A stretch of 64,000 nt of DNA from positions 1,922,001-1,986,000 of the forward strand of contig NZ_UGNW01000001.1 in assembly GCF_900452515.1 (NCBI RefSeq), given 5' to 3'. The position numbers and the translations under genes are program-made. Of this stretch, positions 1 through 64,000 are shown piece after piece; the stretch's first letter is position 1, and every line of letters begins with the position of its first letter. Under the pieces are notes generated by a model, which saw nothing but the letters and a program-made list of their open reading frames with translations, made no database searches and was not told the origin of the DNA. This stretch comes from Legionella birminghamensis (lineage in GTDB: Bacteria > Pseudomonadota > Gammaproteobacteria > Legionellales > Legionellaceae).

Positions 1-56
1 GGATGATTCATAAATTCTTGTTGTTTAGAATCAATGTAAGCTTGTATAGTTTTCAT
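1..56 (-). CDS. 5' end of an unidentified gene, cut by the window edge
   Basis: Only the first 18 codons are present, reading MKTIQAYIDSKQQEFMNH. The start is supported by a strong ribosome-binding site (GGAGG, complement of 62-67) five bases before the ATG at 56-54. The short N-terminus with an early helix and a KQQEF-type segment resembles the start of some M20-family peptidases, but this is far too little to assign a function. It lies downstream of the kynurenine monooxygenase gene on the same strand, with about 300 bp between them. Confidence 0.55.
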   Translation of the reverse strand, partial: MKTIQAYIDSKQQEFMNH

Positions 57-112
57 GGCTGCCTCCGAGGCATTAAAATTTTGTTGGACAGTTATCACAT
101 TGCAGCCGGCAT

Positions 113-142
113 GCCAGATTTTTGTCTGCCTGGCTTTTTTTT
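113..142 (+). terminator. possible hairpin followed by a T run
   Basis: GCCAG at 113-117 can pair with CTGGC at 130-134 and is followed by eight T residues. On the plus strand this has the form of an intrinsic terminator, but no plus-strand gene is seen before it, so it may be incidental. The rest of 57-354 shows no gene. Confidence 0.25.
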
Positions 143-354
143 GATCAAATCATGGCGAAGTTGTATTTATGTAGTTGAATCAATTGGTTATTGGTAAAAA
201 TGATGATATGTCTAGGGGAACTGGACTTACAGGAATTGTTCCTTCCATTTTTAAAAGGCAAGCATAAACCTCGAGAAGCGACAAAAAATTGTCCTCGATT
301 CACTTGAAAATGACATTTTTTTGACCTGACACCCTTTCTTTTTTCATGTTTTTT

Positions 355-1707
355 TTAAAAAAGGCTCAGGTTCGCCAATTTTTTGTCATACTGATCCATC
401 AGTTTATCGGTTTCATTCCAATCTATATTGCTAATCTCCCTGGTGCTTGCGCATATAGTTTCAAGTAACTCTCTCTGCAACACGCCTATGGCTTGCGCCT
501 GAGCATAAGGCGTATTGGTGAACATAACCAATACATGTTTGGAGACATAAACATCGGGATAATGGTGCATGAGCTCCTGTTCAAGTCTCTTCTTCAAATT
601 AAAATGCTCATCTCGAATATCAGTCTGGATTTCATGATAATTATCCATCGACATCATAGATACCGCATCGGTATTCGGTTTTCGTAAGTTATAAAAAGCA
701 GGCATTACTTTTTCCCAATTATCCCGGTATTGATTCAACAGCTGATCCAATACCCTGCAATCTTCAAAGCCGCAATTCATTCCCTGACCAAAAAATGGAA
801 CAATCCCATGGGCTGCATCACCAATCAAAAGGCAGTGATCCTGATAATGCCAGGGCTCACAGCGAATAGTACTCATATTGCCGGTAGGATGTCCCAGGAA
901 CTCGCCAAGCAGATCAGGCATTGCCTCGAATGCATCAGGAAATGACTCCTTAAAAAACTGATTAATTTTCAATTCACTATCGAGTTCTGAAAAACTGTTT
1001 TTACCGTGCTGGGGCAAAAATAATGAGCCGGTTATGGAATCATCTGTATTAGGATTCCCCAGAAGCAGATAGGAATCTCTTGGCCAAAGATGTAAATGCT
1101 CGGCCACGAAATGCTGATCTGTTTGATTGCTTATTGATAACTCCTTGTAGCCATAAGGTAAAAAGTTTCGCGTGGCTTTTATTTTGTCCTGCTGCGACAT
1201 GGTTCGACGAACGAAAGATGAAGCACCATCTGCGCCAATCAGTAGTTCATAATGGATAATCATCGGTTTTCCATGCTGCTGAAAATAAATGATTTTTTTA
1301 TCCAAATCCAAATCGATTGTCTTCATTTCAAAATGCTGGTGAATACGTGGATTTTTGGCGGCCTCATCCAATAAAAGATTATTGAGTTCGTTTCGCTGCA
1401 CCGCATTGATGTATTCTTCTGGATGCCGGCCAAAAGACTGGTATTTTATTTCACCGTTTTGTTCATGGATAGCCCGAGCACGCATAGGCACTAACAGTTT
1501 TTTAACTGTTTCAAATAAACCTATTTCGGTAAGACTGGTCAGCCCCCGGCAAGACATGGCCAAATTAATCGAGCGCCCTTTATCAGTCAGGGAAATCCGC
1601 GGATCGGGCCGGGCTTCGTATATATCTACTTCATATCCCCTTCTTGCAAGATAAAGGGATAACAACGTACCAACTAGCCCAGAACCAATTAGAGTTATTT
1701 TTCTCAT
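355..1707 (-). CDS. kmo: kynurenine 3-monooxygenase (FAD-dependent)
   Basis: This flavin monooxygenase hydroxylates L-kynurenine to 3-hydroxykynurenine in tryptophan degradation or de novo quinolinate/NAD synthesis. Seen: an N-terminal dinucleotide-binding motif GSGLVG (about residues 8-13) followed by an acidic strand end, the FAD/NADPH segment LLIGADGASS in the middle, and the second FAD motif GDAAHGIVPFFGQGMN near residue 297. The length of 450 residues suits the family. An ATG eight codons upstream (1731) is open, but the start at 1707 has AGGAG seven bases before it and begins directly with the Rossmann strand, so it is preferred. No other kynurenine-pathway gene is visible beside it. 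Confidence 0.9.
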   Translation of the reverse strand: MRKITLIGSGLVGTLLSLYLARRGYEVDIYEARPDPRISLTDKGRSINLAMSCRGLTSLTEIGLFETVKKLLVPMRARAIHEQNGEIKYQSFGRHPEEYINAVQRNELNNLLLDEAAKNPRIHQHFEMKTIDLDLDKKIIYFQQHGKPMIIHYELLIGADGASSFVRRTMSQQDKIKATRNFLPYGYKELSISNQTDQHFVAEHLHLWPRDSYLLLGNPNTDDSITGSLFLPQHGKNSFSELDSELKINQFFKESFPDAFEAMPDLLGEFLGHPTGNMSTIRCEPWHYQDHCLLIGDAAHGIVPFFGQGMNCGFEDCRVLDQLLNQYRDNWEKVMPAFYNLRKPNTDAVSMMSMDNYHEIQTDIRDEHFNLKKRLEQELMHHYPDVYVSKHVLVMFTNTPYAQAQAIGVLQRELLETICASTREISNIDWNETDKLMDQYDKKLANLSLF

Positions 1708-1973
1708 GCGCAATCTCCTGAATACCACCAATGATAATCGTACATACTGCTACATCCAGGAAACATTAATATTTCAATGCCTCAAGCAAATAGCATGGAA
1801 TACATATTAAAAGCTTAAAGGCATCATCTACGTCTTAATTAATCATTACGGCCTCATATAAATACAATACGCAGGACAAATTCCTGACGATTAAATTTGA
1901 ATGTGCAAAAGCTATACCAGATATTGGGGATAACTGAGATGTAACGGATTTCATTTGTGAGGAAGTCCCAGAC

Positions 1974-4274
1974 CTAAAAAGTATCGAAGAAATCTTTCAG
2001 GTCTTCCGGTTTTTGAGGGGGTTTGAACAGGTAGCCCTGGGCATAATCACAACCGTGTTTGATAATGAAATTTTTCTGTAATTCGGTTTCAACTCCTTCA
2101 GCCAGGACTTCAAGATTTAAACTGTGCCCCAGATTAATAATCGCTCTGGCAATGGCTGCATCATTTTGATCATTCACCAATTCGCTGATAAATGAGCGAT
2201 CAATCTTCAGCTTGTCTACCGGGAATTGTTTCAGATAGGACAAACTGGAATACCCGGTTCCAAAATCATCAATAACCAGTTTCGCACCCATATCTTTAAG
2301 CTGATACATTGTCTCAACTGCATGGTCGACATCATCTACCAATAAACTTTCAGTTAACTCAAGCTCAAGGTATTTTGCTGAAAGGCCTGTTTTGACAAGA
2401 ATCTCTGCCACTGTATCCGGTAATCGGGTCTGGCGAAACTGTCGGCCTGAAATATTGACAGCAACGCTGATGTCCTTATAACCCTGGCTGTGCCATTTTT
2501 TTATCTGCACACAGGCCTCTTCCAATACCCATTTGCCAATATCAATAATGAGGCCGTTTTCTTCAGCCATGCCAATGAAATCAATAGGAGAAACTGCGCC
2601 CAGTAAATGACTATTCCAGCGAATCAATGCCTCCACCCCAACGATAGACTGATGCCTTAGATCAATCAGCGGCTGATACATCAAATTGAATTCACCTCTT
2701 TTCAATGCATCACGCAGCGCATTATCCAATTGCATACGGTTAATTACCCGTCGATTCATTTCAGGCTCAAATACACGATAGCTATTGCGGCCGCTGTCTT
2801 TAGCATGATACATCGATAAATCGGCATTTTTCATGAGGGATTCATAATCAAGCCCGTCTTTTGGATAAAAACTGATTCCGATACTGCCGGTTATTTTCAG
2901 GCTGTGCTGATCCACCTGAAATGGTTTCTCAATCATATGCAAAAGCTCCTGAGCCATTTGCTGTGCCTGAGTTTCATTGGCTATATCCTGCAAGAGAATG
3001 ACAAACTCATCCCCTCCAAGGCGTGCGACTGTATCAAAATCATTGGTTGCAATCAGCAGTCGATTGGATACAGCCTGCAATAATTTATCGCCGACACTGT
3101 GGCCCAGGGTATCATTGGTCATTTTGAAACGATCTAAATCCAAAAATAAAAAAGCGAGGATATTTCCTTTTTTTCTGGCCTGAAGGATTGCCTGCTCAAC
3201 CCTGTCCATAAGTAACACACGGTTAGGCAGTTCAGTCAGTGAATCATGCGTTGCCTGGCGCACGAGCTGTCTTTCCATTTCACGGCGCTGCGTAATGTCG
3301 TTCACAATACAAACATAATGACGAATCTTGCCAAAAGAGTCGCTGACTGGCGCCACACTCAGCTCACACCAGAATAATTCGCCTCCCCGCCTGTAACTTT
3401 CGAGTTCGACCGTTTCTTCCCTTAATTCCCGTATAGCCAGTTCAATGCGCTTTTGATTGACGTGATCCGTTTTAGTCCCTTGCAGATGTGCCAGATTTTG
3501 GCCTAAGGTCTGCTTTTCGGAATAACCTGTAATCCGTTCAAATGCCTTATTGACATAAATAATAGGCTGATTGGGTTTGGTAATATCAATGATTGCCACA
3601 CCATGCGTACTGGCTTCGATTGCTCGTTCACGAATGCGCAGTTCTTCATCGGCCATCCGCTTTTGAGTGACATCGCGAAAACTGTAGACCCGGCCAACTA
3701 TCTCTGATCCAATCCGTTGCGGCTGAGTATAGCGTTCGAAAATTCGCCCATCCTTAAAATGAAGAACAGGCAATTCGCCCTCCCAATCAGGATTTTCATA
3801 TAGATACTGCACATCCGCGATGACCGATGCCGGATTACTCAGCTGTTGCAGAATGTACTCAAAGCCGATACTTTCAGTACCGGATTCAAGCATATGTGAA
3901 GGGATCCGCCACATCTCGACAAATTTCTGATTCCAGTCAACCACCTGCCCCTTACCGTTTACCATCATAATGCCGTCAGCCGTCGATTCCAGTGTGGCGC
4001 GTAATAGCGAAAGTGATTTTTCAAGCTCCACATTCTTTTCAAGAATGTCATTGGGGGTGTTGATTTTAATATTGTCGGATAATGGCGCCTGAATCGAGCG
4101 TTGAAACTCGGGTTGATTATGGTACCATCGCTCCAGAAGTGAAGACAGATTAGGCGTTAAGCTCGGTATTCCCAATTCTTCGCAAACATTGGTCAGAGAT
4201 GGTTCGCGTCCCTTTTTCTTAACTTTTTCTGCTGCTAAGGCAACTTTGTGATAATCTATTTCTTGCCTGCGCAT
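1974..4274 (-). CDS. PAS-PAS-GGDEF-EAL cyclic-di-GMP regulator with an N-terminal helical domain
   Basis: The 766-residue protein should control cyclic-di-GMP. Order: an N-terminal helical segment of about 60 residues that resembles the KfrA-type DNA-binding N-terminus, a short coiled linker, PAS 1 (about 90-205), PAS 2 with its PAC tail (about 210-335), GGDEF (about 340-500) and EAL (about 515-766). The cyclase signature is intact (RLGGDEF at 418-424). The phosphodiesterase residues also look intact: EAL at 548-550, ELTESLL, DDFGTGYSSL, KIDRSF and AEGVE. Both activities are therefore possible. There is no signal peptide or membrane segment, so it is cytoplasmic. GAGGG precedes the ATG by a few bases. 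Confidence 0.93.
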   Translation of the reverse strand: MRRQEIDYHKVALAAEKVKKKGREPSLTNVCEELGIPSLTPNLSSLLERWYHNQPEFQRSIQAPLSDNIKINTPNDILEKNVELEKSLSLLRATLESTADGIMMVNGKGQVVDWNQKFVEMWRIPSHMLESGTESIGFEYILQQLSNPASVIADVQYLYENPDWEGELPVLHFKDGRIFERYTQPQRIGSEIVGRVYSFRDVTQKRMADEELRIRERAIEASTHGVAIIDITKPNQPIIYVNKAFERITGYSEKQTLGQNLAHLQGTKTDHVNQKRIELAIRELREETVELESYRRGGELFWCELSVAPVSDSFGKIRHYVCIVNDITQRREMERQLVRQATHDSLTELPNRVLLMDRVEQAILQARKKGNILAFLFLDLDRFKMTNDTLGHSVGDKLLQAVSNRLLIATNDFDTVARLGGDEFVILLQDIANETQAQQMAQELLHMIEKPFQVDQHSLKITGSIGISFYPKDGLDYESLMKNADLSMYHAKDSGRNSYRVFEPEMNRRVINRMQLDNALRDALKRGEFNLMYQPLIDLRHQSIVGVEALIRWNSHLLGAVSPIDFIGMAEENGLIIDIGKWVLEEACVQIKKWHSQGYKDISVAVNISGRQFRQTRLPDTVAEILVKTGLSAKYLELELTESLLVDDVDHAVETMYQLKDMGAKLVIDDFGTGYSSLSYLKQFPVDKLKIDRSFISELVNDQNDAAIARAIINLGHSLNLEVLAEGVETELQKNFIIKHGCDYAQGYLFKPPQKPEDLKDFFDTF

Positions 4275-4411
4275 GGATCCCTCACTAGAATGACTCTTTT
4301 CAATTAGTGTCTTTCTTGGAGACTAAGAAAGGCAGCCTATTCATATTTAACTAAATTATATACGCGGTTGCCAGATTTTGCATAACCAAACAGATCAATA
4401 AGGAATTCATT

Positions 4412-5563
4412 ATGGGATCCAGACATTTTAATACCCGGGCAATTCATGCAGGCCAACATCCCGATCCATCAACGGGCGCTGTGATGACACCTATTTATAC
4501 TACATCAACCTATAAACAATCTGCGCCGGGAATTCATCAGGGCTATGAATATTCAAGGACTCACAACCCCACCCGTTTCGCTTATGAGGGCTGTGTCGCC
4601 AGTCTGGAATCCGGCCAGAGGGGCTTTGCCTTTGCTTCCGGGATGGCTGCTATCAATACAATCGTGGATATACTCGATGCTGGCGATCATGTAATTGCAA
4701 TGAATGATCTCTACGGCGGCACTTTTAGACTTTTTGACAAGGTTAAAACACGAACTTCAAATTTAAGTTTTTCCTTCGTGGACATGACTAGTCTTGAAGC
4801 AGTTGAAGCAGCCATCAGACCGGAAACACGCATGATTTGGCTGGAAACCCCTTCAAACCCCATGCTAATGCTGGCAAATTTGCGGAAAATAGCAGCCCTT
4901 GCCAAAAAGCACGGACTTATTGCAGTAGCGGATAATACCTTTGCTACCCCCTGGATCCAACGGCCTCTGGAATATGGCTTTGATATTGTTATTCATTCAG
5001 CAACCAAATATCTAAATGGGCATTCCGATATTGTCAGCGGCGTAGTGGTTGTAGGTGATAATCCCGAGCTGATTGAAAAAATGGCTTTTCTTCAAAATTC
5101 CTGTGGGGGTATTGCCAGCCCCTTTGACAGTTTTATGGTGTTAAGAAGCCTTAAAACCTTACCGCTGCGCATGCAGCGGCATTGCGAGAATGCAAAATAT
5201 CTGGCTCAATGGCTGGAAAAACACCCTAAAGTAGATAAAGTGATTTATCCTGGCCTTGAAAGCCATCCACAGCATGCGCTTGCAAAAGAGCAGATGGAAG
5301 ACTTTGGGGGGATGATATCGATTGTCTTGCATGGCGATCTTAATTTTGCCACGCGTTTTTTGTCTCGCTGTGAGCTTTTTACATTGGCTGAAAGTCTGGG
5401 CGGTGTTGAGAGTCTGATCGAACACCCCGCTATTATGACACACGCCTCCGTGCCCTATGAAACCCGTCAGCAATTGGGTATAGTCGATGGCTTTGTTCGC
5501 CTCTCAGTAGGAATTGAGTATATCGATGATTTGATTGCTGATCTTGCTTTTGCATTGGATTAA
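4412..5563 (+). CDS. cystathionine gamma-synthase/gamma-lyase family PLP enzyme
   Basis: This trans-sulfuration enzyme either makes cystathionine from an acylated homoserine and cysteine or cleaves it. Seen: the Cys/Met-metabolism PLP fold, ETPSNPML, the PLP-binding lysine in HSATKYLNGHSD (K199, close to K198 of E. coli MetB), SLGGVESLIEHPA and a conserved C-terminal VRLSVGIE. The 383-residue length fits MetB/CGL. Sequence features visible here do not separate synthase from lyase. AAGGA lies before the ATG. Its stop overlaps the first possible ATG of the acyltransferase gene by one base, so the two are probably co-transcribed. Confidence 0.88.
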   Translation: MGSRHFNTRAIHAGQHPDPSTGAVMTPIYTTSTYKQSAPGIHQGYEYSRTHNPTRFAYEGCVASLESGQRGFAFASGMAAINTIVDILDAGDHVIAMNDLYGGTFRLFDKVKTRTSNLSFSFVDMTSLEAVEAAIRPETRMIWLETPSNPMLMLANLRKIAALAKKHGLIAVADNTFATPWIQRPLEYGFDIVIHSATKYLNGHSDIVSGVVVVGDNPELIEKMAFLQNSCGGIASPFDSFMVLRSLKTLPLRMQRHCENAKYLAQWLEKHPKVDKVIYPGLESHPQHALAKEQMEDFGGMISIVLHGDLNFATRFLSRCELFTLAESLGGVESLIEHPAIMTHASVPYETRQQLGIVDGFVRLSVGIEYIDDLIADLAFALD

Positions 5564-5574
5564 TGGAATTGATT

Positions 5575-6570
5575 ATGAAAAAAGATTCAAAACTAAATCA
5601 ATTGAGGGCTATCTTCGCCCTTATTGTCTTGATAGTTTCAACGAGTATTTGCTTTATCCCAATATTTTTTCTCGGACTATTGAAGTTAATACCCCACCAC
5701 AATTGGCGGCTTTTCTGTGGCCGCTGGATCGATGCGATGGTGATGTGCTGGTGTGATCTCAATAATGCTTACATCAATCATATAGTTCCCCATAAATGGG
5801 AGGTGACCGGCTTTAATCAATTCGATATTCAACAGGCTTATCTCCTTGTTGCAAACCATCAAAGCTGGCTCGATATTGTTTTAATGCACCGCCTGTTTAA
5901 CCGCAAAATTCCCGTAATCAAGTTTTTTATTAAAGACCAGCTTAAATGGGTTCCCTTGCTGGGTTTTGCCTGGTGGGCAATGGGCTGTCCTTTTATGAAA
6001 CGCTATAGCAAGGCGTACCTGGAGAAAAACCCTCATAAAAAGGGCAAAGATCTGGAAGCGACTAAAAAAGCCATTCATTCCTTCCAGGGGCAACCCGTAA
6101 CCATTGCCAATTTTGTGGAGGGCACCCGCTTCACCCCCGCCAAAAAAGCACTTCAAGGTTCTGAATACCGTCACTTGCTTCGCCCTAAAGCAGGCGGCAT
6201 TAGTTTCGTGATTGGATCAATGGGATCACAAATTCATAAACTTCTGGATCTCAGCATTGTCTATGCTGAAAAAAAGCATTCTTTATGGGATTTCTTGTGT
6301 GGCAGAGTCAGCAGGATCCGCGTACATCTGCGAGAAATTGAAATTCCTGAGCAGTTTATTAGCGATAAATTAACCGAGAATGATTTACAGGACGAGTTTA
6401 AAACCTGGCTTAATCAGCAATGGCAGATTAAAGATCAGCTTATTGAAAACATAAAAAATCAATGGGCAGCAGAGGAATCCCAGGCTGCCCATGTCCAGGC
6501 AATCAGGCCAACCCCTGGTAAAAGCTCAGGTACCAGTCAACGAATCGGCGTATCCCCTCCTGATAATTGA
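5575..6570 (+). CDS. YihG-like lysophospholipid acyltransferase
   Basis: Inner-membrane PlsC-family acyltransferase predicted to acylate lysophosphatidic acid or a related lysophospholipid. Seen: one N-terminal hydrophobic segment (about residues 10-35), the catalytic HX4D motif in NHQSWLD near residue 94, and the acceptor-binding FVEGTRF near residue 180. An ATG at 5563 overlaps the previous stop, whereas the ATG at 5575 begins with the lysine-rich MKKDSK typical before a membrane helix, so 5575 is chosen. The last 68 bases run antisense to the end of the epimerase gene. The final residues are Ser/Pro-rich and probably non-essential. Confidence 0.82.
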   Translation: MKKDSKLNQLRAIFALIVLIVSTSICFIPIFFLGLLKLIPHHNWRLFCGRWIDAMVMCWCDLNNAYINHIVPHKWEVTGFNQFDIQQAYLLVANHQSWLDIVLMHRLFNRKIPVIKFFIKDQLKWVPLLGFAWWAMGCPFMKRYSKAYLEKNPHKKGKDLEATKKAIHSFQGQPVTIANFVEGTRFTPAKKALQGSEYRHLLRPKAGGISFVIGSMGSQIHKLLDLSIVYAEKKHSLWDFLCGRVSRIRVHLREIEIPEQFISDKLTENDLQDEFKTWLNQQWQIKDQLIENIKNQWAAEESQAAHVQAIRPTPGKSSGTSQRIGVSPPDN

Positions 6571-7516
6571 TGGAGGGTTGATAGGCAAGCTCTGACTGTA
6601 GACGGCTGGTATCCGCATTCGTAGAAACCACATCACCCTTCTGCATGGGCAGAAAGTTTTTTATGGCTTTTTTATCCAAAGCGGACTCTAAAGCTTCCAC
6701 ATAGTCCAAAAGGTTAACTGGATTACCACAGCCGATATTATAAACCCGATAGGGAGCAGCACTGCTTGCCGGATCGGGCGAATAGCCGGACCAGTCAGGA
6801 TTCGACTCTGCAATCTGATCGACTGCCCTGGAAACACCCTCCACAATATCATCAATATAAGTAAAATCTCGCTGCATTTCTCCATTATTGTAAATATCAA
6901 TGGCAACGCCAGCCAGAATATCGCGTGTGAATGAAAAAAAAGCCATGTCGGGTCTTCCCCAGGGGCCATACACGGTAAAGAACCGAAGGCCAGTCGTTGG
7001 CAAATTAAACAGATTCGAGTAAGAATGTGCAATAAGCTCATTGGCTTTTTTACTGGCAGCATAGATAGTGAGTGGATGATTGGCAGCATCCCCTTCTTTA
7101 TAAGGCTGGGAAAGATTTGCCCCATAGACCGAACTGGTGGAGGCATACACCAGATGCTCCACTTTCTGCTGTCGGCAGGCCTCCACAATATTGGTAAAGC
7201 CAAGCATATTCGATTGCGCATACAACTGTGGATTAACCAGGGAATAACGAACGCCAGCCTGAGCAGCCAGATTAACAACCCGCTGCGGCTCCTCCGTTTT
7301 AAAAACCTGATTTAAAGCTTCCATATCACATATATCAAGCTGATAAAATGAAAAGTTGGGGTATTGCTGCAAAAGCTCAAGCCTGGCCAGCTTCAGCCGG
7401 ACATCATAATAATCATTCAGATTATCAATGCCAATAACAGTATCGCCTTTTTCAAGGCGGTATTTTGCCAAATGAAATCCGATAAACCCGGCAGCCCCAG
7501 TTATTAGAATACGCAC
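6503..7516 (-). CDS. NAD-dependent epimerase, UDP-glucuronate 4-epimerase type
   Basis: A short-chain dehydrogenase of the extended type acting on a nucleotide sugar. Seen: the NAD motif GAAGFIG (residues 7-13), NLNDYYDVRLKLARL, which is characteristic of UDP-glucuronate epimerases (LpsL/CapI type), STSSVYG, the catalytic YAASK near residue 155 and RFFTVYGPWGRPDMA. Translation appears to begin at GTG (7516): the nearby ATG at 7518 is out of frame and the GTG places the first strand MRILITGAAG exactly at the N-terminus. A role in surface polysaccharide precursor supply is inferred. Its 3' end overlaps the acyltransferase gene convergently. Confidence 0.87.
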   Translation of the reverse strand: MRILITGAAGFIGFHLAKYRLEKGDTVIGIDNLNDYYDVRLKLARLELLQQYPNFSFYQLDICDMEALNQVFKTEEPQRVVNLAAQAGVRYSLVNPQLYAQSNMLGFTNIVEACRQQKVEHLVYASTSSVYGANLSQPYKEGDAANHPLTIYAASKKANELIAHSYSNLFNLPTTGLRFFTVYGPWGRPDMAFFSFTRDILAGVAIDIYNNGEMQRDFTYIDDIVEGVSRAVDQIAESNPDWSGYSPDPASSAAPYRVYNIGCGNPVNLLDYVEALESALDKKAIKNFLPMQKGDVVSTNADTSRLQSELAYQPSINYQEGIRRFVDWYLSFYQGLA

Positions 7517-7601
7517 ATTTAATCCATTTGTGAAAAGCTGACAGTATACCTCTAAGCCAGAAACAATATCAAAAGTTAAAATGCAGCTTCGCAGCGGGTT
7601 C

Positions 7602-7621
7602 GCTGGGCTTTACAGCCCAGC
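7602..7621 (+). repeat. short hairpin repeat, GCTGGGC...GCCCAGC
   Basis: A perfect 7-bp stem (7602-7608 with 7615-7621) closes a loop TTTACA and is followed by CTACA. The same hairpin with the same loop and tail recurs at 54230-54249, and nearly so, on the other strand, at 41363-41382. Here it lies just before dapD. Confidence 0.7.
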
Positions 7622-7668
7622 CTACAATGGATACTCTACATGAAGATTATTTTATAGAGATTAATAAC

Positions 7669-8490
7669 ATGAATTCTTTGCAGGGCATTATTGAGGATGC
7701 TTTTGAACAACGCCATACTTTAACCTCGCAAACAGCACCACGAGAAGTCGTTGAAGCGGTTCAGGAGGTGTTTAATGGTCTGGATACCGGACAATTGCGC
7801 GTTGCTGAAAAATCCGGTTCCGAATGGATTGTCCATCAATGGATTAAGAAAGCGGTTTTACTATCCTTCAAATTATATGAAAATCAAACCATTGAAGCAG
7901 GATTCTGTCAATTTTACGATAAGCTCCCATTGAAATTTACCCATTACAGCGATCAGGACTTTAAAAATACAGGAGTGCGCGTCGTTCCCCATGCCATGGT
8001 TCGTCAGGGCGCATTTATCGGTAAAAATACTATATTAATGCCCTCTTATGTAAATGTTGGCGCTTATATCGATGAAGGAACAATGATTGACACCTGGGCT
8101 ACTGTAGGCTCCTGTGCACAAATCGGTAAGAATGTGCATTTGTCAGGTGGGGCTGGTATCGGGGGTGTGCTTGAACCCTTGCAAGCCAATCCCACGATTA
8201 TTGAAGACGACTGTTTCATCGGTGCACGCTCTGAGGTTGTGGAGGGCGTTATTGTTGAGCGCGGTTCTGTCATATCCATGGGTGTCTACCTTGGGCAGAG
8301 CACAAGAATTTATAATCGGATGACAGGAAACATCAGCTATGGGCGCATTCCCGCCGGTTCTGTGGTTGTTTCCGGGAATCTACCTAGCGAAGATGGCAGC
8401 CATAGCCTTTACTGTGCGGTTATTGTAAAACAGGTCGATGAGAAAACCCGTTCGAAGGTCAGCGTTAATGAATTACTTCGGGATCTCTGA
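7669..8490 (+). CDS. dapD: 2,3,4,5-tetrahydropyridine-2,6-dicarboxylate N-succinyltransferase
   Basis: Succinylates tetrahydrodipicolinate in the lysine/meso-diaminopimelate pathway. Seen: N-terminal helical domain, then a left-handed beta-helix of hexapeptide repeats ([14 protein letters not shown] onward) and the conserved [11 protein letters not shown]. An ATG at 7627 would add 14 residues. The start at 7669 ([15 protein letters not shown]) aligns with the N-terminus of known DapD and gives 273 residues, the usual length. The upstream extension lies next to a repeat hairpin and is not needed. dapE begins two bases after the stop, so the two successive steps are encoded together. Confidence 0.94.
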
Positions 8491-8492
8491 AA

Positions 8493-9623
8493 ATGAGCTC
8501 AATCTATGAAATTCTCAGTGACTTAATTGAGCGCGAATCAATAACTCCCTTTGACGCGGGCTGTCAGGAGTCCATGCTCAACTATTTGAGCCACCTGGGA
8601 TTTACCTGCCATCCCTTTAATAATGGCCCGGTAAATAATTTTTTCGCCAGATACGGAATTAGCCCCCCCCTTCTTGTGTTTGCGGGACACACCGATGTAG
8701 TCCCCATTGGGAATGGCGCCCAATGGCAGACCCCTCCCTTTGAATTAACGCTCATTGGGGACAAACTTCATGGGCGCGGTACAGCCGATATGAAAGGGAG
8801 TCTGGCGGCAATGATGCTGGCTGCGAAGCGTTTTATCGATAAATTTCCTTCTTTTCCGGGGAGTCTTGGCTTTCTGATTACCAGCGGCGAGGAGGGTGAT
8901 TTGTTTCAGTTGGGAACTCCCTATGTGATGGAGGAGCTAAGCAAAAGCGATGTCAAGATTGACTATTGTATTGTAGGTGAACCATCCAGTACCGAACGAA
9001 TTGCCGATGTCATCAAAATCGGCCGCCGCGGTTCCCTCACTGGAAACCTGATTCTGCGCGGAAAACAGGGGCACGTGGCCTATCCTCATCTTGCCAGGAA
9101 TCCTATCCATCAAATAAGCCCTGCCCTGGCTGAACTGGCGTTGACGGAGTGGGATTGCGGCAACGAGCATTTTCCTCCGACTTCTTTTCAAATTACCGCC
9201 CTGCAATCCGGCGGGATTGCCTCCAATATTATCCCTGGCGACCTGTCGATGCAGTTTAACTTTCGATATTCAACTGAACAGACAGCGCAGGGCTTGCAGC
9301 GGCAGGTGATGAACATCTTTCAAAAGCATGCCTTAAGCCCCGAACTTGAATGGCGGATCAATGGGGAACCGTTTCTGACCAATCAGGGAAAACTCCTGGA
9401 TGCAACAGTGCATGCAATTGAAAAAGTTACCCATCATGTACCTGAACTCTCGACCAGTGGAGGTACTTCAGATGGCCGTTTCATTGCGCCTTATGGAGTG
9501 GAAGTGATCGAACTAGGGCCGGTAAACGCTACTATTCACCAGGTCAATGAATGTGTAAGCCTCTCGGACCTAGAGAAGCTTGCGGAGATTTATTATGGAA
9601 TTTGCGAACAGCTATTAATGTAG
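8493..9623 (+). CDS. dapE: succinyl-diaminopimelate desuccinylase
   Basis: Zinc hydrolase of the M20 family that removes succinate from N-succinyl-LL-diaminopimelate. Seen: GHTDVVPIG with the metal-binding His near residue 66, GRGTADMKGS with the bridging Asp, the catalytic Glu pair in TSGEEGD, the dimerisation-domain segment GNLILRGKQGHVAYPHLARNP, STSGGTSDGRF and NATIHQVNE at the C-terminus. The 376-residue length matches the family. It is cytoplasmic and follows dapD by two bases, almost certainly in one transcript. A perfect hairpin begins at its stop codon. Confidence 0.95.
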   Translation: MSSIYEILSDLIERESITPFDAGCQESMLNYLSHLGFTCHPFNNGPVNNFFARYGISPPLLVFAGHTDVVPIGNGAQWQTPPFELTLIGDKLHGRGTADMKGSLAAMMLAAKRFIDKFPSFPGSLGFLITSGEEGDLFQLGTPYVMEELSKSDVKIDYCIVGEPSSTERIADVIKIGRRGSLTGNLILRGKQGHVAYPHLARNPIHQISPALAELALTEWDCGNEHFPPTSFQITALQSGGIASNIIPGDLSMQFNFRYSTEQTAQGLQRQVMNIFQKHALSPELEWRINGEPFLTNQGKLLDATVHAIEKVTHHVPELSTSGGTSDGRFIAPYGVEVIELGPVNATIHQVNECVSLSDLEKLAEIYYGICEQLLM

Positions 9624-9652
9624 CCTTGATGATGCGCTGCGCTCATCAAGGC
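9623..9652. terminator. hairpin in a convergent spacer, CCTTGAT/ATCAAGG family
   Basis: A 10-bp perfect stem (9623-9632 with 9643-9652) closes a loop that itself contains GCGC pairs. It starts on the last base of the dapE stop and lies between convergent genes, so it may end transcription from both sides although there is no long T run. Related stems occur at 25282-25319 and 44621-44651. Confidence 0.5.
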
Positions 9653-9661
9653 CTCTACAGG

Positions 9662-10921
9662 CTAGGACAGCAATGAATTTTCTGGCACTAAATCATTGAC
9701 GGTCGCTTCAATCTTCTCATTCACCACCTTAGCCACACAGGAATCCGACCAGACGTTTAAGGATGTTTCCAGCATGTCTATCAGGCTATAAAAAGGTAAT
9801 ATAAGCCACATCAGCGTAATGGGTACATTCATGCTGGCGAGAAGACTGGCGCTAAGAAAAAAGCAGCCCATGGGCACACCGGCATTTCCAATGGCAGCAA
9901 CTGTTGAAATCACAATCCATAAAGCCATCATTGGCAATGTAATTTCCATTCCATGATTCTGCATCAGATAAATAACTGTCGTAAAAATAAAAGCAGCGCA
10001 TCCGTTCATGTTCAGGCTGGTGCAAAGCGGCAGCACAAAACGGCTGACTTGCGGTTTCACATTCAGATTTTTTTCAGCGGTTTCCATAGTTACCGGTAAG
10101 GTACCAACCGACGACTTGGAGAAAAAAGCCACTGACAATGCCGGTAACATTCCGCGAAGGGCTGCGAAAGGTTTAATTCCCTGGCTTTTTAGCCACAAAG
10201 GCAGAACAACCAGCCCCTGGATTAAATTGGCTAATACGATAATTAATAAATAACCGCCGAGACCGCGAATGGATTGCCCTTCCCGTAATTGAACCACTGT
10301 GCTGGTTATAAAACCATACAAACCGAGAGGGATTATTTTAATCACCCAGCCAGTTATCACCATGAACAGGCCATGAGCCCCACGAAAAAACGCAGTAATC
10401 GTCTGGCGAGGTTCCTGTTCAGGGATATAGCGAATGGCAATACCGGTTACGATTCCCAGCAGCAAAACACCCATAACCTGATGATCCAGAAATGGTGCAA
10501 AAATGGTTGAGGGAATCAAACTGCTTATATGGTCAAAATAAGAAGACTGGTTCGGTATGAGACCAGTCATTTTTGCCGCGGGGGCGTTAATCATGCTCGG
10601 TTGAATAAGGAGATAGAGGAGGCAACTAATTGCAGCAGCAATTACAGTAGTCACCAAAGTATAGGTCATAGCCCTTTGCCATACCCTCTTCATTGCCCCA
10701 TCTGCACGATAGCTTGTCAAGGTAACAATTATTGAAAGTGCGATAATGGGCAAGCTAATGCATTTGAATATACGGATGAATACATCTGCAATAAATAAAC
10801 CTAGCGGCTTTAACCCCGGGATATCGGAAAGCCCACTGAATATCCCAAGAACGATCATTAAAGTATAGAGAAATGGGGTACTTAATAAAAATTTGCGGGT
10901 TGACGGCTGGATAAAAGGCAT
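9662..10921 (-). CDS. dicarboxylate/amino acid:cation symporter (DAACS family)
   Basis: Inner-membrane secondary transporter of 419 residues with the GltP/GltPh-like pattern of eight helices and two re-entrant hairpins. Seen: an HP1-type serine stretch FFSKSSVGTLPVTME and the helix-7 segment LNMNGCAAF, where glutamate and C4-dicarboxylate carriers have NMDGT. The Asp-to-Asn and Thr-to-Cys changes make the substrate and coupling ion uncertain. HP2 is recognisable as GNAGVPMGCFFLSASLL. GAGGT lies seven bases before the ATG. It stands alone, convergent with dapE. Confidence 0.85.
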   Translation of the reverse strand: MPFIQPSTRKFLLSTPFLYTLMIVLGIFSGLSDIPGLKPLGLFIADVFIRIFKCISLPIIALSIIVTLTSYRADGAMKRVWQRAMTYTLVTTVIAAAISCLLYLLIQPSMINAPAAKMTGLIPNQSSYFDHISSLIPSTIFAPFLDHQVMGVLLLGIVTGIAIRYIPEQEPRQTITAFFRGAHGLFMVITGWVIKIIPLGLYGFITSTVVQLREGQSIRGLGGYLLIIVLANLIQGLVVLPLWLKSQGIKPFAALRGMLPALSVAFFSKSSVGTLPVTMETAEKNLNVKPQVSRFVLPLCTSLNMNGCAAFIFTTVIYLMQNHGMEITLPMMALWIVISTVAAIGNAGVPMGCFFLSASLLASMNVPITLMWLILPFYSLIDMLETSLNVWSDSCVAKVVNEKIEATVNDLVPENSLLS

Positions 10922-11204
10922 GTTCGGACCTCTGATAGATAACGATTAATCATGAAAAGAAATTACAGAATTCAGCAGCAACAACAGCGACAGCAATAAT
11001 TATTTTTACTGGCTGAAAACTGAAAATTTCTGATTATGTTTAAATCGTTCATACCCACCGTTGTTTATTTTTTATACATTGAGAGCATATTTTAACACAA
11101 GCCACACCAAAAACAAGCCCCTTTGGTTAGAATCTTAATCGTCTTTTTAAGCCCAGTGAAGAATCCAGATCTATTCCCGAAGCATTGCTCTACCTCAATG
11201 ACGA
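10922..11204. other. intergenic stretch with no recognised feature
   Basis: A+T-rich spacer between two minus-strand genes, downstream of the glycosidase and so 5' of the transporter gene. It contains only a 15-codon open frame (10952-10999) with a glutamine run, on the plus strand and with no gene to control, which I do not call. Confidence 0.5.
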
Positions 11205-12269
11205 TTAGGCTGCGCAAACCTGTTTTTGCTTTAAATCGACGATGCGTTGAAAGGCTTGCTCAATACGGCTTATAGGGATCGCACCATTGCTTACCTGGCG
11301 TTCTATTTTATCAATCACTTCCTGAGCCGTTATTGTTCCCAGTTGATTAGCCACAATAAGCATATCTGCCCCTGCATTGATAGTTAATGCCAGTGCTTCA
11401 TCCATACTAAAATGTTGACTAATCGCATGCATCTGTAAATCATCACTGATAATAATTCCCTGATAACCAAATTGCTCACGTAATAAATGGCTTAATATAG
11501 GCCTGGAAAGAGTTGCCGGTAAACCGGAGGGATCCAATTGACGGTTTATCACATGCGCCGTCATAACCATTGCCGGAGAAAACTCAGACTGCTTCAATAA
11601 CTGGTAAGGTCTAAGCTCTTCGGTTGTAAAGCTTTCCGATACGTCAACGAATCCCTTATGCGTATCAGCGGCGGCACTTCCATGCCCGGGAAAATGTTTG
11701 TAGCAGCAATGGATGCCATATTCAGAAAATATCTCAATAAACTCCAGGGCAAATTGATTCACTTTATCGGGATTCCCGGAAAAGCAGCGGCCAAGCGGGC
11801 CAATGATTCCTTCATGGGGATTAATATTTAAATCGACTACCGGGGCAAAATTTAAATTAAATCCAAGGTTTTGAAGCATTTTCGCCATATTACTCAAGAT
11901 GCTTCTGCGTTCTTTGCTGTCTAACTGAGCCAGGTGCTCTGGACTGACGGTATAAGCAGCTCCAGAAATGGACTTAAACCTGTCGACAGCACCCCCTTCA
12001 TAATCTACGGCAATAATCAGATCCATCCCTTGCTGCCCTGCTATGGACTGACTTGAATAACTTTTTAACTTCTGGGTAAGCTGCCTGATCTGCTCTTGAT
12101 TCACCAGATTCTTGCCTGCTTTCTTCTGCATCAAATCATAATCAAACAATAAAACGCCACCCAAACCCTCTTGAGCCAGCCAGGGATAAACGGGATGATT
12201 TTCGTTCAACTTACAGCCGGAAAATCCCATAATAAGCATTTGAGCAATTTTCTGTCGTAAATCAAACAA
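11205..12269 (-). CDS. glycoside hydrolase family 3, NagZ-like beta-N-acetylhexosaminidase
   Basis: Predicted to remove N-acetylglucosamine from anhydromuropeptides during peptidoglycan recycling, in the cytoplasm. Seen in 354 residues: VDYEGGAVDRF (substrate-binding loop), FAPVVDLN, the catalytic His/Asp loop KHFPGHGSAAADTHKG near residue 188, and IISDDLQMHAIS containing the likely nucleophile Asp near residue 275. There is no signal peptide, which fits NagZ and not secreted GH3 enzymes. GGAG lies before the ATG. The gene is monocistronic. Confidence 0.85.
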   Translation of the reverse strand: MFDLRQKIAQMLIMGFSGCKLNENHPVYPWLAQEGLGGVLLFDYDLMQKKAGKNLVNQEQIRQLTQKLKSYSSQSIAGQQGMDLIIAVDYEGGAVDRFKSISGAAYTVSPEHLAQLDSKERRSILSNMAKMLQNLGFNLNFAPVVDLNINPHEGIIGPLGRCFSGNPDKVNQFALEFIEIFSEYGIHCCYKHFPGHGSAAADTHKGFVDVSESFTTEELRPYQLLKQSEFSPAMVMTAHVINRQLDPSGLPATLSRPILSHLLREQFGYQGIIISDDLQMHAISQHFSMDEALALTINAGADMLIVANQLGTITAQEVIDKIERQVSNGAIPISRIEQAFQRIVDLKQKQVCAA

Positions 12270-12422
12270 GTGTGTCTCCTGGATTTTTTTTTTGGATATT
12301 ACACAATAGCCTGTGGGATGACCAGAAACTTTAAACGTTTCCTAGATTACAACCTCAAGCACTGATGACTTTTTATCCATTTATGTTACTATTCAGCCAC
12401 TAATATTAGTATCCATATTTAA

Positions 12423-14954
12423 ATGACCCTTTTAGAGCAATCACCCCATATCCTGGCCAGACTATATCTTTGGCACAAGCCTTTCAATGAACTCGTAGCC
12501 TACCGCCCAATTAATCACAATACCTGCCAGGCAGCAGATCTTGTTTTATTTTCAAGAGATGGTGCCGAATCCATTCGCCTGCAGGAAATTTTTCTTGAAC
12601 AATGGGCTGCGCTAACTCCGGAAGTTTTAAGAACAAGGATTAACACAAGCCTCATATCTTATTTGAGACGGCATATACACTACAAAACGGTGAGTTTACG
12701 GTATCGTTTTCTCGGCATGATTGTACTGGCAGCTTTCCATAACATTCATCTTGAGATTGATGATGAATTATTTAAGCAGCTCAGTAGCCGATTATTTGCC
12801 GGCATATTTCAGCAGCAAACATTAAAACCACTGCATATGGTATTTAACTATTTAAGCTCCAATCAGATAAAATCCATAAGCGTTTCTATAAGAGACATAT
12901 TGGAAAATGAAAAGCATTATGATTATGATACGGCACTATTCCACCTTACCGCCCTGGCACCCAAACTTCCGCAAGACTCCCTATTATCGTTTCTGCCATT
13001 TCTGGTTGACGGCTTAGCAACCTCCTCTGAAAGAACCCGCACATTTGTCATCGAATGCTTAAAAGCTTTTGTTTCAAAATTAACTACTAAACACCAACTG
13101 GCCCTATGCAGTAGACTGTTAAGCAATTTACAGGGTTCAATGATTTCACCTTCCAGCATTTATCAATGCCTGGGAAGTTTCGAATCCTTATTATCACCAT
13201 CGGTTCGCCGTGTAATCATTCCCCAAATATTGCAGGAAATGAGAACACATCAAACTGCCAATCGCCAGCATCTAATCCAGTGCAATGTGATGTTTACTTC
13301 CAGCTTCACCAAAGCGGAGCAAGATCAATTATTTATGGTTTTACTTGCCAATTTAAAATGTGGTGATGAAAATCGTCGTATCCATACACTTCAGGAAATT
13401 GATTCGTTAAAACACCTATCCAGTCCATTTGTCTCACGTGTCATTCCATTCATTACCAATAAATTGATGGATAACTCCGTATTATGCCGTCAATTGGCTC
13501 AAACCTTATTAGTCAGACTGGCGCCGGGGCTTAAGAAAAAAATACTCAACAGGCAAGCGGTTCGGCTGGGTAATATATTGAATAGCAATCAATCCAGCAT
13601 TCTTGACGCAATTCATTGTGCAGGACAGCTCGCGCCCTTGCTGGAAGACGAAGAGATGAATGATATCTGCAGTAAATTAATCTGCAAACTCAGTCCGGAA
13701 AATCAATTGTGCCGGCCTGCTCTCAAAGTACTTGCTTCCCTGTTACCCAGACTCCATGATCAAAATAATGATATGCTGATGCAGAAGTTATTCCAAATGC
13801 TTCATTCAAATGCGTATCCAATAATACTTGATGGTCTGAAATTATGCGCTTATAAGTTTTCAACTCACATAGCCCCGGAAGTTAAGCAGCGGCTATTAGA
13901 ACTTTGGCATTCAGATGATTTTTACGCGCGAAGATGCAGGCCACAAATTCTGGACTGTCTGGGTGCCTGCCATTCTGTTTTATCAAGAGACGAAATTATC
14001 TCGCTAACAAGAGAAGCCATCGAAATGACTGAAGATGAACGCCAACTGCATGTTGTCGTCAGTATTATTAATTTTTTGACTATTTTAAAAGATAAAATGG
14101 ATACAGATACCCTCAATCGGGTTATCAACCAATGGGCAGGCAGTTTAAGCCATCGGTGGTCAACTAATGCAGAGGAACTGGAATATGTGTTTCCCATCCG
14201 CCAGTCCATATTACAGTTTATTAGCAATGTTGCGCCTCTTCTGACTGTTCCCCAGGCTAACAGGCTGGGAGAGATTCTATTGCGTGAATCCCATACCCAC
14301 TCAAGCCAGGAAACTGCTTCTGTTTTTTTCGCTTTAGCTCAACAATTAAGTAGTCCTGATAGTTTGAAATTATTACTTGGACTCATGAATACAGCGCATG
14401 AATTAAATGCTTACACGGGTTTAAAATCACCGCTTTGTTTAAAATTAATTTATCCCCTACTGCGGCAAGAGGAAGCGGACAATGTAATGCGAATAATTAT
14501 TGCCAAAACAGAGAGTAAGAACCCATGCGAACGTTTTCAGGCAGCCAATTATTTTAATCATCTGTTGACGATTCTCAGCCCTCAGCAAATTGAAAGATTA
14601 CTGCCTTTTATTTATAAGGGATTAACTGATGAAAAGCCTTACACCTATCTTCAGAGCCTTAAAACACTGGAGTGGATTCAATTAAATACGGCTATTAATC
14701 TGGAAGTAGTTTTAACGGCAGGGTTTAACAATATGTTATTACACAAGCCAGGCAGGGATTCAAAGCTTGCAGCCACTATGGAGCCAGCATGCAATCTGCT
14801 GGTAAATAACATTCCCGGTCAGATTGATACCAGTGAAGAACTGTCTTCAACCGGTATTTTTATGAAGTGTTTTATTGAAACGCTTGAAAAAACCCGGCAT
14901 TTGCTGACTCCGGCATGTAAAATGGACGAAACTGGCAGCCAAATGTCCCCTTGA
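12423..14954 (+). CDS. HEAT/ARM-like alpha-solenoid protein, function unknown
   Basis: The 843-residue protein is almost wholly helical, with recurring helix pairs such as LLSFLPFLVDGLATSSERTR, VIPFITNKLMDNSVLCRQLAQ and LLPFIYKGLTDEKPYTYLQSL. These have the spacing of HEAT-like repeats. There is no signal peptide, membrane helix or enzymatic motif. A long solenoid of this kind usually binds proteins. It could be a Dot/Icm effector that uses its repeats on a host target, but no defined secretion signal can be read by eye. No good ribosome-binding site is seen before the ATG. A hairpin follows at 15010-15030. Confidence 0.72.
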   Translation: MTLLEQSPHILARLYLWHKPFNELVAYRPINHNTCQAADLVLFSRDGAESIRLQEIFLEQWAALTPEVLRTRINTSLISYLRRHIHYKTVSLRYRFLGMIVLAAFHNIHLEIDDELFKQLSSRLFAGIFQQQTLKPLHMVFNYLSSNQIKSISVSIRDILENEKHYDYDTALFHLTALAPKLPQDSLLSFLPFLVDGLATSSERTRTFVIECLKAFVSKLTTKHQLALCSRLLSNLQGSMISPSSIYQCLGSFESLLSPSVRRVIIPQILQEMRTHQTANRQHLIQCNVMFTSSFTKAEQDQLFMVLLANLKCGDENRRIHTLQEIDSLKHLSSPFVSRVIPFITNKLMDNSVLCRQLAQTLLVRLAPGLKKKILNRQAVRLGNILNSNQSSILDAIHCAGQLAPLLEDEEMNDICSKLICKLSPENQLCRPALKVLASLLPRLHDQNNDMLMQKLFQMLHSNAYPIILDGLKLCAYKFSTHIAPEVKQRLLELWHSDDFYARRCRPQILDCLGACHSVLSRDEIISLTREAIEMTEDERQLHVVVSIINFLTILKDKMDTDTLNRVINQWAGSLSHRWSTNAEELEYVFPIRQSILQFISNVAPLLTVPQANRLGEILLRESHTHSSQETASVFFALAQQLSSPDSLKLLLGLMNTAHELNAYTGLKSPLCLKLIYPLLRQEEADNVMRIIIAKTESKNPCERFQAANYFNHLLTILSPQQIERLLPFIYKGLTDEKPYTYLQSLKTLEWIQLNTAINLEVVLTAGFNNMLLHKPGRDSKLAATMEPACNLLVNNIPGQIDTSEELSSTGIFMKCFIETLEKTRHLLTPACKMDETGSQMSP

Positions 14955-15009
14955 GACAGAGCAATTTTTCTGATGAATAAAAGTAATACAATCACCATCC
15001 TATTTTGGT

Positions 15010-15030
15010 TACCGCGCATAAAGCGCGGTA
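15010..15030. terminator. perfect hairpin between convergent genes
   Basis: TACCGCGC (15010-15017) pairs perfectly with GCGCGGTA (15023-15030) around ATAAA, then CGTAGG. It lies between two convergent genes and may act on both transcripts. There is no T run. Confidence 0.5.
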
Positions 15031-15082
15031 CGTAGGCCCTTATAAGAGGAATGTATAATTCTGTGAAGGCAAACGCGTGATC

Positions 15083-16411
15083 TCAATGCACCTCACTTCG
15101 GAACTGATATCCTTCTTGACGGGCGACCATTTGGCCTTGGCGCTCAGTCACACTCACCCAATGTGTTTCAGGCGGCAGCATGGAGGGCAGATCGGCTATT
15201 TTTACCAGTTCGGTTGAAATTGCAGGACCTTGCCCTTCCTGGTTTCCAGGCAGATTTTGCCAACGCAGCATCATTGTACCTTCATGCAAGCCGGTAGTAC
15301 TTATCCAGTTATATACGCCGGGATCCTGCAATGAAACCACGAAACGGTACCGGCCATCGGTGTCAGCCATTGCTTGGTGATTGTCAAGGCTGCAGAGGTT
15401 ATTTTGTGGATCAATGGTGATTGTCCATGGTCCTGTTGCAGGCGCAATAAAATAATCTGCTCCCCCCATATCCACAGTTAACAGCAGCGCTTCATCGTCT
15501 TCAATTTTAAAATGCCCGAATGAACTCGCCTGGCTAACCAATGTCCCCAGATCATCTGACTGTTCAGGTTGCTTAAAGGTATTCACTGCGTTTAATTTGG
15601 TTTTAATCCCCAAGGCGCCCACTCCATAGAAAAAAATGGACTCGCCTAAATTTTTGATCGCTGACAAATATATTTTGGTATCCGACTGGGGTGCTTTACC
15701 CGAGATATCATCAAGGACTTCAACAGATAAGCTGTCCGGCTTCTGAACTTGCCAATCACCCAGGGTATTGCGCACAAAAAGTTGAACCGCGTCATTACTG
15801 GATTGAATGTGGTTAATACGGCCATTCGCCGGATCACTGTCAACGGTGATTTCATACTCTCCATCCGCATCAATCTGCAACTCGCTATTCTTAAGCAGGG
15901 CAACTGTCCCCTGGGAGTTTGGATTGCTGATTAAAGAAAAGGTGGCATCGGCCAACCCCTCCGGCGCTCGGTGTCCGTGAATTTTATAATGCAGAGAACC
16001 ATCAATTGGTATAATACGGTAAATAACGTCAGGGTTATCATAACTGTATCTGCCGCCTGGAACATTCATGCCGAACCATTGCCGCGGCCCGGTATCCACC
16101 CAATAGACTTTCGGAAAATAGGGATCGCTGTTTACCGCTTTTTGTATGGAACTGAATACCAGCTCATCAATCATTGACTTCAAAAGGGGTGTGGCCTCAG
16201 CGCTGACAAATAAGCCATAGGCAAGAGTGTATACGGCTTTGGCTTTTATACGGAGCAAGCCAAAAGAATGATTCTGGTAGATGCTGATAGCTTTCTCATC
16301 CAGCAGTCTCTGATCCTCAGTCGCTAAAGGGTTGCCCGCATAAAGGGGAAAAGTTAATGCAAGGGAAGTTAAACAAAGCGCCGATCTTTTCAGAGATATA
16401 AAAATGTCCAT
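15083..16411 (-). CDS. exported protein of unknown function
   Basis: A 442-residue protein with a clear N-terminal signal peptide (basic start, hydrophobic LCLTSLALTFPL, then an Ala-containing site YAGNPLA), so it is exported. The mature part begins with a helical region, then a beta-rich part with Gly/Pro-rich segments (WFGMNVPGGRYSYDNPDVIY; IIPIDGSLHYKIHGHR). The phrase pattern resembles periplasmic proteins of the DUF1214 type, but I am not certain of this. AAGGA precedes the ATG. Repeat element A lies immediately upstream, so transcription from further upstream would pass through the hairpins. Confidence 0.72.
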   Translation of the reverse strand: MDIFISLKRSALCLTSLALTFPLYAGNPLATEDQRLLDEKAISIYQNHSFGLLRIKAKAVYTLAYGLFVSAEATPLLKSMIDELVFSSIQKAVNSDPYFPKVYWVDTGPRQWFGMNVPGGRYSYDNPDVIYRIIPIDGSLHYKIHGHRAPEGLADATFSLISNPNSQGTVALLKNSELQIDADGEYEITVDSDPANGRINHIQSSNDAVQLFVRNTLGDWQVQKPDSLSVEVLDDISGKAPQSDTKIYLSAIKNLGESIFFYGVGALGIKTKLNAVNTFKQPEQSDDLGTLVSQASSFGHFKIEDDEALLLTVDMGGADYFIAPATGPWTITIDPQNNLCSLDNHQAMADTDGRYRFVVSLQDPGVYNWISTTGLHEGTMMLRWQNLPGNQEGQGPAISTELVKIADLPSMLPPETHWVSVTERQGQMVARQEGYQFRSEVH

Positions 16412-16480
16412 AGATGTTCCTTATCAAATTAACCTGTTCAACTTAGCATGCCGCATTAGGATAGGGAAGCGTTGATAGCC

Positions 16481-16741
16481 TCCGAACCCCCGCGGCAAAC
16501 TCTCCCGAATCCCCGCGGCTGCGACCGCGGGGCCCATATCTGGTGGCCGAACACTCTCCTCAGATCACAAACAAGTTTGTAAACATTATCCTTAATATGC
16601 AAGACTGATATTCTAAATAAGCTTGGTGTGGGCCCCGCGGTCGCAGCCGCGGGGATTCGGAGCGGGGAACATTTGTGTAGATATCTATGGAACCCGCGGT
16701 ATTCGCCGCGGAGATTCGGGATGGGATGCACCGCGGGGATT
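16481..16741. repeat. composite inverted-repeat element, copy A
   Basis: Two perfect 32-bp inverted arms (16505-16536 and 16629-16660) enclose a 92-bp A+T-rich core. Each arm contains CCCCGCGG and CCGCGGGG around a 6-base loop and can fold alone. A further partial arm lies at 16481-16504. To the right are the conserved tail ACATTTGTGTAGATATCTAT (16669-16688) and two more partial hairpins ending at 16741. The last part of the element is translated as the C-terminus of the SecA-like gene. The right half of the core matches copy E closely (ATTCTAAATAAGCTTGGTG here, ATTCTCAATAGGCTTAGTG there). Confidence 0.9.
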
Positions 16742-19700
16742 ATCTGACCCACGCCTTGCATCAAAAAAAGCACAGCGCCCCGTCATTCCACCAGGGCTTT
16801 GCCGATTTTTTATCGCCAATGCCGATTCAAGGCAAGTATTCAAAACAGAAGCATTCGCTTTGTCCTTCTTTTTAGATGAGGAAATTTTCTTCAATTGATC
16901 AATGGTCAAATCGTCTTTTGCCATATCCACTGTCTTGGCCATTACAGGACTTAAGCCTTCGATTAGCTCGTCTGCAGTTGGCTTGCCTGAAACCGCAGTA
17001 GCTAATTGAATCGACTTGCTGATTGTATTCTGCAAGCGGCTATTGCCAAAAAAGTGTAATGGTTTGAAAGCCTGTCGGTTAGTTGCAACATCCTGCTCGG
17101 CAATTTCAATCTGGATTTCAGATAAACACTTAACAATGGCATCTGTATTTTCAGCTCTATTAATCTCCTCTTTAATGGTTTTTACCCAGGATTTCCGGCT
17201 AGCATTAATAAACCAGCTGCATTCAAGATACTCATTTAAAAGACTCAGAGTAGCTGCCCTCACCTGCTCGGTTTCCTGCTGACAAGAAATGTTGGCAAGC
17301 GCATGAAATGTTAATAAATACCCCTCATTGCACGCGATTTTGCTTAATTGGCTTTCAAAGCCAAACCAGCGTTGTGCAAAGCTGGTCTCTTTCGTGTGAT
17401 TTTGTAAAAACTCACTGATGAATTCTTTATGAGCCTCTACAATGACTTCCTTTGTAAGTTTGCAAGTTACCAGATACTTCGCATACTCCTGGGTAAGTTC
17501 AAAATAATTATTTTTTTGTAAATTAGAAAAAAGTAAAGCGAGCTTTTTCTTCACTTGCGCCCTGGTTTCCTCAGGATTTTCATTTTCTGAAGTGAATTGA
17601 AGCATTTGATAGGCAATATCAACCGGAGGTGTACACTCTTTCAGTTCAAGGGGTTTCTCATAAACATAATAACTTTCCCTGATAGGATAACGACTATCCA
17701 AATGTGTTTTTAACCCATCAATCGTAACTACCGGTACTGATTCTATTACCTCTCTTCCCATCATTTGCTGAAACGCAACTAAAACCTCATTCAGAAATAC
17801 CTCTTTATTGTAGGAGGAAGTGTGCCTAATTTCTCTGAAACGAAACTCGGTCATCGAGCTGAAATCAGCCCATGCCTCTCTATAGAAGCGAGTCTTCCCA
17901 TGCGTAAATTGCTTATCAGAAAGCGCTTCAATCCTGCTAAAAAAATAACCAATAATATCATATAGCTCTTCATTAACATTTCTTTCCACAGCAGCAGTTG
18001 CATCAAGCTCAGCCTGAATCGCTTCAATAGATTTTCCGCCTAACTCGCTTCTATTGAAATAAAAATGCACTTCGCCAGCTGAGCCCTGCCGCCCTGTTCG
18101 TCCGCTCTTTTGTCCCATCCCCCGAACTGAGTCGACGTAGGTATGCCAGACATTCAGACCAATGTTTTTGTTGTAGTGAATATCAGTGTTCCTACCCAGG
18201 GCAGAAGTTGAAATGGTAATCATTCCAGGAAGCCCGGCATTTTTAATAAAATCTTCCTCCCTTCCAATACCGGTATATAACTGAAGGGGAAACGCTTTAG
18301 GATTTTTTGCCTGCAAGGCATTGAAAAACCTTGTAGCGGTTTCAATATCTTTAAAGAAAACAAGGCTAGGGGCTGTATTTTCATTCAAGTCCCTGGCAGT
18401 TAAATCCTGCATTAACTGAGCAAATTGTGTTTGCTCATTTTCGTAAAACCGGGGAGAAAACCAGCTCAGTTGCTGTTTTTGATGAGGAACTGCTTTTCCA
18501 AATTCGAAGCCATACTTTGAGGTTTGCTCTTCCACTTCAGTTGTTGATCCCACTGTTCCTGAAGACCCCCAGATATACCCCTTCTTGCGCCGATACCTAT
18601 CGATAAAATTCTTATTATTGGACGAGATAATGGTTTTATGAAGCGGTTCGATGACGAACTCTTCGCTGTTACGCTCCTTATTTAGGCGCGCGTACAAAAG
18701 TTGCTGCATTCCATTACCAAAAACGGAGTCTGGACTGGTTTTACCATCCTTCATCAGAATTTTAGTAACCCGGGAGCGAAACTCAACCCCATTAATCAGT
18801 TTCTTCTCATATCCTTCCGGGATCACATAGTCAAAATTTTCTTTTAATAAAAAATTAACGCTAAGCGCTGATTCCAGCCAGGACAAATATTGATAATCAT
18901 TTAATTTATCCACAAACCTGACTGGTTTCTTTAACTCCATGCCTTTCGCTTTCAGATACACTTTGAGGTTATCAATATCTTCTGCGGCAGTAGTTTTTGA
19001 GTTGTCCAGAAAACCGCTTTGGGTTACAAATTCATTAATGGCATAGTAAATCCATTCCTGTCCATAACTTATGCCGCTCCCATCTGGGGTAGCAAGACGA
19101 TTAATTACGCGGTTATTTAGTATGGAATCATCCGATTCATTCACTACCAGTGAAACACGCGTATCTTCTGACTCGATTTCAAGCCCCTGCACCTTGCACT
19201 TTGCAAAGAATAATGAAAGTTGGGCAACGGTGCTGAAGTTCACTCCGGCAGTTTGAAATGAAGTGGTCGAAGATATAGAACTAATTGCAGTTTCCGAACA
19301 GGGAATGCCGAGCAGTTGAAAGAATGGACCATAATTCACAATATCTCGTTGGGCATCCACCAACGAAGAAGTTGTAACATCAACCCGGTCAGAATCTAGC
19401 CATAACAGAGCGGCCTTCATTGAGTCGGAAAGGCTTTTTCCTTGTCCGGTATCAATATTGGAGATAAAATCCCCCTCATGCATCATCGCATCGATTAGGG
19501 CGATAATCTGCGTCGAATAAGGGAACTCCCCTGTTGCACGGTACATGGCTTCACGCATTAATCCCAAGGCCAATAAGCGCTTCTGGAAGGGACTAACCGA
19601 AGCAATAGCGCCTCGCTTTAAATCAAGAAAACAATGCTGCAATTCTTTATTACTTAATTCTTTCGCCGCCTTGTTATTATAAACCGGCAGCTCCTTACCA

Positions 19701-22700
19701 ATTGCGTTAACAAACAGGAAGGACTCCATTAACTGCTTGCGGTATTGGTAACGATATAAACTGCCATTCCCTAGATCTTTGGATTTATTAATAACCCGCT
19801 CTACCTCTGAGATTGAAAATTGCGCTGACAAATCGCGCTTCCCGAAAGGTGCCCGTTCAAACGCCAGAAGGAATTGCTCAAAAGGCTGGCTTTTATCGTA
19901 AACTTCGAGGGCATTGAGCAAACAATCTGCGGACACGGGAGACGACTGGTAAAGGCGATGAAGGCTCTGCACGTGTTCTGCCGGTAACTGGGCGAGTATT
20001 GTGACCAGTCGGCTGTAATCTACTCTTTTCTGACCACTAGCCGGCAAACGGCAAAGCGCATGTCCCCAACTGATAAGGGCCAACACCCGGGTTCGAGTTT
20101 CAGGTTCAATGGCCCTTAACTCCTCTAGTAAACCATCCAGTTTGTTTACACTGATTAATTCTTTCAGCAACAGGCTTAATTTCTCACGCGGCTCTATAAT
20201 GTTTTCGCTGAACTGAAGGATTTCAATGATCGATTGATAAGGTATTGATTGGCTTAAAACAAGCTCCAGAACGGGATCCCGGTTATTTTTTTCATAGGCG
20301 CCGGTAAGGCTGGTAAGCAATTGATCAAAATTGATATCAGGATTGGCGATGAATAATCGGGTAAATGCATCAAGGTACTGAGAAGGTACACAATGCCGAT
20401 TGAGCACCCCTAAATGATTAAGTAGCGCCAAGGTCTTTGCTTTATTCCCCAGCAACTGATTATCGATAAACAAAAGCTCAAGCAAAGATAAAAAATTTCT
20501 CTGCGGCATTGTTATCAGCAGATTTAACAATACAAACCAGGTTTCATAATCAATTTTTGAATAATCAATCTTTTCAAATAATGCTGCAAATTCCTGTTGG
20601 CACTCGTTTACAAAGGGATTTTTAGCTATTTGGCGGAAGAGCCCAGCGAGCCTGTTCGCTTCGTTATCAATTTTATTTACTTTTTCAAAATTAGAGTACT
20701 CACTGAAATCAGGCGTTTGACTTATTTTCTGTCCAATTGTGTTTAGCAACCGTTCTTCGTCAGAACTGGCAAATGCATTTTTGATGATTAGTTCTACAGT
20801 GTCTTTAAGCACTTTTTGGAACAGGACTTTTCCCGCTACTGCAAGCAAAACACCGACTTCACTCCATAAAGGATTTAAAATCTGCTGCAATTCGGATATC
20901 GAACGCGCACTGTAATATTCAGGATCTCGAAGAGCCGGTGCAGCATTTTTCACCTGCTGTAATGCCAGGATAAGATCAATCATTATTGCTTTAAGATCAG
21001 CATTATCCTTAGTGAGTACGGCGGGGAGCTCTACACCCAATGAAAATTCATATTTCTGTAAAATGGATTTGACCTGCTGATTATCAAAAGATTGGAGCTT
21101 ATCGATTTCAGCAAAGGCAGAAAGAAACTTATCGTAGCTAAACCATGAGCGCGCCTGTAAAATCATTTTTATTGCGTACTCAAAATTATTGGGCTGTGGT
21201 TGTTCGGCTGCTTTATGAAAATATTCCCTGACTTTCTCAACTTTTTCTTTCGCGTTCCTATCTTTCCTGGCATGGAAATAATGAGATTGTGTGCTGCTAT
21301 TAACCAATCCTGAAAATAACAGCAGATCATCACGATAAACTGCAGCAACCAATGGATCCTCTGCAAGAAGTTCTGCTGTATCCAGCGCGTAAAGAAATGG
21401 CCATTTAGGGTTAGTATGCTTCATGCGATATTCAAAAAGCTTGAAAACAGCAAATTTATTTAGTTTTAACTGATGAAGCAGCTTGGTAATACACTCCGTT
21501 TTACTTATTCTCAGGCCTTCAAATTCTGCGGAATTCATTCCTGATATAGACTCAAAAAGCATCGCCCCTTCTGCTTCATTAAGCTTAACGTCCAAATGAT
21601 AAAGCTCATTTAACAACTTCATTCCCTGGATAATCACTTCAGGATGTATGACCGCACGATTTAGGGTCGTCAATAGTTTTTTTAATGGAGTATCTCCCTT
21701 AAACCTTTCATGGGAAACCAGAAATAATGTCGTTAACAGTTCGGATGATAAACTGATTTCCTCCCAATAATTACTGGAGAAGTCATCAAATTGCGCTTTC
21801 AATGAATGAACGGTAATCCCTGATGACTGCATTCCTATCCAGCGAAGTGCCAAAGCATAAATCTGTTCTTTTGAGAAGCGGACGGGTTTTTCCTCACAGA
21901 CAAGATTTAGGTGCTCGCCTTCTGCATGATAGAGCTTATAAGGAGGAATGAAATCATTTCCGCAGTAAGGGATGGCAAGACCACTGGCCCTTAGAGCGTT
22001 TAAATCAAGCGGTTGGGGCAACTCATTTTCACAATTAATCAGCCACAAATTTTTGGAGGATTTCGGGTAAAACCCAATATCATATTCCTTGCTAAGAATG
22101 TACTTATCTAGCAGTGATTTAAAATCAACTGGATAGAACGAAAAATTAGGATTGAAAGGCCTGGCATCGCGCTGTTCTGGATCATAATGAAAACGCATAG
22201 CGCGGTGGACTGATTTAAAGCCCTCATATCGGGCAGCGTAATAGGCCTCATAATTTGTTAAACAAAGTCCCTCCAAACCTTTGAACTGATCGTCCAAATC
22301 ACGGGCATTCTTGAGAATGAACAATAATCTCTCCATATAAACACGTGGATGCCCCCCGTTGGGAGTACTCCAGTCAGCATTAATGCCTTCAATACTTACT
22401 TTTTTCTCCAGGCAAAGAATTTGTAAGGAACTCCAGAACATTTCAAAGGCAGTCAGCGTTTCACTCAAATCATGTCGGGATGAGCCGGTATTTTCGAGGA
22501 ATTTTTTAAAACAATTCAATTTCGTTTTATCATAATGACTCATTTTCTCAAGACTTTGAAAGAAGCACTTTTTATTATATAAATGCTCCCATTGCGGGAA
22601 ATGAGTTAAATAATTCTGAATAATAAATTTCAGCAAGCCCGGGGATTTGGAAGTACTTCCCCTTAGATCGTTAAAAAAAGAACTTACCCCCGTTTCGCCA

Positions 22701-23851
22701 TGATAAATCCATAAATTAATCAAATGCCCAGGTGTTGAATAAGGTTTTCCCTGGGGGCAAAGCATTTCAGAAATCTCAGGATCATTAATCCATGCCCTGA
22801 CGTCTTCTTCATTCAATTGCAGATCATAAACAGCTTTTATACTTAACTCAGCGCTTGTACCAGGAGGGGTCCAGCTATTGACCTCTTCCTTTTCAAGCAA
22901 AGGATCAAAATCCAGAACCAATTCACCAAATTGAGTTTTTTTTAATAAAAAACCATGGGGTAAATTTTCTTTATTTAAACTCGCCAAAGCAGGTAGATTT
23001 TCAGCCAGTTGCTCAGCTGCAAGCGGGCTCACAAATTTGATTGCATGAGGCAGATTGGCAAATAATTCGGTGCGTAATAAGTTATAAAGATGATTGCTTA
23101 TCTGGGCACTGCCAGTTACTTCCCTTACAATATTGGAATACTGGGGCTCTTTGAACTCATCAAATCCAATTAATCTTCCTGAATAAGCCTGTATCTCCTG
23201 GGCATCTATTTGTGCTTCAGCGACTTCTTCATAAACAGTTTGTTGCTCTGTCGTTTCTACATGCTGGATTTCAGCATGGATATATCGGGAGCGATTTTCT
23301 GCTTGCAGCTTATTTTGTCTGATTAATTGCTTAAGTTTAATTTCCCTGGCGATAGGATCATCGGCATCCAGGCTTCTTCGGCTGCCTGGATTCCGTGGAA
23401 GAGGCGCAACAAAATGACGATTTTTTTCCTGGATATTGGCAATAATGATAGACTGAAAAGTTATCAGAGAGAATGTGTCTGCAGGGCTAATGTGAATGGG
23501 ATACTTTACAGCAGGAGCTATCTGCTGGTTCAATTGCCGTGTCACCGCAGCTGCATCAGCAATCCTTTCTGGAAACACGAGTTCCAGACTAAAAGATTGG
23601 ACATCATTTAACCGGCTAAGACAATCCAGAAAATGAGGGTTATCAAGCATTTGCGGATTGATTTGCAGAGATAATTTTGCAAAAGGAAATGGCTTTTCCT
23701 GTTTGATGAATTCCTGGAGCTGACTCAAATCAAGATCATTCATTATTTTTTGTACAGTCAGATGCAAAGGGAAATTACTACTAGCCAATGCCTTTAATTG
23801 TTTCTCCATTGTTATTAATTCAGTGTCACTGATCTGTACTTTTTTTAGCAT
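16685..23851 (-). CDS. giant protein with a SecA-like DEAD motor and a long helical N-terminus
   Basis: About 2388 residues. The first 1420 or so are mostly helical and unlike anything I recognise. A SecA-type motor follows: Walker A DTGQGKSLSDS (about 1467), TSSLVDAQRDIVNYGPFF (SecA has a similar AQRD...F block), NESDDSIL at the DEVD Walker B position (about 1572), a region where SecA has its preprotein cross-linking domain, GSSGTVGSTTEVEE (about 1764), LGRNTDIHY (about 1885) and SGRTGRQGSAGEVHFYF (about 1917). About 450 helical residues follow. It has no signal peptide or SecA zinc tail. The last 18 residues are encoded by repeat element A. An ATG at 23884 overlaps the -10 box and is rejected; 23860 or 23851 remain. 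It is not the housekeeping SecA; an effector or phage-like motor role is speculation. Confidence 0.85.
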   Translation of the reverse strand: MLKKVQISDTELITMEKQLKALASSNFPLHLTVQKIMNDLDLSQLQEFIKQEKPFPFAKLSLQINPQMLDNPHFLDCLSRLNDVQSFSLELVFPERIADAAAVTRQLNQQIAPAVKYPIHISPADTFSLITFQSIIIANIQEKNRHFVAPLPRNPGSRRSLDADDPIAREIKLKQLIRQNKLQAENRSRYIHAEIQHVETTEQQTVYEEVAEAQIDAQEIQAYSGRLIGFDEFKEPQYSNIVREVTGSAQISNHLYNLLRTELFANLPHAIKFVSPLAAEQLAENLPALASLNKENLPHGFLLKKTQFGELVLDFDPLLEKEEVNSWTPPGTSAELSIKAVYDLQLNEEDVRAWINDPEISEMLCPQGKPYSTPGHLINLWIYHGETGVSSFFNDLRGSTSKSPGLLKFIIQNYLTHFPQWEHLYNKKCFFQSLEKMSHYDKTKLNCFKKFLENTGSSRHDLSETLTAFEMFWSSLQILCLEKKVSIEGINADWSTPNGGHPRVYMERLLFILKNARDLDDQFKGLEGLCLTNYEAYYAARYEGFKSVHRAMRFHYDPEQRDARPFNPNFSFYPVDFKSLLDKYILSKEYDIGFYPKSSKNLWLINCENELPQPLDLNALRASGLAIPYCGNDFIPPYKLYHAEGEHLNLVCEEKPVRFSKEQIYALALRWIGMQSSGITVHSLKAQFDDFSSNYWEEISLSSELLTTLFLVSHERFKGDTPLKKLLTTLNRAVIHPEVIIQGMKLLNELYHLDVKLNEAEGAMLFESISGMNSAEFEGLRISKTECITKLLHQLKLNKFAVFKLFEYRMKHTNPKWPFLYALDTAELLAEDPLVAAVYRDDLLLFSGLVNSSTQSHYFHARKDRNAKEKVEKVREYFHKAAEQPQPNNFEYAIKMILQARSWFSYDKFLSAFAEIDKLQSFDNQQVKSILQKYEFSLGVELPAVLTKDNADLKAIMIDLILALQQVKNAAPALRDPEYYSARSISELQQILNPLWSEVGVLLAVAGKVLFQKVLKDTVELIIKNAFASSDEERLLNTIGQKISQTPDFSEYSNFEKVNKIDNEANRLAGLFRQIAKNPFVNECQQEFAALFEKIDYSKIDYETWFVLLNLLITMPQRNFLSLLELLFIDNQLLGNKAKTLALLNHLGVLNRHCVPSQYLDAFTRLFIANPDINFDQLLTSLTGAYEKNNRDPVLELVLSQSIPYQSIIEILQFSENIIEPREKLSLLLKELISVNKLDGLLEELRAIEPETRTRVLALISWGHALCRLPASGQKRVDYSRLVTILAQLPAEHVQSLHRLYQSSPVSADCLLNALEVYDKSQPFEQFLLAFERAPFGKRDLSAQFSISEVERVINKSKDLGNGSLYRYQYRKQLMESFLFVNAIGKELPVYNNKAAKELSNKELQHCFLDLKRGAIASVSPFQKRLLALGLMREAMYRATGEFPYSTQIIALIDAMMHEGDFISNIDTGQGKSLSDSMKAALLWLDSDRVDVTTSSLVDAQRDIVNYGPFFQLLGIPCSETAISSISSTTSFQTAGVNFSTVAQLSLFFAKCKVQGLEIESEDTRVSLVVNESDDSILNNRVINRLATPDGSGISYGQEWIYYAINEFVTQSGFLDNSKTTAAEDIDNLKVYLKAKGMELKKPVRFVDKLNDYQYLSWLESALSVNFLLKENFDYVIPEGYEKKLINGVEFRSRVTKILMKDGKTSPDSVFGNGMQQLLYARLNKERNSEEFVIEPLHKTIISSNNKNFIDRYRRKKGYIWGSSGTVGSTTEVEEQTSKYGFEFGKAVPHQKQQLSWFSPRFYENEQTQFAQLMQDLTARDLNENTAPSLVFFKDIETATRFFNALQAKNPKAFPLQLYTGIGREEDFIKNAGLPGMITISTSALGRNTDIHYNKNIGLNVWHTYVDSVRGMGQKSGRTGRQGSAGEVHFYFNRSELGGKSIEAIQAELDATAAVERNVNEELYDIIGYFFSRIEALSDKQFTHGKTRFYREAWADFSSMTEFRFREIRHTSSYNKEVFLNEVLVAFQQMMGREVIESVPVVTIDGLKTHLDSRYPIRESYYVYEKPLELKECTPPVDIAYQMLQFTSENENPEETRAQVKKKLALLFSNLQKNNYFELTQEYAKYLVTCKLTKEVIVEAHKEFISEFLQNHTKETSFAQRWFGFESQLSKIACNEGYLLTFHALANISCQQETEQVRAATLSLLNEYLECSWFINASRKSWVKTIKEEINRAENTDAIVKCLSEIQIEIAEQDVATNRQAFKPLHFFGNSRLQNTISKSIQLATAVSGKPTADELIEGLSPVMAKTVDMAKDDLTIDQLKKISSSKKKDKANASVLNTCLESALAIKNRQSPGGMTGRCAFFDARRGSDNPRGASHPESPRRIPRVP

Positions 23852-23882
23852 TGCAGCCATCCATAATTCACAAAGAATGAAC

Positions 23883-23911
23883 ATTATAATTTATGCGGAT
23901 TTTTTGTTCAA
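23883..23911 (-). promoter_or_regulatory. sigma-70 promoter of the SecA-like gene
   Basis: Reading the minus strand, TTGAAC (23911-23906), a 17-base spacer and a perfect TATAAT (23888-23883). Transcription should start near 23876. This puts the ATG at 23884 inside the promoter and moves the translation start to 23860 or 23851. Confidence 0.65.
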
Positions 23912-24012
23912 TCACACAAATTGAATGATACAGTGGCTGCGATGAATGACTGTTCCTATTCCCGTAAATATTCAGTCTAAACTTTAAGAGGGAAATCATA
24001 AAAGCAAATAAA

Positions 24013-25275
24013 ATGAAGCAAGCTTTGTTGGAACTGGAAATATTAAAAAGTGACAAGTTGAGAACCACCATCTTGATAGCGGTTTTTGCCAGCCTCTCCT
24101 TAATGTGGGCCATATTTATTATTTTTTATCCCCAGGAATATGACAGAATTATGTTTAAACTCCCGGCAATTTCACTACCGGGTGCTTTAGCCATAGTCGC
24201 CTGCTATTTTATTTTTATCCGACAAATTATTTCCGGTCATATCAGACAACAAAAACCCTTGTCCCCTGTATTCCGCTACTTTACCGCTTTTTTTGAAGTC
24301 AGTATTCCTACTGTCGCAATGTTAATCATGTCCCATTTCCAAACTCCGGTTTATATACTCTTAATGCCCCCTGTTCTGGTCTATTTCATATTCATCATTC
24401 TTTCTTCATTAACATTAAATGAATGGATATGCCGGTTTGCCGGACTCGTTGCGGCGATTGAATACGTAGCCCTTTCCCAATACACACTGTTTTCCACTAA
24501 TCTTGAACATATCGATCCGCTTCTTACCAGCTGGTATACCTTCGTCGCGCGGGGAGCTCTTTTATTTATCAGTGGAATAGCTACCGGCTTTATTACGTCT
24601 CAAATCAGGAAACAATTAGGCAGAGCATTTGAAGCGCAGCAAGAGCGCGAGAGAATTGAAAGTATTTTTGGCCAGCATGTCTCCCCTGAAGTGGTGGCAA
24701 AGCTGCTGTCCAAAAATGCCAACGCCAGTGAATATATTCCTGTTTGCGTCATGTTTCTGGATATCAGGAATTTTACCCATTTCACGGAGCAGCACGAGCC
24801 CGCTGTTGTGGTAGGTTATTTAAATCAGCTCTTTAAATACATGGTTGAAATTATCCATGATAATAAGGGTATCATTAATAAATTTTTAGGTGATGGTTTC
24901 ATGGCTGTATTTGGAGCCCCCCTTTCAAGCGGGAACGATACGGCCAATGCAATTCAGGCAGCACGACAAATAATTGAGCGAACATCAGAAGAGATAGAAC
25001 AGGGTAATATTCCAAATTTCAGACTGGGAATAGGCTTGCATTTTGGCTATGCCGTAACAGGCACAATTGGTACCGAAAGGCGCCTGGAATATACTATTAT
25101 GGGAGATGTAGTTAACTCAGCAGCGCATATTGAACAATTGAATAAAATATATAATACCACCGCGCTGATATCTGAAGATGTTCTAAAAAACCTCAGTTCA
25201 ATCCAGGCTGAATTTATTGGCAATGCGACACTTAAACACCGCGAAGCGCCCGTTAAACTCTATAAATTGGTTTAA
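24013..25275 (+). CDS. membrane-bound class III adenylate/guanylate cyclase
   Basis: The N-terminal half (about residues 15-195) has six hydrophobic segments and anchors the protein in the inner membrane. A short helical linker leads to a class III catalytic domain (about 235-400). Seen: VMFLDIRNFTHF with the first metal Asp near residue 247, INKFLGDGFMAVFGAP with the second Asp, GIGLHFGYAVTGTIGTERRLEYTIMGDVVNSAAHIE containing the substrate and transition-state region. LEYTIMGD suggests ATP use as in bacterial adenylate cyclases, but base specificity is not proven. It is divergent from the SecA-like gene and ends at an imperfect hairpin. Confidence 0.9.
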   Translation: MKQALLELEILKSDKLRTTILIAVFASLSLMWAIFIIFYPQEYDRIMFKLPAISLPGALAIVACYFIFIRQIISGHIRQQKPLSPVFRYFTAFFEVSIPTVAMLIMSHFQTPVYILLMPPVLVYFIFIILSSLTLNEWICRFAGLVAAIEYVALSQYTLFSTNLEHIDPLLTSWYTFVARGALLFISGIATGFITSQIRKQLGRAFEAQQERERIESIFGQHVSPEVVAKLLSKNANASEYIPVCVMFLDIRNFTHFTEQHEPAVVVGYLNQLFKYMVEIIHDNKGIINKFLGDGFMAVFGAPLSSGNDTANAIQAARQIIERTSEEIEQGNIPNFRLGIGLHFGYAVTGTIGTERRLEYTIMGDVVNSAAHIEQLNKIYNTTALISEDVLKNLSSIQAEFIGNATLKHREAPVKLYKLV

Positions 25276-25281
25276 TAAACA

Positions 25282-25319
25282 CCTTGATACGCTGCCGGAC
25301 AATGGGCAACGCATCAAGG
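25282..25319. terminator. imperfect hairpin in a convergent spacer, CCTTGAT family
   Basis: CCTTGATACGCTGCC pairs with GGGCAACGCATCAAGG, with two non-Watson-Crick positions. It lies between the convergent cyclase and hdeD genes. No T run is present. Confidence 0.45.
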
Positions 25320-25329
25320 CGTAATAGCG

Positions 25330-25887
25330 CTAGCTACGGCTTTTTCGCATAGCCATGGCCATGAATATATAAGCCCAGCCATCGACCATGAGCTCAACCG
25401 AAATAAAAAGACCAATGACCCATAAACCGCTGATTGGCCATTGCATAATAATCATCGTTCCCAGGGCGACAGCAATAATTCCAGCAAGAATCATGATCCA
25501 GAATGAAGCCCCCCTGAGAGTTGAAGCCATGATGAAGCGGCTAAACCCTATGACAATTAATACACTGGCTAGCATCAGCGTAATCAGGCTGGAAGCCAGG
25601 AGAGGATCATAGATTACCAGGCTCCCGCCAACAATATAGAGAACAGCAATAAAGGCATGCCATACCACTGCCCGCCAATGCTTTGATTTGAAAACATCGA
25701 CAATCTGGGAGCAGCCGGCAATGATTAAAATAATGCCCAGAAATAGCATGCTGGCTAAAGTCAGCCCAATTACCATGCCCCAGCCTATTGCACCCAGCAG
25801 GACAAACAAAATACCCAAAGCCAAAAGCCATCTCCAACTTCGGCTTATTTCGTTCACTTCCCTGATTTCCTCTTTCCCTGTCGCCAT
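25330..25887 (-). CDS. HdeD-family membrane protein
   Basis: A 185-residue protein with six predicted membrane segments in three repeated pairs (for example LLALGILFVLLGAIGWGMV and LFLGIILIIAGCSQIVDVF), as in the HdeD/DUF308 family. HdeD is linked to acid resistance in E. coli, but the biochemical role is unknown and the assignment here rests on fold pattern and length. A charged N-terminus (KEEIREVNEISRSWRW) faces the cytoplasm. AAGGA lies before the ATG. It is monocistronic and convergent with the cyclase gene. Confidence 0.8.
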   Translation of the reverse strand: MATGKEEIREVNEISRSWRWLLALGILFVLLGAIGWGMVIGLTLASMLFLGIILIIAGCSQIVDVFKSKHWRAVVWHAFIAVLYIVGGSLVIYDPLLASSLITLMLASVLIVIGFSRFIMASTLRGASFWIMILAGIIAVALGTMIIMQWPISGLWVIGLFISVELMVDGWAYIFMAMAMRKSRS

Positions 25888-25958
25888 AAAATATCCTTGT
25901 TAATAGTGGTCATTCGCGAGTCGAAGTAAAGGGCATCGCTGCCTTTACTTCATATCCT

Positions 25959-27815
25959 CTATGGAACAATAGCACAACTAATGGAGCCAGAGCCATGGTT
26001 TAAAGAAGCCATCGCCTGTGTCATATTAACAACCGGAACTGCTATGGGTGAAGCCCAGGGCAGATTCAGGCCAGCCGGAGGCGGAACGGTAGGCGGTACT
26101 GGTGTAACGCCAATTCCTAACTGACCTACAGAATTAATCCCCCAGCACATCATTTCGCCGGTAGAAAGAACAGCGCAGGCATGAGCCAAATCACTACTGA
26201 TATCCACAGCTGGTGCAGTCAGACCCTGAACCTGCGTAGGTGTTCCACTGCTAATTGGTGAGTTCCCATCACCTAACTGGCCCACGTTATTCAATCCCCA
26301 GCAATGAACCGTTCCATCGCTTAGCAAAGAGGAAACATGCGCTCCGCGGGCGGAAATTTCAATGACATTGGACAAATTCACAACAGTAGAGGGCGATAAA
26401 ACATTTCCTCCTATCGAACCATTGCCCACTTCGCCATTGCCATTGGTTCCCCAACACTGTACGGTTCCATTGGTTAAAAGCACACAACTCGTTAGGGACG
26501 CTAAAGAAACCCGGCTAGCCGTGGTAATACCGGGAACCAATCCGGGCGTTATATGAGGATTGGTTGTACCATCCCCTAGTTGCCCGAATGCATTGCTTCC
26601 CCAGCAAGCGACTTGACCGGTTGCCAGAACGGCACAGGTATGATCTAAACCTGCGCTGACAGCGACAGCATTCGTTATGCCCAGCACCGTCACTGGTGTA
26701 AAACGATTCGTTGTGGTTCCATCTCCCAGCTGACCCGCACCATTTGCACCCCAGCATTGAATGGTCCCATTGGATAAAACCGCACAGGCATGTGATTCGC
26801 CGGCACTGAATGTCGTGGCGGTGGAAATCCCTGAAACAAAAACAGGTACCAGTGATCCGCCTGGCTGTCCCCAACCCAAGTCACCTGAGAAATTACTACC
26901 CCAGCATTGAATGGCGCCAGTCCTTAAAAGAGCGCAAGTATAGGAAGAGCCGCCGCTGATTTCCTCGGCATCGGTTATACCCACGGCAAAGGTACTCGGC
27001 ATATTAGAAGAGGTGGTGCTTCCATCCCCTAGCTGGCCGGAACTATTTAATCCCCAGCATTGAACACGTCCGGAAGGGCTGATTTCAATTGAAAGCGGCA
27101 AGGGGCTATTTACAGCATTAGTACCGCTTGCTGCAATATTAAAAGATGCGCTTATGGGTGATACAGGAATCGAATAGCTCACATTACAACTACTGGCAGC
27201 AGCAAGGGAGCCCACGCAACCATTAATAAAATAGCTGCTATAAGGAGCTGGAATAGTGACTTGCAGATTAGAAATAGGACCATTGCCGGTATTCTGTAAG
27301 GTAATCGCCCCGCTATTTCCCGGATAAAACTCCAGGCTGCTTACGGCGACGCCATTCTGTGTCCAGCGGAAATTGCCCTGCCCTGGCACAGATGAAACAG
27401 ACACATTCAGCATGTCAAGCTGACTTGGTCGTGAGCACAGAAACGGATCTGGCGTATTATTGCCTGGCCCCATGGTTTTACAGACCACTGGACCGTCATG
27501 CACCCCTGCTGGAATAACCTGGCTGCCATTAACTATTAAACTTAATACACAGCTCTGTCCGGGATTCAAAAAAAATGGGGTGCCGCAAGTGCCCCCATTA
27601 ACCACTTGCTGAACACCGTTGATTGGCTGCATCGTTAATAGCCGGGGAACACTGGTGTTATTTCTGACCAAATAACTGATTGAAGCAGAACTGTTAACAG
27701 GAATCTGGACGGTCGTTGGGGTAAGAGGGGAAAAGCCAAACTTGGGAATCGCTGCAAACGCATACTGGGAAGGAGCAATGCCGATAACAGCACTACACAG
27801 CTTCTTTTTATTCAT
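25959..27815 (-). CDS. exported RCC1-repeat (beta-propeller) protein
   Basis: After a signal peptide (MNKKKLCSAVIGIAPSQYAFA) comes an immunoglobulin-like or choice-of-anchor region of about 240 residues rich in Asn, Ser and Val. Seven RCC1-type repeats follow, each with a CWGxNxxGQLGDG-like blade motif (from VQCWGLNSSGQLGDG to MMCWGINSVGQLGIG), enough for one seven-bladed propeller. An ATG at 27896 is open upstream, but the one at 27815 has AAGGA seven bases before it and starts the signal peptide. Cytosolic RCC1 effectors such as LegG1 exist in Legionella. This one appears to go through Sec, so a surface or secreted binding role is more likely. Confidence 0.85.
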   Translation of the reverse strand: MNKKKLCSAVIGIAPSQYAFAAIPKFGFSPLTPTTVQIPVNSSASISYLVRNNTSVPRLLTMQPINGVQQVVNGGTCGTPFFLNPGQSCVLSLIVNGSQVIPAGVHDGPVVCKTMGPGNNTPDPFLCSRPSQLDMLNVSVSSVPGQGNFRWTQNGVAVSSLEFYPGNSGAITLQNTGNGPISNLQVTIPAPYSSYFINGCVGSLAAASSCNVSYSIPVSPISASFNIAASGTNAVNSPLPLSIEISPSGRVQCWGLNSSGQLGDGSTTSSNMPSTFAVGITDAEEISGGSSYTCALLRTGAIQCWGSNFSGDLGWGQPGGSLVPVFVSGISTATTFSAGESHACAVLSNGTIQCWGANGAGQLGDGTTTNRFTPVTVLGITNAVAVSAGLDHTCAVLATGQVACWGSNAFGQLGDGTTNPHITPGLVPGITTASRVSLASLTSCVLLTNGTVQCWGTNGNGEVGNGSIGGNVLSPSTVVNLSNVIEISARGAHVSSLLSDGTVHCWGLNNVGQLGDGNSPISSGTPTQVQGLTAPAVDISSDLAHACAVLSTGEMMCWGINSVGQLGIGVTPVPPTVPPPAGLNLPWASPIAVPVVNMTQAMASLNHGSGSISCAIVP

Positions 27816-27935
27816 GCATTTATCCTTAAATATCCGTGAAGAATTTACCGCTGCATAGCTTAACTTAACAGCTGAAAAACAAACAGCCCGTGACAAAAAT
27901 ATAAAATAGAAGAATTCAAAATTTAATTAGGTGAC

Positions 27936-29057
27936 TTATTGTTTGACCACACTGCAATAAAGCGGCAACTCCTCGCTTTTGAGATAATTATTGATTTCAA
28001 TAAAGGTTCGCGCAGCTCTTTTAAGATCAACATCCTGAGTGTTTTTATCCAGGTAAATTTTACCCCGTTTACCCAAATGGCGATGCGAAGCCAAGGCTTT
28101 TCTTACGTCCAGATTATTGATAAACATTTGCCCTCTTTGCTCAACTGATACATTACGAACCGCTTCTTCGATTCGTTCCGCTTTGGCATTCTTTCCAATA
28201 GCAAACCAGCTGCCTGCCCCTTTGCGTAAATTAGAAATGGCCATCGAAATGGCTTTATATTCCGCAGAGTTTAAGCTTTTTAAAACAGATTCCAACCGAT
28301 TTTTACACTCTTGCAAACCTGCGATTGCTTTTGCCTCATTGATCAATTGCTGCTGCTTAACAATAAACTGAGTCATCAGCTTATCCTTATCGCCCCCCAC
28401 TCTCTCTTTCTGAATTGAATGAATAAGACTGCGGCATTCTGATTGCAGCTGCTGGAATTCCTGTTCGAGACTTTCTCCAGTTATTTTCGATATAGATTCC
28501 TGTCGGGTATCTTTATTCATCAACAGCTTTTTTTTCAGACCTTGCACCATGGTAACAGCCTGCGAGAAAATCTTTTTTGCTGGTTCCTTCTTGTTATTCA
28601 TTACAGGTTCGATGTTAGCCTTATATGGAGGGTGGTTATCCTTTAACTGTTTTGTTTTACAATCAATCGCCAGGATCAATTTCCTAATTGACTTTGCCCT
28701 GGACACGCTAAGATGCTGCTCCTGCATAATTCGTTGCAGTATTATTTTTAATTCCAAAAGATCCTGGTAGTACATCTCGGGATGTTTATTTCTCGACATT
28801 TTCTTTAAGAAAATTTTGAGCTCTAATTTATAGTTATCTGCCTTGTTTTTTCTTGTCGTACTAAAAAAGTATCTGAATGCTTTATTAAACTGCTTCTCAT
28901 CCTGTTGGGATAAAGCATCGAGATTCTGCAGCCATTTCTCGACAGGTTTATGGGTGAGACGTTTCTCTCTTAAATCACTGATTGGCTTTATTAATAATTG
29001 GAGTTTCTCGCGGATATTAAAATTGACCAGCACATTGATTTTCTTTAGTCGTTTCAT
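27936..29057 (-). CDS. basic helical protein of unknown function
   Basis: The 373-residue protein is lysine-rich and predicted to be almost all helix, with coiled-coil-like stretches (ESLEQEFQQLQSECRSLIHS; MTQFIVKQQQLINEAKAIAG). No signal peptide, membrane helix or catalytic motif is visible. The base composition is A+T-rich even for this window. It follows no obvious operon: the RCC1 gene begins 120 bp downstream. A small soluble helical protein in this setting could be a secreted effector, but this rests only on context. AAGGG precedes the ATG by about ten bases. Confidence 0.7.
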   Translation of the reverse strand: MKRLKKINVLVNFNIREKLQLLIKPISDLREKRLTHKPVEKWLQNLDALSQQDEKQFNKAFRYFFSTTRKNKADNYKLELKIFLKKMSRNKHPEMYYQDLLELKIILQRIMQEQHLSVSRAKSIRKLILAIDCKTKQLKDNHPPYKANIEPVMNNKKEPAKKIFSQAVTMVQGLKKKLLMNKDTRQESISKITGESLEQEFQQLQSECRSLIHSIQKERVGGDKDKLMTQFIVKQQQLINEAKAIAGLQECKNRLESVLKSLNSAEYKAISMAISNLRKGAGSWFAIGKNAKAERIEEAVRNVSVEQRGQMFINNLDVRKALASHRHLGKRGKIYLDKNTQDVDLKRAARTFIEINNYLKSEELPLYCSVVKQ

Positions 29058-29202
29058 AGTGACAAACCCTTAAAGTTAGTCATGACTACATGGTCGATGA
29101 TGAACCAACATGTATTATTAAAAAATCAACACGGCATTATCACATCTATTAAGTTTTTATAGATTTCTTTAAAAATATCAAGGCTCTGAAATAATGTGAT
29201 AA

Positions 29203-29211
29203 TGTTATAAT
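29203..29211 (+). promoter_or_regulatory. extended -10 promoter of the serine hydrolase gene
   Basis: TGTTATAAT is a perfect TATAAT (29206-29211) with an upstream TG one base before it. There is no good -35 box, as is usual for extended -10 promoters. The start point would be near 29218, 47 bp before the ATG. Confidence 0.5.
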
Positions 29212-29264
29212 GATAGCAGCAAAAAAATATTTGCAATTATTTTTTACTTTTAACAGGGAAATAC

Positions 29265-30350
29265 ATGCTAAAAAAACAGCAGATTATTTTCTTCTTTAGC
29301 TTCTTTCTGGCTTTCACTGTTTTTTCCAGAGGAACAATTGAATCTCAGCTTCAAGCCATTCTCAACAAGGATCTTGATGCTTCAACGCCAGGAGCGGTTT
29401 TGCTGGTTTCGAGCCCGGAAACAGGCTTAATGATTGTCGCAGCGGGTCAATCCAATCAGCAAACTCGGCAAAGTATGCATACCGATAATAATTTTCGTAT
29501 TGGTAGTATCAGCAAAACCTTTCTTGCTGTGGTCGTATTGAAATTAATTGAAGAAAACAAATTAAGTCTCGACAGCAAAATATCTACCCTTCTACCGAAT
29601 ACCGTGGATATTAATCGCATTCCTAATGGTCAACAGCTAACCGTCAGAAATTTATTACAGATGCGCAGCGGAATTCCCAATTATGTAGAATACGAGAGCT
29701 ATTATCGATTAATTGAGAACATGGTCGGCCATCAATGGAAGCCCGAGATGCTAATTGAGCTTGTCTACGACAAAAAACCGAAATTTCCCCCAGACAGCTC
29801 TTACGAATACAGCAATACTAACTATCTATTACTCCAACTGATTGTTGAAAAATTAACTGGACATTCTTATGCCGATGTGATCAAAGAACGAATCCTTATA
29901 CCCTTGGAAATGAAGGGTACCTATGTAGAGCAGAATGATGCCGATACACTGGGTTTATCAACCCGAGGGTATACACTCGCAGAAAAACAGCTTATCGATG
30001 TAACCTACCTTAATGACGGTTTTGGCTTGGGAGATAGCGGCATGATCAGTACTGTAACTGATTTACACCGGTTTGTGGCTGCCCTTTTGCAGGAAAAAAC
30101 GCTGCTGTCATCTGCCTCCTTGAAAGAAATGCTCAGTACCAAGGATGATTATGGCCTTGGCATTTACCGTGAGCAAATTGGCGATGAGTGGGCATGGACG
30201 CACAATGGAGCAACCTCGGGATTTCAGGGCGAGTATTATTACTTTCCAAGAGAGAAACTAATTATTGTTGTGCTGACTAATTTTTTTGATACGGAGATCA
30301 TTGACAAGATCGTGTATGACAGCTTTCAACTATTCAGCCGGCAACGATAA
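29265..30350 (+). CDS. serine hydrolase of the class C beta-lactamase/DD-peptidase family (S12)
   Basis: A 361-residue exported enzyme with a signal peptide (KKQQIIFFFSFFLAFTVFS). The three active-site motifs of the family are present: SISK (S81-K84), YSNTNY with the Tyr-x-Asn triad, and HNGATSG in place of the KTG box. It could be a D-alanyl-D-alanine carboxypeptidase, an esterase or a beta-lactamase. The length and the HNG form are commoner in carboxypeptidases/esterases than in AmpC. CAGGGA lies before the ATG. Repeat element B begins 13 bp after the stop codon. Confidence 0.86.
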   Translation: MLKKQQIIFFFSFFLAFTVFSRGTIESQLQAILNKDLDASTPGAVLLVSSPETGLMIVAAGQSNQQTRQSMHTDNNFRIGSISKTFLAVVVLKLIEENKLSLDSKISTLLPNTVDINRIPNGQQLTVRNLLQMRSGIPNYVEYESYYRLIENMVGHQWKPEMLIELVYDKKPKFPPDSSYEYSNTNYLLLQLIVEKLTGHSYADVIKERILIPLEMKGTYVEQNDADTLGLSTRGYTLAEKQLIDVTYLNDGFGLGDSGMISTVTDLHRFVAALLQEKTLLSSASLKEMLSTKDDYGLGIYREQIGDEWAWTHNGATSGFQGEYYYFPREKLIIVVLTNFFDTEIIDKIVYDSFQLFSRQR

Positions 30351-30363
30351 CCCGGCTGAAAAC

Positions 30364-30790
30364 CCAAGTCTCTACACAAATGTTTTCCCCGTCCGAATCC
30401 CCGCGGCGCCGACCACCGAATCCCCACGGCACCGACCGCCGTATCCCCGTGACACCGACCACCGAAACCCTGCGGCACCGACCACCGAAACCCCGCGGCA
30501 CCGACCGCCGAATCCCCGTGACACCGACCACCGAAACCCCGCGGCACCGACCGCCGAATCCCCGCGGCGCCGACCACCGAGTCCCCACGGCACCGACCGC
30601 CGTATCCCCGTGACACCGACCACCGAAACCCCGCGGCACCGACCGCGGGGCCCATGCCTGTTGGAGTAGCATGGTACTCAAACAAGTTTTCAATGTTGCC
30701 AAAATAAGATTTAACGGGTAGTCATAAACAAGTGGACTTAATTAAATTGGCTTCGTCTGGGCCCCGCGGTCGCAGCCGCGGGGATTCAAT
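30364..30790. repeat. composite inverted-repeat element, copy B, with a tandem array
   Basis: From the left: a conserved outer tail (CTACACAAATGTTTTCCCC), eleven 23-bp tandem units (30393-30645), an arm at 30623-30654 sharing the last unit, a 103-bp A+T-rich core (30655-30757) and the opposite arm (30758-30789). The core is clearly related to that of copy D read on the other strand (both contain CCTGTTGGAGTAGCATGG and CAATGTTGCCAAAA). The element fills the spacer between the convergent hydrolase and lipoprotein genes. Confidence 0.9.
30393..30645. repeat. tandem array of eleven 23-bp units
   Basis: Units follow CCGAATCCCCGCGGCRCCGACC plus one base, without any spacer. Units 1 and 8 are identical, as are 3 and 10, while 2/9 and 4/11 differ at one or two bases, so a block of seven units was probably duplicated. 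Because 23 is not a multiple of three, all frames give Arg/Pro-rich open frames that are not genes. The unit equals the outer 23 bases of the element arm. Confidence 0.93.
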
Positions 30791-30850
30791 AGCTTTTAAT
30801 TCTCATGCACTTGTGGATTCGATAGCAAAAACACCGGGCTAACTTGTTTA

Positions 30851-31150
30851 TCAATACATTTCATACACAGTGGGAGTCACTTCAACGGGTTGCTCATTAA
30901 TAACAGTCACTTCTTCATAATTAGTGGTTTGCACAGGGGTGCAGCAAGTATTGGTGACTACCGGGCGTCGAACGACAACTGGTCGAACGACTTGTTTACA
31001 GCAACTGGTACGTACAACAGGAGCTGGTTTAACGACTACAGCGTTACAACAGGAAGAGGGTGTGTAGACGGTATTTACATAATCTGAGCTGGGAATATAG
31101 CCGCAGGCGGTTAAACTGAAGGCGACAGGCAATAGTAATATTCCTTTCAT
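30851..31150 (-). CDS. small Cys-Cys-rich lipoprotein
   Basis: A 99-residue protein with a short signal peptide ending in the lipobox LTAC, so it should be lipid-anchored in the envelope. The mature part has four Cys-Cys pairs (SCC, SCC and CC within RTSCCKQ and NTCCTP, plus PSSCCNA) among Val/Pro/Thr-rich segments, giving a low-complexity, probably extended protein. An in-frame ATG at 31162 is possible, but 31150 has GGAG six bases upstream and starts the signal sequence directly. No function is known to me. The Cys pairs suggest disulfides or metal binding. Confidence 0.72.
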   Translation of the reverse strand: MKGILLLPVAFSLTACGYIPSSDYVNTVYTPSSCCNAVVVKPAPVVRTSCCKQVVRPVVVRRPVVTNTCCTPVQTTNYEEVTVINEQPVEVTPTVYEMY

Positions 31151-31310
31151 GTTGGACTCCATTGTTTTTTTCCGTTTGCTAGCTTAAGTGTATATGAGAG
31201 GTTACGATAATTCAATATTTGAACAGTTAGAGCAATTTCAGATACTAGCACTGCATTCTGATAACCACCATTGCGCACATACCAGATCTATGCGCGGATG
31301 GAGAGCCGAT

Positions 31311-31342
31311 CTGGATTGCTTCGCCAAGGCTCGCAATGACGG
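31311..31342. repeat. possible dispersed-repeat fragment in a 250-bp spacer
   Basis: The string GGATTGCTTCGCCAAGGCTC followed by GCAATGACGG resembles an intergenic repeat often seen in intracellular bacteria. Only one copy occurs in this window, so it is called from memory and not from recurrence here. Confidence 0.25.
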
Positions 31343-31398
31343 ACGCTTGTTTCGCGAAAAAGTGAAGCCAAGCAACCCAGAACAATGTTGGGTATTAA

Positions 31399-34300
31399 TT
31401 AAGCGCAGCTTGCCACAGCGAATTTCTTCATACTCTCTTCGATGTCGTCTACCAATCCCATCCTGGCTGTCTTGGTAAAAAACCCACTTGCATGGCCTTC
31501 TTTGAGCTTTGTGTATGCCAGCTTGGCAACCAGCGCTAAACCAGCAGAACATAAACTAATAAGAATATTCCCAACTATAGGCAGCCAGGTTTTACGTTGC
31601 TTACTCATCACGTCATCCTGGCTGTGCAGGTGGACACGAAAATCAGTATCAAAATCCTGGAATTTTTCCTCACTTACGGTGCCGTTTTCGGAGAGCGAAA
31701 CCTCATTTTCCATTAAAAACGCATCTACCCGCCGAGACAGTTGTTCAGATAATTGAACAGCCGTAGTACCTTCTTTCTCATGTTCGACTTTAAGTGTTTC
31801 ACCGTAAACTTTCATCGCTTGAATTGACTTATACAGAGAATACATCCTTTCTGCCGTTTCAACATTCTTGACCTGAATTTTTTTAAGCAGTTCTTCGCGT
31901 TGCTGTTCAGAAAAATGCTTTTCTTCATAATGAAAAGGCGCTTCATAAGTAGAGGGTACTTGTTTGTTATAGTTCTTAATTGCAAGTGTCAAACGATTTA
32001 ATAAGGGTTGTAAATAAACACCGCGATATTCTTTTCCTTCATTCTCGACTAAATCGAGAATCTCGTTGGTCTGACCTGTTGCTTTAAACTTTGCCAATTT
32101 AAGTTCCAGGGATTCAATAAACCCGCGGCGGTGATCTTTATCGGCGCTACTGAAAAAGTCCTTGTGATGATGCCTGACGGCTCGCTTCTGAAAGTATATT
32201 TCTAAATCATTCGAAAAGCTTATAAGAATTTGGTTGCGACGTTTTATTCTATCCTGAATATTTTCTGAAACTGCAGCCTTCTCTGAGTAGATTGCTGCAA
32301 ACTCTTGCTGATACTCCAGACATGCAGCGAGTCTCTCATGAATTCCTGCAGTTTCAGGCTCAAATTGCTTCAAAAGCGATTGTAAGCATTGAATGCCTTC
32401 CACAGAGAACTCATCGATTTGAGTATAGGCACGATCTAAACTATTTTGTTTAATGACAAAATTCTGAACTCCTTCATCATCGGCGTTAAAACTTAAGTTT
32501 TTTAATTCGCCCATCGCACGTGGAGTAAATCTCATTCTCATAGAATCGATTACATGATTTGCTCTTTGTTCCAGTTTTCTGGCGGTTTTCTCAAATTCTG
32601 CAGTGGCCGATGCCAGGGATTGAACCGATTCTTCTGCTACTGCCGGGTTTAGTTTTGCAATAAATTCAATTGTTTTCCTGCAATCATTTAACTGATTGCG
32701 AAGCCTGCAAAACTGCTCCAAATGCCCATTGAATGCATCGAGATGAAGATTAGCGCTGAGGCATTGATTCATCTCTTCTAATTGGGTTGAGATTAAATCC
32801 TGAGTAGCGCCCTGTCTCTTTAACTCGTGCTTTAAATAAGTATCCATTTGCTGGTCAGCTGCTTCCTTCAGGCTTAAAATGGATTTCAGATTGGCATGAT
32901 ATGGCGAATGTATTTCAATTTTGGTTTTAAAGCCATTCATTTTCTCAATTAGGAAAGCAGATTGCTTATAATATTCTTTAACGCCTTCTTCTTGGAAACC
33001 TTCAACAGCATCTAGCTCATTCACCTTATCCGGTAGGTTTTTTGCACTATCAAAGAAGCTTATGACAGCTTGTAACCTGTTTTGTTCTATTTGCAAGTCA
33101 TCTAACTGTTGTTGGTGTTCGACCAAACTGGCCTTTTGTTTCCCGTATTGTTCCTCATGGAAAGTACGATTATCTTCAATTTCCGTAATCTGGCATAAGA
33201 TATCCTCCGCTTCACTTAGCAACGCGTCAATACCACCCTGTTTCTCCATTACAGCGGCATATTCTTTCCTTTTTTTGTCAATAAGGGCGTACAACTCTGC
33301 TTTTTTGTCTATCTGATAATCGCTAGAGATAAATGCAATACGAATAATATCAAAACTTGCATCGCCAATTGCCGTCAGAAAATAATCAAGACCGGATTTT
33401 GATTTACCTTGTAAAACCTCTAGTTTGTTAATTGCTTTAAGCGGGAAACTGTCCTTTTCACTTTCATTTAGACACTTTTCTACAGCATCCAAAAGAGGGA
33501 TCCTAAGCTCAATAGCATGCTCTGTCTGAACTTTTTCGGTGGCAAGAATGGTTTTCCATTCAGCAAATACCTGGATGAGCTGATTCAGATCCTGGTGTTG
33601 TATCTTTACCGGATGTTTTGGGGGTTGGGTACTGTTTGCGATGATTTTTGGCAAATACTCAATAAATTGACTCCGCAGTTTAAAAAATTGCTCTGATAAC
33701 TTTTCTGCACCCTCATCTATTTCTTGTATGAGGTGCTCAGTCTCTGCCTTGGCAGTAGATACTTCTTCAATTTTTTTAAAATTATCTTCGAGTAATTTAT
33801 AGAGATCATCAACATTCGCTTGTGCGAGGCGATCATCGGCCAGCTTTTTAAGTTTGGCTTTTTCCAGAAGCTCTGACAATTGAGGTTTTCTTTGTATTAA
33901 GGCTTTCTGAACCTCGCCAAGCTTGTTACCTAATGCTCGAGCATTTTCGCGCACAGCAGAGTAAACAATATTCTCATCCAAAGTTTCTTTAACTTCTTCC
34001 AGTAAGCGATGTAACTCCTGAACTTTTTCCTGATGCTCGTCAACCCGTAAAAGTTCTTCTTCATAAATAGCAACAACTTCCGCCGAACTTTTCGAAGGCT
34101 CAATTTGTGGAATTTTATAAGATTGAAGCGTATTGATAGCATCATTAATGAGCTGGAACTGCTGATTTGCATTATTAATCGTCTCGCGTTGATGCACTTT
34201 CTGTGCATGCGCTTGCTCATAACTTTTGATTGCGTTAGACAGCAGGAACCTGATATTGTTGAGAACCCTTAGGTAAATTGTACTCGCATAAACAGGCTCA

Positions 34301-35130
34301 TTGATTCCTGTAATTTTATAATTAAATTTTCCGACATCTTTTCGGACTGGCTCGCTAATCAGAGTAGATCCAATGCCTAAGATAGTAAATTGAAATGCCT
34401 TTGGATTGAGAAAGGGAACCAGATCATCCATCAAATTGGGTAGACCGTTAAGTAAATCCTGAAAAACTACGAATAAATCATAGACCACAGGATCATAAAT
34501 TCTAAGCTGATAAGTATTTTTGACTTCGATTTTTTCTTTTAAATGCCATAGAAAATTACCATTTGTAATCAAGGCTTCCGCATCAAATTGGCCTTCAACC
34601 AAATAGGCCCTGAAATCAAAATTATCAATTGCCGCATCAATTTTAACCAGTGAATCATTCAGGCTAAACTCGGGTATTTTTTCCCAACCGGGAACCAAAT
34701 CCCCAGCAGAATTCTTGATTTTTTCCTTCAGGAATATTTTTATATTATCAATATTCTTGTCATTAAATTTTTGCGATGTTAGCCACGAGGCCAGATTTTC
34801 ACTGATCCCGTGTACCAAAAGTTGATCTGGATCAGAAATAAGATACTCAGTATTTTCTAATAATTTCTCGCATTGATTTTTAAAAGAGTAGAGTTTGAAC
34901 CCCCCTGGATCTACACCATTGTCGAAAGCAGGCAATACAGTTTCTGTCATCCAGTCAAAAGCCTGGTTAATAAGCTTCACCTGCGCTTCTGAAAACTCTT
35001 TTTTCAAAGACGAATCCACCAGGCTTATCTCATCGTTCCTATTCTTAGTCAATATCGCCTGCCGACGTTCCCTGAACTCGGCAATAAGACGGCCTAATGG
35101 ACTTTCTGCTATTGTGGTAAATCCGCTCAT
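31399..35130 (-). CDS. 1243-residue coiled-coil protein with a C-terminal membrane segment
   Basis: No signal peptide. The N-terminal 330 residues are mixed helix and strand. Residues of about 330-1150 are long heptad-rich coiled coils (for example YSAVRENARALGNKLGEVQK; QQQLDDLQIEQNRLQAVIS). A hydrophobic stretch of about 22 residues (ILISLCSAGLALVAKLAY) lies near residue 1190 and is followed by a short Lys/Glu-containing tail. This layout, large and soluble with one near-terminal membrane anchor, is common in Legionella Dot/Icm effectors that act on host membranes (SdhA- or LegC-like), but I see no clear homology to a named one. Repeat element C lies just upstream. Confidence 0.8.
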   Translation of the reverse strand: MSGFTTIAESPLGRLIAEFRERRQAILTKNRNDEISLVDSSLKKEFSEAQVKLINQAFDWMTETVLPAFDNGVDPGGFKLYSFKNQCEKLLENTEYLISDPDQLLVHGISENLASWLTSQKFNDKNIDNIKIFLKEKIKNSAGDLVPGWEKIPEFSLNDSLVKIDAAIDNFDFRAYLVEGQFDAEALITNGNFLWHLKEKIEVKNTYQLRIYDPVVYDLFVVFQDLLNGLPNLMDDLVPFLNPKAFQFTILGIGSTLISEPVRKDVGKFNYKITGINEPVYASTIYLRVLNNIRFLLSNAIKSYEQAHAQKVHQRETINNANQQFQLINDAINTLQSYKIPQIEPSKSSAEVVAIYEEELLRVDEHQEKVQELHRLLEEVKETLDENIVYSAVRENARALGNKLGEVQKALIQRKPQLSELLEKAKLKKLADDRLAQANVDDLYKLLEDNFKKIEEVSTAKAETEHLIQEIDEGAEKLSEQFFKLRSQFIEYLPKIIANSTQPPKHPVKIQHQDLNQLIQVFAEWKTILATEKVQTEHAIELRIPLLDAVEKCLNESEKDSFPLKAINKLEVLQGKSKSGLDYFLTAIGDASFDIIRIAFISSDYQIDKKAELYALIDKKRKEYAAVMEKQGGIDALLSEAEDILCQITEIEDNRTFHEEQYGKQKASLVEHQQQLDDLQIEQNRLQAVISFFDSAKNLPDKVNELDAVEGFQEEGVKEYYKQSAFLIEKMNGFKTKIEIHSPYHANLKSILSLKEAADQQMDTYLKHELKRQGATQDLISTQLEEMNQCLSANLHLDAFNGHLEQFCRLRNQLNDCRKTIEFIAKLNPAVAEESVQSLASATAEFEKTARKLEQRANHVIDSMRMRFTPRAMGELKNLSFNADDEGVQNFVIKQNSLDRAYTQIDEFSVEGIQCLQSLLKQFEPETAGIHERLAACLEYQQEFAAIYSEKAAVSENIQDRIKRRNQILISFSNDLEIYFQKRAVRHHHKDFFSSADKDHRRGFIESLELKLAKFKATGQTNEILDLVENEGKEYRGVYLQPLLNRLTLAIKNYNKQVPSTYEAPFHYEEKHFSEQQREELLKKIQVKNVETAERMYSLYKSIQAMKVYGETLKVEHEKEGTTAVQLSEQLSRRVDAFLMENEVSLSENGTVSEEKFQDFDTDFRVHLHSQDDVMSKQRKTWLPIVGNILISLCSAGLALVAKLAYTKLKEGHASGFFTKTARMGLVDDIEESMKKFAVASCA

Positions 35131-35230
35131 GATATCTACTTCTTGGATAAAGTGGATTAATCATATAACAGAAAGATTAAGTAAGTATTAAATTGAAGTT
35201 TAAATACACTCTGAAAGGTTTATAAGAGTA

Positions 35231-35550
35231 CCCATGGATACCTTAGGATTCCCCGCGGCATAGACCTACGAATCCCCGCGGCAAACGACCGCGGGGTCCA
35301 CGTGATGCCTATTCAGGGTATCAGTCAGTCTAACCCAAATTGTATTAACACCGTCCGGCCTGAGGAGGAGCAAAGCTCCGTCTCGAAGGCTTGGCACCTA
35401 GCGAAGCCTTCGAGACACCGCTAAAGCGGCATCTCAGGCCGAACGGATTGAGATAAGCTGAGGATCACTCAGACATGGGCCCCGCGGTCGCAGCCGCGGG
35501 GATTCGACTGCATTTGTGTTGATAGCTATGGTCTAAGCCGCGGAAATTCT
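35231..35550. repeat. composite inverted-repeat element, copy C, with a nested element
   Basis: Arms at 35269-35300 and 35476-35507 enclose a 175-bp core, longer than in other copies because a second palindromic element (35351-35448) sits inside it. One extra partial arm lies to the left (35245-35268). Outer tails are CCATGGATACC on the left and CATTTGTGTTGATAGCTATG on the right, the inverse of each other in part. It lies between the coiled-coil gene start and the 3' end of the nuclease gene. Confidence 0.87.
35351..35448. repeat. second palindromic element nested in copy C
   Basis: The ends CCGTCCGGCCTGAG and CTCAGGCCGAACGG pair with each other. Inside are GTCTCGAAGGCTT (35380-35392) with its perfect complement (35404-35416), plus small stems GGAGCAAAGCTCC and CCGCTAAAGCGG. 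A shorter solo relative is at 55383-55431. Confidence 0.8.
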
Positions 35551-35573
35551 GGGGGTGGTTGAACAGTAATCAT

Positions 35574-36407
35574 TTAACCATGGCCAAATATATCATTAAG
35601 CACAACCGCAAGGCGGCAGCCTGCGAGAGCGATTCGTTTTTCCGCAGCAGCTCTAACCTGTTTTTGATAGGCTTCAGTAGGCTTTTCGCCGTAATGAATC
35701 TGATAGGCTAAATTGACAGCCATGTCATAGGATTCTTCAGCCCAGACTTCGGGATTTAAAATTTGGGAAGCACTATCACAGGGCCATTTTTTTTCGACAT
35801 ATTTTGCTTTTCGCTTAAGCTGTGCAGCCTTGGAGTAGCGTATTTTTAACAGGCCGCCGCCATTATCCCAGTAGGAATGCAGATTTTTAGCGATTGTATT
35901 TTGCCCCAGAACCAGAAAGTTTCCCCCGGCATCCCCTTCTGGAAAACGTCGGCTAAACTCGCTGACTGCATGCATGGGCTGATGAATATCGCCTGTAACA
36001 TGCAATAAAATTCGTAAACTAAATCCTTTATCATAGGGATAAGATTGACTATTTTTAAGAACGGCAATGGCTTTATTCAAGGCAGTTACAGCATTGACCT
36101 TATCGGGCGGAGATAGCGGAGTGCCGTCACGAGTAAAAGGATTATCGATATAATGATAATGCTCTAGCCATAAATTCTCGCGAAATCGCAGCGTGTCCAT
36201 CCAGGGAGCTGCATCGACAAAGGACATCGGTTTATACACTCTATCCAGTTGGTGATTATAATGATTAACAGCCTTACGTGCCTCATCAGTTAGTTGATCA
36301 TAGGCAATCTGCGCTATCAGGCGATGTCCTGCAGCATTCCAGCTGCAGGCTTCCCCCATGAACAACAGAAGACATAAACAGACAAGTGTCCTTACCTGAT
36401 TTAGCAT
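35574..36407 (-). CDS. secreted S1/P1-type zinc nuclease
   Basis: A 277-residue enzyme that should cleave single-stranded nucleic acids or 3'-nucleotides after export. Seen: a signal peptide ending at ACSWNAAGH, where the mature Trp is the zinc ligand typical of the family, then WMDTLRF, HYIDNPF, the HVTGDIHQPMH zinc site, DAGGNF and NLHSYWD. All key ligands seem present. It begins seven bases after the tolB stop on the same strand, so it is probably the last gene of the tol transcript, in the position where pal is usual in other gammaproteobacteria. Confidence 0.9.
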   Translation of the reverse strand: MLNQVRTLVCLCLLLFMGEACSWNAAGHRLIAQIAYDQLTDEARKAVNHYNHQLDRVYKPMSFVDAAPWMDTLRFRENLWLEHYHYIDNPFTRDGTPLSPPDKVNAVTALNKAIAVLKNSQSYPYDKGFSLRILLHVTGDIHQPMHAVSEFSRRFPEGDAGGNFLVLGQNTIAKNLHSYWDNGGGLLKIRYSKAAQLKRKAKYVEKKWPCDSASQILNPEVWAEESYDMAVNLAYQIHYGEKPTEAYQKQVRAAAEKRIALAGCRLAVVLNDIFGHG

Positions 36408-36414
36408 TTGTCAT

Positions 36415-37674
36415 TTATCCTAAATAAGGTGACCACGCAGGCTCCTGTACATCCCCTTGCCGTGCAGGCAGGCGTAACCTGATCCGCCCGTCAATTGAAA
36501 CCACCCCTAAAACCCCTTTATCCTGATAGCGGGTTGCGTAAAGCACCAATCGGCCGTTAGGCGATACCGAAGGCGATTCATCGAGTGGTGCAAAGGTTAA
36601 CAAATTCAATTGACCGTTATTGGTATCCTGGACACCAATATTGAATTTACTGCTCTCCCGGTGCAGCATTACTAAATGCTTCTGGTCGGGCGTGTAGGTT
36701 GCACGCGCATTATAATTACCGTCATAGGTCATACGGCTAATACTGCCATCGGCCAACGACAATTTATACACCTGCGGTGAACCGCCTCGTCCAGAAGTGA
36801 ATAATAAGGAACGGCCATCAGGTGAATAGCGTGGCTCTGTATCGATAGAATCTCCGAAAGTGAGCTGCTTCATGCCTCCGGAAGCAAGATCAATCGCATA
36901 AATTTTGGGGCTTCCACTCTTGGATAAAACAACAGCCAATTGACGACCGTCTGGCGACCAGGTAGGTGCACCATTAATTCCAGTAAAATCAGTAACCAAT
37001 TGGCGTTTACCAGAATCTACCGAAACAATAAAAATCTGTGCTTTTCGTTTCTCGAACGACACATAGGCGATTTTTCTACCGTCTGGCGACCAGGAAGGCG
37101 ACATAATTGGCTCAGGTGAAACCAGCAAACTTTGTGGATTAAAGCCGTCAGCGTCAGCCACCTCTAAAGAATAACGGGCACGTCCTCCTGCCCTTTGGAC
37201 AAGAATATAGGCAATTCGAGTGGAGAATATGCCTCGTTCGCCCGTCAGTTTTTCATAAACCATATCGCTGATATGATGCGCCAGAGGGCGAATATCATTT
37301 GCACTCACCTGAAAGCTTTTAGACAGCAACAGCTTGTTCTGGCTGACTGTGTCCAGTAATTCAAAGCTGATGTCATAGCGATTTGAACCAATAGGATTGA
37401 CTCTACCGGTCAATACACTATCAGCGCCTGCCTGTTTCCACGCGCCTGCACCATTCATTTCCATTGGCGACAAACTGATAATTTTGAACTGGCCGGATAA
37501 GCGCAAATCATTATTAATAACAGCAGTGAGCTCCTGGGCGCTGCTATTTTCCCCAAAGGAATTAATTCCAATGGGCAAGGCGGAATTAATTCCCTGCGTC
37601 AGTTCCAGATCAAGTGCAAAAAGCTGACTCGATGCCAGCATCAAAAAACTGCTGAAAAGTTTCCTCATAAACAC
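36415..37674 (-). CDS. tolB: Tol-Pal system periplasmic protein TolB
   Basis: Periplasmic beta-propeller that links TolA to Pal in outer-membrane constriction and stability. Seen: signal peptide ([15 protein letters not shown]), an N-terminal alpha/beta domain, then WD/YWTD-like propeller blades repeating [26 protein letters not shown] and [13 protein letters not shown]. About 418 residues, normal for TolB. The likely start is GTG at 37674, nine bases after AGGGGG, rather than the ATG six bases further on, which lies 15 bases from it. tolA ends just upstream, so the genes are co-transcribed. Confidence 0.95.
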
Positions 37675-37680
37675 AATAAA

Positions 37681-38703
37681 TTACCCCCTAACATTCTCAG
37701 GTCGGACTGTTAAACTGATATCCCGAAATAAATTGAAGGTTTCGGGATCACTTGGCACCGGCAATGGCGATGCTTTAAAAATAGCTGTTTGCGCAGAACG
37801 ATCCAGAATGGGGTCGCCGCTGCTGCGTGTTAAGGTAACATCAATTACGGCACCATCTGGCGCTAAACGAATCCGAAACTGGCTGGATAAACCATTGTCA
37901 ATATTTTCAGGTAAGATCCAGTGCCTGCCGATGGCATTCACAATCATAGCCTTGTATTTGTCAACTTCACCAGCCATTCTGGCCTGTTGTGCAGCTGCCT
38001 CAGCGGCCGCCTGCTGGGCAGCCAATTTTTGCTGTGCAGCCCTGGCTTCGGCAGCAGCCTTTTCTGCGAGCGCTTTTTCTGCGGCCAGTTTATCGGCTGC
38101 AGCTTTTTCTGCGGCTTGCTTCTCTGCTAACTGCTGAGCTTCTTTGGCTTTCTGTTCATCCTGTTTTTTTTTAAGTTCCGCTTGCTTTGCTACTTCCTGC
38201 TGCTGCTTCTCAAGCTGTTGCTGTTTACGTTTTAACTCCTCTAAACGTTTGGCTTCCTGCTCTTTTTGCAAAGCCAATTGTTTCAAGTGTTTTTGTTCTT
38301 CTTCAATCTGCTTCTTACGGGCAATCGCCAGTTTTGCCGCCTCATCTTTCAATTTAGCCAAACGCTGCTGCTCACGTAAGCGCTCCTTGCGTGCATCTTC
38401 CGCTTGCTTCGCTAAAGCCTGCTGCCGAGCCTGTTCAGCTCTCTGCTGCTGTATTTTTTCCTGTTTGAGCCGGTTAATCGTCTCCATCACTTCCTGACTG
38501 TCCACACTCACCGCTTTTACAATTTCCTGCCTGGGCTGTTCTGTCTGTTCCATAGGCATCATCGGCCCTGGCGCGTCCTTGTTATCAGCAACCAATACAG
38601 GCCGCTCATTGCTAGAGGAGTCCTGCAACAGGAAAAGCATCAGGCAGAAATGCATGACGAGCGCTGCGATAAACGCTTTGCGATAACTCATATCATTCAT
38701 CAT
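37681..38703 (-). CDS. tolA: Tol-Pal system protein TolA
   Basis: Inner-membrane protein that spans the periplasm and transmits the TolQR force. Seen in 340 residues: one N-terminal membrane helix (AFIAALVMHFCLMLFLLQ), a long central helix of Ala, Lys, Glu and Gln repeats (about residues 80-245, for example LAEKQAAEKAAADKLAAEKA) and a C-terminal domain with a TonB-like fold (MIVNAIGRHWILPENIDNG; DPILDRSAQTAIFKASPLPVP). The start codon overlaps the tolR stop by four bases (ATGA type), so translation is coupled. Confidence 0.95.
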   Translation of the reverse strand: MMNDMSYRKAFIAALVMHFCLMLFLLQDSSSNERPVLVADNKDAPGPMMPMEQTEQPRQEIVKAVSVDSQEVMETINRLKQEKIQQQRAEQARQQALAKQAEDARKERLREQQRLAKLKDEAAKLAIARKKQIEEEQKHLKQLALQKEQEAKRLEELKRKQQQLEKQQQEVAKQAELKKKQDEQKAKEAQQLAEKQAAEKAAADKLAAEKALAEKAAAEARAAQQKLAAQQAAAEAAAQQARMAGEVDKYKAMIVNAIGRHWILPENIDNGLSSQFRIRLAPDGAVIDVTLTRSSGDPILDRSAQTAIFKASPLPVPSDPETFNLFRDISLTVRPENVRG

Positions 38704-39161
38704 CCCTGCATCTCCGTTTCCTGAGTAGAGTCCGTCATCAACCCGACTTTCTCAGCTCCCGCCTGTTTCAGGAATCCCATTGCCGACACCACTTTTCCAT
38801 AGGGAACACCCTGGTCGCCTTTAACCAGCACATTGATGGACTGATTATTTTGTTTGGCTAATTCAAGTTCAGCCGCAACTCTCACAACCAGCGCATGGGG
38901 TTCAATAGGCATTTCAGGTTGCGCATTAATATTGAGAAAATAATCGCCCTGCTGATTGACCGAAACAATAATGGGTTCTCGTTCGCTGTCTTTTAGGGAT
39001 TCAGTCGAGGCAGCCTTGGGCAAATCAACGGTTACCCCCTGGGATAACATAGGTGCGGTGATCATAAAAATGACTAGCAGAACCAGCATGACGTCGATAT
39101 AAGGAACCACATTGATCTCAGCAATGGGGCCTCCTCTTTGCTTGTGTTTCTTTCTTAACAT
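38700..39161 (-). CDS. tolR: Tol-Pal system protein TolR
   Basis: ExbD/TolR-family protein of the proton-driven motor. Seen in 153 residues: cytoplasmic basic N-terminus (RKKHKQRGGP), a single membrane helix YIDVMLVLLVIFMITAPML carrying the conserved proton-path Asp, and a periplasmic domain ending in GLMTDSTQETE. It lies between tolQ and tolA, five bases after tolQ and four bases into tolA. Confidence 0.95.
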   Translation of the reverse strand: MLRKKHKQRGGPIAEINVVPYIDVMLVLLVIFMITAPMLSQGVTVDLPKAASTESLKDSEREPIIVSVNQQGDYFLNINAQPEMPIEPHALVVRVAAELELAKQNNQSINVLVKGDQGVPYGKVVSAMGFLKQAGAEKVGLMTDSTQETEMQG

Positions 39162-39166
39162 GGAAG

Positions 39167-39841
39167 TTATCCTCTAATCGGTACAGTCGTTTGTTGTTCG
39201 ATTAATGCGATAAGCTCGTCCTGAAATAAATCGTATTGTTCCAATATACCAGTAGCTCTGGTCGAATAGCGATTAAACGCTATTACGGCCGGAATGGCGG
39301 TAAACAGACCCAGGGCAGTCGCTACCAGCGCTTCGGAAATTCCTGGAGCCACCATCGCAATGGTAGCTTGGGAAGCCTGTCCCAAGGCCTGGAAAGAAGT
39401 CATAATTCCCCACACTGTACCAAACAGACCAACATACGGGGCAATTGAACCCACAGAAGCAAAAAAGGGTAAATGCTGCTCCAGTTGAATCGCTTCTTTG
39501 TTATGGGTAATTTGCATCACTCGCTGAATCGGTTCAAGCGCAATGGCACCCTGCTTTCTTGAGCGGACATATTCTTTAAAGCCAGCATGAAAAATGGAAG
39601 CCAGACCATGCTTATTGTCAGGATTCCCATCTACATCCGCATAGAGTTTGCTCAAATCGCTGCTATCCCAGAATCGTTGGCTGAAATTATCGCATTCTGA
39701 TTTTTTACGTTTAAAATACCAGGCCCTTTGTATAATAAGTGTCCACGAGGTGATCGAAGCGACAAGCAGAATCAGCATGACGGTTTTGACAACCAGGCCT
39801 GCCTGTATGAAATACGCTAATACGCTCGCATGGGTTCCCAC
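39167..39841 (-). CDS. tolQ: Tol-Pal system protein TolQ
   Basis: MotA/TolQ/ExbB-family proton channel of 224 residues that energises TolA. Seen: an N-terminal membrane helix (LVVKTVMLILLVASITSWTL), a large cytoplasmic loop and two C-terminal helices with VGSIAPYVGLFGTVWGIMTSF and ISEALVATALGLFTAIPAVIAFN, the family signature. It is the first of the tolQRAB genes, about 50 bp after ybgC on the same strand. Confidence 0.95.
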   Translation of the reverse strand: MGTHASVLAYFIQAGLVVKTVMLILLVASITSWTLIIQRAWYFKRKKSECDNFSQRFWDSSDLSKLYADVDGNPDNKHGLASIFHAGFKEYVRSRKQGAIALEPIQRVMQITHNKEAIQLEQHLPFFASVGSIAPYVGLFGTVWGIMTSFQALGQASQATIAMVAPGISEALVATALGLFTAIPAVIAFNRYSTRATGILEQYDLFQDELIALIEQQTTVPIRG

Positions 39842-39891
39842 TGTATCCTCCAGCCTCTTAAAAGTTAAATTTGATATAAATATTCATAACG

Positions 39892-40290
39892 CTAGCCTTG
39901 CAATGCATTAAAACGCTCAGGCAATCGCTGTGGTCTGTTATTTTTATTGATACAAACAACCGTTATTAATGCTTTGCAAAGTTCGCTATTATGCTCATTC
40001 TTCATGGTTTGTTCAAATAAAACACTGCAAGCCGTCTTATTTTTTACACTCGTGGTGATTGTTACCAGATCGTCCAACCGTGCCGGCTGTTTATACTTCA
40101 GTCCCGCCTCTGCAATAACAAAAAAACAATTTTCGTCCGATAATGTAGAAAGCATCAATCCATTCTCGCGTAGTAACTCAGTTCTCGCCCTTTCAAAGAA
40201 TTTTAAATAATTAGCATAATAAACAACACCGATATAATCTGTATCTTCGGTATAAACACGGAACTGGCAAGAATGAGTATAGTGAGACAT
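39892..40290 (-). CDS. ybgC: Tol-Pal-associated acyl-CoA thioesterase YbgC
   Basis: Small hot-dog-fold thioesterase of 132 residues associated with Tol genes in many proteobacteria and linked to phospholipid metabolism. Seen: VYTEDTDYIGVVYYANYLKF with the catalytic Asp, then the ARTELLRENG helix. The stop and start with neighbours are tight: its ATG overlaps the ruvB stop by one base and tolQ follows after about 50 bp. This gene order (ruvB, ybgC, tolQRAB) supports the assignment. Confidence 0.93.
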   Translation of the reverse strand: MSHYTHSCQFRVYTEDTDYIGVVYYANYLKFFERARTELLRENGLMLSTLSDENCFFVIAEAGLKYKQPARLDDLVTITTSVKNKTACSVLFEQTMKNEHNSELCKALITVVCINKNNRPQRLPERFNALQG

Positions 40291-41300
40291 TATACCCTCT
40301 CCGCAGGCTGTAAGCCGAAAAGCTGATAAGCAAGAGGCGAAGCAATGCGTCCTCGGGGTGTACGCATCAGAAAACCCTGCTGGATTAAGAATGGCTCCAG
40401 CACGTCCTCAATAGTGCCTTTCTCTTCACCGATGGCTGCTGCAATACTGTCAACCCCAACAGGTCCGCCGTCAAAGCGCTCGATGACTGCCTGCAGCAAT
40501 TTTCTATCCATCAGATCGAAACCATTTTTATCAATATCAAGCATTTCCAGTGCTTTTTTTGCCATATGCAGAGTAATGATACCTTGTCCACACACCTCAG
40601 CATAGTCCCGAACCCGTCTTAACAAACGGTTGGCTATACGCGGTGTTCCCCGCGAACGAAGCGCGATTTCTTTGGCCCCGCTTTCTTCAGTATTAACCTT
40701 AAGTAAATGTGCAGAACGCTTTACTATTTGTGTCAAGGCTTCAGTTGAATAAAACTCAAGACGCTGAACAATCCCAAAACGATCTCTTAAGGGTGAGGTT
40801 AACAGGCCGGCACGGGTTGTTGCGCCCACAAGAGTGAATGGGGGTAACTCCAGCTTGATTGAACGGGCAGCGGGACCTTCGCCAATCATTATATCCAGTT
40901 TGTAATCTTCCATTGCGGGATATAGAATTTCCTCAATAACCGGGCTTAAGCGATGGATCTCGTCAATAAACAGGATATCGTTTTCTTCAAGATTGGTTAA
41001 TAGAGCGGCGATATCCCCTGCTTTCTCAAGCACTGGGCCAGAAGTCTGACGGAGATTTACGCCCATCTCATGGGCAATGATTCCGGCCAGTGTCGTTTTT
41101 CCCAAGCCAGGTGGTCCAAAGACAAGAACATGATCAAGGGCATCACATCGTCTTTTGGCTGCTTCCATAAAAATGCGCATTTGGGTGCGAACAGCATCCT
41201 GACCAATGTAATCATCAAGGCTCAAGGGGCGGATAGCCCGATCGATAGCCTCTTCTGAACCTACCTGGACAGCACTAATCAAACGATCGCTTTCAAGCAT
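40290..41300 (-). CDS. ruvB: Holliday junction branch-migration ATPase RuvB
   Basis: AAA+ motor that drives Holliday junction migration with RuvA. Seen in 336 residues: Walker A GPPGLGKT, Walker B DEIHRL, sensor region [26 protein letters not shown] with the arginine sensor, and the C-terminal winged helix ending [18 protein letters not shown]. An in-frame ATG ten codons upstream (41330) lies in A+T-rich sequence; 41300 begins MLESDRLIS, the usual N-terminus, so it is chosen although no strong ribosome-binding site is visible. ruvA and ruvC are not adjacent in this window. Confidence 0.95.
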
Positions 41301-41362
41301 TTTTATTCGAGTTATTATCAAATGCCACATTCTAGCACAGCTTTCTTACAAGGTAATAGTAG

Positions 41363-41382
41363 GCTGGGCGGTAAAGCCCAGC
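41363..41382 (-). repeat. short hairpin repeat, GCTGGGC...GCCCAGC
   Basis: Stem GCTGGGC (41363-41369) with GCCCAGC (41376-41382). On the minus strand it reads like the copy at 7602-7621, with loop TTTACC and tail CTACTA. It lies between the sigma factor gene and ruvB, after the former on the minus strand, and may end its transcript. Confidence 0.6.
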
Positions 41383-41404
41383 AAATACCCCATGCCGCAC
41401 GCAG

Positions 41405-41944
41405 CTATTTCAAAATAACCAGAATCGTTGAGCGGATACGATGAATTCTTGAACGTACCGTACCCAATGGGCAATGCATTCTTACAGCAATTTCTTCATA
41501 GGCTAATCCTAAAACGCTATAAAGATAAAAACATTTTTGCAATGTCTTTGGCAGGCTAAGTAAAAATTGAGTTATTTGTTCACTAAGCTCAAGACGGATA
41601 GCCTCTTGCTCAGGAGAACTATCCTGAGTATCCGGTTCTTCAGAAAATATTTCTACAGTATCCAGCCGCCGGCTGCGATAATAATTAATGATTGTCGTTT
41701 GCGTGATCTTGTATAGCCAGGTCTTGAAATTCGCCTTGTAATCAAACTGAGTTATGAACCGAAACACTTTGATGCATACTTCCTGAACCAGATCCTCTAC
41801 GTCTGCGATTTCATCAACCTGGGATTTAATATGGAACAGAATTGCAGGCCGATAATGATACAATAATCGGCCAATTGCCGCCCTTTCTCCACTTCGTGCC
41901 TGATTGATCAATTCCCTATCCAGATCTTTTTCTAGCGCAGACAT
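41405..41944 (-). CDS. ECF-type RNA polymerase sigma factor
   Basis: A 179-residue protein with sigma region 2 (IADVEDLVQEVCIKVFRF and NFKTWLYKITQTTIINYYRSR) and region 4 (SLPKTLQKCFYLYSVLGLAYEEIAVRMHCPLGTVRSRIHRIR), a helix-turn-helix for the -35 element. Size and order are those of the RpoE/ECF group. No anti-sigma gene lies beside it, so its signal cannot be guessed. The hairpin at 41363 lies downstream of its stop. Confidence 0.9.
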   Translation of the reverse strand: MSALEKDLDRELINQARSGERAAIGRLLYHYRPAILFHIKSQVDEIADVEDLVQEVCIKVFRFITQFDYKANFKTWLYKITQTTIINYYRSRRLDTVEIFSEEPDTQDSSPEQEAIRLELSEQITQFLLSLPKTLQKCFYLYSVLGLAYEEIAVRMHCPLGTVRSRIHRIRSTILVILK

Positions 41945-42016
41945 AATTTGCTCTTTGTATGATCACTTTTAAATTATCGTCATAACTGACAAATGCTTTA
42001 ACATTGCTCTTATTGA

Positions 42017-42427
42017 TTATAACTCATTCACATTCAAACCGAGGATAATTGAGCGAAATTCTGTTGAGGATAGTTGATCCAGAAAAACTGGAATAACAAT
42101 TCGCTGTGTGGGGGAAGAAAACTCAAGTAGAAAGAACACGCCTGTATTTAATAAGAGCCTGCGTTTAGTAAAAATCTGGGTTTGACTGTTTCGGTGAATA
42201 ATCCATTCTTCATTTAAATACTGAAGATTTAGTCTTCCACCAGGATAGGGTGATTTAATGAGCAAGCGCAATTGAACGCTGACAGCCACGCTTAAAATAG
42301 CCTTTATAAAAATGCCAAAGGAAGCGTTCATTAACATCATGAAGGCAAACAAATACAAGAATAAAGCCAGTTTAATATAATTTGCAGATCTACTTAGCTC
42401 TATGCCGTTGCTTAATGAATTGTACAA
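42017..42427 (-). CDS. YgfX/CptA-like membrane protein
   Basis: A 136-residue protein with two hydrophobic segments close together near the N-terminus (LALFLYLFAFMMLMNAS; FIKAILSVAVSVQLRLL) followed by a small cytoplasmic domain. Its place directly after and overlapping sdhE by 38 bp matches the sdhE-ygfX pair of other gammaproteobacteria. YgfX has been proposed to be a toxin affecting cell division proteins, with SdhE/YgfY as partner, but that role is disputed. The start is uncertain because the frame is open into sdhE. Confidence 0.65.
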   Translation of the reverse strand: MYNSLSNGIELSRSANYIKLALFLYLFAFMMLMNASFGIFIKAILSVAVSVQLRLLIKSPYPGGRLNLQYLNEEWIIHRNSQTQIFTKRRLLLNTGVFFLLEFSSPTQRIVIPVFLDQLSSTEFRSIILGLNVNEL

Positions 42428-42641
42428 GCTGGGACAACTCCTTATCCTCTGGCAATATATCCGTCATTAACCAGGTATATAAATCCGGATCATCGCAAGT
42501 TAAAAGCCGCTCCAGCGTATCGAACTGCTCCGTCTTGAGCTCGTCAAAACTATATTTCAGGAATGACTGAAAGAGCAAATCAAGTTCCAGCATTCCCCTG
42601 CGGCAGCGCCACGCAATTCTGGCTTTTCTAGTGGGATCCAT
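42390..42641 (-). CDS. sdhE: SdhE, FAD assembly factor of succinate dehydrogenase
   Basis: An 83-residue helical protein of the YgfY/SdhE family that helps attach FAD to SdhA. Seen: the signature RRGMLELDLLF followed by DDPDLYTWLMTDI, in the usual order and length. It is divergent from ygfZ with about 90 bp between the start codons, and both act on respiratory cofactor assembly. The next gene overlaps its 3' end. Confidence 0.92.
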   Translation of the reverse strand: MDPTRKARIAWRCRRGMLELDLLFQSFLKYSFDELKTEQFDTLERLLTCDDPDLYTWLMTDILPEDKELSQLVQFIKQRHRAK

Positions 42642-42734
42642 TGGTTTTCATCACTACTTAAAAATCGGCAAATGTTACAATATAATACCAGTACACTGCA
42701 AATTAATTCCTTATCCATTCCAATCAGGCCTTTT

Positions 42735-43721
42735 ATGAAAAATATCCAAATCGACAATCGAATCTACTCCATGATTGCCCAGTCCGAAGAAACTCAGAAC
42801 GTTCAACTGCCGCCTGGCTTTCCTGCACTTTTTGATTTGAGCTATCTGTCAGTCATTGAGGTAACTGGTAATAAGTCAATGGAGTTTCTGCAAGGCCAAT
42901 TGACTTGCGATATTTCGAAAATTAATTCTGAAACAATGCGGCAAGCTGCCTTTTGCAATCTAAAAGGACGTATCCTAGCCTTGGCGAATATTATTAACTG
43001 GCAAAACTATCAATTAATATTGCCCCAGGATTTAACTGAGAAAACCATCGAGTCATTGAATAAGCCAGCTATGCTAAGCCGCGTTCAACTGCGTGCAGCT
43101 TCTGACTTGTCTGTGTTTGGTTTGTATGCGCCTCCACACTCGCAAGCGCTTGCACATTTTGGCATCACCCTTCCCACTGAACAGTATGCAGTGGTGTCCA
43201 GCCAGATGCTTTGCTGTTTCTCTCTTGGTAATGGCTTTTACCAAATCATCAGTAAAGATAATGATATACGAAATTATTTTGATAAGACCGGCCATCTCTT
43301 CGGCTCAGCAGCATGGCATCAGCTGCAGCTTCTACAGAAAAGAATAGAAATTTATCCTTCATCCCGCGGACTTTTCCTTCCTCACCGCGTGGATTTGCAT
43401 CTGGCGGGATATCTTGATTTTCAAAAAGGATGCTACAAGGGACAGGAAATCATCGCTCGAACCCACTATAAAGCAACGCTTAAACACAAGCTGGCCGTAT
43501 TTTTTATTGAAACCGGGGAAGATTTGCAGCTCGGTCAGCGCGTATTAAGGGAAGATAAAAGTACCGAAGTCGGCGAAGTTATTGATTATTGCCCTATCGG
43601 CTTAAATCGCTACCTGGTCGCAATCAGCATTCTATTTGAACACCCGGAAACGGTTTATTTTGAAAATCATGCACAAGCTGTCAAATTGAGTAAGGCCGAA
43701 TATCGGATTCCCGAGGAATGA
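42735..43721 (+). CDS. ygfZ: folate-binding Fe-S cluster protein YgfZ
   Basis: A 328-residue GcvT-like protein that supports maturation or repair of certain Fe-S enzymes through a tetrahydrofolate-dependent step. Seen: LQGQLTCDISKI near residue 58 and the defining motif KGCYKGQEIIARTHY with the essential Cys near residue 235. An ATG at 42672 is open, but the ATG at 42735 (MKNIQIDNRIYS) has AGG upstream and gives the usual length. The stop codon lies only three bases before the first unit of repeat element D, so the element meets the end of the gene. Confidence 0.9.
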   Translation: MKNIQIDNRIYSMIAQSEETQNVQLPPGFPALFDLSYLSVIEVTGNKSMEFLQGQLTCDISKINSETMRQAAFCNLKGRILALANIINWQNYQLILPQDLTEKTIESLNKPAMLSRVQLRAASDLSVFGLYAPPHSQALAHFGITLPTEQYAVVSSQMLCCFSLGNGFYQIISKDNDIRNYFDKTGHLFGSAAWHQLQLLQKRIEIYPSSRGLFLPHRVDLHLAGYLDFQKGCYKGQEIIARTHYKATLKHKLAVFFIETGEDLQLGQRVLREDKSTEVGEVIDYCPIGLNRYLVAISILFEHPETVYFENHAQAVKLSKAEYRIPEE

Positions 43722-43724
43722 CCC

Positions 43725-43828
43725 TCCGAATCCCCGCGTACAGTTGACCGTCCGAATCCCCGCGTGCAGTTGACCGTCCGAATCCCCGCGTGCAGTTGAC
43801 CGTCCGAATCCCCGCGTGCAGTTGACCG
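43725..43828. repeat. tandem array of four 26-bp units
   Basis: Each unit reads TCCGAATCCCCGCG then TRCAGTTGACCG. Units 2 to 4 are identical and unit 1 differs at one base. The last 12 bases differ from the arrays of copies B and E. Confidence 0.92.
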
Positions 43829-44023
43829 TCCGAATCCCCGCGGCTGCGACCGCGGGGCCCACACGAAGCCAATTTAATGTTAAGCACACTTAGTTTATGA
43901 CAACCTGTTAAATCTTATTTTTTGGCAACATTGAAACTTGTCTGACGACCATGCTACTCCAACAGGCATGGACCCCGCGGTCGGTGCCGCGGGGATTCGC
44001 TGGTCGATGCCGCGGGGATTCGG
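43725..44023. repeat. composite inverted-repeat element, copy D, with a tandem array
   Basis: Four 26-bp tandem units (43725-43828) lead into a left arm (43830-43861) identical to the left arm of copy A. The 107-bp core is 43862-43968 and the right arm 43969-44000, followed by one more partial unit to 44023. Read on the minus strand, core and both arm loops match copy B, so B and D are the same subtype in opposite orientation. The array is on the opposite side of the core from that of B. It fills the spacer between convergent ygfZ and cytochrome b561 genes. Confidence 0.92.
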
Positions 44024-44041
44024 ATTTGCCCAGCAGGAACC

Positions 44042-44587
44042 TCATGATCCCGGCATCATTTTCTTCAACACATCATCCTTATCAATAAAATGATGTTTCA
44101 AAGCGCCGGCAACATGTAGAGCAATCAATACTATCAAAATCCAGGCTATCGTCTCATGGAATTCAAACATTAATTTGGAGAGGCCTTTATCTGTAGGGAT
44201 CCCTGGAAAGGGGACATTAAAGAAACCGAAATATTTTGGGGTACGGTTTGCTGCCACGGACATTATCCATCCAGAAAGCGGCATTAAAATCAGAAACAGA
44301 TACAAAGCGTATTGAACTATACGAGAAAATACTCTTTCCCATAATGGCACATTTTCAGGCAGAGGGGGTCTTCCACTGTGAATTATCCAGATGATTCGTA
44401 AAACAACTAGTAATAAAATACTTAGTCCAATTGATTTGTGAACCATAAACGCTGTTCCAGCATATTGATCTGGCACATCGTCAAGGAAAAAACCGACGGC
44501 AAGCATGACTATCACAAGCAAAGCAATGAGCCAGTGGAAGAATTTTGACCCAGCAGAATAATGAGACACCGATCTGTTTTTATACAT
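44042..44587 (-). CDS. cytochrome b561 family protein
   Basis: A 181-residue inner-membrane di-heme cytochrome of the bacterial CybB type. Four membrane helices are visible, with His residues in likely ligand positions (HWLIALLVIVMLAVGFFL, HKSIGLSILLLVVLRIIW, FHETIAWILIVLIALHVAGALKHH). It may move electrons between quinol and a periplasmic or redox-stress partner. AAGGAG lies before the ATG and the preceding hairpin probably ends the glutamate dehydrogenase transcript. Confidence 0.88.
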   Translation of the reverse strand: MYKNRSVSHYSAGSKFFHWLIALLVIVMLAVGFFLDDVPDQYAGTAFMVHKSIGLSILLLVVLRIIWIIHSGRPPLPENVPLWERVFSRIVQYALYLFLILMPLSGWIMSVAANRTPKYFGFFNVPFPGIPTDKGLSKLMFEFHETIAWILIVLIALHVAGALKHHFIDKDDVLKKMMPGS

Positions 44588-44620
44588 TTAAACTCCTTTT
44601 TAAACTTTAATTGTTTAGGC

Positions 44621-44651
44621 TATCAAGGCTACATTAGCTGTAGCCTTGATA
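44621..44651. terminator. perfect hairpin after the glutamate dehydrogenase gene
   Basis: A 12-bp perfect stem, TATCAAGGCTAC (44621-44632) with GTAGCCTTGATA (44640-44651), loop of seven. It lies downstream of the dehydrogenase stop and 34 bp before the cytochrome start. No T run follows on the minus strand. Confidence 0.55.
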
Positions 44652-44664
44652 AACGCCGCAGCTT

Positions 44665-47600
44665 CTACACAACAGCTTCTTTTTCAGTCATTTGCATGGT
44701 AGTTTGCGTTAGATCCAGTAACTCCCGAATTGCGACGAAATACATCGTATAATTCAGGCTTGAACTGGCGCGTAAATCAGACAATATGTGCTTCCAGCGC
44801 TCAATCAAACCGGAGTGACTTTCCGCCCAGGCGTTAAAGCAGCCCATGAAGTCTTTCTGCTGATTATCCAGCGTTACAACTCCCATGGTCAACTGCCTTT
44901 GCTGCCAATCTAAATCGTCTCTCAATGCTTCTCGCGACAGGGCCTCCCAATTATTGTCTGTTGGATGGGCAATAATCTGGGAACGGATCCAGTCCAAATC
45001 AAGAAACTCGCCAATACCAAAGTACAATTCTGCGACCTTCGGCACGCTGATATCAAGCAGTCGGGCAACCTCAACGATATCCATCGCTGAGAACATCGCG
45101 CGAACTGTTGTTAAATTATGCGCCAGTTGCGGGCTTAATCCTTCCTCAATCTTTTGATTATATTGAAGTGTATAAGCTTCCTTGTAATGAGCACCAAAAA
45201 TATCGGGGATAGCCTGCTTTAGCTCAGCGACACCAGGGGCAAAGGCCTTGACCGCTTTGCTGATATTCAAACGCAGTCGTTGATTTCGCAGGAACCATCT
45301 TGTCGTTCTTCTTAGCAGGCGAACGCAAGACATTACCAGATCAGTTTGCTTTTCAACGCTAATCAGGGTTTCCAGATTCGCTATCTGCTGCCAGATATTA
45401 TCAATATCCAGTGTGCTTCTGGCGATCATATAAGCGCGTACAATAGCCGATACTGGAGCGCCTGTTTCTTCCTGCATACGGAATACAAAATGGAAGCCCA
45501 TCTCATTGATTATGATATTACTTAATTTGGTCGCAATAATTTCACGCTTCAATGGATGTTCCTGCATCTGCTTGCTAAACCGCTCTTGCAAAGGCTTGGG
45601 GAAATAGCTAATCAAGATTCCTTTCAGATAACTATCTTCCGGCACATTGGTCGCCAGAATCTGCTCTTTAAGGATCGTCTTGCTATAACTTTGCAACACG
45701 GCAATCGCAGGCCGGCCAAGACCTTTTCCTAAGAGCTTTCTTTCCATGAATACTTTATCATCAGGCAAGAACTCCAGGGCGCGATCTATTTTTCCAGAGC
45801 GCTCCAACTCATTAATATAACGAGTATGCAGCTCGACCATTCGCAATGAGTTAGCCGCAGTAAAGCTGATTGAGCGTGTTTGCGTAAAATTATCTTTTAA
45901 TACAAGAGTTGCTACCTCTTCAGTCATTTCTTCCAAAAGCTCGTTTCGCTGTTTGAACGTTAAATCACCGGCGGCAACAATTGTATTCAACAGGATCTTG
46001 ATATTGACTTCTTTATCAGAGCAGCTTACCCCTGCCGAGTTGTCGATAAAGTCTGTGTATATCAGACCGCCTGCCAGGGAGTATTCGATTCTGGCAAGCT
46101 GGGTCAAGCCCAGGTTCCCGCCTTCGGCAACAACCTTGCAGCGTAATTGGGTTGCATTGATACGAATGGCATCATTGCTTCGATCCCCGACATCCAGATG
46201 GGTTTCAGTGGTTGCTTTAACGAAAGTCCCAATTCCCGCACTCCAGAGTAAATCGACTTTGGCGCGTAAAAGCAGCCGAATTAATTCGTTCGGTTCGATA
46301 TCGGATTGCTTAATTCCGAATATCTGCTTCATCTCTTTACTCACTGCAATGGATTTGGCATTACGATTGAAAACACCACCGCCCTTGGAGATTAATTTCT
46401 TATCGTAGTCCGCCCAAGTGGAACGCGGTAAATTAAATAAACGCTGACGTTCTTTGAAGCTTACCTCCGTATCCGGATTTGGATCGATAAAAATATGCAT
46501 GTGGTTAAAAGCGGCAACTAGTTTAATGCGGTGCGACAAGAGCATTCCATTACCGAAAACATCACCTGCCATATCACCGATACCCACCACAGTGAAATCA
46601 GTCGTGTTGATGTCGACATTCATTTCATAGAAATGCCGTTTGACTGACTCCCAGGCACCGCGGGCCGTAATACCAATTTTCTTGTGGTCATAGCCAACTG
46701 AGCCGCCAGATGCAAATGCATCTCCCAGCCAGAACCCATACTCCAGGGAGATGGCATTGGCAATATCCGAGAAAGTCGCAGTCCCTTTATCTGCAGCGAC
46801 AACCAGGTAAGGATCATCTTCATCAAAGCAAACTACATGTTCAGGTTTGACAATATTACCCTCTTTGTAATTGTCAGTAATATCAAGCAGGCCACGGATA
46901 AAATCCTGATAGCAGGCAATACCTTCTGCCAGCACCTCTTCCCTTGAGCCATTCACCGGCAGGCGCTTGGGAACAAATCCTCCCTTCGCACCAGAGGGAA
47001 CAATTACGGCATTTTTAACCTGCTGGGCTTTCATCAGGCCTAAAATTTCAGTTCGGAAATCCTCACGGCGATCTGACCACCGCAAGCCTCCTCGGGCAAC
47101 CTTGCCGCCACGAAGATGCACGCCTTCAAATCGGGGGGAGTAAACAAAAATTTCAAATAAAGGATGCGGCTTGGGTAAGTTGGGTATTAATTTACTATTC
47201 AATTTTATAGAAAGATAAGGCGCACTCCTACCCTGTTCATCCACCTGATAATAATTAGTTCTCAGCGTGGCGGCCATTGTGTGAACGTATTGTCTGATAA
47301 TTTTATCTTCATCAAGATTGGCGACATTATCCAATGCAGCAAACACTTCCTCTACCTTCTCGCCAAACTGAATTTCCCGTTTGGGATTAGCCTGCGGATT
47401 AAAGCGCATTTCAAAAAGCTCAACCAGCTTTTTAGCAATCATGGGATTGTTATTCAGCGCAGACTCAATATACTCCTGGCTGAATGTAAGCCCTATTTGT
47501 TTGAAATAGCGCGCATAAGTGCGTAAGACAGCGACCTGTTCCCAGTTCAGACCCGCCGCGAGCACCAGCTGATTGAAACCGTCATTCTCTGCTTCACCGA

Positions 47601-49539
47601 ACCATACGCTGGCAAAGGCATTCTGGAACAAATCCTTGATTTCATCGATATCAAAGCAATCGCCCCCGGTGTATTGCAAGGAGAAATCATTAATCCAGGT
47701 GGTTTTGCCATCTTCGAATTTTAATGTATAAGGTCTCTCACTGATAGCACGCATTCCCAGACGCTCAATGATAGGTAGTACGTCTGACAATGGAATGGTG
47801 TTATCGTGTTGATAAATTTTAAGCCGGAAACTATTTGCGACTTCATCCATAGGACGATAAAAATTCATTACCAGCGGATTATCTTTGGATAAGGCCTCTA
47901 TATGCTTGATATCATAGACAGCCGTTCGAGGCGTAAAATTATCGCGGTAAGCGCCAGGGAATGCTGATTTATAACGCGCATTAAGCCGGTTCGACATTTC
48001 TTCACCAAACGCTTCTGACAGGAAATGCTGCAAATCATCTGTCCAGGAACGGCCAATCTCGATAAGCTTTTGCTCGATTTCTTTGAAATCCCATTCCGTA
48101 TTATCCTGGGGATTGGTTTTGATAATGAAATGGATCCGGGCAAGTACTGATTCAGAGAACCAGGTTGAGAAGCTAATCTCCTGTGCGTTAAAACTTTCTG
48201 CCAGTACTTTCTGCATCGCCTGACGCAATTCAGTATTAAACCGCTCTTTGGGTACATACACCAGACAGGATACAAAACGGCGATACACGTCTGTCCGCGC
48301 AAACATGCGGATACGGCGGCGCTCCTGCATATAGAAAATACCCATTGCAATTTCAAGCAATTCGTCTTCGGACGCTTGAATCAAATCATCTCTTGGCAAG
48401 GTTTCGAGAATATTAAGCAGCACTTTTCCGGCATGGCTTCGGGGATTCAGGTTGGAGTTCTTCATCACCGTAGCTACTTTATGCCTTAGAAAAGGAATAT
48501 GCTTGGGATTGGTATTATATGCCGCTGAAGTATAGAGTCCGATAATACGTCTTTCGCCAATGACCTGTCCTTGCTTGTTGAAGCGTTTCACGCCGATATA
48601 ATCGGTATAGGCGCCTCGATGAACAGTCGCCTCTGTATTGGTTTTAAACATAACCAGTGCACGATTGGACAATGTCAGTTCACGCGCTTCAGGCGTCATC
48701 GCCGAAATGCTGCGAACATTCGACTTGCTCATACTCGCACGCAAAACCCCCAGACCGGTTTGTGCAATCGGCTGCAGGATTGTTTCCTGGCCTTTATGCA
48801 CCAGATCGTAATCGCGGATCCCCAGGAACGTAAAATGATGATCCTCTATCCAGCTTAAAAATTCTTTTGCTTCTTCCACCTCAGCCTGATCAATAACACT
48901 TGCAGCCTCACTGAGTTCATCAATTGCTTCACGCACTCTTTGCCGCATCATGGGCCAATCTTCTACAATAGCACGGTTATCTTCCAGGACACGCTCAAAA
49001 TTCCGGTGTAATTCCTCAAGCACTTCCGGATCAGTCTGGCGATCAATCTCGATAAAAATAGGGGCCTCTACATACAAAGATTGCCCTTTTTCGCTGCTGC
49101 CTCGGGGTAATACCTCAGAGACCTGATGCTCCTTGTTTCTTCGAACCGTAAAGCCGCCCATATGAATAACCAGGTGCGATACCAGCCCAAGACGGTTAAT
49201 GACCATGCGTAATGTATCAACCAGAAAAGGCATATCATCGGTAATGACTTCAACTACAGTATGCGTAGTCTGCCACCCATGCCTTTCATAATCGGGATTA
49301 TAAATACGGATTTTGGTTTCATTGGTTGAGCGTTGCTGAATGAGTGCCCAAAAATTGATGGCTGCGCCATACAGATCATCAATATCCCACTCACCCAGAT
49401 CTTCAAGCGCTACGGTACCATAAAATTGGCGAACAAATTCCGCACAAAAAAGCCCCTGCTCACCAGTCATTTTCTGACGCAATTTATCTACAACTTCCTG
49501 GATAATCAGATCCTTGCCCGCTTCGAACTTATAAGACAT
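44665..49539 (-). CDS. large NAD-specific glutamate dehydrogenase
   Basis: The 1624-residue enzyme converts glutamate to 2-oxoglutarate and ammonia with NAD, feeding the TCA cycle in an organism that lives on amino acids. Length and layout match the 180-kDa class: a long N-terminal region with ACT-like segments, the central catalytic part (RGGLRWSDRREDFRTEILGL and MKAQQVKNAVIVPSGAKGGF with the catalytic Lys), the NAD-binding region (VVGIGDMAGDVFGNGMLLS) and a C-terminal regulatory part. The start has AGGT near the ATG and the protein begins MSYKFEAGKD. It is preceded by no gene on its strand within 130 bp. Confidence 0.95.
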   Translation of the reverse strand: MSYKFEAGKDLIIQEVVDKLRQKMTGEQGLFCAEFVRQFYGTVALEDLGEWDIDDLYGAAINFWALIQQRSTNETKIRIYNPDYERHGWQTTHTVVEVITDDMPFLVDTLRMVINRLGLVSHLVIHMGGFTVRRNKEHQVSEVLPRGSSEKGQSLYVEAPIFIEIDRQTDPEVLEELHRNFERVLEDNRAIVEDWPMMRQRVREAIDELSEAASVIDQAEVEEAKEFLSWIEDHHFTFLGIRDYDLVHKGQETILQPIAQTGLGVLRASMSKSNVRSISAMTPEARELTLSNRALVMFKTNTEATVHRGAYTDYIGVKRFNKQGQVIGERRIIGLYTSAAYNTNPKHIPFLRHKVATVMKNSNLNPRSHAGKVLLNILETLPRDDLIQASEDELLEIAMGIFYMQERRRIRMFARTDVYRRFVSCLVYVPKERFNTELRQAMQKVLAESFNAQEISFSTWFSESVLARIHFIIKTNPQDNTEWDFKEIEQKLIEIGRSWTDDLQHFLSEAFGEEMSNRLNARYKSAFPGAYRDNFTPRTAVYDIKHIEALSKDNPLVMNFYRPMDEVANSFRLKIYQHDNTIPLSDVLPIIERLGMRAISERPYTLKFEDGKTTWINDFSLQYTGGDCFDIDEIKDLFQNAFASVWFGEAENDGFNQLVLAAGLNWEQVAVLRTYARYFKQIGLTFSQEYIESALNNNPMIAKKLVELFEMRFNPQANPKREIQFGEKVEEVFAALDNVANLDEDKIIRQYVHTMAATLRTNYYQVDEQGRSAPYLSIKLNSKLIPNLPKPHPLFEIFVYSPRFEGVHLRGGKVARGGLRWSDRREDFRTEILGLMKAQQVKNAVIVPSGAKGGFVPKRLPVNGSREEVLAEGIACYQDFIRGLLDITDNYKEGNIVKPEHVVCFDEDDPYLVVAADKGTATFSDIANAISLEYGFWLGDAFASGGSVGYDHKKIGITARGAWESVKRHFYEMNVDINTTDFTVVGIGDMAGDVFGNGMLLSHRIKLVAAFNHMHIFIDPNPDTEVSFKERQRLFNLPRSTWADYDKKLISKGGGVFNRNAKSIAVSKEMKQIFGIKQSDIEPNELIRLLLRAKVDLLWSAGIGTFVKATTETHLDVGDRSNDAIRINATQLRCKVVAEGGNLGLTQLARIEYSLAGGLIYTDFIDNSAGVSCSDKEVNIKILLNTIVAAGDLTFKQRNELLEEMTEEVATLVLKDNFTQTRSISFTAANSLRMVELHTRYINELERSGKIDRALEFLPDDKVFMERKLLGKGLGRPAIAVLQSYSKTILKEQILATNVPEDSYLKGILISYFPKPLQERFSKQMQEHPLKREIIATKLSNIIINEMGFHFVFRMQEETGAPVSAIVRAYMIARSTLDIDNIWQQIANLETLISVEKQTDLVMSCVRLLRRTTRWFLRNQRLRLNISKAVKAFAPGVAELKQAIPDIFGAHYKEAYTLQYNQKIEEGLSPQLAHNLTTVRAMFSAMDIVEVARLLDISVPKVAELYFGIGEFLDLDWIRSQIIAHPTDNNWEALSREALRDDLDWQQRQLTMGVVTLDNQQKDFMGCFNAWAESHSGLIERWKHILSDLRASSSLNYTMYFVAIRELLDLTQTTMQMTEKEAVV

Positions 49540-49676
49540 GCATTTACCTCATCAGGATGGGAATAAATTTTTGTGACGAATTATATACTGTACCCTATTA
49601 AATATGCGAGAAATTAAAGCACAGAAATATAAACAATCTGCAGATTTTCTCGAAAATTCCCATTCATTTCCGAAGC

Positions 49677-50159
49677 CTAACGAATATAAACCGGGGTTCC
49701 AACCTCTACCCAGTCAGTTAACTCGATGATCTGGCTATTATTCATACGAATGCAGCCATGAGACCCTGGCTGACGTAACCGGCTGCTATCAGGCGTTCCA
49801 TGAATGTAGATATAGCGGTTAAGACTATCCACTTCCCCACCCTGATTCCTTCCGGGTTCCATGCCATCCAATTGCAAAATGCGGGTTAGAATCCAGTCCC
49901 GTTGAGGAAATTGACTGGCGAATTCCTCGGTATAAACCTCTCCTGTCCACTCTCTGGCTACAAATACTGCATTGGGTTGTGCTGTCAACCCCAATCTGCT
50001 ATGAATACGGTGCCAGCCTCTGGGGGTACAGAAGCTCCCTTTTGCTTCACCCAAGCCGTTTTTCGCAGAGGAAACAGGATAAACAAATCGAATACAGTCG
50101 GATTCGTAGCAATACATCAATTGTTCCTGTGTATCAATGACTATGATTTGTCTGTTCAT
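49677..50159 (-). CDS. L,D-transpeptidase of the YkuD family, no signal peptide
   Basis: A 160-residue YkuD-domain protein. Seen: YIHGTP and SHGCIRMNN with the catalytic His and Cys, the core of L,D-transpeptidases. Unlike typical members it has no signal peptide or LysM domain and starts with a strand (MNRQIIVIDTQEQL), so its access to peptidoglycan is unclear. Its ATG overlaps the stop of the aldehyde dehydrogenase gene by four bases, an unexpected partnership. Confidence 0.85.
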   Translation of the reverse strand: MNRQIIVIDTQEQLMYCYESDCIRFVYPVSSAKNGLGEAKGSFCTPRGWHRIHSRLGLTAQPNAVFVAREWTGEVYTEEFASQFPQRDWILTRILQLDGMEPGRNQGGEVDSLNRYIYIHGTPDSSRLRQPGSHGCIRMNNSQIIELTDWVEVGTPVYIR

Positions 50160-51523
50160 TTAATTGCAACGGTTTTTACATTTACAAATTCCAGGATCCC
50201 CTCACGGGAAAGCTCGCGGCCTATTCCTGAATTCTTTATACCTCCAAAGGGAACACGGGGGTCAGATGCAACAAATGCATTTACAAAACAGGAGCCAGCC
50301 TCTATTTCGTCGCGGGCGATTCTTTCACCACGCTCAAGATCACGAGTGAAAACCGCCGCTCCCAGCCCATATCGGGTATGATTGGCAAGCTCAATACCTT
50401 GTTTTTCATCTCTGGCATCAATCAGCGCAATAACTGGTCCGAATAATTCCTCGTCAAATGCCGGCATACCGGGTTTTACATCAACCAGTAAGGTTGGCGG
50501 GTAATAGAAGCCGGCCCCTTGCGGAATTTGTCCTCCGCAAATAAGTCCCGCAGCTTTGCTGATACTTTGCTCTACTTGCTGTTGAAGCGTTTTTCGTAAA
50601 TCATTTCTGGCCATTGGACCAAGACGCGTCGTTTTTTTTGCCGGATCATCCATTTTATACTCAACTATTAATTGCTGGATCTTCTCTTGCAGCTTCTCTT
50701 TAATTGATTGAACAACAATAACGCGCTTTGCAGCAATACAAACCTGGCCGCAATTATTTAAACGCGAAGAAACAACAGCCTGGGCGGCAATATCCAGATC
50801 CGCATCCTCGAGTATTAAATAGGGATCGCTGCCCCCTAACTCGAGAACAGCCTTTTTCAGATGTGAAACAGCGGCTCCGCCGACTATACGGCCTGCTTTC
50901 TCACTTCCGGTGAAACTTAATCCAGCAATCTGCGGGTGTGCAATCACTTTCGCGGCCACCTCATTGTCAATGATTAAATTCTGAAATAAACCCAGGGGAA
51001 AACCTGCCTCAAGAAATAATTGTTCCATTAAATTGCCTGCGCCGATTGAAATTGGCGCATGTTTTAATATCACGGCATTCCCAGCCATGATGGCTGGAAT
51101 TGCACAACGAAATACCTGCCAAAATGGAAAATTCCAGGGCATAATCGCTAGAATTACCCCCATTGGCTTGTAACAGACAAGCGTTTTTTTCATTTCCGTC
51201 TGGATACTGTGGTCAGCCAAATAGTGTTCTGCATGCAGGGCATAATGATCACAAAGCCAGGCGCATTTTTCAATTTCGGCCTGTGCCTGCGTCATTGGCT
51301 TACCCATCTCCATTGTAATCATTTGAGACAATGCTTCTGTTTTTTGCCTTAGGAGTTTAGCCAAGGCATTGACCAGAACAGATTTGTCGCTGAATGACTT
51401 TTTTCTCCAATGTGTGTAGGCGGCGAAGGCTGAATCTATTTTTTGTTCAGCTGCCTTAAAATCCAGTGCAGTATATTCATTAATTACTTTTTCATTTGCC
51501 GGATTAACGGTTTGAAATATCAT
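50156..51523 (-). CDS. NAD(P)-dependent aldehyde dehydrogenase, succinate-semialdehyde type
   Basis: A 455-residue ALDH of the short YneI/Sad subgroup. Seen: MPWNFPFWQVFR, the Rossmann-binding region GLSFTGSEKAGRIVGG, the catalytic Glu in VLELGGSDPY, the catalytic Cys in NNCGQVCIAAKR and LFGPVIALI. Size and order favour succinate-semialdehyde dehydrogenase, linking GABA or aminobutyrate catabolism to the TCA cycle, but substrate preference cannot be read from the sequence. AGGAG precedes the ATG. The transpeptidase gene is coupled at its 3' end. Confidence 0.88.
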   Translation of the reverse strand: MIFQTVNPANEKVINEYTALDFKAAEQKIDSAFAAYTHWRKKSFSDKSVLVNALAKLLRQKTEALSQMITMEMGKPMTQAQAEIEKCAWLCDHYALHAEHYLADHSIQTEMKKTLVCYKPMGVILAIMPWNFPFWQVFRCAIPAIMAGNAVILKHAPISIGAGNLMEQLFLEAGFPLGLFQNLIIDNEVAAKVIAHPQIAGLSFTGSEKAGRIVGGAAVSHLKKAVLELGGSDPYLILEDADLDIAAQAVVSSRLNNCGQVCIAAKRVIVVQSIKEKLQEKIQQLIVEYKMDDPAKKTTRLGPMARNDLRKTLQQQVEQSISKAAGLICGGQIPQGAGFYYPPTLLVDVKPGMPAFDEELFGPVIALIDARDEKQGIELANHTRYGLGAAVFTRDLERGERIARDEIEAGSCFVNAFVASDPRVPFGGIKNSGIGRELSREGILEFVNVKTVAIK

Positions 51524-51798
51524 ATTTCATCTCCTGTGAGCGATCTTCCCCGACTTGACACCGATACCGAGAATTTATTTAAAGCTAAGTATAACACTCT
51601 CATGCACATTTCTGGATACTGGAAAAAGTATAATAATTAATTATTTGGATCTATTTTTATATAGGGTTGGCTTTAATTACACAATTAAATCACTTAGATA
51701 ACTGTCATTCTTGCCTCTAATAATTGATTGTTGTTACTATTTTGTAATTTGTTACGTTTGGAATAATTCCAAGATCGTACTTGCATACAGGATTAAAA

Positions 51799-52581
51799 AT
51801 GACAAAACAAAATCTGGGCTACCGTTTTTCTCAATATCTGGTCGCCTGGGCCGTCCATGCATTTACTGCCAGCGCTGCGTATGTGGGAATATTAACCCTT
51901 ATTAAAATTTACCAACAGGAATACCAGCAAGCGCTTTGGTATATGGCTATCGCTGTTGTCATCGATGCTCTTGATGGTACTTTTGCGAGGCTGGTCAAGG
52001 TTAAGATGGTATTACCAAACATCGATGGCGCATTGCTGGATAACCTTGTAGATTATGTCAACTATGTCATCACCCCTTGTTTCTTTTTATATGTGAAGGC
52101 CGACATGCTGCCTCCTTCGCTTAATTTATTGATAATTATAGCGATTACAATTACTTCTTCTTATCAGTTTACCCAGTCTGATGCTAAAACTCCCGATCAT
52201 TTCTTTAAGGGCTTTCCCTGCTATTGGAATATCGTCATTTTCTATATGTTTATTTTTAACACCTCGATGTACACCAATGCACTCATTTTAGGGATCCTTT
52301 GCCTGTTGGTTTTTGTGCCTGTTAAATATGTCTATCCCTCAAGGCTTGATTATCTGACAGAATCCAAAGCTTTAAAGATATTGATGCATGTATTTTCAAT
52401 TATGTACGGGATCTGTTCCGCGATAATTTTATGGACCTACCCGGTTTTGAATCCATTCTGCCTGGCCGTCTCACTTATTTATATTGTGATCTATCTGGCA
52501 TTAAGTATTTATCGAACCTATTATCCGATGATTAAATCACGTATCATCGCTCATCGGGAAGAATTAGAAAACAAGGTCTAA
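51799..52581 (+). CDS. pcs: phosphatidylcholine synthase
   Basis: CDP-alcohol phosphatidyltransferase that joins choline to CDP-diacylglycerol in one step. Seen: DGTFAR at about residue 60, then after a gap GALLDNLVDY, the long-spaced family motif found in Pcs, and eight hydrophobic segments over 260 residues. An in-frame TTG at 51781 would add six residues; the ATG at 51799 with AGGA before it is preferred. Pcs allows use of host choline and fits an intracellular lifestyle. A hairpin covers the stop codon. Confidence 0.88.
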   Translation: MTKQNLGYRFSQYLVAWAVHAFTASAAYVGILTLIKIYQQEYQQALWYMAIAVVIDALDGTFARLVKVKMVLPNIDGALLDNLVDYVNYVITPCFFLYVKADMLPPSLNLLIIIAITITSSYQFTQSDAKTPDHFFKGFPCYWNIVIFYMFIFNTSMYTNALILGILCLLVFVPVKYVYPSRLDYLTESKALKILMHVFSIMYGICSAIILWTYPVLNPFCLAVSLIYIVIYLALSIYRTYYPMIKSRIIAHREELENKV

Positions 52582-52601
52582 AAGTAGGTTCACTTTTAGA
52601 C
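52576..52601 (+). terminator. perfect hairpin over the pcs stop codon
   Basis: GTCTAAAAGT (52576-52585) pairs perfectly with ACTTTTAGAC (52592-52601) around AGGTTC. It includes the TAA stop of pcs. No T run follows, so it may be mRNA 3' protection rather than a terminator. Confidence 0.4.
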
Positions 52602-52647
52602 TCGATCTATTTAAAATAGCCGCTTTTGAATTGGTATAAGGTTAATA

Positions 52648-53130
52648 ATGTCATTAGTTAAAACAGGGTTTGCAGGAGTTTTGTCTATTCTTGCTTCAGT
52701 AAGCGGCTACGCTGAAGGCTTTCCACGAGGCTGTGAAGTGACAGGCTTTGGCTATAATGGATACAATTTAGTCCTTAATGAAACTGGCGAACAAAGCTAC
52801 TACCTCATTCAGAATCGAAGCACTCATAATGTTGAATTGCAACGTATCGAGACAAAAGAAGTATTTATGAGTCCTCCCCTAACAGCAAAATTACAGGCTG
52901 CAAATTGGGCTGCATTTGCATCCGATGAAAAAGAATTTAACTTTCAATGTTTTGTTGTAGAAGATAACAACACTGAAAAAGTCGATTGCCGTGAGGTTCT
53001 CGATGTATGCCAATACCCAAGAGCAAAATTCGCTTTAAGCAATATGGGTAATTATTGGGTTTCCACTAACAAACCACAACGTGAAGTTATCAATGACTCA
53101 GCAGCAAAAGGCATCTATTTACGCTGGTAA
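52648..53130 (+). CDS. exported protein resembling enhanced entry protein EnhB
   Basis: A 160-residue protein with a signal peptide (TGFAGVLSILASVSGYAEG) and a small domain with four Cys (GCEVTGFGYN, FQCFVVE, KVDCREVLDVCQYPRAKF) that could form two disulfides. The pattern FPRGCEVTGFGYNGYNLVLN and the C-terminal GNYWVSTNKPQ look like Legionella EnhB-family proteins as I remember them, which is not a strong basis. EnhB-type genes have been linked to host-cell entry. The next gene begins four bases after the stop. Confidence 0.6.
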   Translation: MSLVKTGFAGVLSILASVSGYAEGFPRGCEVTGFGYNGYNLVLNETGEQSYYLIQNRSTHNVELQRIETKEVFMSPPLTAKLQAANWAAFASDEKEFNFQCFVVEDNNTEKVDCREVLDVCQYPRAKFALSNMGNYWVSTNKPQREVINDSAAKGIYLRW

Positions 53131-53134
53131 CAAG

Positions 53135-53635
53135 ATGTCGCTAACATTCCGTGATTATTTCTTTCTACTCGTTGGCATAGCGGGAGCGATCATTACTCTG
53201 TATGGTTTTACCCAGTTTAATGCGCAAGCTTATTATGTTGCTGGCTCCAGCCTGCTTTTAATCACGGCTATTTATTCAAGGCTGGTTTTTTTCATTGCTC
53301 TCGAGTTAATATTGATTGCGGGCCATGGTGCTATATTGCTTGGGATTGGTTCTATCCTGCAATTTGCTATCCCTGTCCTGTTATGTATTCAGCTATTGAC
53401 CTTTTTCTACCTTATCGGACAACTCAATAATATCTATCTTTTGATTGGGATTGTTGGAATTGGAAGTTTATCTATCGGTTTTGCTTATGCCAATGACTGG
53501 ATATTTTTTATTGGCGGCGTATCCCTGGCGATTTATGCCTTTTCTATTGTTAAAAAAAATCCGCTGGTATTACTCTGGGCGATATTAAACAGTTTGTTTG
53601 CACTTATTGCTATTATTAATGTAATTTTTAGCTAA
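53135..53635 (+). CDS. polytopic membrane protein of unknown function
   Basis: A 166-residue protein with seven hydrophobic segments and very few charged residues (FFLLVGIAGAIITLYGF, LIAGHGAILLGIGSILQFAI, IVGIGSLSIGFAYANDWIFF). No family is recognised. An ATG at 53081 lies inside the previous gene and would overlap it by 50 bp. The ATG at 53135 directly follows the previous stop and starts at the first membrane segment, so it is chosen. Co-transcription with the EnhB-like gene is likely. Confidence 0.7.
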   Translation: MSLTFRDYFFLLVGIAGAIITLYGFTQFNAQAYYVAGSSLLLITAIYSRLVFFIALELILIAGHGAILLGIGSILQFAIPVLLCIQLLTFFYLIGQLNNIYLLIGIVGIGSLSIGFAYANDWIFFIGGVSLAIYAFSIVKKNPLVLLWAILNSLFALIAIINVIFS

Positions 53636-53654
53636 CTGTACTAAAGGAGTAGCT

Positions 53655-54212
53655 ATGGCAAGAACACCTTCAAATATGACAGAACTGGGAACGCCCGCTC
53701 CTCAATTTTCCCTGACTGATGTGATCTCTAACAAACGGGTCGATCTGCGTTCACATCAGGGCAAGATTGCTACTGTCATTATGTTTATCTGTAATCATTG
53801 CCCTTATGTAAAGCATGTCAATAGAGAGCTCAGTCAATTGGCAAAAGATTATTCCGGCAAAGACATCAGTTTTATTGCTATAAACTCTAACGATGTTAAA
53901 AATTACCCGGATGATTCCCCTGAAAACATGCGCATCACGGCTATCCAGGAGAACTATCAATTCCCTTATTTATTTGATGAAACCCAGGAAGTAGCCAAAG
54001 CTTATCAAGCGGCCTGCACCCCTGACTTTTTTATTTACGATGCTGATTTAAAATTGGTATATCGCGGCCAACTTGACGATTCACGCCCGGGAAATCAAAT
54101 TCCAGTCACCGGCAGTTCCATTCGGGAGGCGCTTGACTGTCTGATGAGCAACCAGTCAATTTCTACAGAACAAAAACCCAGTCTGGGATGCAATATTAAG
54201 TGGAAGGAATAG
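53655..54212 (+). CDS. thioredoxin-fold peroxiredoxin-like protein
   Basis: A 185-residue cytoplasmic protein of the AhpC/TSA-redoxin group. Seen: TELGTPAPQFSL at the start of the fold, the active-site segment FICNHCPYVKHV with a CxxC pair near residues 46-49, and the cis-Pro loop CTPDFFIYD. The CNHCPYV form is typical of thioredoxin-like proteins annotated as alkyl hydroperoxide reductase/thiol-specific antioxidant. The substrate is unknown. AAGGAG precedes the ATG. Confidence 0.85.
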   Translation: MARTPSNMTELGTPAPQFSLTDVISNKRVDLRSHQGKIATVIMFICNHCPYVKHVNRELSQLAKDYSGKDISFIAINSNDVKNYPDDSPENMRITAIQENYQFPYLFDETQEVAKAYQAACTPDFFIYDADLKLVYRGQLDDSRPGNQIPVTGSSIREALDCLMSNQSISTEQKPSLGCNIKWKE

Positions 54213-54229
54213 CTGCTTAATATGGTCTT

Positions 54230-54249
54230 GTTGGGCTTTACAGCCCAAC
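54230..54249 (+). repeat. short hairpin repeat, GTTGGGC...GCCCAAC
   Basis: A 7-bp stem (54230-54236 with 54243-54249) closes the same loop TTTACA and is followed by CTACA as at 7602-7621. The outer pair has changed on both sides (C-G to T-A), keeping the stem. It lies 18 bp after the redoxin stop. Confidence 0.7.
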
Positions 54250-54289
54250 CTACACTTTCTACAGTTGCACAATAAAAAAGGAAAATAGA

Positions 54290-55294
54290 ATGTCGGAAAA
54301 TCATGCACAAATTGTACGTTTTCATAAAACAGGCAGTTCTGATGTTTTAAAATTTGAAGAAATCACTTTGCCCGAACCTGGGCCAGGTGAAGTACGCCTG
54401 CGCGTTCATGCGATTGGATTAAACCGTGCAGAGATAATGTTCCGGACGGGCCAATATCTTATCGCTCCGCAATTTCCTTCAAAAATTGGATATGAAGCGT
54501 CGGGTATTGTCGAAGCAGTTGGCCCCGGAGTCGATTCGACGATGATCGGTAAAAAGTTCAGCTCTGTACCCTGTTTTGATATGGGGCAATATGGCGTCTA
54601 TGGTGAAGTCGCGATATTACCAGCTTACTCTTTAGCTGCTTATCCTGAAAAGCTGTCTTTTGCAGAAGCCACTTCCATCTGGATGCAGTACATGACTGCC
54701 TATGGTGCGCTTATTCATTATGGAAATGTGTCCAAAGGCGATTATGTGCTGATCACAGCAGCTAGCAGCAGTGTCGGTGTTGCTGCAATTGAAATAGTTC
54801 GCGCGCAAGGCGGAATAAGCATTGCAACCACGCGCACGAGAGCTAAAAAAGCCGAGCTGCTCGAACTGGGAGCAGATCATGTTATCGTGACTAACGAAGA
54901 AGATTTGGCTGCCCGGGTCAAAGAAATTACCCAGGGTAAAGGCGCACGCGTCATTTTTGATCCAATCGCTGGGAAAGGCATCGAGGCACTGGCTGAGGCT
55001 GCAGCAGAAAGGGGGATCATTTTTGTTTATGGCGCTTTGGCAAATGATCCAATGCCCTTCCCCTTATTTACCGCTTTAAGCAAGGGATTAACCATTCGAG
55101 GATATACACTGTTCGAGCTCAGCACTAATCCGGAATTACGTAAAAAAGCCGAGCATTATATTTTCGAGCATCTGCAGAATGGTACTTTCAAACCCCAGAT
55201 AGCCCGTACATTTTCCCTGGAAGAAATCCAGGAGGCACACCGCTATATGGAATCTAATGAGCAAATTGGAAAAATTGTTGTTCTTGTGGAGTAA
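54290..55294 (+). CDS. zinc-independent MDR oxidoreductase (quinone reductase type)
   Basis: A 334-residue medium-chain dehydrogenase of the zeta-crystallin/quinone-reductase branch. Seen: a GroES-like N-terminal domain (FEEITLPEPGPGEVRLRVHA), IGYEASGIVEAVG, the NADPH site DYVLITAASSSVGVAAIEI, and RVIFDPIAGKG. The catalytic zinc ligands of alcohol dehydrogenases are absent. The true substrate is unknown; reduction of quinones or enals is usual. AAGGAA lies before the ATG. Confidence 0.85.
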   Translation: MSENHAQIVRFHKTGSSDVLKFEEITLPEPGPGEVRLRVHAIGLNRAEIMFRTGQYLIAPQFPSKIGYEASGIVEAVGPGVDSTMIGKKFSSVPCFDMGQYGVYGEVAILPAYSLAAYPEKLSFAEATSIWMQYMTAYGALIHYGNVSKGDYVLITAASSSVGVAAIEIVRAQGGISIATTRTRAKKAELLELGADHVIVTNEEDLAARVKEITQGKGARVIFDPIAGKGIEALAEAAAERGIIFVYGALANDPMPFPLFTALSKGLTIRGYTLFELSTNPELRKKAEHYIFEHLQNGTFKPQIARTFSLEEIQEAHRYMESNEQIGKIVVLVE

Positions 55295-55382
55295 GCCCTC
55301 TTTGCAAGCAAAGTGAAGGCAATCAAGAACGCTGCCCGATAGAGCTTCGATTTTTAACACAAACTTCAGCTTTTGTCTTAAT

Positions 55383-55431
55383 CCGTTCAGCCTGAGGAGC
55401 CGCTTTAACGGCGTCTCCTCAGGCCGAACGG
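55383..55431. repeat. palindromic element, short relative of the one nested in copy C
   Basis: CCGTTCAGCCTGAGGAG pairs with CTCCTCAGGCCGAACGG with one mismatch, and an inner CCGCTTTAACGG can form a small stem. The left and right ends match those of 35351-35448. It lies between convergent oxidoreductase genes. Confidence 0.75.
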
Positions 55432-55458
55432 GCCTGATACAATCCGAGTCGGTCAGTG

Positions 55459-56448
55459 TTATTGCATAGTAATAACCGCTCGAAAACGCACTGTTCCATT
55501 CTTCACTTTATCGTAAGCTTCATTGATATTCTTCAAAGGATAAGTTTCAGTGATAACTTTTACTTTGCCTTTAGCCACCATATCCAGGGCTTCAAATAGG
55601 AACTCCCGGTGATTTTGCTGGCTGCCAATAATTTTTAGACGTTTGCTAATTAATTCTCCAATTGAAATTTGCAAGGGGCTGGTATCAAGTCCCATTGTGA
55701 CGAATCGTCCATCCGGTCGTAAAGCTTTGAAGCTATCGAGCATGGCCGCATTGGAGTTGGTTGTGCTGAGAATAATATCAGCTCCGCCAAGCTTTGCCAG
55801 TTCCCTGCCATTACGAACCACTTCATCCGCCCCCATCTCTTTGATTAGAGCATCTTTATCCGGTGAGTGGGAGACGGCAATTGTTTCGAAGCCGGCTGCA
55901 TGGGCATATTGGACGGCCAAATGCCCCAACCCGCCAATTCCTACTACAGCAATGCGTTCATTCGGTTTAGGCTCAGCCCAGCGAAGCCCTGACCATACTG
56001 TATAGCCAGCACAGAAAATTGGAGCTGCCTGCTCGAAACTGACGCCATCAGGAATTAACATCGTCGCATCGGCGGGAGCTACCATATACTCCGCATGCCC
56101 ACCGGCAACATCGCCTGCAGTTGCATGCATATTTGGGCAAAATAATGTTCGACCCCTCAGACACCATTCACAGCGGCCGCAGGTGCTTTGTACCCATGGC
56201 ACACCCACTCGGTCACCTACTCGCCGACTGGTCACACCAACGCCTATTTCAACAATCTCCCCCACAGGCTCATGGCCCAGGGTACGGGGAAAGGGGCCTG
56301 GCAGATGGCCTTCAGTTTGGTGGACATCCGTGTAGCAAAGACCGCTGGCATGAATTTTAATCAATACCTGATTGACATCAGGTTTAGGTGTCGCGATTTC
56401 CCTGACTTCCCAGCCCGCACTTTTACCCGGTACAATTGCAGCTTTCAT
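55459..56448 (-). CDS. zinc-dependent alcohol dehydrogenase
   Basis: A 329-residue medium-chain zinc alcohol dehydrogenase of the AdhP type. Seen: CYTDVHQTEGHLPGPFPRTLGHEPVG with the catalytic zinc ligands Cys and His-Glu, the structural zinc loop CGRCEWCLRGRTLFC, the catalytic Cys in FCAGYTVWSGL and the NAD site VVGIGGLGHLAVQYA. It probably oxidises ethanol or reduces acetaldehyde. GGGAGAG precedes the ATG. It is divergent from gatC and convergent with the quinone-reductase gene. Confidence 0.9.
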   Translation of the reverse strand: MKAAIVPGKSAGWEVREIATPKPDVNQVLIKIHASGLCYTDVHQTEGHLPGPFPRTLGHEPVGEIVEIGVGVTSRRVGDRVGVPWVQSTCGRCEWCLRGRTLFCPNMHATAGDVAGGHAEYMVAPADATMLIPDGVSFEQAAPIFCAGYTVWSGLRWAEPKPNERIAVVGIGGLGHLAVQYAHAAGFETIAVSHSPDKDALIKEMGADEVVRNGRELAKLGGADIILSTTNSNAAMLDSFKALRPDGRFVTMGLDTSPLQISIGELISKRLKIIGSQQNHREFLFEALDMVAKGKVKVITETYPLKNINEAYDKVKNGTVRFRAVITMQ

Positions 56449-56502
56449 AATTCTCTCCCTGAGTATGTTTCAATAATCATAGTACAGGTATATTTAAATA
56501 GG

Positions 56503-56508
56503 TATAAT
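56503..56508 (+). promoter_or_regulatory. probable -10 box before gatC
   Basis: A perfect TATAAT, with a start expected near 56515 and a leader of about 32 bases. The -35 region is weak (TAGTAC at a 17-base distance). Confidence 0.35.
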
Positions 56509-56546
56509 ATGCGGCAGACGATTAATCAGTATTTACAGGTAATTGC

Positions 56547-56852
56547 ATGACATTTTCAATAAACGATTTGCATTTAATCGCTAAGCTGGCTCATATTGAT
56601 GTAGAAGCGGAAGAGATGAGTTCTCTGGCGGAAGAGGTTAATTCAATTATTGATTTTGCAGAGCAGATGCAAGAAATTGATACCGATCAAATCCTGCCGC
56701 TTTTTCATCCCATGGATATGCATCAGCGTTTTCGCGATGATGAAGTGAGTGAAAGCAGTTGTCTGCAGCAGTTGGAAGAAATCGCCCCATTATTTGAAGA
56801 TACCCATTATCTGGTACCCAAGGTTATAGACACGGGAAAGCAGGATGTTTAA
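56547..56852 (+). CDS. gatC: Asp/Glu-tRNA amidotransferase subunit C
   Basis: A 101-residue subunit that stabilises GatA-GatB and helps convert Asp-tRNA(Asn) or Glu-tRNA(Gln) to the amide form. Seen: [20 protein letters not shown], a helical N-terminal part and the PLFHPMD segment in mid-protein. CAGGT lies before the ATG. The gatA start overlaps its last codons by eight bases, showing translational coupling. Confidence 0.93.
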
Positions 56853-58287
56853 AAACTTACGAGAACTTATTTCTGCCCTGCATAGCAAAAAAATTTCCAG
56901 TGCAGAGTTAACCAACCATTATTTTGAACGCATTAATCAATATCAAACCTTAAACTGCTTTATCAATGTTGATTATGATGCAGCAATGCGACAGGCCAGA
57001 AAAGCAGACCAGCTAATTCAAAGTGGCGAGGGACAGCTGCTGACTGGCGTGCCAATGGCACATAAAGATATTTTCTGCACGACTGATTTTCCGACCACCT
57101 GCGGCTCTAGAATGCTGGCTGATTTCAAATCACCTTATGCTGCCACGGTAGTAAGTAAATTAGCAGGACAAAGTCCAGTATTGGTGGGAAAAACCAATAT
57201 GGATGAATTTGCTATGGGCTCCACTAATGAAAACAGCTATTTTGGCCCGGTCAAAAACCCATGGAATCCATCCTGTGTCCCCGGCGGCTCGTCTGGCGGC
57301 TCGGCAGCGGCAGTAGCGGCTGATCTTATCGCATTCGCTACAGGTTCAGATACTGGCGGCTCTATCCGTCAACCGGCTGCTTTTTGCGGTATATCCGGTA
57401 TTAAACCGACCTATGGCCTTGTTTCCAGATACGGTATGGTTGCCTATGCTTCAAGCCTTGACCAAGGCGGCCCCATGGCTCGGACAGCAGAAGACCTGGC
57501 CTGCATTTTAAGCGTCATGGCTGGATTTGATCCCAGGGACTCTACTTCTTGCCAGGTGAGTATTCCTGATTATTCAAGCAACCTGAATCAATCGTTAAAA
57601 GGATTGCGCATAGGTCTTCCCTCCTGCTTTTTCCAGCCGCAGGTCAACCCGGGGATTCAACAGATAATCAGACAGGCAGCCAGGGAGCTGGAAACAGCCG
57701 GTGCAATTATTGTGGAAATTGATCTTCAGTTACAATCCCTATGGGTTCCCTGCTATTACCTGATTGCATGTGCGGAAGCCTCCTCCAATCTGTCACGCTA
57801 TGATGGACTGCGTTTTGGTTATCGCAGTGATAAAGCCGCCAGTATCGGCGAGCTGATTTCTGCATCACGCTCTGAAGGATTTGGAATTGAGGTAAAACGT
57901 CGAATCCTGACAGGGACTTATGCCCTTTCTTCGGGTTATTTTGATGCTTATTATCTAAAAGCCTTAAAAATACGTCGCCTTATTCAGGAGGAGCTGCTTG
58001 AGCAATTCAACAAGGTAGATATTGTTTTAGGCCCAACCACCCCAGGCCCAGCCTTTGAGCTAGGCACAAATAATTCAGATCCGGTGCAAAATTACTTGGC
58101 TGATATTTTTACAGTTGCCTCCAATCTGGCAGGAATTCCAGCCATTTCCATTCCTGCGGGACAAATGAATGGCTTACCCGTGGGCATGCAGCTCATGGCG
58201 AAACACTTTAATGAATCATTGCTGTTAAATGTCGCCCATCAATTTCAGCAGTTAACTGATTGGCATCAATACCGTCCGGCTCTGTGA
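56845..58287 (+). CDS. gatA: Asp/Glu-tRNA amidotransferase subunit A
   Basis: Amidase-signature enzyme that releases ammonia from glutamine for the transamidation step. Seen in 480 residues: the catalytic Lys in [10 protein letters not shown] (near residue 75), the Ser-rich [15 protein letters not shown] and the Ser-cis-Ser region [13 protein letters not shown]. Length and context are typical. It lies between gatC and gatB in one transcript. Confidence 0.96.
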
Positions 58288-58297
58288 GGAAACTTTT

Positions 58298-59734
58298 ATG
58301 CAATGGGATACAGTCATTGGCCTTGAAGTACATGTACAGCTACAAACAAAATCCAAGCTTTTTTCAGGCTCAGCCACCCGGTTTGGTGCTAAGGCAAACA
58401 CGCAAACCTCATTTATCGATGCCGGGCTTCCTGGTGTTTTACCCGTTTTAAACATTGAAGCAGTCCGTATGGCGATTCAATTTGGCTTGGCAATCAACGC
58501 CAATATTAATAATTTGTCTTATTTTGAACGCAAAAATTATTTTTATCCTGATTTACCCAAGGGTTATCAAATCAGCCAATATCAATCCCCCATTGTCAGT
58601 AATGGCCGCCTGAGAATCGAAACACCAGACAAACGCATTAAAGAGGTAGAAATTGTACGAGCGCATCTGGAGGAAGATGCTGGAAAATCGGTTCACGATG
58701 CGAATCCTGACTACACAGGTATTGATTTAAATCGTGCCGGGACAGCTTTATTGGAAATTGTCACCGCTCCCTGTCTGTATTCTATCGAAGAAGCCATTGC
58801 CTATCTTAAAATCCTGCATCAATTGGTGCGGTTTTTACATATTTGTGATGGGAACATGCAGGAAGGATCATTCCGCTGCGATGTCAATCTCTCGCTCAAG
58901 CCTGCAGGCTCCGAAAAGCTGGGTGTGAGAACTGAACTAAAAAATCTCAATTCCTTCCGTTTTATCGAGAAAGCCATTGCTTATGAACAGGCAAGGCATC
59001 AGGATTTGCTGGAAAATGGCCAGCCTGTTATCCAAGAAACGCGCTTATTCAATCCTGATACAGAGCGAACCTATGCATTACGTAGTAAAGAAAATGAGCA
59101 GGATTATCGTTATTTTCCCGATCCGGATTTATTACCCATTGACATTAAAACCCTGGATATTGAAAAAATCAAAAACAACTTGCCGCCTTTGCCTGAACAA
59201 ATCAAAAATGAGCTGGCAAATCTTGAAAGTGTGAATGAAGACGATATCCAGTTTTTACTTTCTTCGCCGGATAACTACCACTTTTTTATGGAGATCATGA
59301 GAGAAATACCAGCGGATGGAAAATTAATTATAAACTGGCTTAAAGGTCCCTATCAGGCCTTGTTGAAAGAAAAACAGCTCGAATTTTCAAATCCGCTGAT
59401 TTCAGCCCAACAAATGGCTATTTTGCTAAAGTATTTGAAGAATGCTGCAATTTCCAATAATCAAGCCCGTCAGATATTCAATAACCTGACTAGCCACCCT
59501 GAGGCCGATATTAATGAGCTGGTTGAAAAAGCAAAGGCCAATCAATCACAAAGCTCAGGTGAAATCGAACAGTTTATAAAAGAACTGATTGCAAAAAACC
59601 CTTCCCAGGTTCAAGAGTATCGGCAAGGAAAAGAGAAAATTCTTGGTTTTTTCGTGGGTCAGGTAATGAAATACTCTAAGGGACAGGCGGATCCAACCGA
59701 GGTTAATGCGTTATTAACAAAATATTTGGCTTAG
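58298..59734 (+). CDS. gatB: Asp/Glu-tRNA amidotransferase subunit B
   Basis: tRNA-binding and kinase subunit that activates the mischarged Asp or Glu. Seen in 478 residues: VIGLEVHVQLQTKSKLFSG at the N-terminus, RKNYFYPDLPKGYQISQ, HLEEDAGKS, GVRTELKNLNSFRF and the helical tail of the YqeY type (LKYLKNAAISNNQARQIFN). GAGGA precedes the ATG ten bases after gatA. The repeat element E begins 20 bases after the stop. Confidence 0.96.
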   Translation: MQWDTVIGLEVHVQLQTKSKLFSGSATRFGAKANTQTSFIDAGLPGVLPVLNIEAVRMAIQFGLAINANINNLSYFERKNYFYPDLPKGYQISQYQSPIVSNGRLRIETPDKRIKEVEIVRAHLEEDAGKSVHDANPDYTGIDLNRAGTALLEIVTAPCLYSIEEAIAYLKILHQLVRFLHICDGNMQEGSFRCDVNLSLKPAGSEKLGVRTELKNLNSFRFIEKAIAYEQARHQDLLENGQPVIQETRLFNPDTERTYALRSKENEQDYRYFPDPDLLPIDIKTLDIEKIKNNLPPLPEQIKNELANLESVNEDDIQFLLSSPDNYHFFMEIMREIPADGKLIINWLKGPYQALLKEKQLEFSNPLISAQQMAILLKYLKNAAISNNQARQIFNNLTSHPEADINELVEKAKANQSQSSGEIEQFIKELIAKNPSQVQEYRQGKEKILGFFVGQVMKYSKGQADPTEVNALLTKYLA

Positions 59735-59754
59735 GTCTGAGACCGTGTGGATAG

Positions 59755-60052
59755 AACCCGCGGCGCAGTCCATCGAATCCCCCGGGTATATGCCCCTTCG
59801 AATCCCCCGGTAATGCCCCTTCGAATCCCCGCGGCATCGACCGCGGGGCCCATGTCTAGTACTTTAAGTTTCGCAATGTTGCCAAATAGCGATTGAAAAG
59901 GCAGTTAAAAACAGGCCTTTTTAAAATTTTTCTTAATTAGCAAAACCGACATTCTCAATAGGCTTAGTGTGGGCCCGCGGTCGATGCCGCGGGGATTCGG
60001 AGCGGAAAAACACTTGTTTAGATACCTATGGACCGGTGCCGCTGGGATTCAA
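59755..60052. repeat. composite inverted-repeat element, copy E
   Basis: Three irregular outer units lie at 59755-59821. The left arm is 59822-59852 and the right arm 59970-60000, one C shorter, around a 117-bp A+T-rich core. The two arm loops are exact complements (GCATCGAC and GTCGATGC). The right side has the conserved tail ACACTTGTTTAGATACCTAT followed by a degenerate hairpin to 60052. It fills the spacer between convergent gatB and transpeptidase genes. Confidence 0.88.
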
Positions 60053-60084
60053 GACGCCCCGGCAGTGCGCACAGGGACCCGATT

Positions 60085-60642
60085 TTAGTAAGGCTTCACT
60101 ATAACCGTTGTACCCACATCGATGAAGTCCTGGTTCAACCATTGAGCCGCACTGGGTAGAACTCGAATACAACCATGGCTGGCATTATAGTTAGGTACTT
60201 CATAAGCGGCATGAATTGAATAACCGCCGCTGAAGTGCATACAATAAGGCATTCTGGCGCCGCCGCCCGTTTCAATCGGATAAATACTTGAAGTACAGTC
60301 AGCCCCTTTCTTCGAATAAATCCGGAAAGTACCAGTCACTGTGCGGCAGGGTCGCCCAACGTCTTCACAGAAGTCTTTACCACCTGAAGCACTTCCTGTC
60401 TGAACCCGATTTCCCTGGGCATCATAAGCAGCCCATGCCGTTGCTTTCGGGTCAAAGATGAACACTTTACGTCCAGTTGCAGCCCGTTTTTCCGGGAAAT
60501 AATTGCTTCCCTTGTTGTCTGATTTATAGAACGCCGTGTAATGGGTGTATCCTCCATCATCTACAATCGGCACCGAGCGATCCATTGAAGCGCAAGCTGC
60601 GGTTAACACCGAAAGCGATCCAATGACTAGTTGTTTTTTCAT
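60085..60642 (-). CDS. exported L,D-transpeptidase-family protein, EnhA-like
   Basis: A 185-residue YkuD-domain protein with a signal peptide ending LTAACASMD, possibly a lipobox with Cys at position 17. Seen: HFSGGYSIHAAYE and ASHGCIRVLP with the catalytic Cys. Several additional Cys residues (DFCEDVGRPC, GADCTSS, MPYC) could form disulfides. The layout resembles Legionella EnhA-type proteins linked to host-cell entry, as remembered and not proven. GGGAGG precedes the ATG by about ten bases. The gene is monocistronic. Confidence 0.8.
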   Translation of the reverse strand: MKKQLVIGSLSVLTAACASMDRSVPIVDDGGYTHYTAFYKSDNKGSNYFPEKRAATGRKVFIFDPKATAWAAYDAQGNRVQTGSASGGKDFCEDVGRPCRTVTGTFRIYSKKGADCTSSIYPIETGGGARMPYCMHFSGGYSIHAAYEVPNYNASHGCIRVLPSAAQWLNQDFIDVGTTVIVKPY

Positions 60643-60718
60643 TGGTGTATCCTCCCTCTTTTTTTTTGTTATCGGGAGAATGAAAAATAGGTTTAGCTTT
60701 TTTTATAACTTTTTTTAA

Positions 60719-61114
60719 CTAATTGTTTTTTTTATGGTCTTTAAGTTCATTTTGAAGATTTTTTTTGATTTGCGGTGAAAGCATGGCTAAAATGGCTAAC
60801 TTCAGCTGCTCGTCACTGCATTCAAAACAACCACCGCGCGGAGGCATTGCAGAATAGCCTTCTTCAGTATGTTCAAGCAGCTTACTTAATCCCTGTTTTA
60901 CCCTGGGCTGCCAATCCTTATCCTCTTGGCTAATTGGCGCACCCAAATTAATCATAGGCTTTTCTGCGTGACAAGTTGCGCAAAAATGCTGCACTATCTG
61001 CTCACCCTCCGCCGGGCTTCCCTTAATGTCCTCTAAAAACTCCTGAGGACGATGGCTTGCTGCCCAGGCGCTTTGGCTCAATAAAAGAATAATTATAAGT
61101 ATTTTTGAACGCAT
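60719..61114 (-). CDS. cytochrome c5-type monoheme cytochrome
   Basis: A 131-residue periplasmic protein: signal peptide (SKILIIILLLSQSAWA), the heme-binding site CATCH near residue 48, MPPRGGCFECSD with a likely Met ligand and a second Cys pair, as in cytochromes c5. It probably carries electrons in the periplasm. GAGGAAAA lies before the ATG. The C-terminus is Lys/Asn-rich. Confidence 0.88.
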   Translation of the reverse strand: MRSKILIIILLLSQSAWAASHRPQEFLEDIKGSPAEGEQIVQHFCATCHAEKPMINLGAPISQEDKDWQPRVKQGLSKLLEHTEEGYSAMPPRGGCFECSDEQLKLAILAMLSPQIKKNLQNELKDHKKNN

Positions 61115-61143
61115 GATTTTCCTCTTATATAACTAGCTCATAA

Positions 61144-61160
61144 TTGGCCTGATTTTTGCT
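61144..61160 (+). promoter_or_regulatory. sigma-54 (RpoN) promoter of flgA
   Basis: TTGGCCTGATTTTTGCT has GG and GC exactly 12 bases apart, matching the -24/-12 consensus (TTGGCAC, then four to five bases, then TTGCW). Transcription should start near 61171. Flagellar class genes are commonly RpoN-dependent with an enhancer binding protein such as FleQ. Confidence 0.72.
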
Positions 61161-61190
61161 TTGCTCAATTCTTTTTGAAAGGTATTGTAC

Positions 61191-61895
61191 ATGATTTACC
61201 GCTTGCTGCTTGTTTTCATCTGTTTGTTTTTTCCCTTAACGAATTATGCAGAGGAACAATCCCTCGATCTACTGAGTCAAAAAGTAGAATCTTTTGTAAA
61301 AAAAGAATTGCAAAATCGGCAATACCATAATATCAGCATCAGTGCTGAAAACATTGATCAGCGCCTGCATCTGCAAAAATGCCCTTCAAAATACCTGGAA
61401 ACGTTCAACCCCTATCCAAATATGGCAACACAGCATACAACGGTGGGTATTCGCTGCAAAGCGCCGGAAAATCACTGGACACTGTATGTGCCTGTCAAAA
61501 TTACCATTTTAAAGGAAGTCCTGGTCAGCACCCATGCCCTGTCTAAAGGCGATGTTTTAACCAATAAAGATCTGCGTTTGCAAAAACAGAACATTAACTA
61601 TCTCAGTACAGATTACCTTGATAATATGGACCAGGCAGTTGGGTTGGTTATAAAAAAGAATCTGCGTGAAGGGCAACTGATTAACCATAGCCAACTGCAA
61701 AAACCCTGTCTGGTTCACAAAGGTGAACAGATTGTTATTCAGGCGGTTAATGGGAATATCAAAATTGCGATGGCCGCCGTTGCACTGGCTGACGGTGCTT
61801 TGAATGAAACCATCAAAGTGCGTAATTTAACCAGTAAACGTATTGTGGATGCCCAGGTTGTTGATGTAAGGAAGGTCGAAGTAATGACCTCTTAA
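61191..61895 (+). CDS. flgA: flagellar basal-body P-ring formation chaperone FlgA
   Basis: A 234-residue exported chaperone needed for P-ring assembly around the flagellar rod. Seen: signal peptide (MIYRLLLVFICLFFPLTNYAEE), an N-terminal domain with Cys residues and the SAF-type C-terminal domain (LSKGDVLTNKDLRLQK; GLVIKKNLREGQLINHSQLQ). A TTG start at 61185 is in frame, but the ATG at 61191 lies at a good distance from AAAGG. Expression is probably from the sigma-54 promoter just upstream. Confidence 0.92.
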   Translation: MIYRLLLVFICLFFPLTNYAEEQSLDLLSQKVESFVKKELQNRQYHNISISAENIDQRLHLQKCPSKYLETFNPYPNMATQHTTVGIRCKAPENHWTLYVPVKITILKEVLVSTHALSKGDVLTNKDLRLQKQNINYLSTDYLDNMDQAVGLVIKKNLREGQLINHSQLQKPCLVHKGEQIVIQAVNGNIKIAMAAVALADGALNETIKVRNLTSKRIVDAQVVDVRKVEVMTS

Positions 61896-61962
61896 TGCAA
61901 TAATAATCAGTCAAGCAGACTACAAGAATATAATGACAACCCGTTTTTTTTATGATATAGCT

Positions 61963-61994
61963 AGGTCTAGAGATTTTATCTGTAGACCTTTTTT
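61963..61994 (+). terminator. intrinsic terminator after flgA
   Basis: AGGTCTA (61963-61969) pairs with TAGACCT (61983-61989), with further pairing inside (AGA with TCT) across a mismatch, and six T residues follow. It separates the flgA transcript from that of flgM. Confidence 0.62.
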
Positions 61995-62015
61995 ACAATT
62001 TTTTCCAGGATTTTC

Positions 62016-62042
62016 TAAAGATTTTTAAAATGGAACCGATAA
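62016..62042 (+). promoter_or_regulatory. sigma-28 (FliA) promoter of flgM
   Basis: TAAAGATT (62016-62023), an 11-base spacer and ACCGATAA (62035-62042) match the consensus TAAAGTTT-N11-GCCGATAA with one change in each half and exact spacing. The start would be near 62049. It overlaps an upstream ATG (62030), which is therefore not the flgM start for this transcript. Confidence 0.72.
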
Positions 62043-62071
62043 CTATGATGAATGTAATTGAGGACAATATT

Positions 62072-62359
62072 ATGGTTAACTCCATTAACGATTCCCACAA
62101 TTTTAAGCAGCTGGATCCCGAGATTAAATTAAAAAACGCCCAGCAAACCCTTCAAAATCGTGGTTCGTCTGGTGCCAGCAATGTCAGTTTGAGTGAAGCA
62201 TCAAAACAAATTGCCATGCTGAAAAAATATGTAATGGACGCTGAAGCTGTCAATGAAGCGCGCATTGAGTTTATTCGAAGCCAGATTGCCAGCGGTCTGT
62301 ATGAGCCATCAAGTAAGCAAATTGCTTCCAACATGCTTAGCCAAATGCAAGCTTTTTAA
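62072..62359 (+). CDS. flgM: anti-sigma-28 factor FlgM
   Basis: A 95-residue protein that holds FliA inactive until the hook is finished and FlgM is exported. Seen: a low-complexity N-terminal half (NSINDSHNFKQLD) and the helical sigma-binding C-terminal half (SEASKQIAMLKKYVMDAEAV followed by ARIEFIRSQIASGLYEP), the family pattern. ATGs at 62030, 62045 and 62048 are open, but the one at 62072 has GAGGA seven bases upstream and lies after the predicted start of transcription. flgN follows after eight bases. Confidence 0.88.
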   Translation: MVNSINDSHNFKQLDPEIKLKNAQQTLQNRGSSGASNVSLSEASKQIAMLKKYVMDAEAVNEARIEFIRSQIASGLYEPSSKQIASNMLSQMQAF

Positions 62360-62367
62360 GGATAATA

Positions 62368-62862
62368 ATGATTTCAGCACAAGCCTCCCAATTAATTTTA
62401 TTGTTAAAAAATGAAATTAATTTGCTTAGTAATCTGTGTGAGGTACTGGTTCAGGAAAAAGATATCCTGCTAACAAGGCAGTTTGAGAATTTAGAAAAGC
62501 TTGCCAATCAAAAGGAATCATTGTCTGAACAATTAGAAACAAGCAGTAAACAGCGGCTTAATCTGCTGACGTCCCACCTTTCGGGCGAGAATCCAAAACA
62601 ATCGCTGGAAATTTTCCTAAAAACCTGCTCTGCTGAAGAGGCGGCACAAATTAAACAATTCAACGAAGAATTAGCCAATCACTTAAACCATTGCCGCGAA
62701 CTTAATACGGTTAATGGGCAAGTTATTGTTGCAAATATGAATACCCGTCAGGAACTCGTCCAAATCCTGCATGGACAAAATCCTGCCGAAGCAGTGAATA
62801 CATACACCTCTTCTGGCGATTTACACTCCAAACCAGGCTCAAATCATCACGAACAAGCCTGA
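62368..62862 (+). CDS. flgN: flagellar export chaperone FlgN-like protein
   Basis: A 164-residue helical protein in the FlgN position after flgM. Seen: long helices ILLLKNEINLLSNLCEVLVQ and LARQFENLEKLA-like stretches, NHLNHCRELNTVNGQVIVANM and a Ser/His-rich flexible tail. FlgN protects the hook-junction proteins FlgK and FlgL before export. Sequence conservation in the family is low, so context carries much of the call. AAGGA lies before the ATG. Confidence 0.82.
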   Translation: MISAQASQLILLLKNEINLLSNLCEVLVQEKDILLTRQFENLEKLANQKESLSEQLETSSKQRLNLLTSHLSGENPKQSLEIFLKTCSAEEAAQIKQFNEELANHLNHCRELNTVNGQVIVANMNTRQELVQILHGQNPAEAVNTYTSSGDLHSKPGSNHHEQA

Positions 62863-62902
62863 TCAATAGTCTGTCTAAATTACTGCCAATGTAGAATCAT
62901 TA

Positions 62903-62931
62903 TTGCAAAGAATGCTCTGTAAATGTATTAT
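62903..62931 (+). promoter_or_regulatory. possible sigma-70 promoter of the right-end gene
   Basis: TTGCAA (62903-62908), a 17-base spacer and TATTAT (62926-62931), with a start near 62938, 23 bp before the ATG. Confidence 0.45.
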
Positions 62932-62960
62932 TTGTTCGAATTAGAACACAGAGCTTATTC

Positions 62961-64000
62961 ATGGCCAAGAACACTTTGTATAATTTTATCGACCTATATA
63001 TTAACGGAAAAAAGGGATTAGCGAATGTAATAGCACTTAAACCGATGGAAACACGGGATAAGAAAAAATATTTTCTTTTGCAATTGAAGTTGTCCAAGGC
63101 GATTTATTTTAAATCGAATAAGCAAGTTCTTGAGCTTGTCGAGCATCATATCAGCATCTATAAAACCGAACACAGCTATGACCCTGCTTTAAGCCAATAT
63201 CATTATACGGCGAAGTTAGAGGGCCCTAATAAAACGTTTTATACCCTCCATGTGTATTTTAATGAAAATGGCCAAATTACCAAAGCGCCTGTATTGAGTC
63301 TTATTGAAAATGAGAAGCCAAGCCCTGTACAAATTACAGAAAAAAAGGCCTGTCAATTTGTGGCACAGGCAGAAGCAGCTATCCGCCCCACTATCATGCA
63401 GCTAAATGCAGCCAAAATAGAGTGTATTGACCAGTTAAAGCGTCAATTTGAAGAGGAGGATGAAAAAGCAACCGCCCTTTCTACCGATCTTAAAAGCAAT
63501 GCTGTCCAGCACAAACTGGTCATCCAAAAAATGATAAACCTGGCCAGGCAATTGAATCCTCTTTTCAAGCATGAAAAATATGCTATGTCAGCTCAAATGC
63601 TTGGGGAATTGCAATACAGTCCGACGCCTGAGAGAAAAAAAGGCTCCCTTTCCGTGCAAGAAACCAGCCGGGAGAAAAAGCCAACCGCCCACCAGGGACG
63701 TCCTAAAATTACTCCACCAATAAAGACATCACACAAAGCTAAAAAAGATCCTGAGCAGGATTTCAGCAAAGAATTACAGCAGTTAAGAAGGAAATTTGCG
63801 AAACTTAAACCAGAAGATCCTGGATCATACGCTGAAGCGCTCTGCCATTTGTTTGCGGATACAAATCAATTATCCGTAATCAGTATTGAATCCAATCCCT
63901 CAAAAACGCTCTTGGGTGACTTGGCCGCATTGCGCTTGCAAATACAATCCCGAGGAAAAAAACTGCTTAAACAGCTGCTGGTTCAAGAAAATTACCTGCT
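62961..64000 (+). CDS. 5' part of a long unidentified protein, cut by the window edge
   Basis: An uninterrupted frame of 346 codons from ATG 62961 (MAKNTLYNFIDLYINGKKGL) to the window end. An N-terminal domain of about 110 residues with strands and helices is followed by helical and charged sequence, a Lys/Pro-rich linker (about residues 225-265) and another helical part (PEQDFSKELQQLRRKFAKLK). No signal peptide and no recognised motif are seen. The charged linker and size suit a Legionella effector-type or ankyrin-type protein whose repeats might lie beyond the edge, but this is only a guess. It is separate from the flagellar genes by a promoter. Confidence 0.75.
   Translation, partial: MAKNTLYNFIDLYINGKKGLANVIALKPMETRDKKKYFLLQLKLSKAIYFKSNKQVLELVEHHISIYKTEHSYDPALSQYHYTAKLEGPNKTFYTLHVYFNENGQITKAPVLSLIENEKPSPVQITEKKACQFVAQAEAAIRPTIMQLNAAKIECIDQLKRQFEEEDEKATALSTDLKSNAVQHKLVIQKMINLARQLNPLFKHEKYAMSAQMLGELQYSPTPERKKGSLSVQETSREKKPTAHQGRPKITPPIKTSHKAKKDPEQDFSKELQQLRRKFAKLKPEDPGSYAEALCHLFADTNQLSVISIESNPSKTLLGDLAALRLQIQSRGKKLLKQLLVQENYL

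What the first reader, a model, noticed from the sequence alone, without database searches (positions are those of the whole stretch)
16481..60052. Five-copy family of composite hairpin elements with a shared A+T-rich core
Copies at 16481-16741, 30364-30790, 35231-35550, 43725-44023 and 59755-60052 share one design: two inverted arms of about 32 bp, each a hairpin of CCCCGCGG and CCGCGGGG, around a core of 92-175 bp, with outer tails of the form CATTTGTGTAGATATCTATG. Cores are related: copies A and E share the right end, and B and D nearly the whole. This is larger and more structured than a simple REP repeat. I infer a non-autonomous mobile element or a structured RNA family. No transposase is seen.
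Basis: partly seen in the sequence, partly recalled or inferred. Interest (0 to 1): 0.85.

Follow-up and report, generated by a model that had tools for sequence, protein, structure and literature searches.

The report
Hairpin-armed mobile elements with nuclease kin
The five hairpin-flanked repeats are copies of a small mobile DNA element that is scattered in very many copies through this one bacterial genome; relatives of the element in other bacteria carry a tiny DNA-cutting enzyme gene between the same hairpins, which points to an enzyme that may spread a whole class of bacterial repeats.

Summary
In detail: five composite elements with inverted hairpin arms; cores shared by A/E and B/D. 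The window's genome has 184 + 184 inner-arm matches and 534 exact half-units; the exact half-unit is absent from the 10 other genus genomes. Sites D and E lack the element in the relatives where they could be read: insertions.

Three layers. (1) The arms are REP-like palindromes. In nine other family genomes the same palindrome abuts a ~96-aa GIY-YIG endonuclease gene, with an inverted pair in 6 of 7 testable loci. Palindrome class follows nuclease clade. Class-wide, 22 of 26 GIY-YIG loci have flanking inverted repeats, mostly CGTC-type REPs, reported in 2013 to lack a dedicated transposase (PMC3733652). (2) Cores form four families. (3) The tails are ends of an IS4-like transposon.

The window's genome lacks both the matching nuclease and that transposase. 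Best reading: orphaned, non-autonomous REP-type elements, once driven by a GIY-YIG nuclease and partly by an IS4-like transposase. Nuclease action is inferred, not shown.

The parts
16481..16741 (.). Copy A: left half-units (16481-16504), left arm 16505-16536, core 16537-16628, right arm 16629-16660, tail 16670-16689, further right half-units
16505..16536 (+). Left hairpin arm of A (CGAAT head outward, CCCA tail inward)
   Evidence: (perfect 32-bp inverted repeat with 16629-16660)
16629..16660 (-). Right hairpin arm of A
16670..16689 (+). Tail of A: right terminal repeat of the IS4-like transposon family
30364..30790 (.). Copy B: degraded tail 30364-30382, tandem 23-bp half-units about 30390-30623, left arm 30624-30653, core 30654-30758, right arm 30759-30788
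35231..35550 (.). Copy C: left arm 35269-35300, core 35301-35475 with a nested second palindrome, right arm 35476-35506, tail 35511-35530
43725..44024 (.). Copy D: 26-bp half-units 43725-43830, left arm 43831-43861, core 43862-43968, right arm 43969-43999, extra half-unit 44002-44024, no tail; between convergent genes; site without the element in relatives
59755..60052 (.). Copy E: left half-units, left arm 59822-59851, core 59852-59969, right arm 59970-59999, tail 60011-60030; between convergent gatB and a YkuD gene; site without the element in relatives

Best explanation
The five features are copies of a non-autonomous, REP-type mobile element. Its arms are palindromes (8-bp stem CCCCGCGG/CCGCGGGG, usually 6-nt loop, CGAAT head, CCA tail) that are the partner sequence of one clade of small stand-alone GIY-YIG endonucleases. 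In the nuclease-bearing form, found in other genera, the arms flank the nuclease gene; in the window's species they flank a non-coding core, nearly always of one of four families. Proposed working: the nuclease recognises the palindrome, probably as a hairpin in single-stranded DNA, and cuts it; repair or recombination with another copy then duplicates arms and core into new intergenic places, and repeated cutting and copying at the arm stacks half-units into tandem arrays. A second layer is an IS4-like transposon end (CATAGNTATCTACACAAATG) around some copies, which would let that transposase move them. Shown: arms, copy number, species restriction, sites without the element, nuclease-bearing relatives with the same arms, clade-palindrome match, transposon ends. 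Inferred: recognition and cutting by the nuclease, that it drove the spread, and how arrays grow. In this genome neither enzyme was found, so the family appears orphaned.
For: 184 forward and 184 reverse inner-arm matches (up to 1 mismatch) and 534 exact half-units in the own genome; 0 exact half-units in the other 10 genomes of the genus. The same arms flank a GIY-YIG ORF in G040, G047, G067 and G071 and, by inverted-repeat alignment, in G113, G119 and G125. 9 of 9 fetched nucleases at least 77% identical to the G047 protein have this palindrome beginning right at the stop codon. Flanking inverted repeats at 30 of 65 family nuclease loci with both flanks at least 150 bp; 325 shuffles reached at most 32 against a threshold of 36; random gaps reached it in 1 of 100 (same genus) and 0 of 200 (window). 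Palindrome class follows nuclease clade: 5 changes among 6 classes, the minimum, over the 62 labelled of 70 rows. Class-wide 22 of 26 loci, against 17 of 238 random gaps in unrelated genomes. Two-sided stem changes in nuclease-linked palindromes. Left and right loops of own elements match in 27 of 72, against 12.6 shuffled, maximum 22 in 2000. Sites D and E lack the element in relatives.
Against: The own genome has only one GIY-YIG match, 46-48% identical, next to a different (CGTC-type) repeat array, so the cognate nuclease is missing where the family is largest. Adjacency and clade match can follow from simple linkage: gene and palindrome inherited together. 35 of 65 family loci have no detectable inverted pair, and 8 of 70 have no palindrome of the six classes after the stop; with these counted as a state of their own the tree needs 11 changes where 6 is the least. 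37 of 72 own copies carry an IS4-like end on at least one side, so a transposase could explain those. No cleavage, binding or transposition was observed.
Confidence: 0.55

Rival explanations
1. The elements are plain MITEs of an IS4-like transposon. The 20-bp tails are the functional ends, the transposase moved them in trans, and the palindromes are cargo or target sequence: the transposon prefers palindrome loops.
For: Tails equal the ends of a complete 1.3-kb IS in G106 with a 422-aa DDE transposase. 116 tail matches with up to 2 mismatches in the own genome and 149 in G129. In G129, 7 of 11 short elements have 8 or 9 of 9 matching flank bases, and 9 of 11 sit in palindrome loops by my reading of the flanks.
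Against: 35 of 72 own paired copies have no tail (up to 4 mismatches, within 90 bp) on either side, D among them. Own-genome flanks of 15 tail-to-tail pairs show no 9-bp duplication (133 of 1000 shuffles as good) though a 10-bp signal (2 of 1000; one of three lengths tried). The transposase has no match at E 1e-20 in the own genome or in G129. The nine genomes with the class-A nuclease have no tail match.
Confidence: 0.25
2. The palindromes and cores spread by general recombination, gene conversion and replication slippage, with no dedicated enzyme, from a few ancestral copies; the nuclease link in other genera is unrelated.
For: Neither enzyme was found in the genome. Arrays with variable half-unit number. 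Arms are exchanged between copies (only 27 of 72 loop pairs match).
Against: Many dispersed copies, with no exact half-unit in the other 10 genus members, and sites without the element, need an insertion step. The same palindrome is fused to a nuclease gene in nine other genomes.
Confidence: 0.12
3. They are RNA elements: bidirectional terminators or 3'-end stabilisers kept for function.
For: Three of five window copies (B, D, E) lie between convergent ORFs, two between co-directional ones and none between divergent ones; strong folds.
Against: No Rfam match at gathering score; equal folding of both strands; absence from the same gene pairs in related species.
Confidence: 0.06

Closest known systems
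CGTC-tagged REPs (Di Nocera et al. 2013, PMC3733652; abstract, section 6 and found passages seen)
   Same: Short palindrome with an 8-bp stem and 3-nt CCA tail, dimers around a spacer, location mostly downstream of genes; classes C, D and E found here beside nucleases are of CGTC/TGTC type
   Different: The window arm has a CGAAT head and usually a 6-nt loop instead of CGTC and 4-5 nt; it forms tail-to-tail pairs with cores of about 90-175 bp and tandem half-unit arrays. That paper reports no dedicated transposase for CGTC REPs; here a GIY-YIG nuclease is the associated gene.
Ssn nucleases and the NTS repeat of Neisseria (Nat Commun 2025; recalled only, nothing of it seen: look-up not held, searches)
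   Same: Small GIY-YIG enzyme paired with a sequence present in hundreds of copies (recalled); the N. gonorrhoeae gene found here lies among CGTCATTCCCGCG repeats
   Different: The window family has other arms, cores and transposon ends, and its genome lacks the matching nuclease. Whether the Ssn paper describes nuclease genes flanked by inverted repeats, or this bacterial family, I cannot say.
Neisserial dRS3/NIME repeats (search listing only; dRS3 = CGTC-1 per PMC3733652)
   Same: Non-coding segments flanked by short palindromes, many copies (partly recalled)
   Different: Different sequence; I know of no IS4-like ends there
IS4-family insertion sequences and their MITEs
   Same: Tails equal the ends of an IS4-like element in G106; short elements with 9-bp flank repeats in G129
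   Different: Only part of the copies carry them; transposase not found in the own genome
GTAG REPs with RAYT transposases (REPtrons; PMC3733652)
   Same: REP, enzyme gene, REP arrangement
   Different: Enzyme is GIY-YIG, not a tyrosine transposase; no GTAG head on the palindrome

Membership tests
CGTC REP | CGTC (or TGTC/CCTC) unpaired head | tested here: not met
   Head of the window arm is CGAAT
CGTC REP | 8-9 bp stem | tested here: met
   8-bp stem CCCCGCGG
CGTC REP | 4-5 nt loop | tested here: not met
   Commonest loops are 6 nt (CTGCGA and others)
CGTC REP | CCA tail | tested here: met
   Arm ends in CCCA or TCCA
GIY-YIG-linked palindromes (Ssn-like) | GIY-YIG domain protein encoded beside the palindrome | tested here: met
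   In nine other genomes, not in the own genome; G047 protein matches Pfam PF01541 at 55.4 bits
GIY-YIG-linked palindromes (Ssn-like) | Matching nuclease present in the same genome as the repeats | tested here: not met
   Own genome has one GIY-YIG match only, outside the class-A clade
GIY-YIG-linked palindromes (Ssn-like) | Site-specific cleavage of the single-stranded palindrome | not testable with these tools
   Needs an enzyme assay
IS4-type MITE | Both terminal repeats of an autonomous IS | tested here: inconclusive
   12 of 72 copies on both sides, 25 on one, 35 on none
IS4-type MITE | Target-site duplication | tested here: inconclusive
   G129: 7 of 11 at least 8 of 9 bases, reached on average by 27 of 1000 shuffled pairings; own genome weak
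IS4-type MITE | Autonomous IS in the same genome | tested here: not met
   No match to the G106 transposase at E 1e-20 in the own genome
GTAG REP / RAYT | GTAG head on the palindrome | tested here: not met
   a GTAG string occurs inside the transposon end, not at the palindrome foot
GTAG REP / RAYT | RAYT gene in the genome | not tested
   -
Rfam RNA family | Match at gathering score | tested here: not met
   0 matches in the window

The most novel reading that the evidence does not exclude
Stand-alone GIY-YIG endonuclease genes flanked by inverted REP palindromes are a widespread class of minimal mobile element (nuclease REPtrons), and they are the missing engine of the CGTC-type REPs; palindrome and nuclease evolve as matched pairs. 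The window shows what remains after the engine is lost: a large orphan family of composite copies, about half of them (37 of the 72 sampled) also bearing ends of an IS4-like transposon.
Probability: 0.45. Interest if true: 0.8.

Novelty: new variant of a known kind. Interest (0 to 1): 0.62.

Why it matters
CGTC-type REPs were described in 2013 as apparently lacking a dedicated transposase (PMC3733652). Here a GIY-YIG nuclease gene sits between inverted repeats, mostly of that type, in 22 of 26 class-wide loci examined, and within one bacterial family each nuclease clade has its own palindrome. This gives a named candidate enzyme with a predicted target for each repeat family, so the question becomes testable by simple cleavage assays. 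A genome in which such palindromes are very numerous without their enzyme would be a natural case of a mobile family outliving its engine.

Tried and rejected
No match of copy A in plasmids and no exact 18-base arm string in viral contigs. The idea that the window's own GIY-YIG gene drives the family was set aside: it lies outside the class-A clade and sits at a CGTC array. The idea that cores are remnants of the nuclease gene was dropped: one core (D) searched in 143 genomes hit six other genomes only with 20-31-base matches at E 0.002-0.009, and none was coding by eye; I ran no protein search on the cores. A 9-bp target duplication in the own genome was not supported. TIR and array appear mutually exclusive per side (Fisher p 4e-6), but a TIR fills most of the stretch searched for array units, so this is weak. 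In one search the script mis-paired a few arms: the core lengths 172 (copy B, true core about 105), 296 (L147) and 137 (L286) are such artefacts. No solved structure matched the nuclease by sequence at E 0.01.

Full report
The finding is real. The five copies stand at the stated coordinates. CCCCGCGG occurs 28 times where shuffles give 1.07 and the 30-bp arm pattern 9 times where shuffles give none. Copy A has perfect 32-bp inverted arms. Outside the arms lie tandem half-units of the same palindrome: 23-bp units in B and 26-bp units in D. The tail is present on one side of A, C and E, degraded in B, absent in D.

Extent. The window is G000:C1:1922001-1986000 of a 3.79-Mb genome in two contigs. 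That genome holds 534 exact copies of CCGCGGGGATTCG (283 + 251) and none of the reversed control, and 184 + 184 matches of the inner arm CGACCGCGGGGCCCA with up to one mismatch, with one match of the reversed control. If most arms are paired, as in the sample below, that means well over a hundred elements; I did not count pairs in the whole genome. Of 11 genomes in the genus only this one has the exact 13-mer; of 143 in the family 24 have it, 21 of them besides this one in 1-8 copies, with 25 in G127 and 37 in G129.

Anatomy from 86 own-genome loci (81 fetched stretches plus the five window copies). A script recognised 72 paired elements, with none in 14 of the loci. 69 of the 72 core lengths lie between 90 and 141 bp; of the other three, 175 is copy C and 172 and 296 are mis-pairings. 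Cores fall into four families of 26, 25, 10 and 8 members, with 3 singletons; the first two hold B and D, and A and E. Cores occur in both orientations. Left and right loops match in 27 of 72 elements, against 12.6 in shuffled pairings with a maximum of 22: arms tend to travel as a pair but are often exchanged.

Insertion. The genes left of D and E were sought in all 10 relatives of the genus. At E the gap to the next gene (between protein-alignment ends) is 357 bp here, 44-46 bp in G003, G007 and G008, 112-115 bp in G005 and G006, and 141-304 bp in G002, G004, G009 and G010, in no case with this element; the second gene was not found near in G001. At D the gap is 327 bp here, 98-102 bp in G007, G008 and G010, about 230 bp in G005 and G006, where a different repeat with GCGAGCG...GAAGCAATCCAG occupies the slot, and 333 and 289 bp in G003 and G009, again without this element; the second gene was not found near in G001, G002 and G004. 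I read these elements as species-specific insertions, in slots that other repeat families can also settle.

The nuclease. In relatives the same arms flank a GIY-YIG gene. The G047 protein is 96 aa and matches Pfam GIY-YIG at 55.4 bits. A family search found GIY-YIG matches in 113 of 143 genomes, in up to 28 places per genome, as expected of a mobile gene. I examined 71 loci: 31 returned by the searches chosen by me from the list. Six had a flank under 150 bp. Of the other 65, 30 have a flanking inverted repeat scoring 36 or more and 35 do not; 325 shuffles reached at most 32. Random gaps gave 1 of 100 in loci of the same genus, 0 of 200 in the window and 17 of 238 in unrelated genomes. Of 70 loci that could be read past the stop codon, 62 have a palindrome of one of six classes within 100 bp. 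Class A, the window's arm, is at 9 of 9 proteins with at least 77% identity to the G047 one, from nine genomes; 6 of the 7 of these with long enough flanks show the inverted pair. Over the 62 labelled rows the six classes need 5 changes on the protein tree, the minimum; with the 8 unlabelled rows as a seventh state 11 changes are needed, 6 being the least. The tree is short (96 columns) and contains near-copies, two classes have one row each, and the class consensus strings were chosen from the same loci. A blunter test, any perfect stem of 8 bp within 75 bp after the stop, gave 32 of 63 distinct nucleases against 19 of 114 other genes. Class B palindromes show two-sided stem changes at four of eight pairs among 19 distinct sequences, with some broken pairs (worst pair 15 of 19 paired); class A at one of eight among 5.

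Beyond the family. A class-wide search covered 274 genomes, 60 with a match at 1e-15. Of the 30 loci returned, one belonged to the family and was dropped and three had short flanks; 22 of the remaining 26 have a flanking inverted repeat. By my reading 18 of these 22 carry the GTCAT head of CGTC/TGTC-type REPs, such as CGTCATTCCGGCGAATGCCGGAATCCAG. In four named records, chosen by me from 33 with a match, the gene also lies among inverted repeats: of CGTC type in N. gonorrhoeae and A. lipoferum, where the gene stands between sufB and sufC; of another type in S. meliloti; in Planktothrix the score only equals the threshold. [quoted passage not shown] The loci here look like such REPtrons, with a nuclease instead of a transposase.

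The tails. CATTTGTGTAGATANCTATGG with up to two mismatches occurs 116 times in the own genome, 149 in G129 and 20 in G106, and in 6 of 143 genomes in all. In G106 it bounds a complete insertion sequence with a 422-aa DDE transposase, best matched among transposase models by IS4-family ones though below their cut-offs. In G129 the same ends bound short elements, 9 of 11 of them in palindrome loops by my reading; 7 of 11 have at least 8 of 9 matching flank bases, but because the target is itself repetitive 27 of 1000 shuffled pairings do as well on average. In the own genome 15 tail-to-tail pairs show no 9-bp signal and a 10-bp one. REPs as targets of insertion sequences are known (PMC1525189, abstract seen). 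At 1e-20 only G106 and, as a broken relative, G113 match the transposase; the own genome and G129 do not.

Reading. Palindrome, core and transposon end are separable layers. The palindrome is the layer shared with the nuclease elements, so I take the GIY-YIG nuclease as the likely original engine, with IS4-like transposition as a second route for the tailed copies. Neither enzyme was found in this genome; the only GIY-YIG match lies outside the class-A clade and at a CGTC array. Enzyme action is inferred from adjacency and clade match, which linkage alone could also produce. A related enzyme family (Ssn, Neisseria) is recalled from memory; I found no held paper on it (searches; look-up), so I cannot say how much of the general nuclease-palindrome link is already in print.

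Noticed in passing
window 16685-23884 (-): A 2399-aa ORF with SecA-like domains has its stop codon inside element A, so its last codons come from the element.
   Followed up: no
L180 (own genome C1:2154871-2158140): The genome's only GIY-YIG match (L180:1492-1785) ends against a long tandem array of CGTCATTGCGAGC...GAAGCAATCCAG repeats.
   Followed up: partly
L167-L169 (G127): Class-A palindromes lie inside a different MITE-like element with CACTGCCATTAAGTTAAG ends.
   Followed up: no
L162/L185 (G067): A nuclease element has mirror-image arrays of about 44-bp units on both sides, giving an inverted repeat of over 200 bp.
   Followed up: no
window 35301-35475: The core of copy C contains another palindrome family (CCGTCCGGCCTGAG...CTCAGGCCGAACGG).
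   Followed up: no
window 60085-60642: The YkuD gene beside E is 98% identical at protein level to G005/G006 while neighbouring GatB is 82%.
   Followed up: no
window 7604-7626, 54232-54254: A small repeat TGGGCTTTACAGCCCAnCCTACA, 96% alike between the two places.
   Followed up: no
L368 (Azospirillum lipoferum plasmid AZO_p3): A GIY-YIG gene flanked by REP dimers stands between sufB and sufC.
   Followed up: partly
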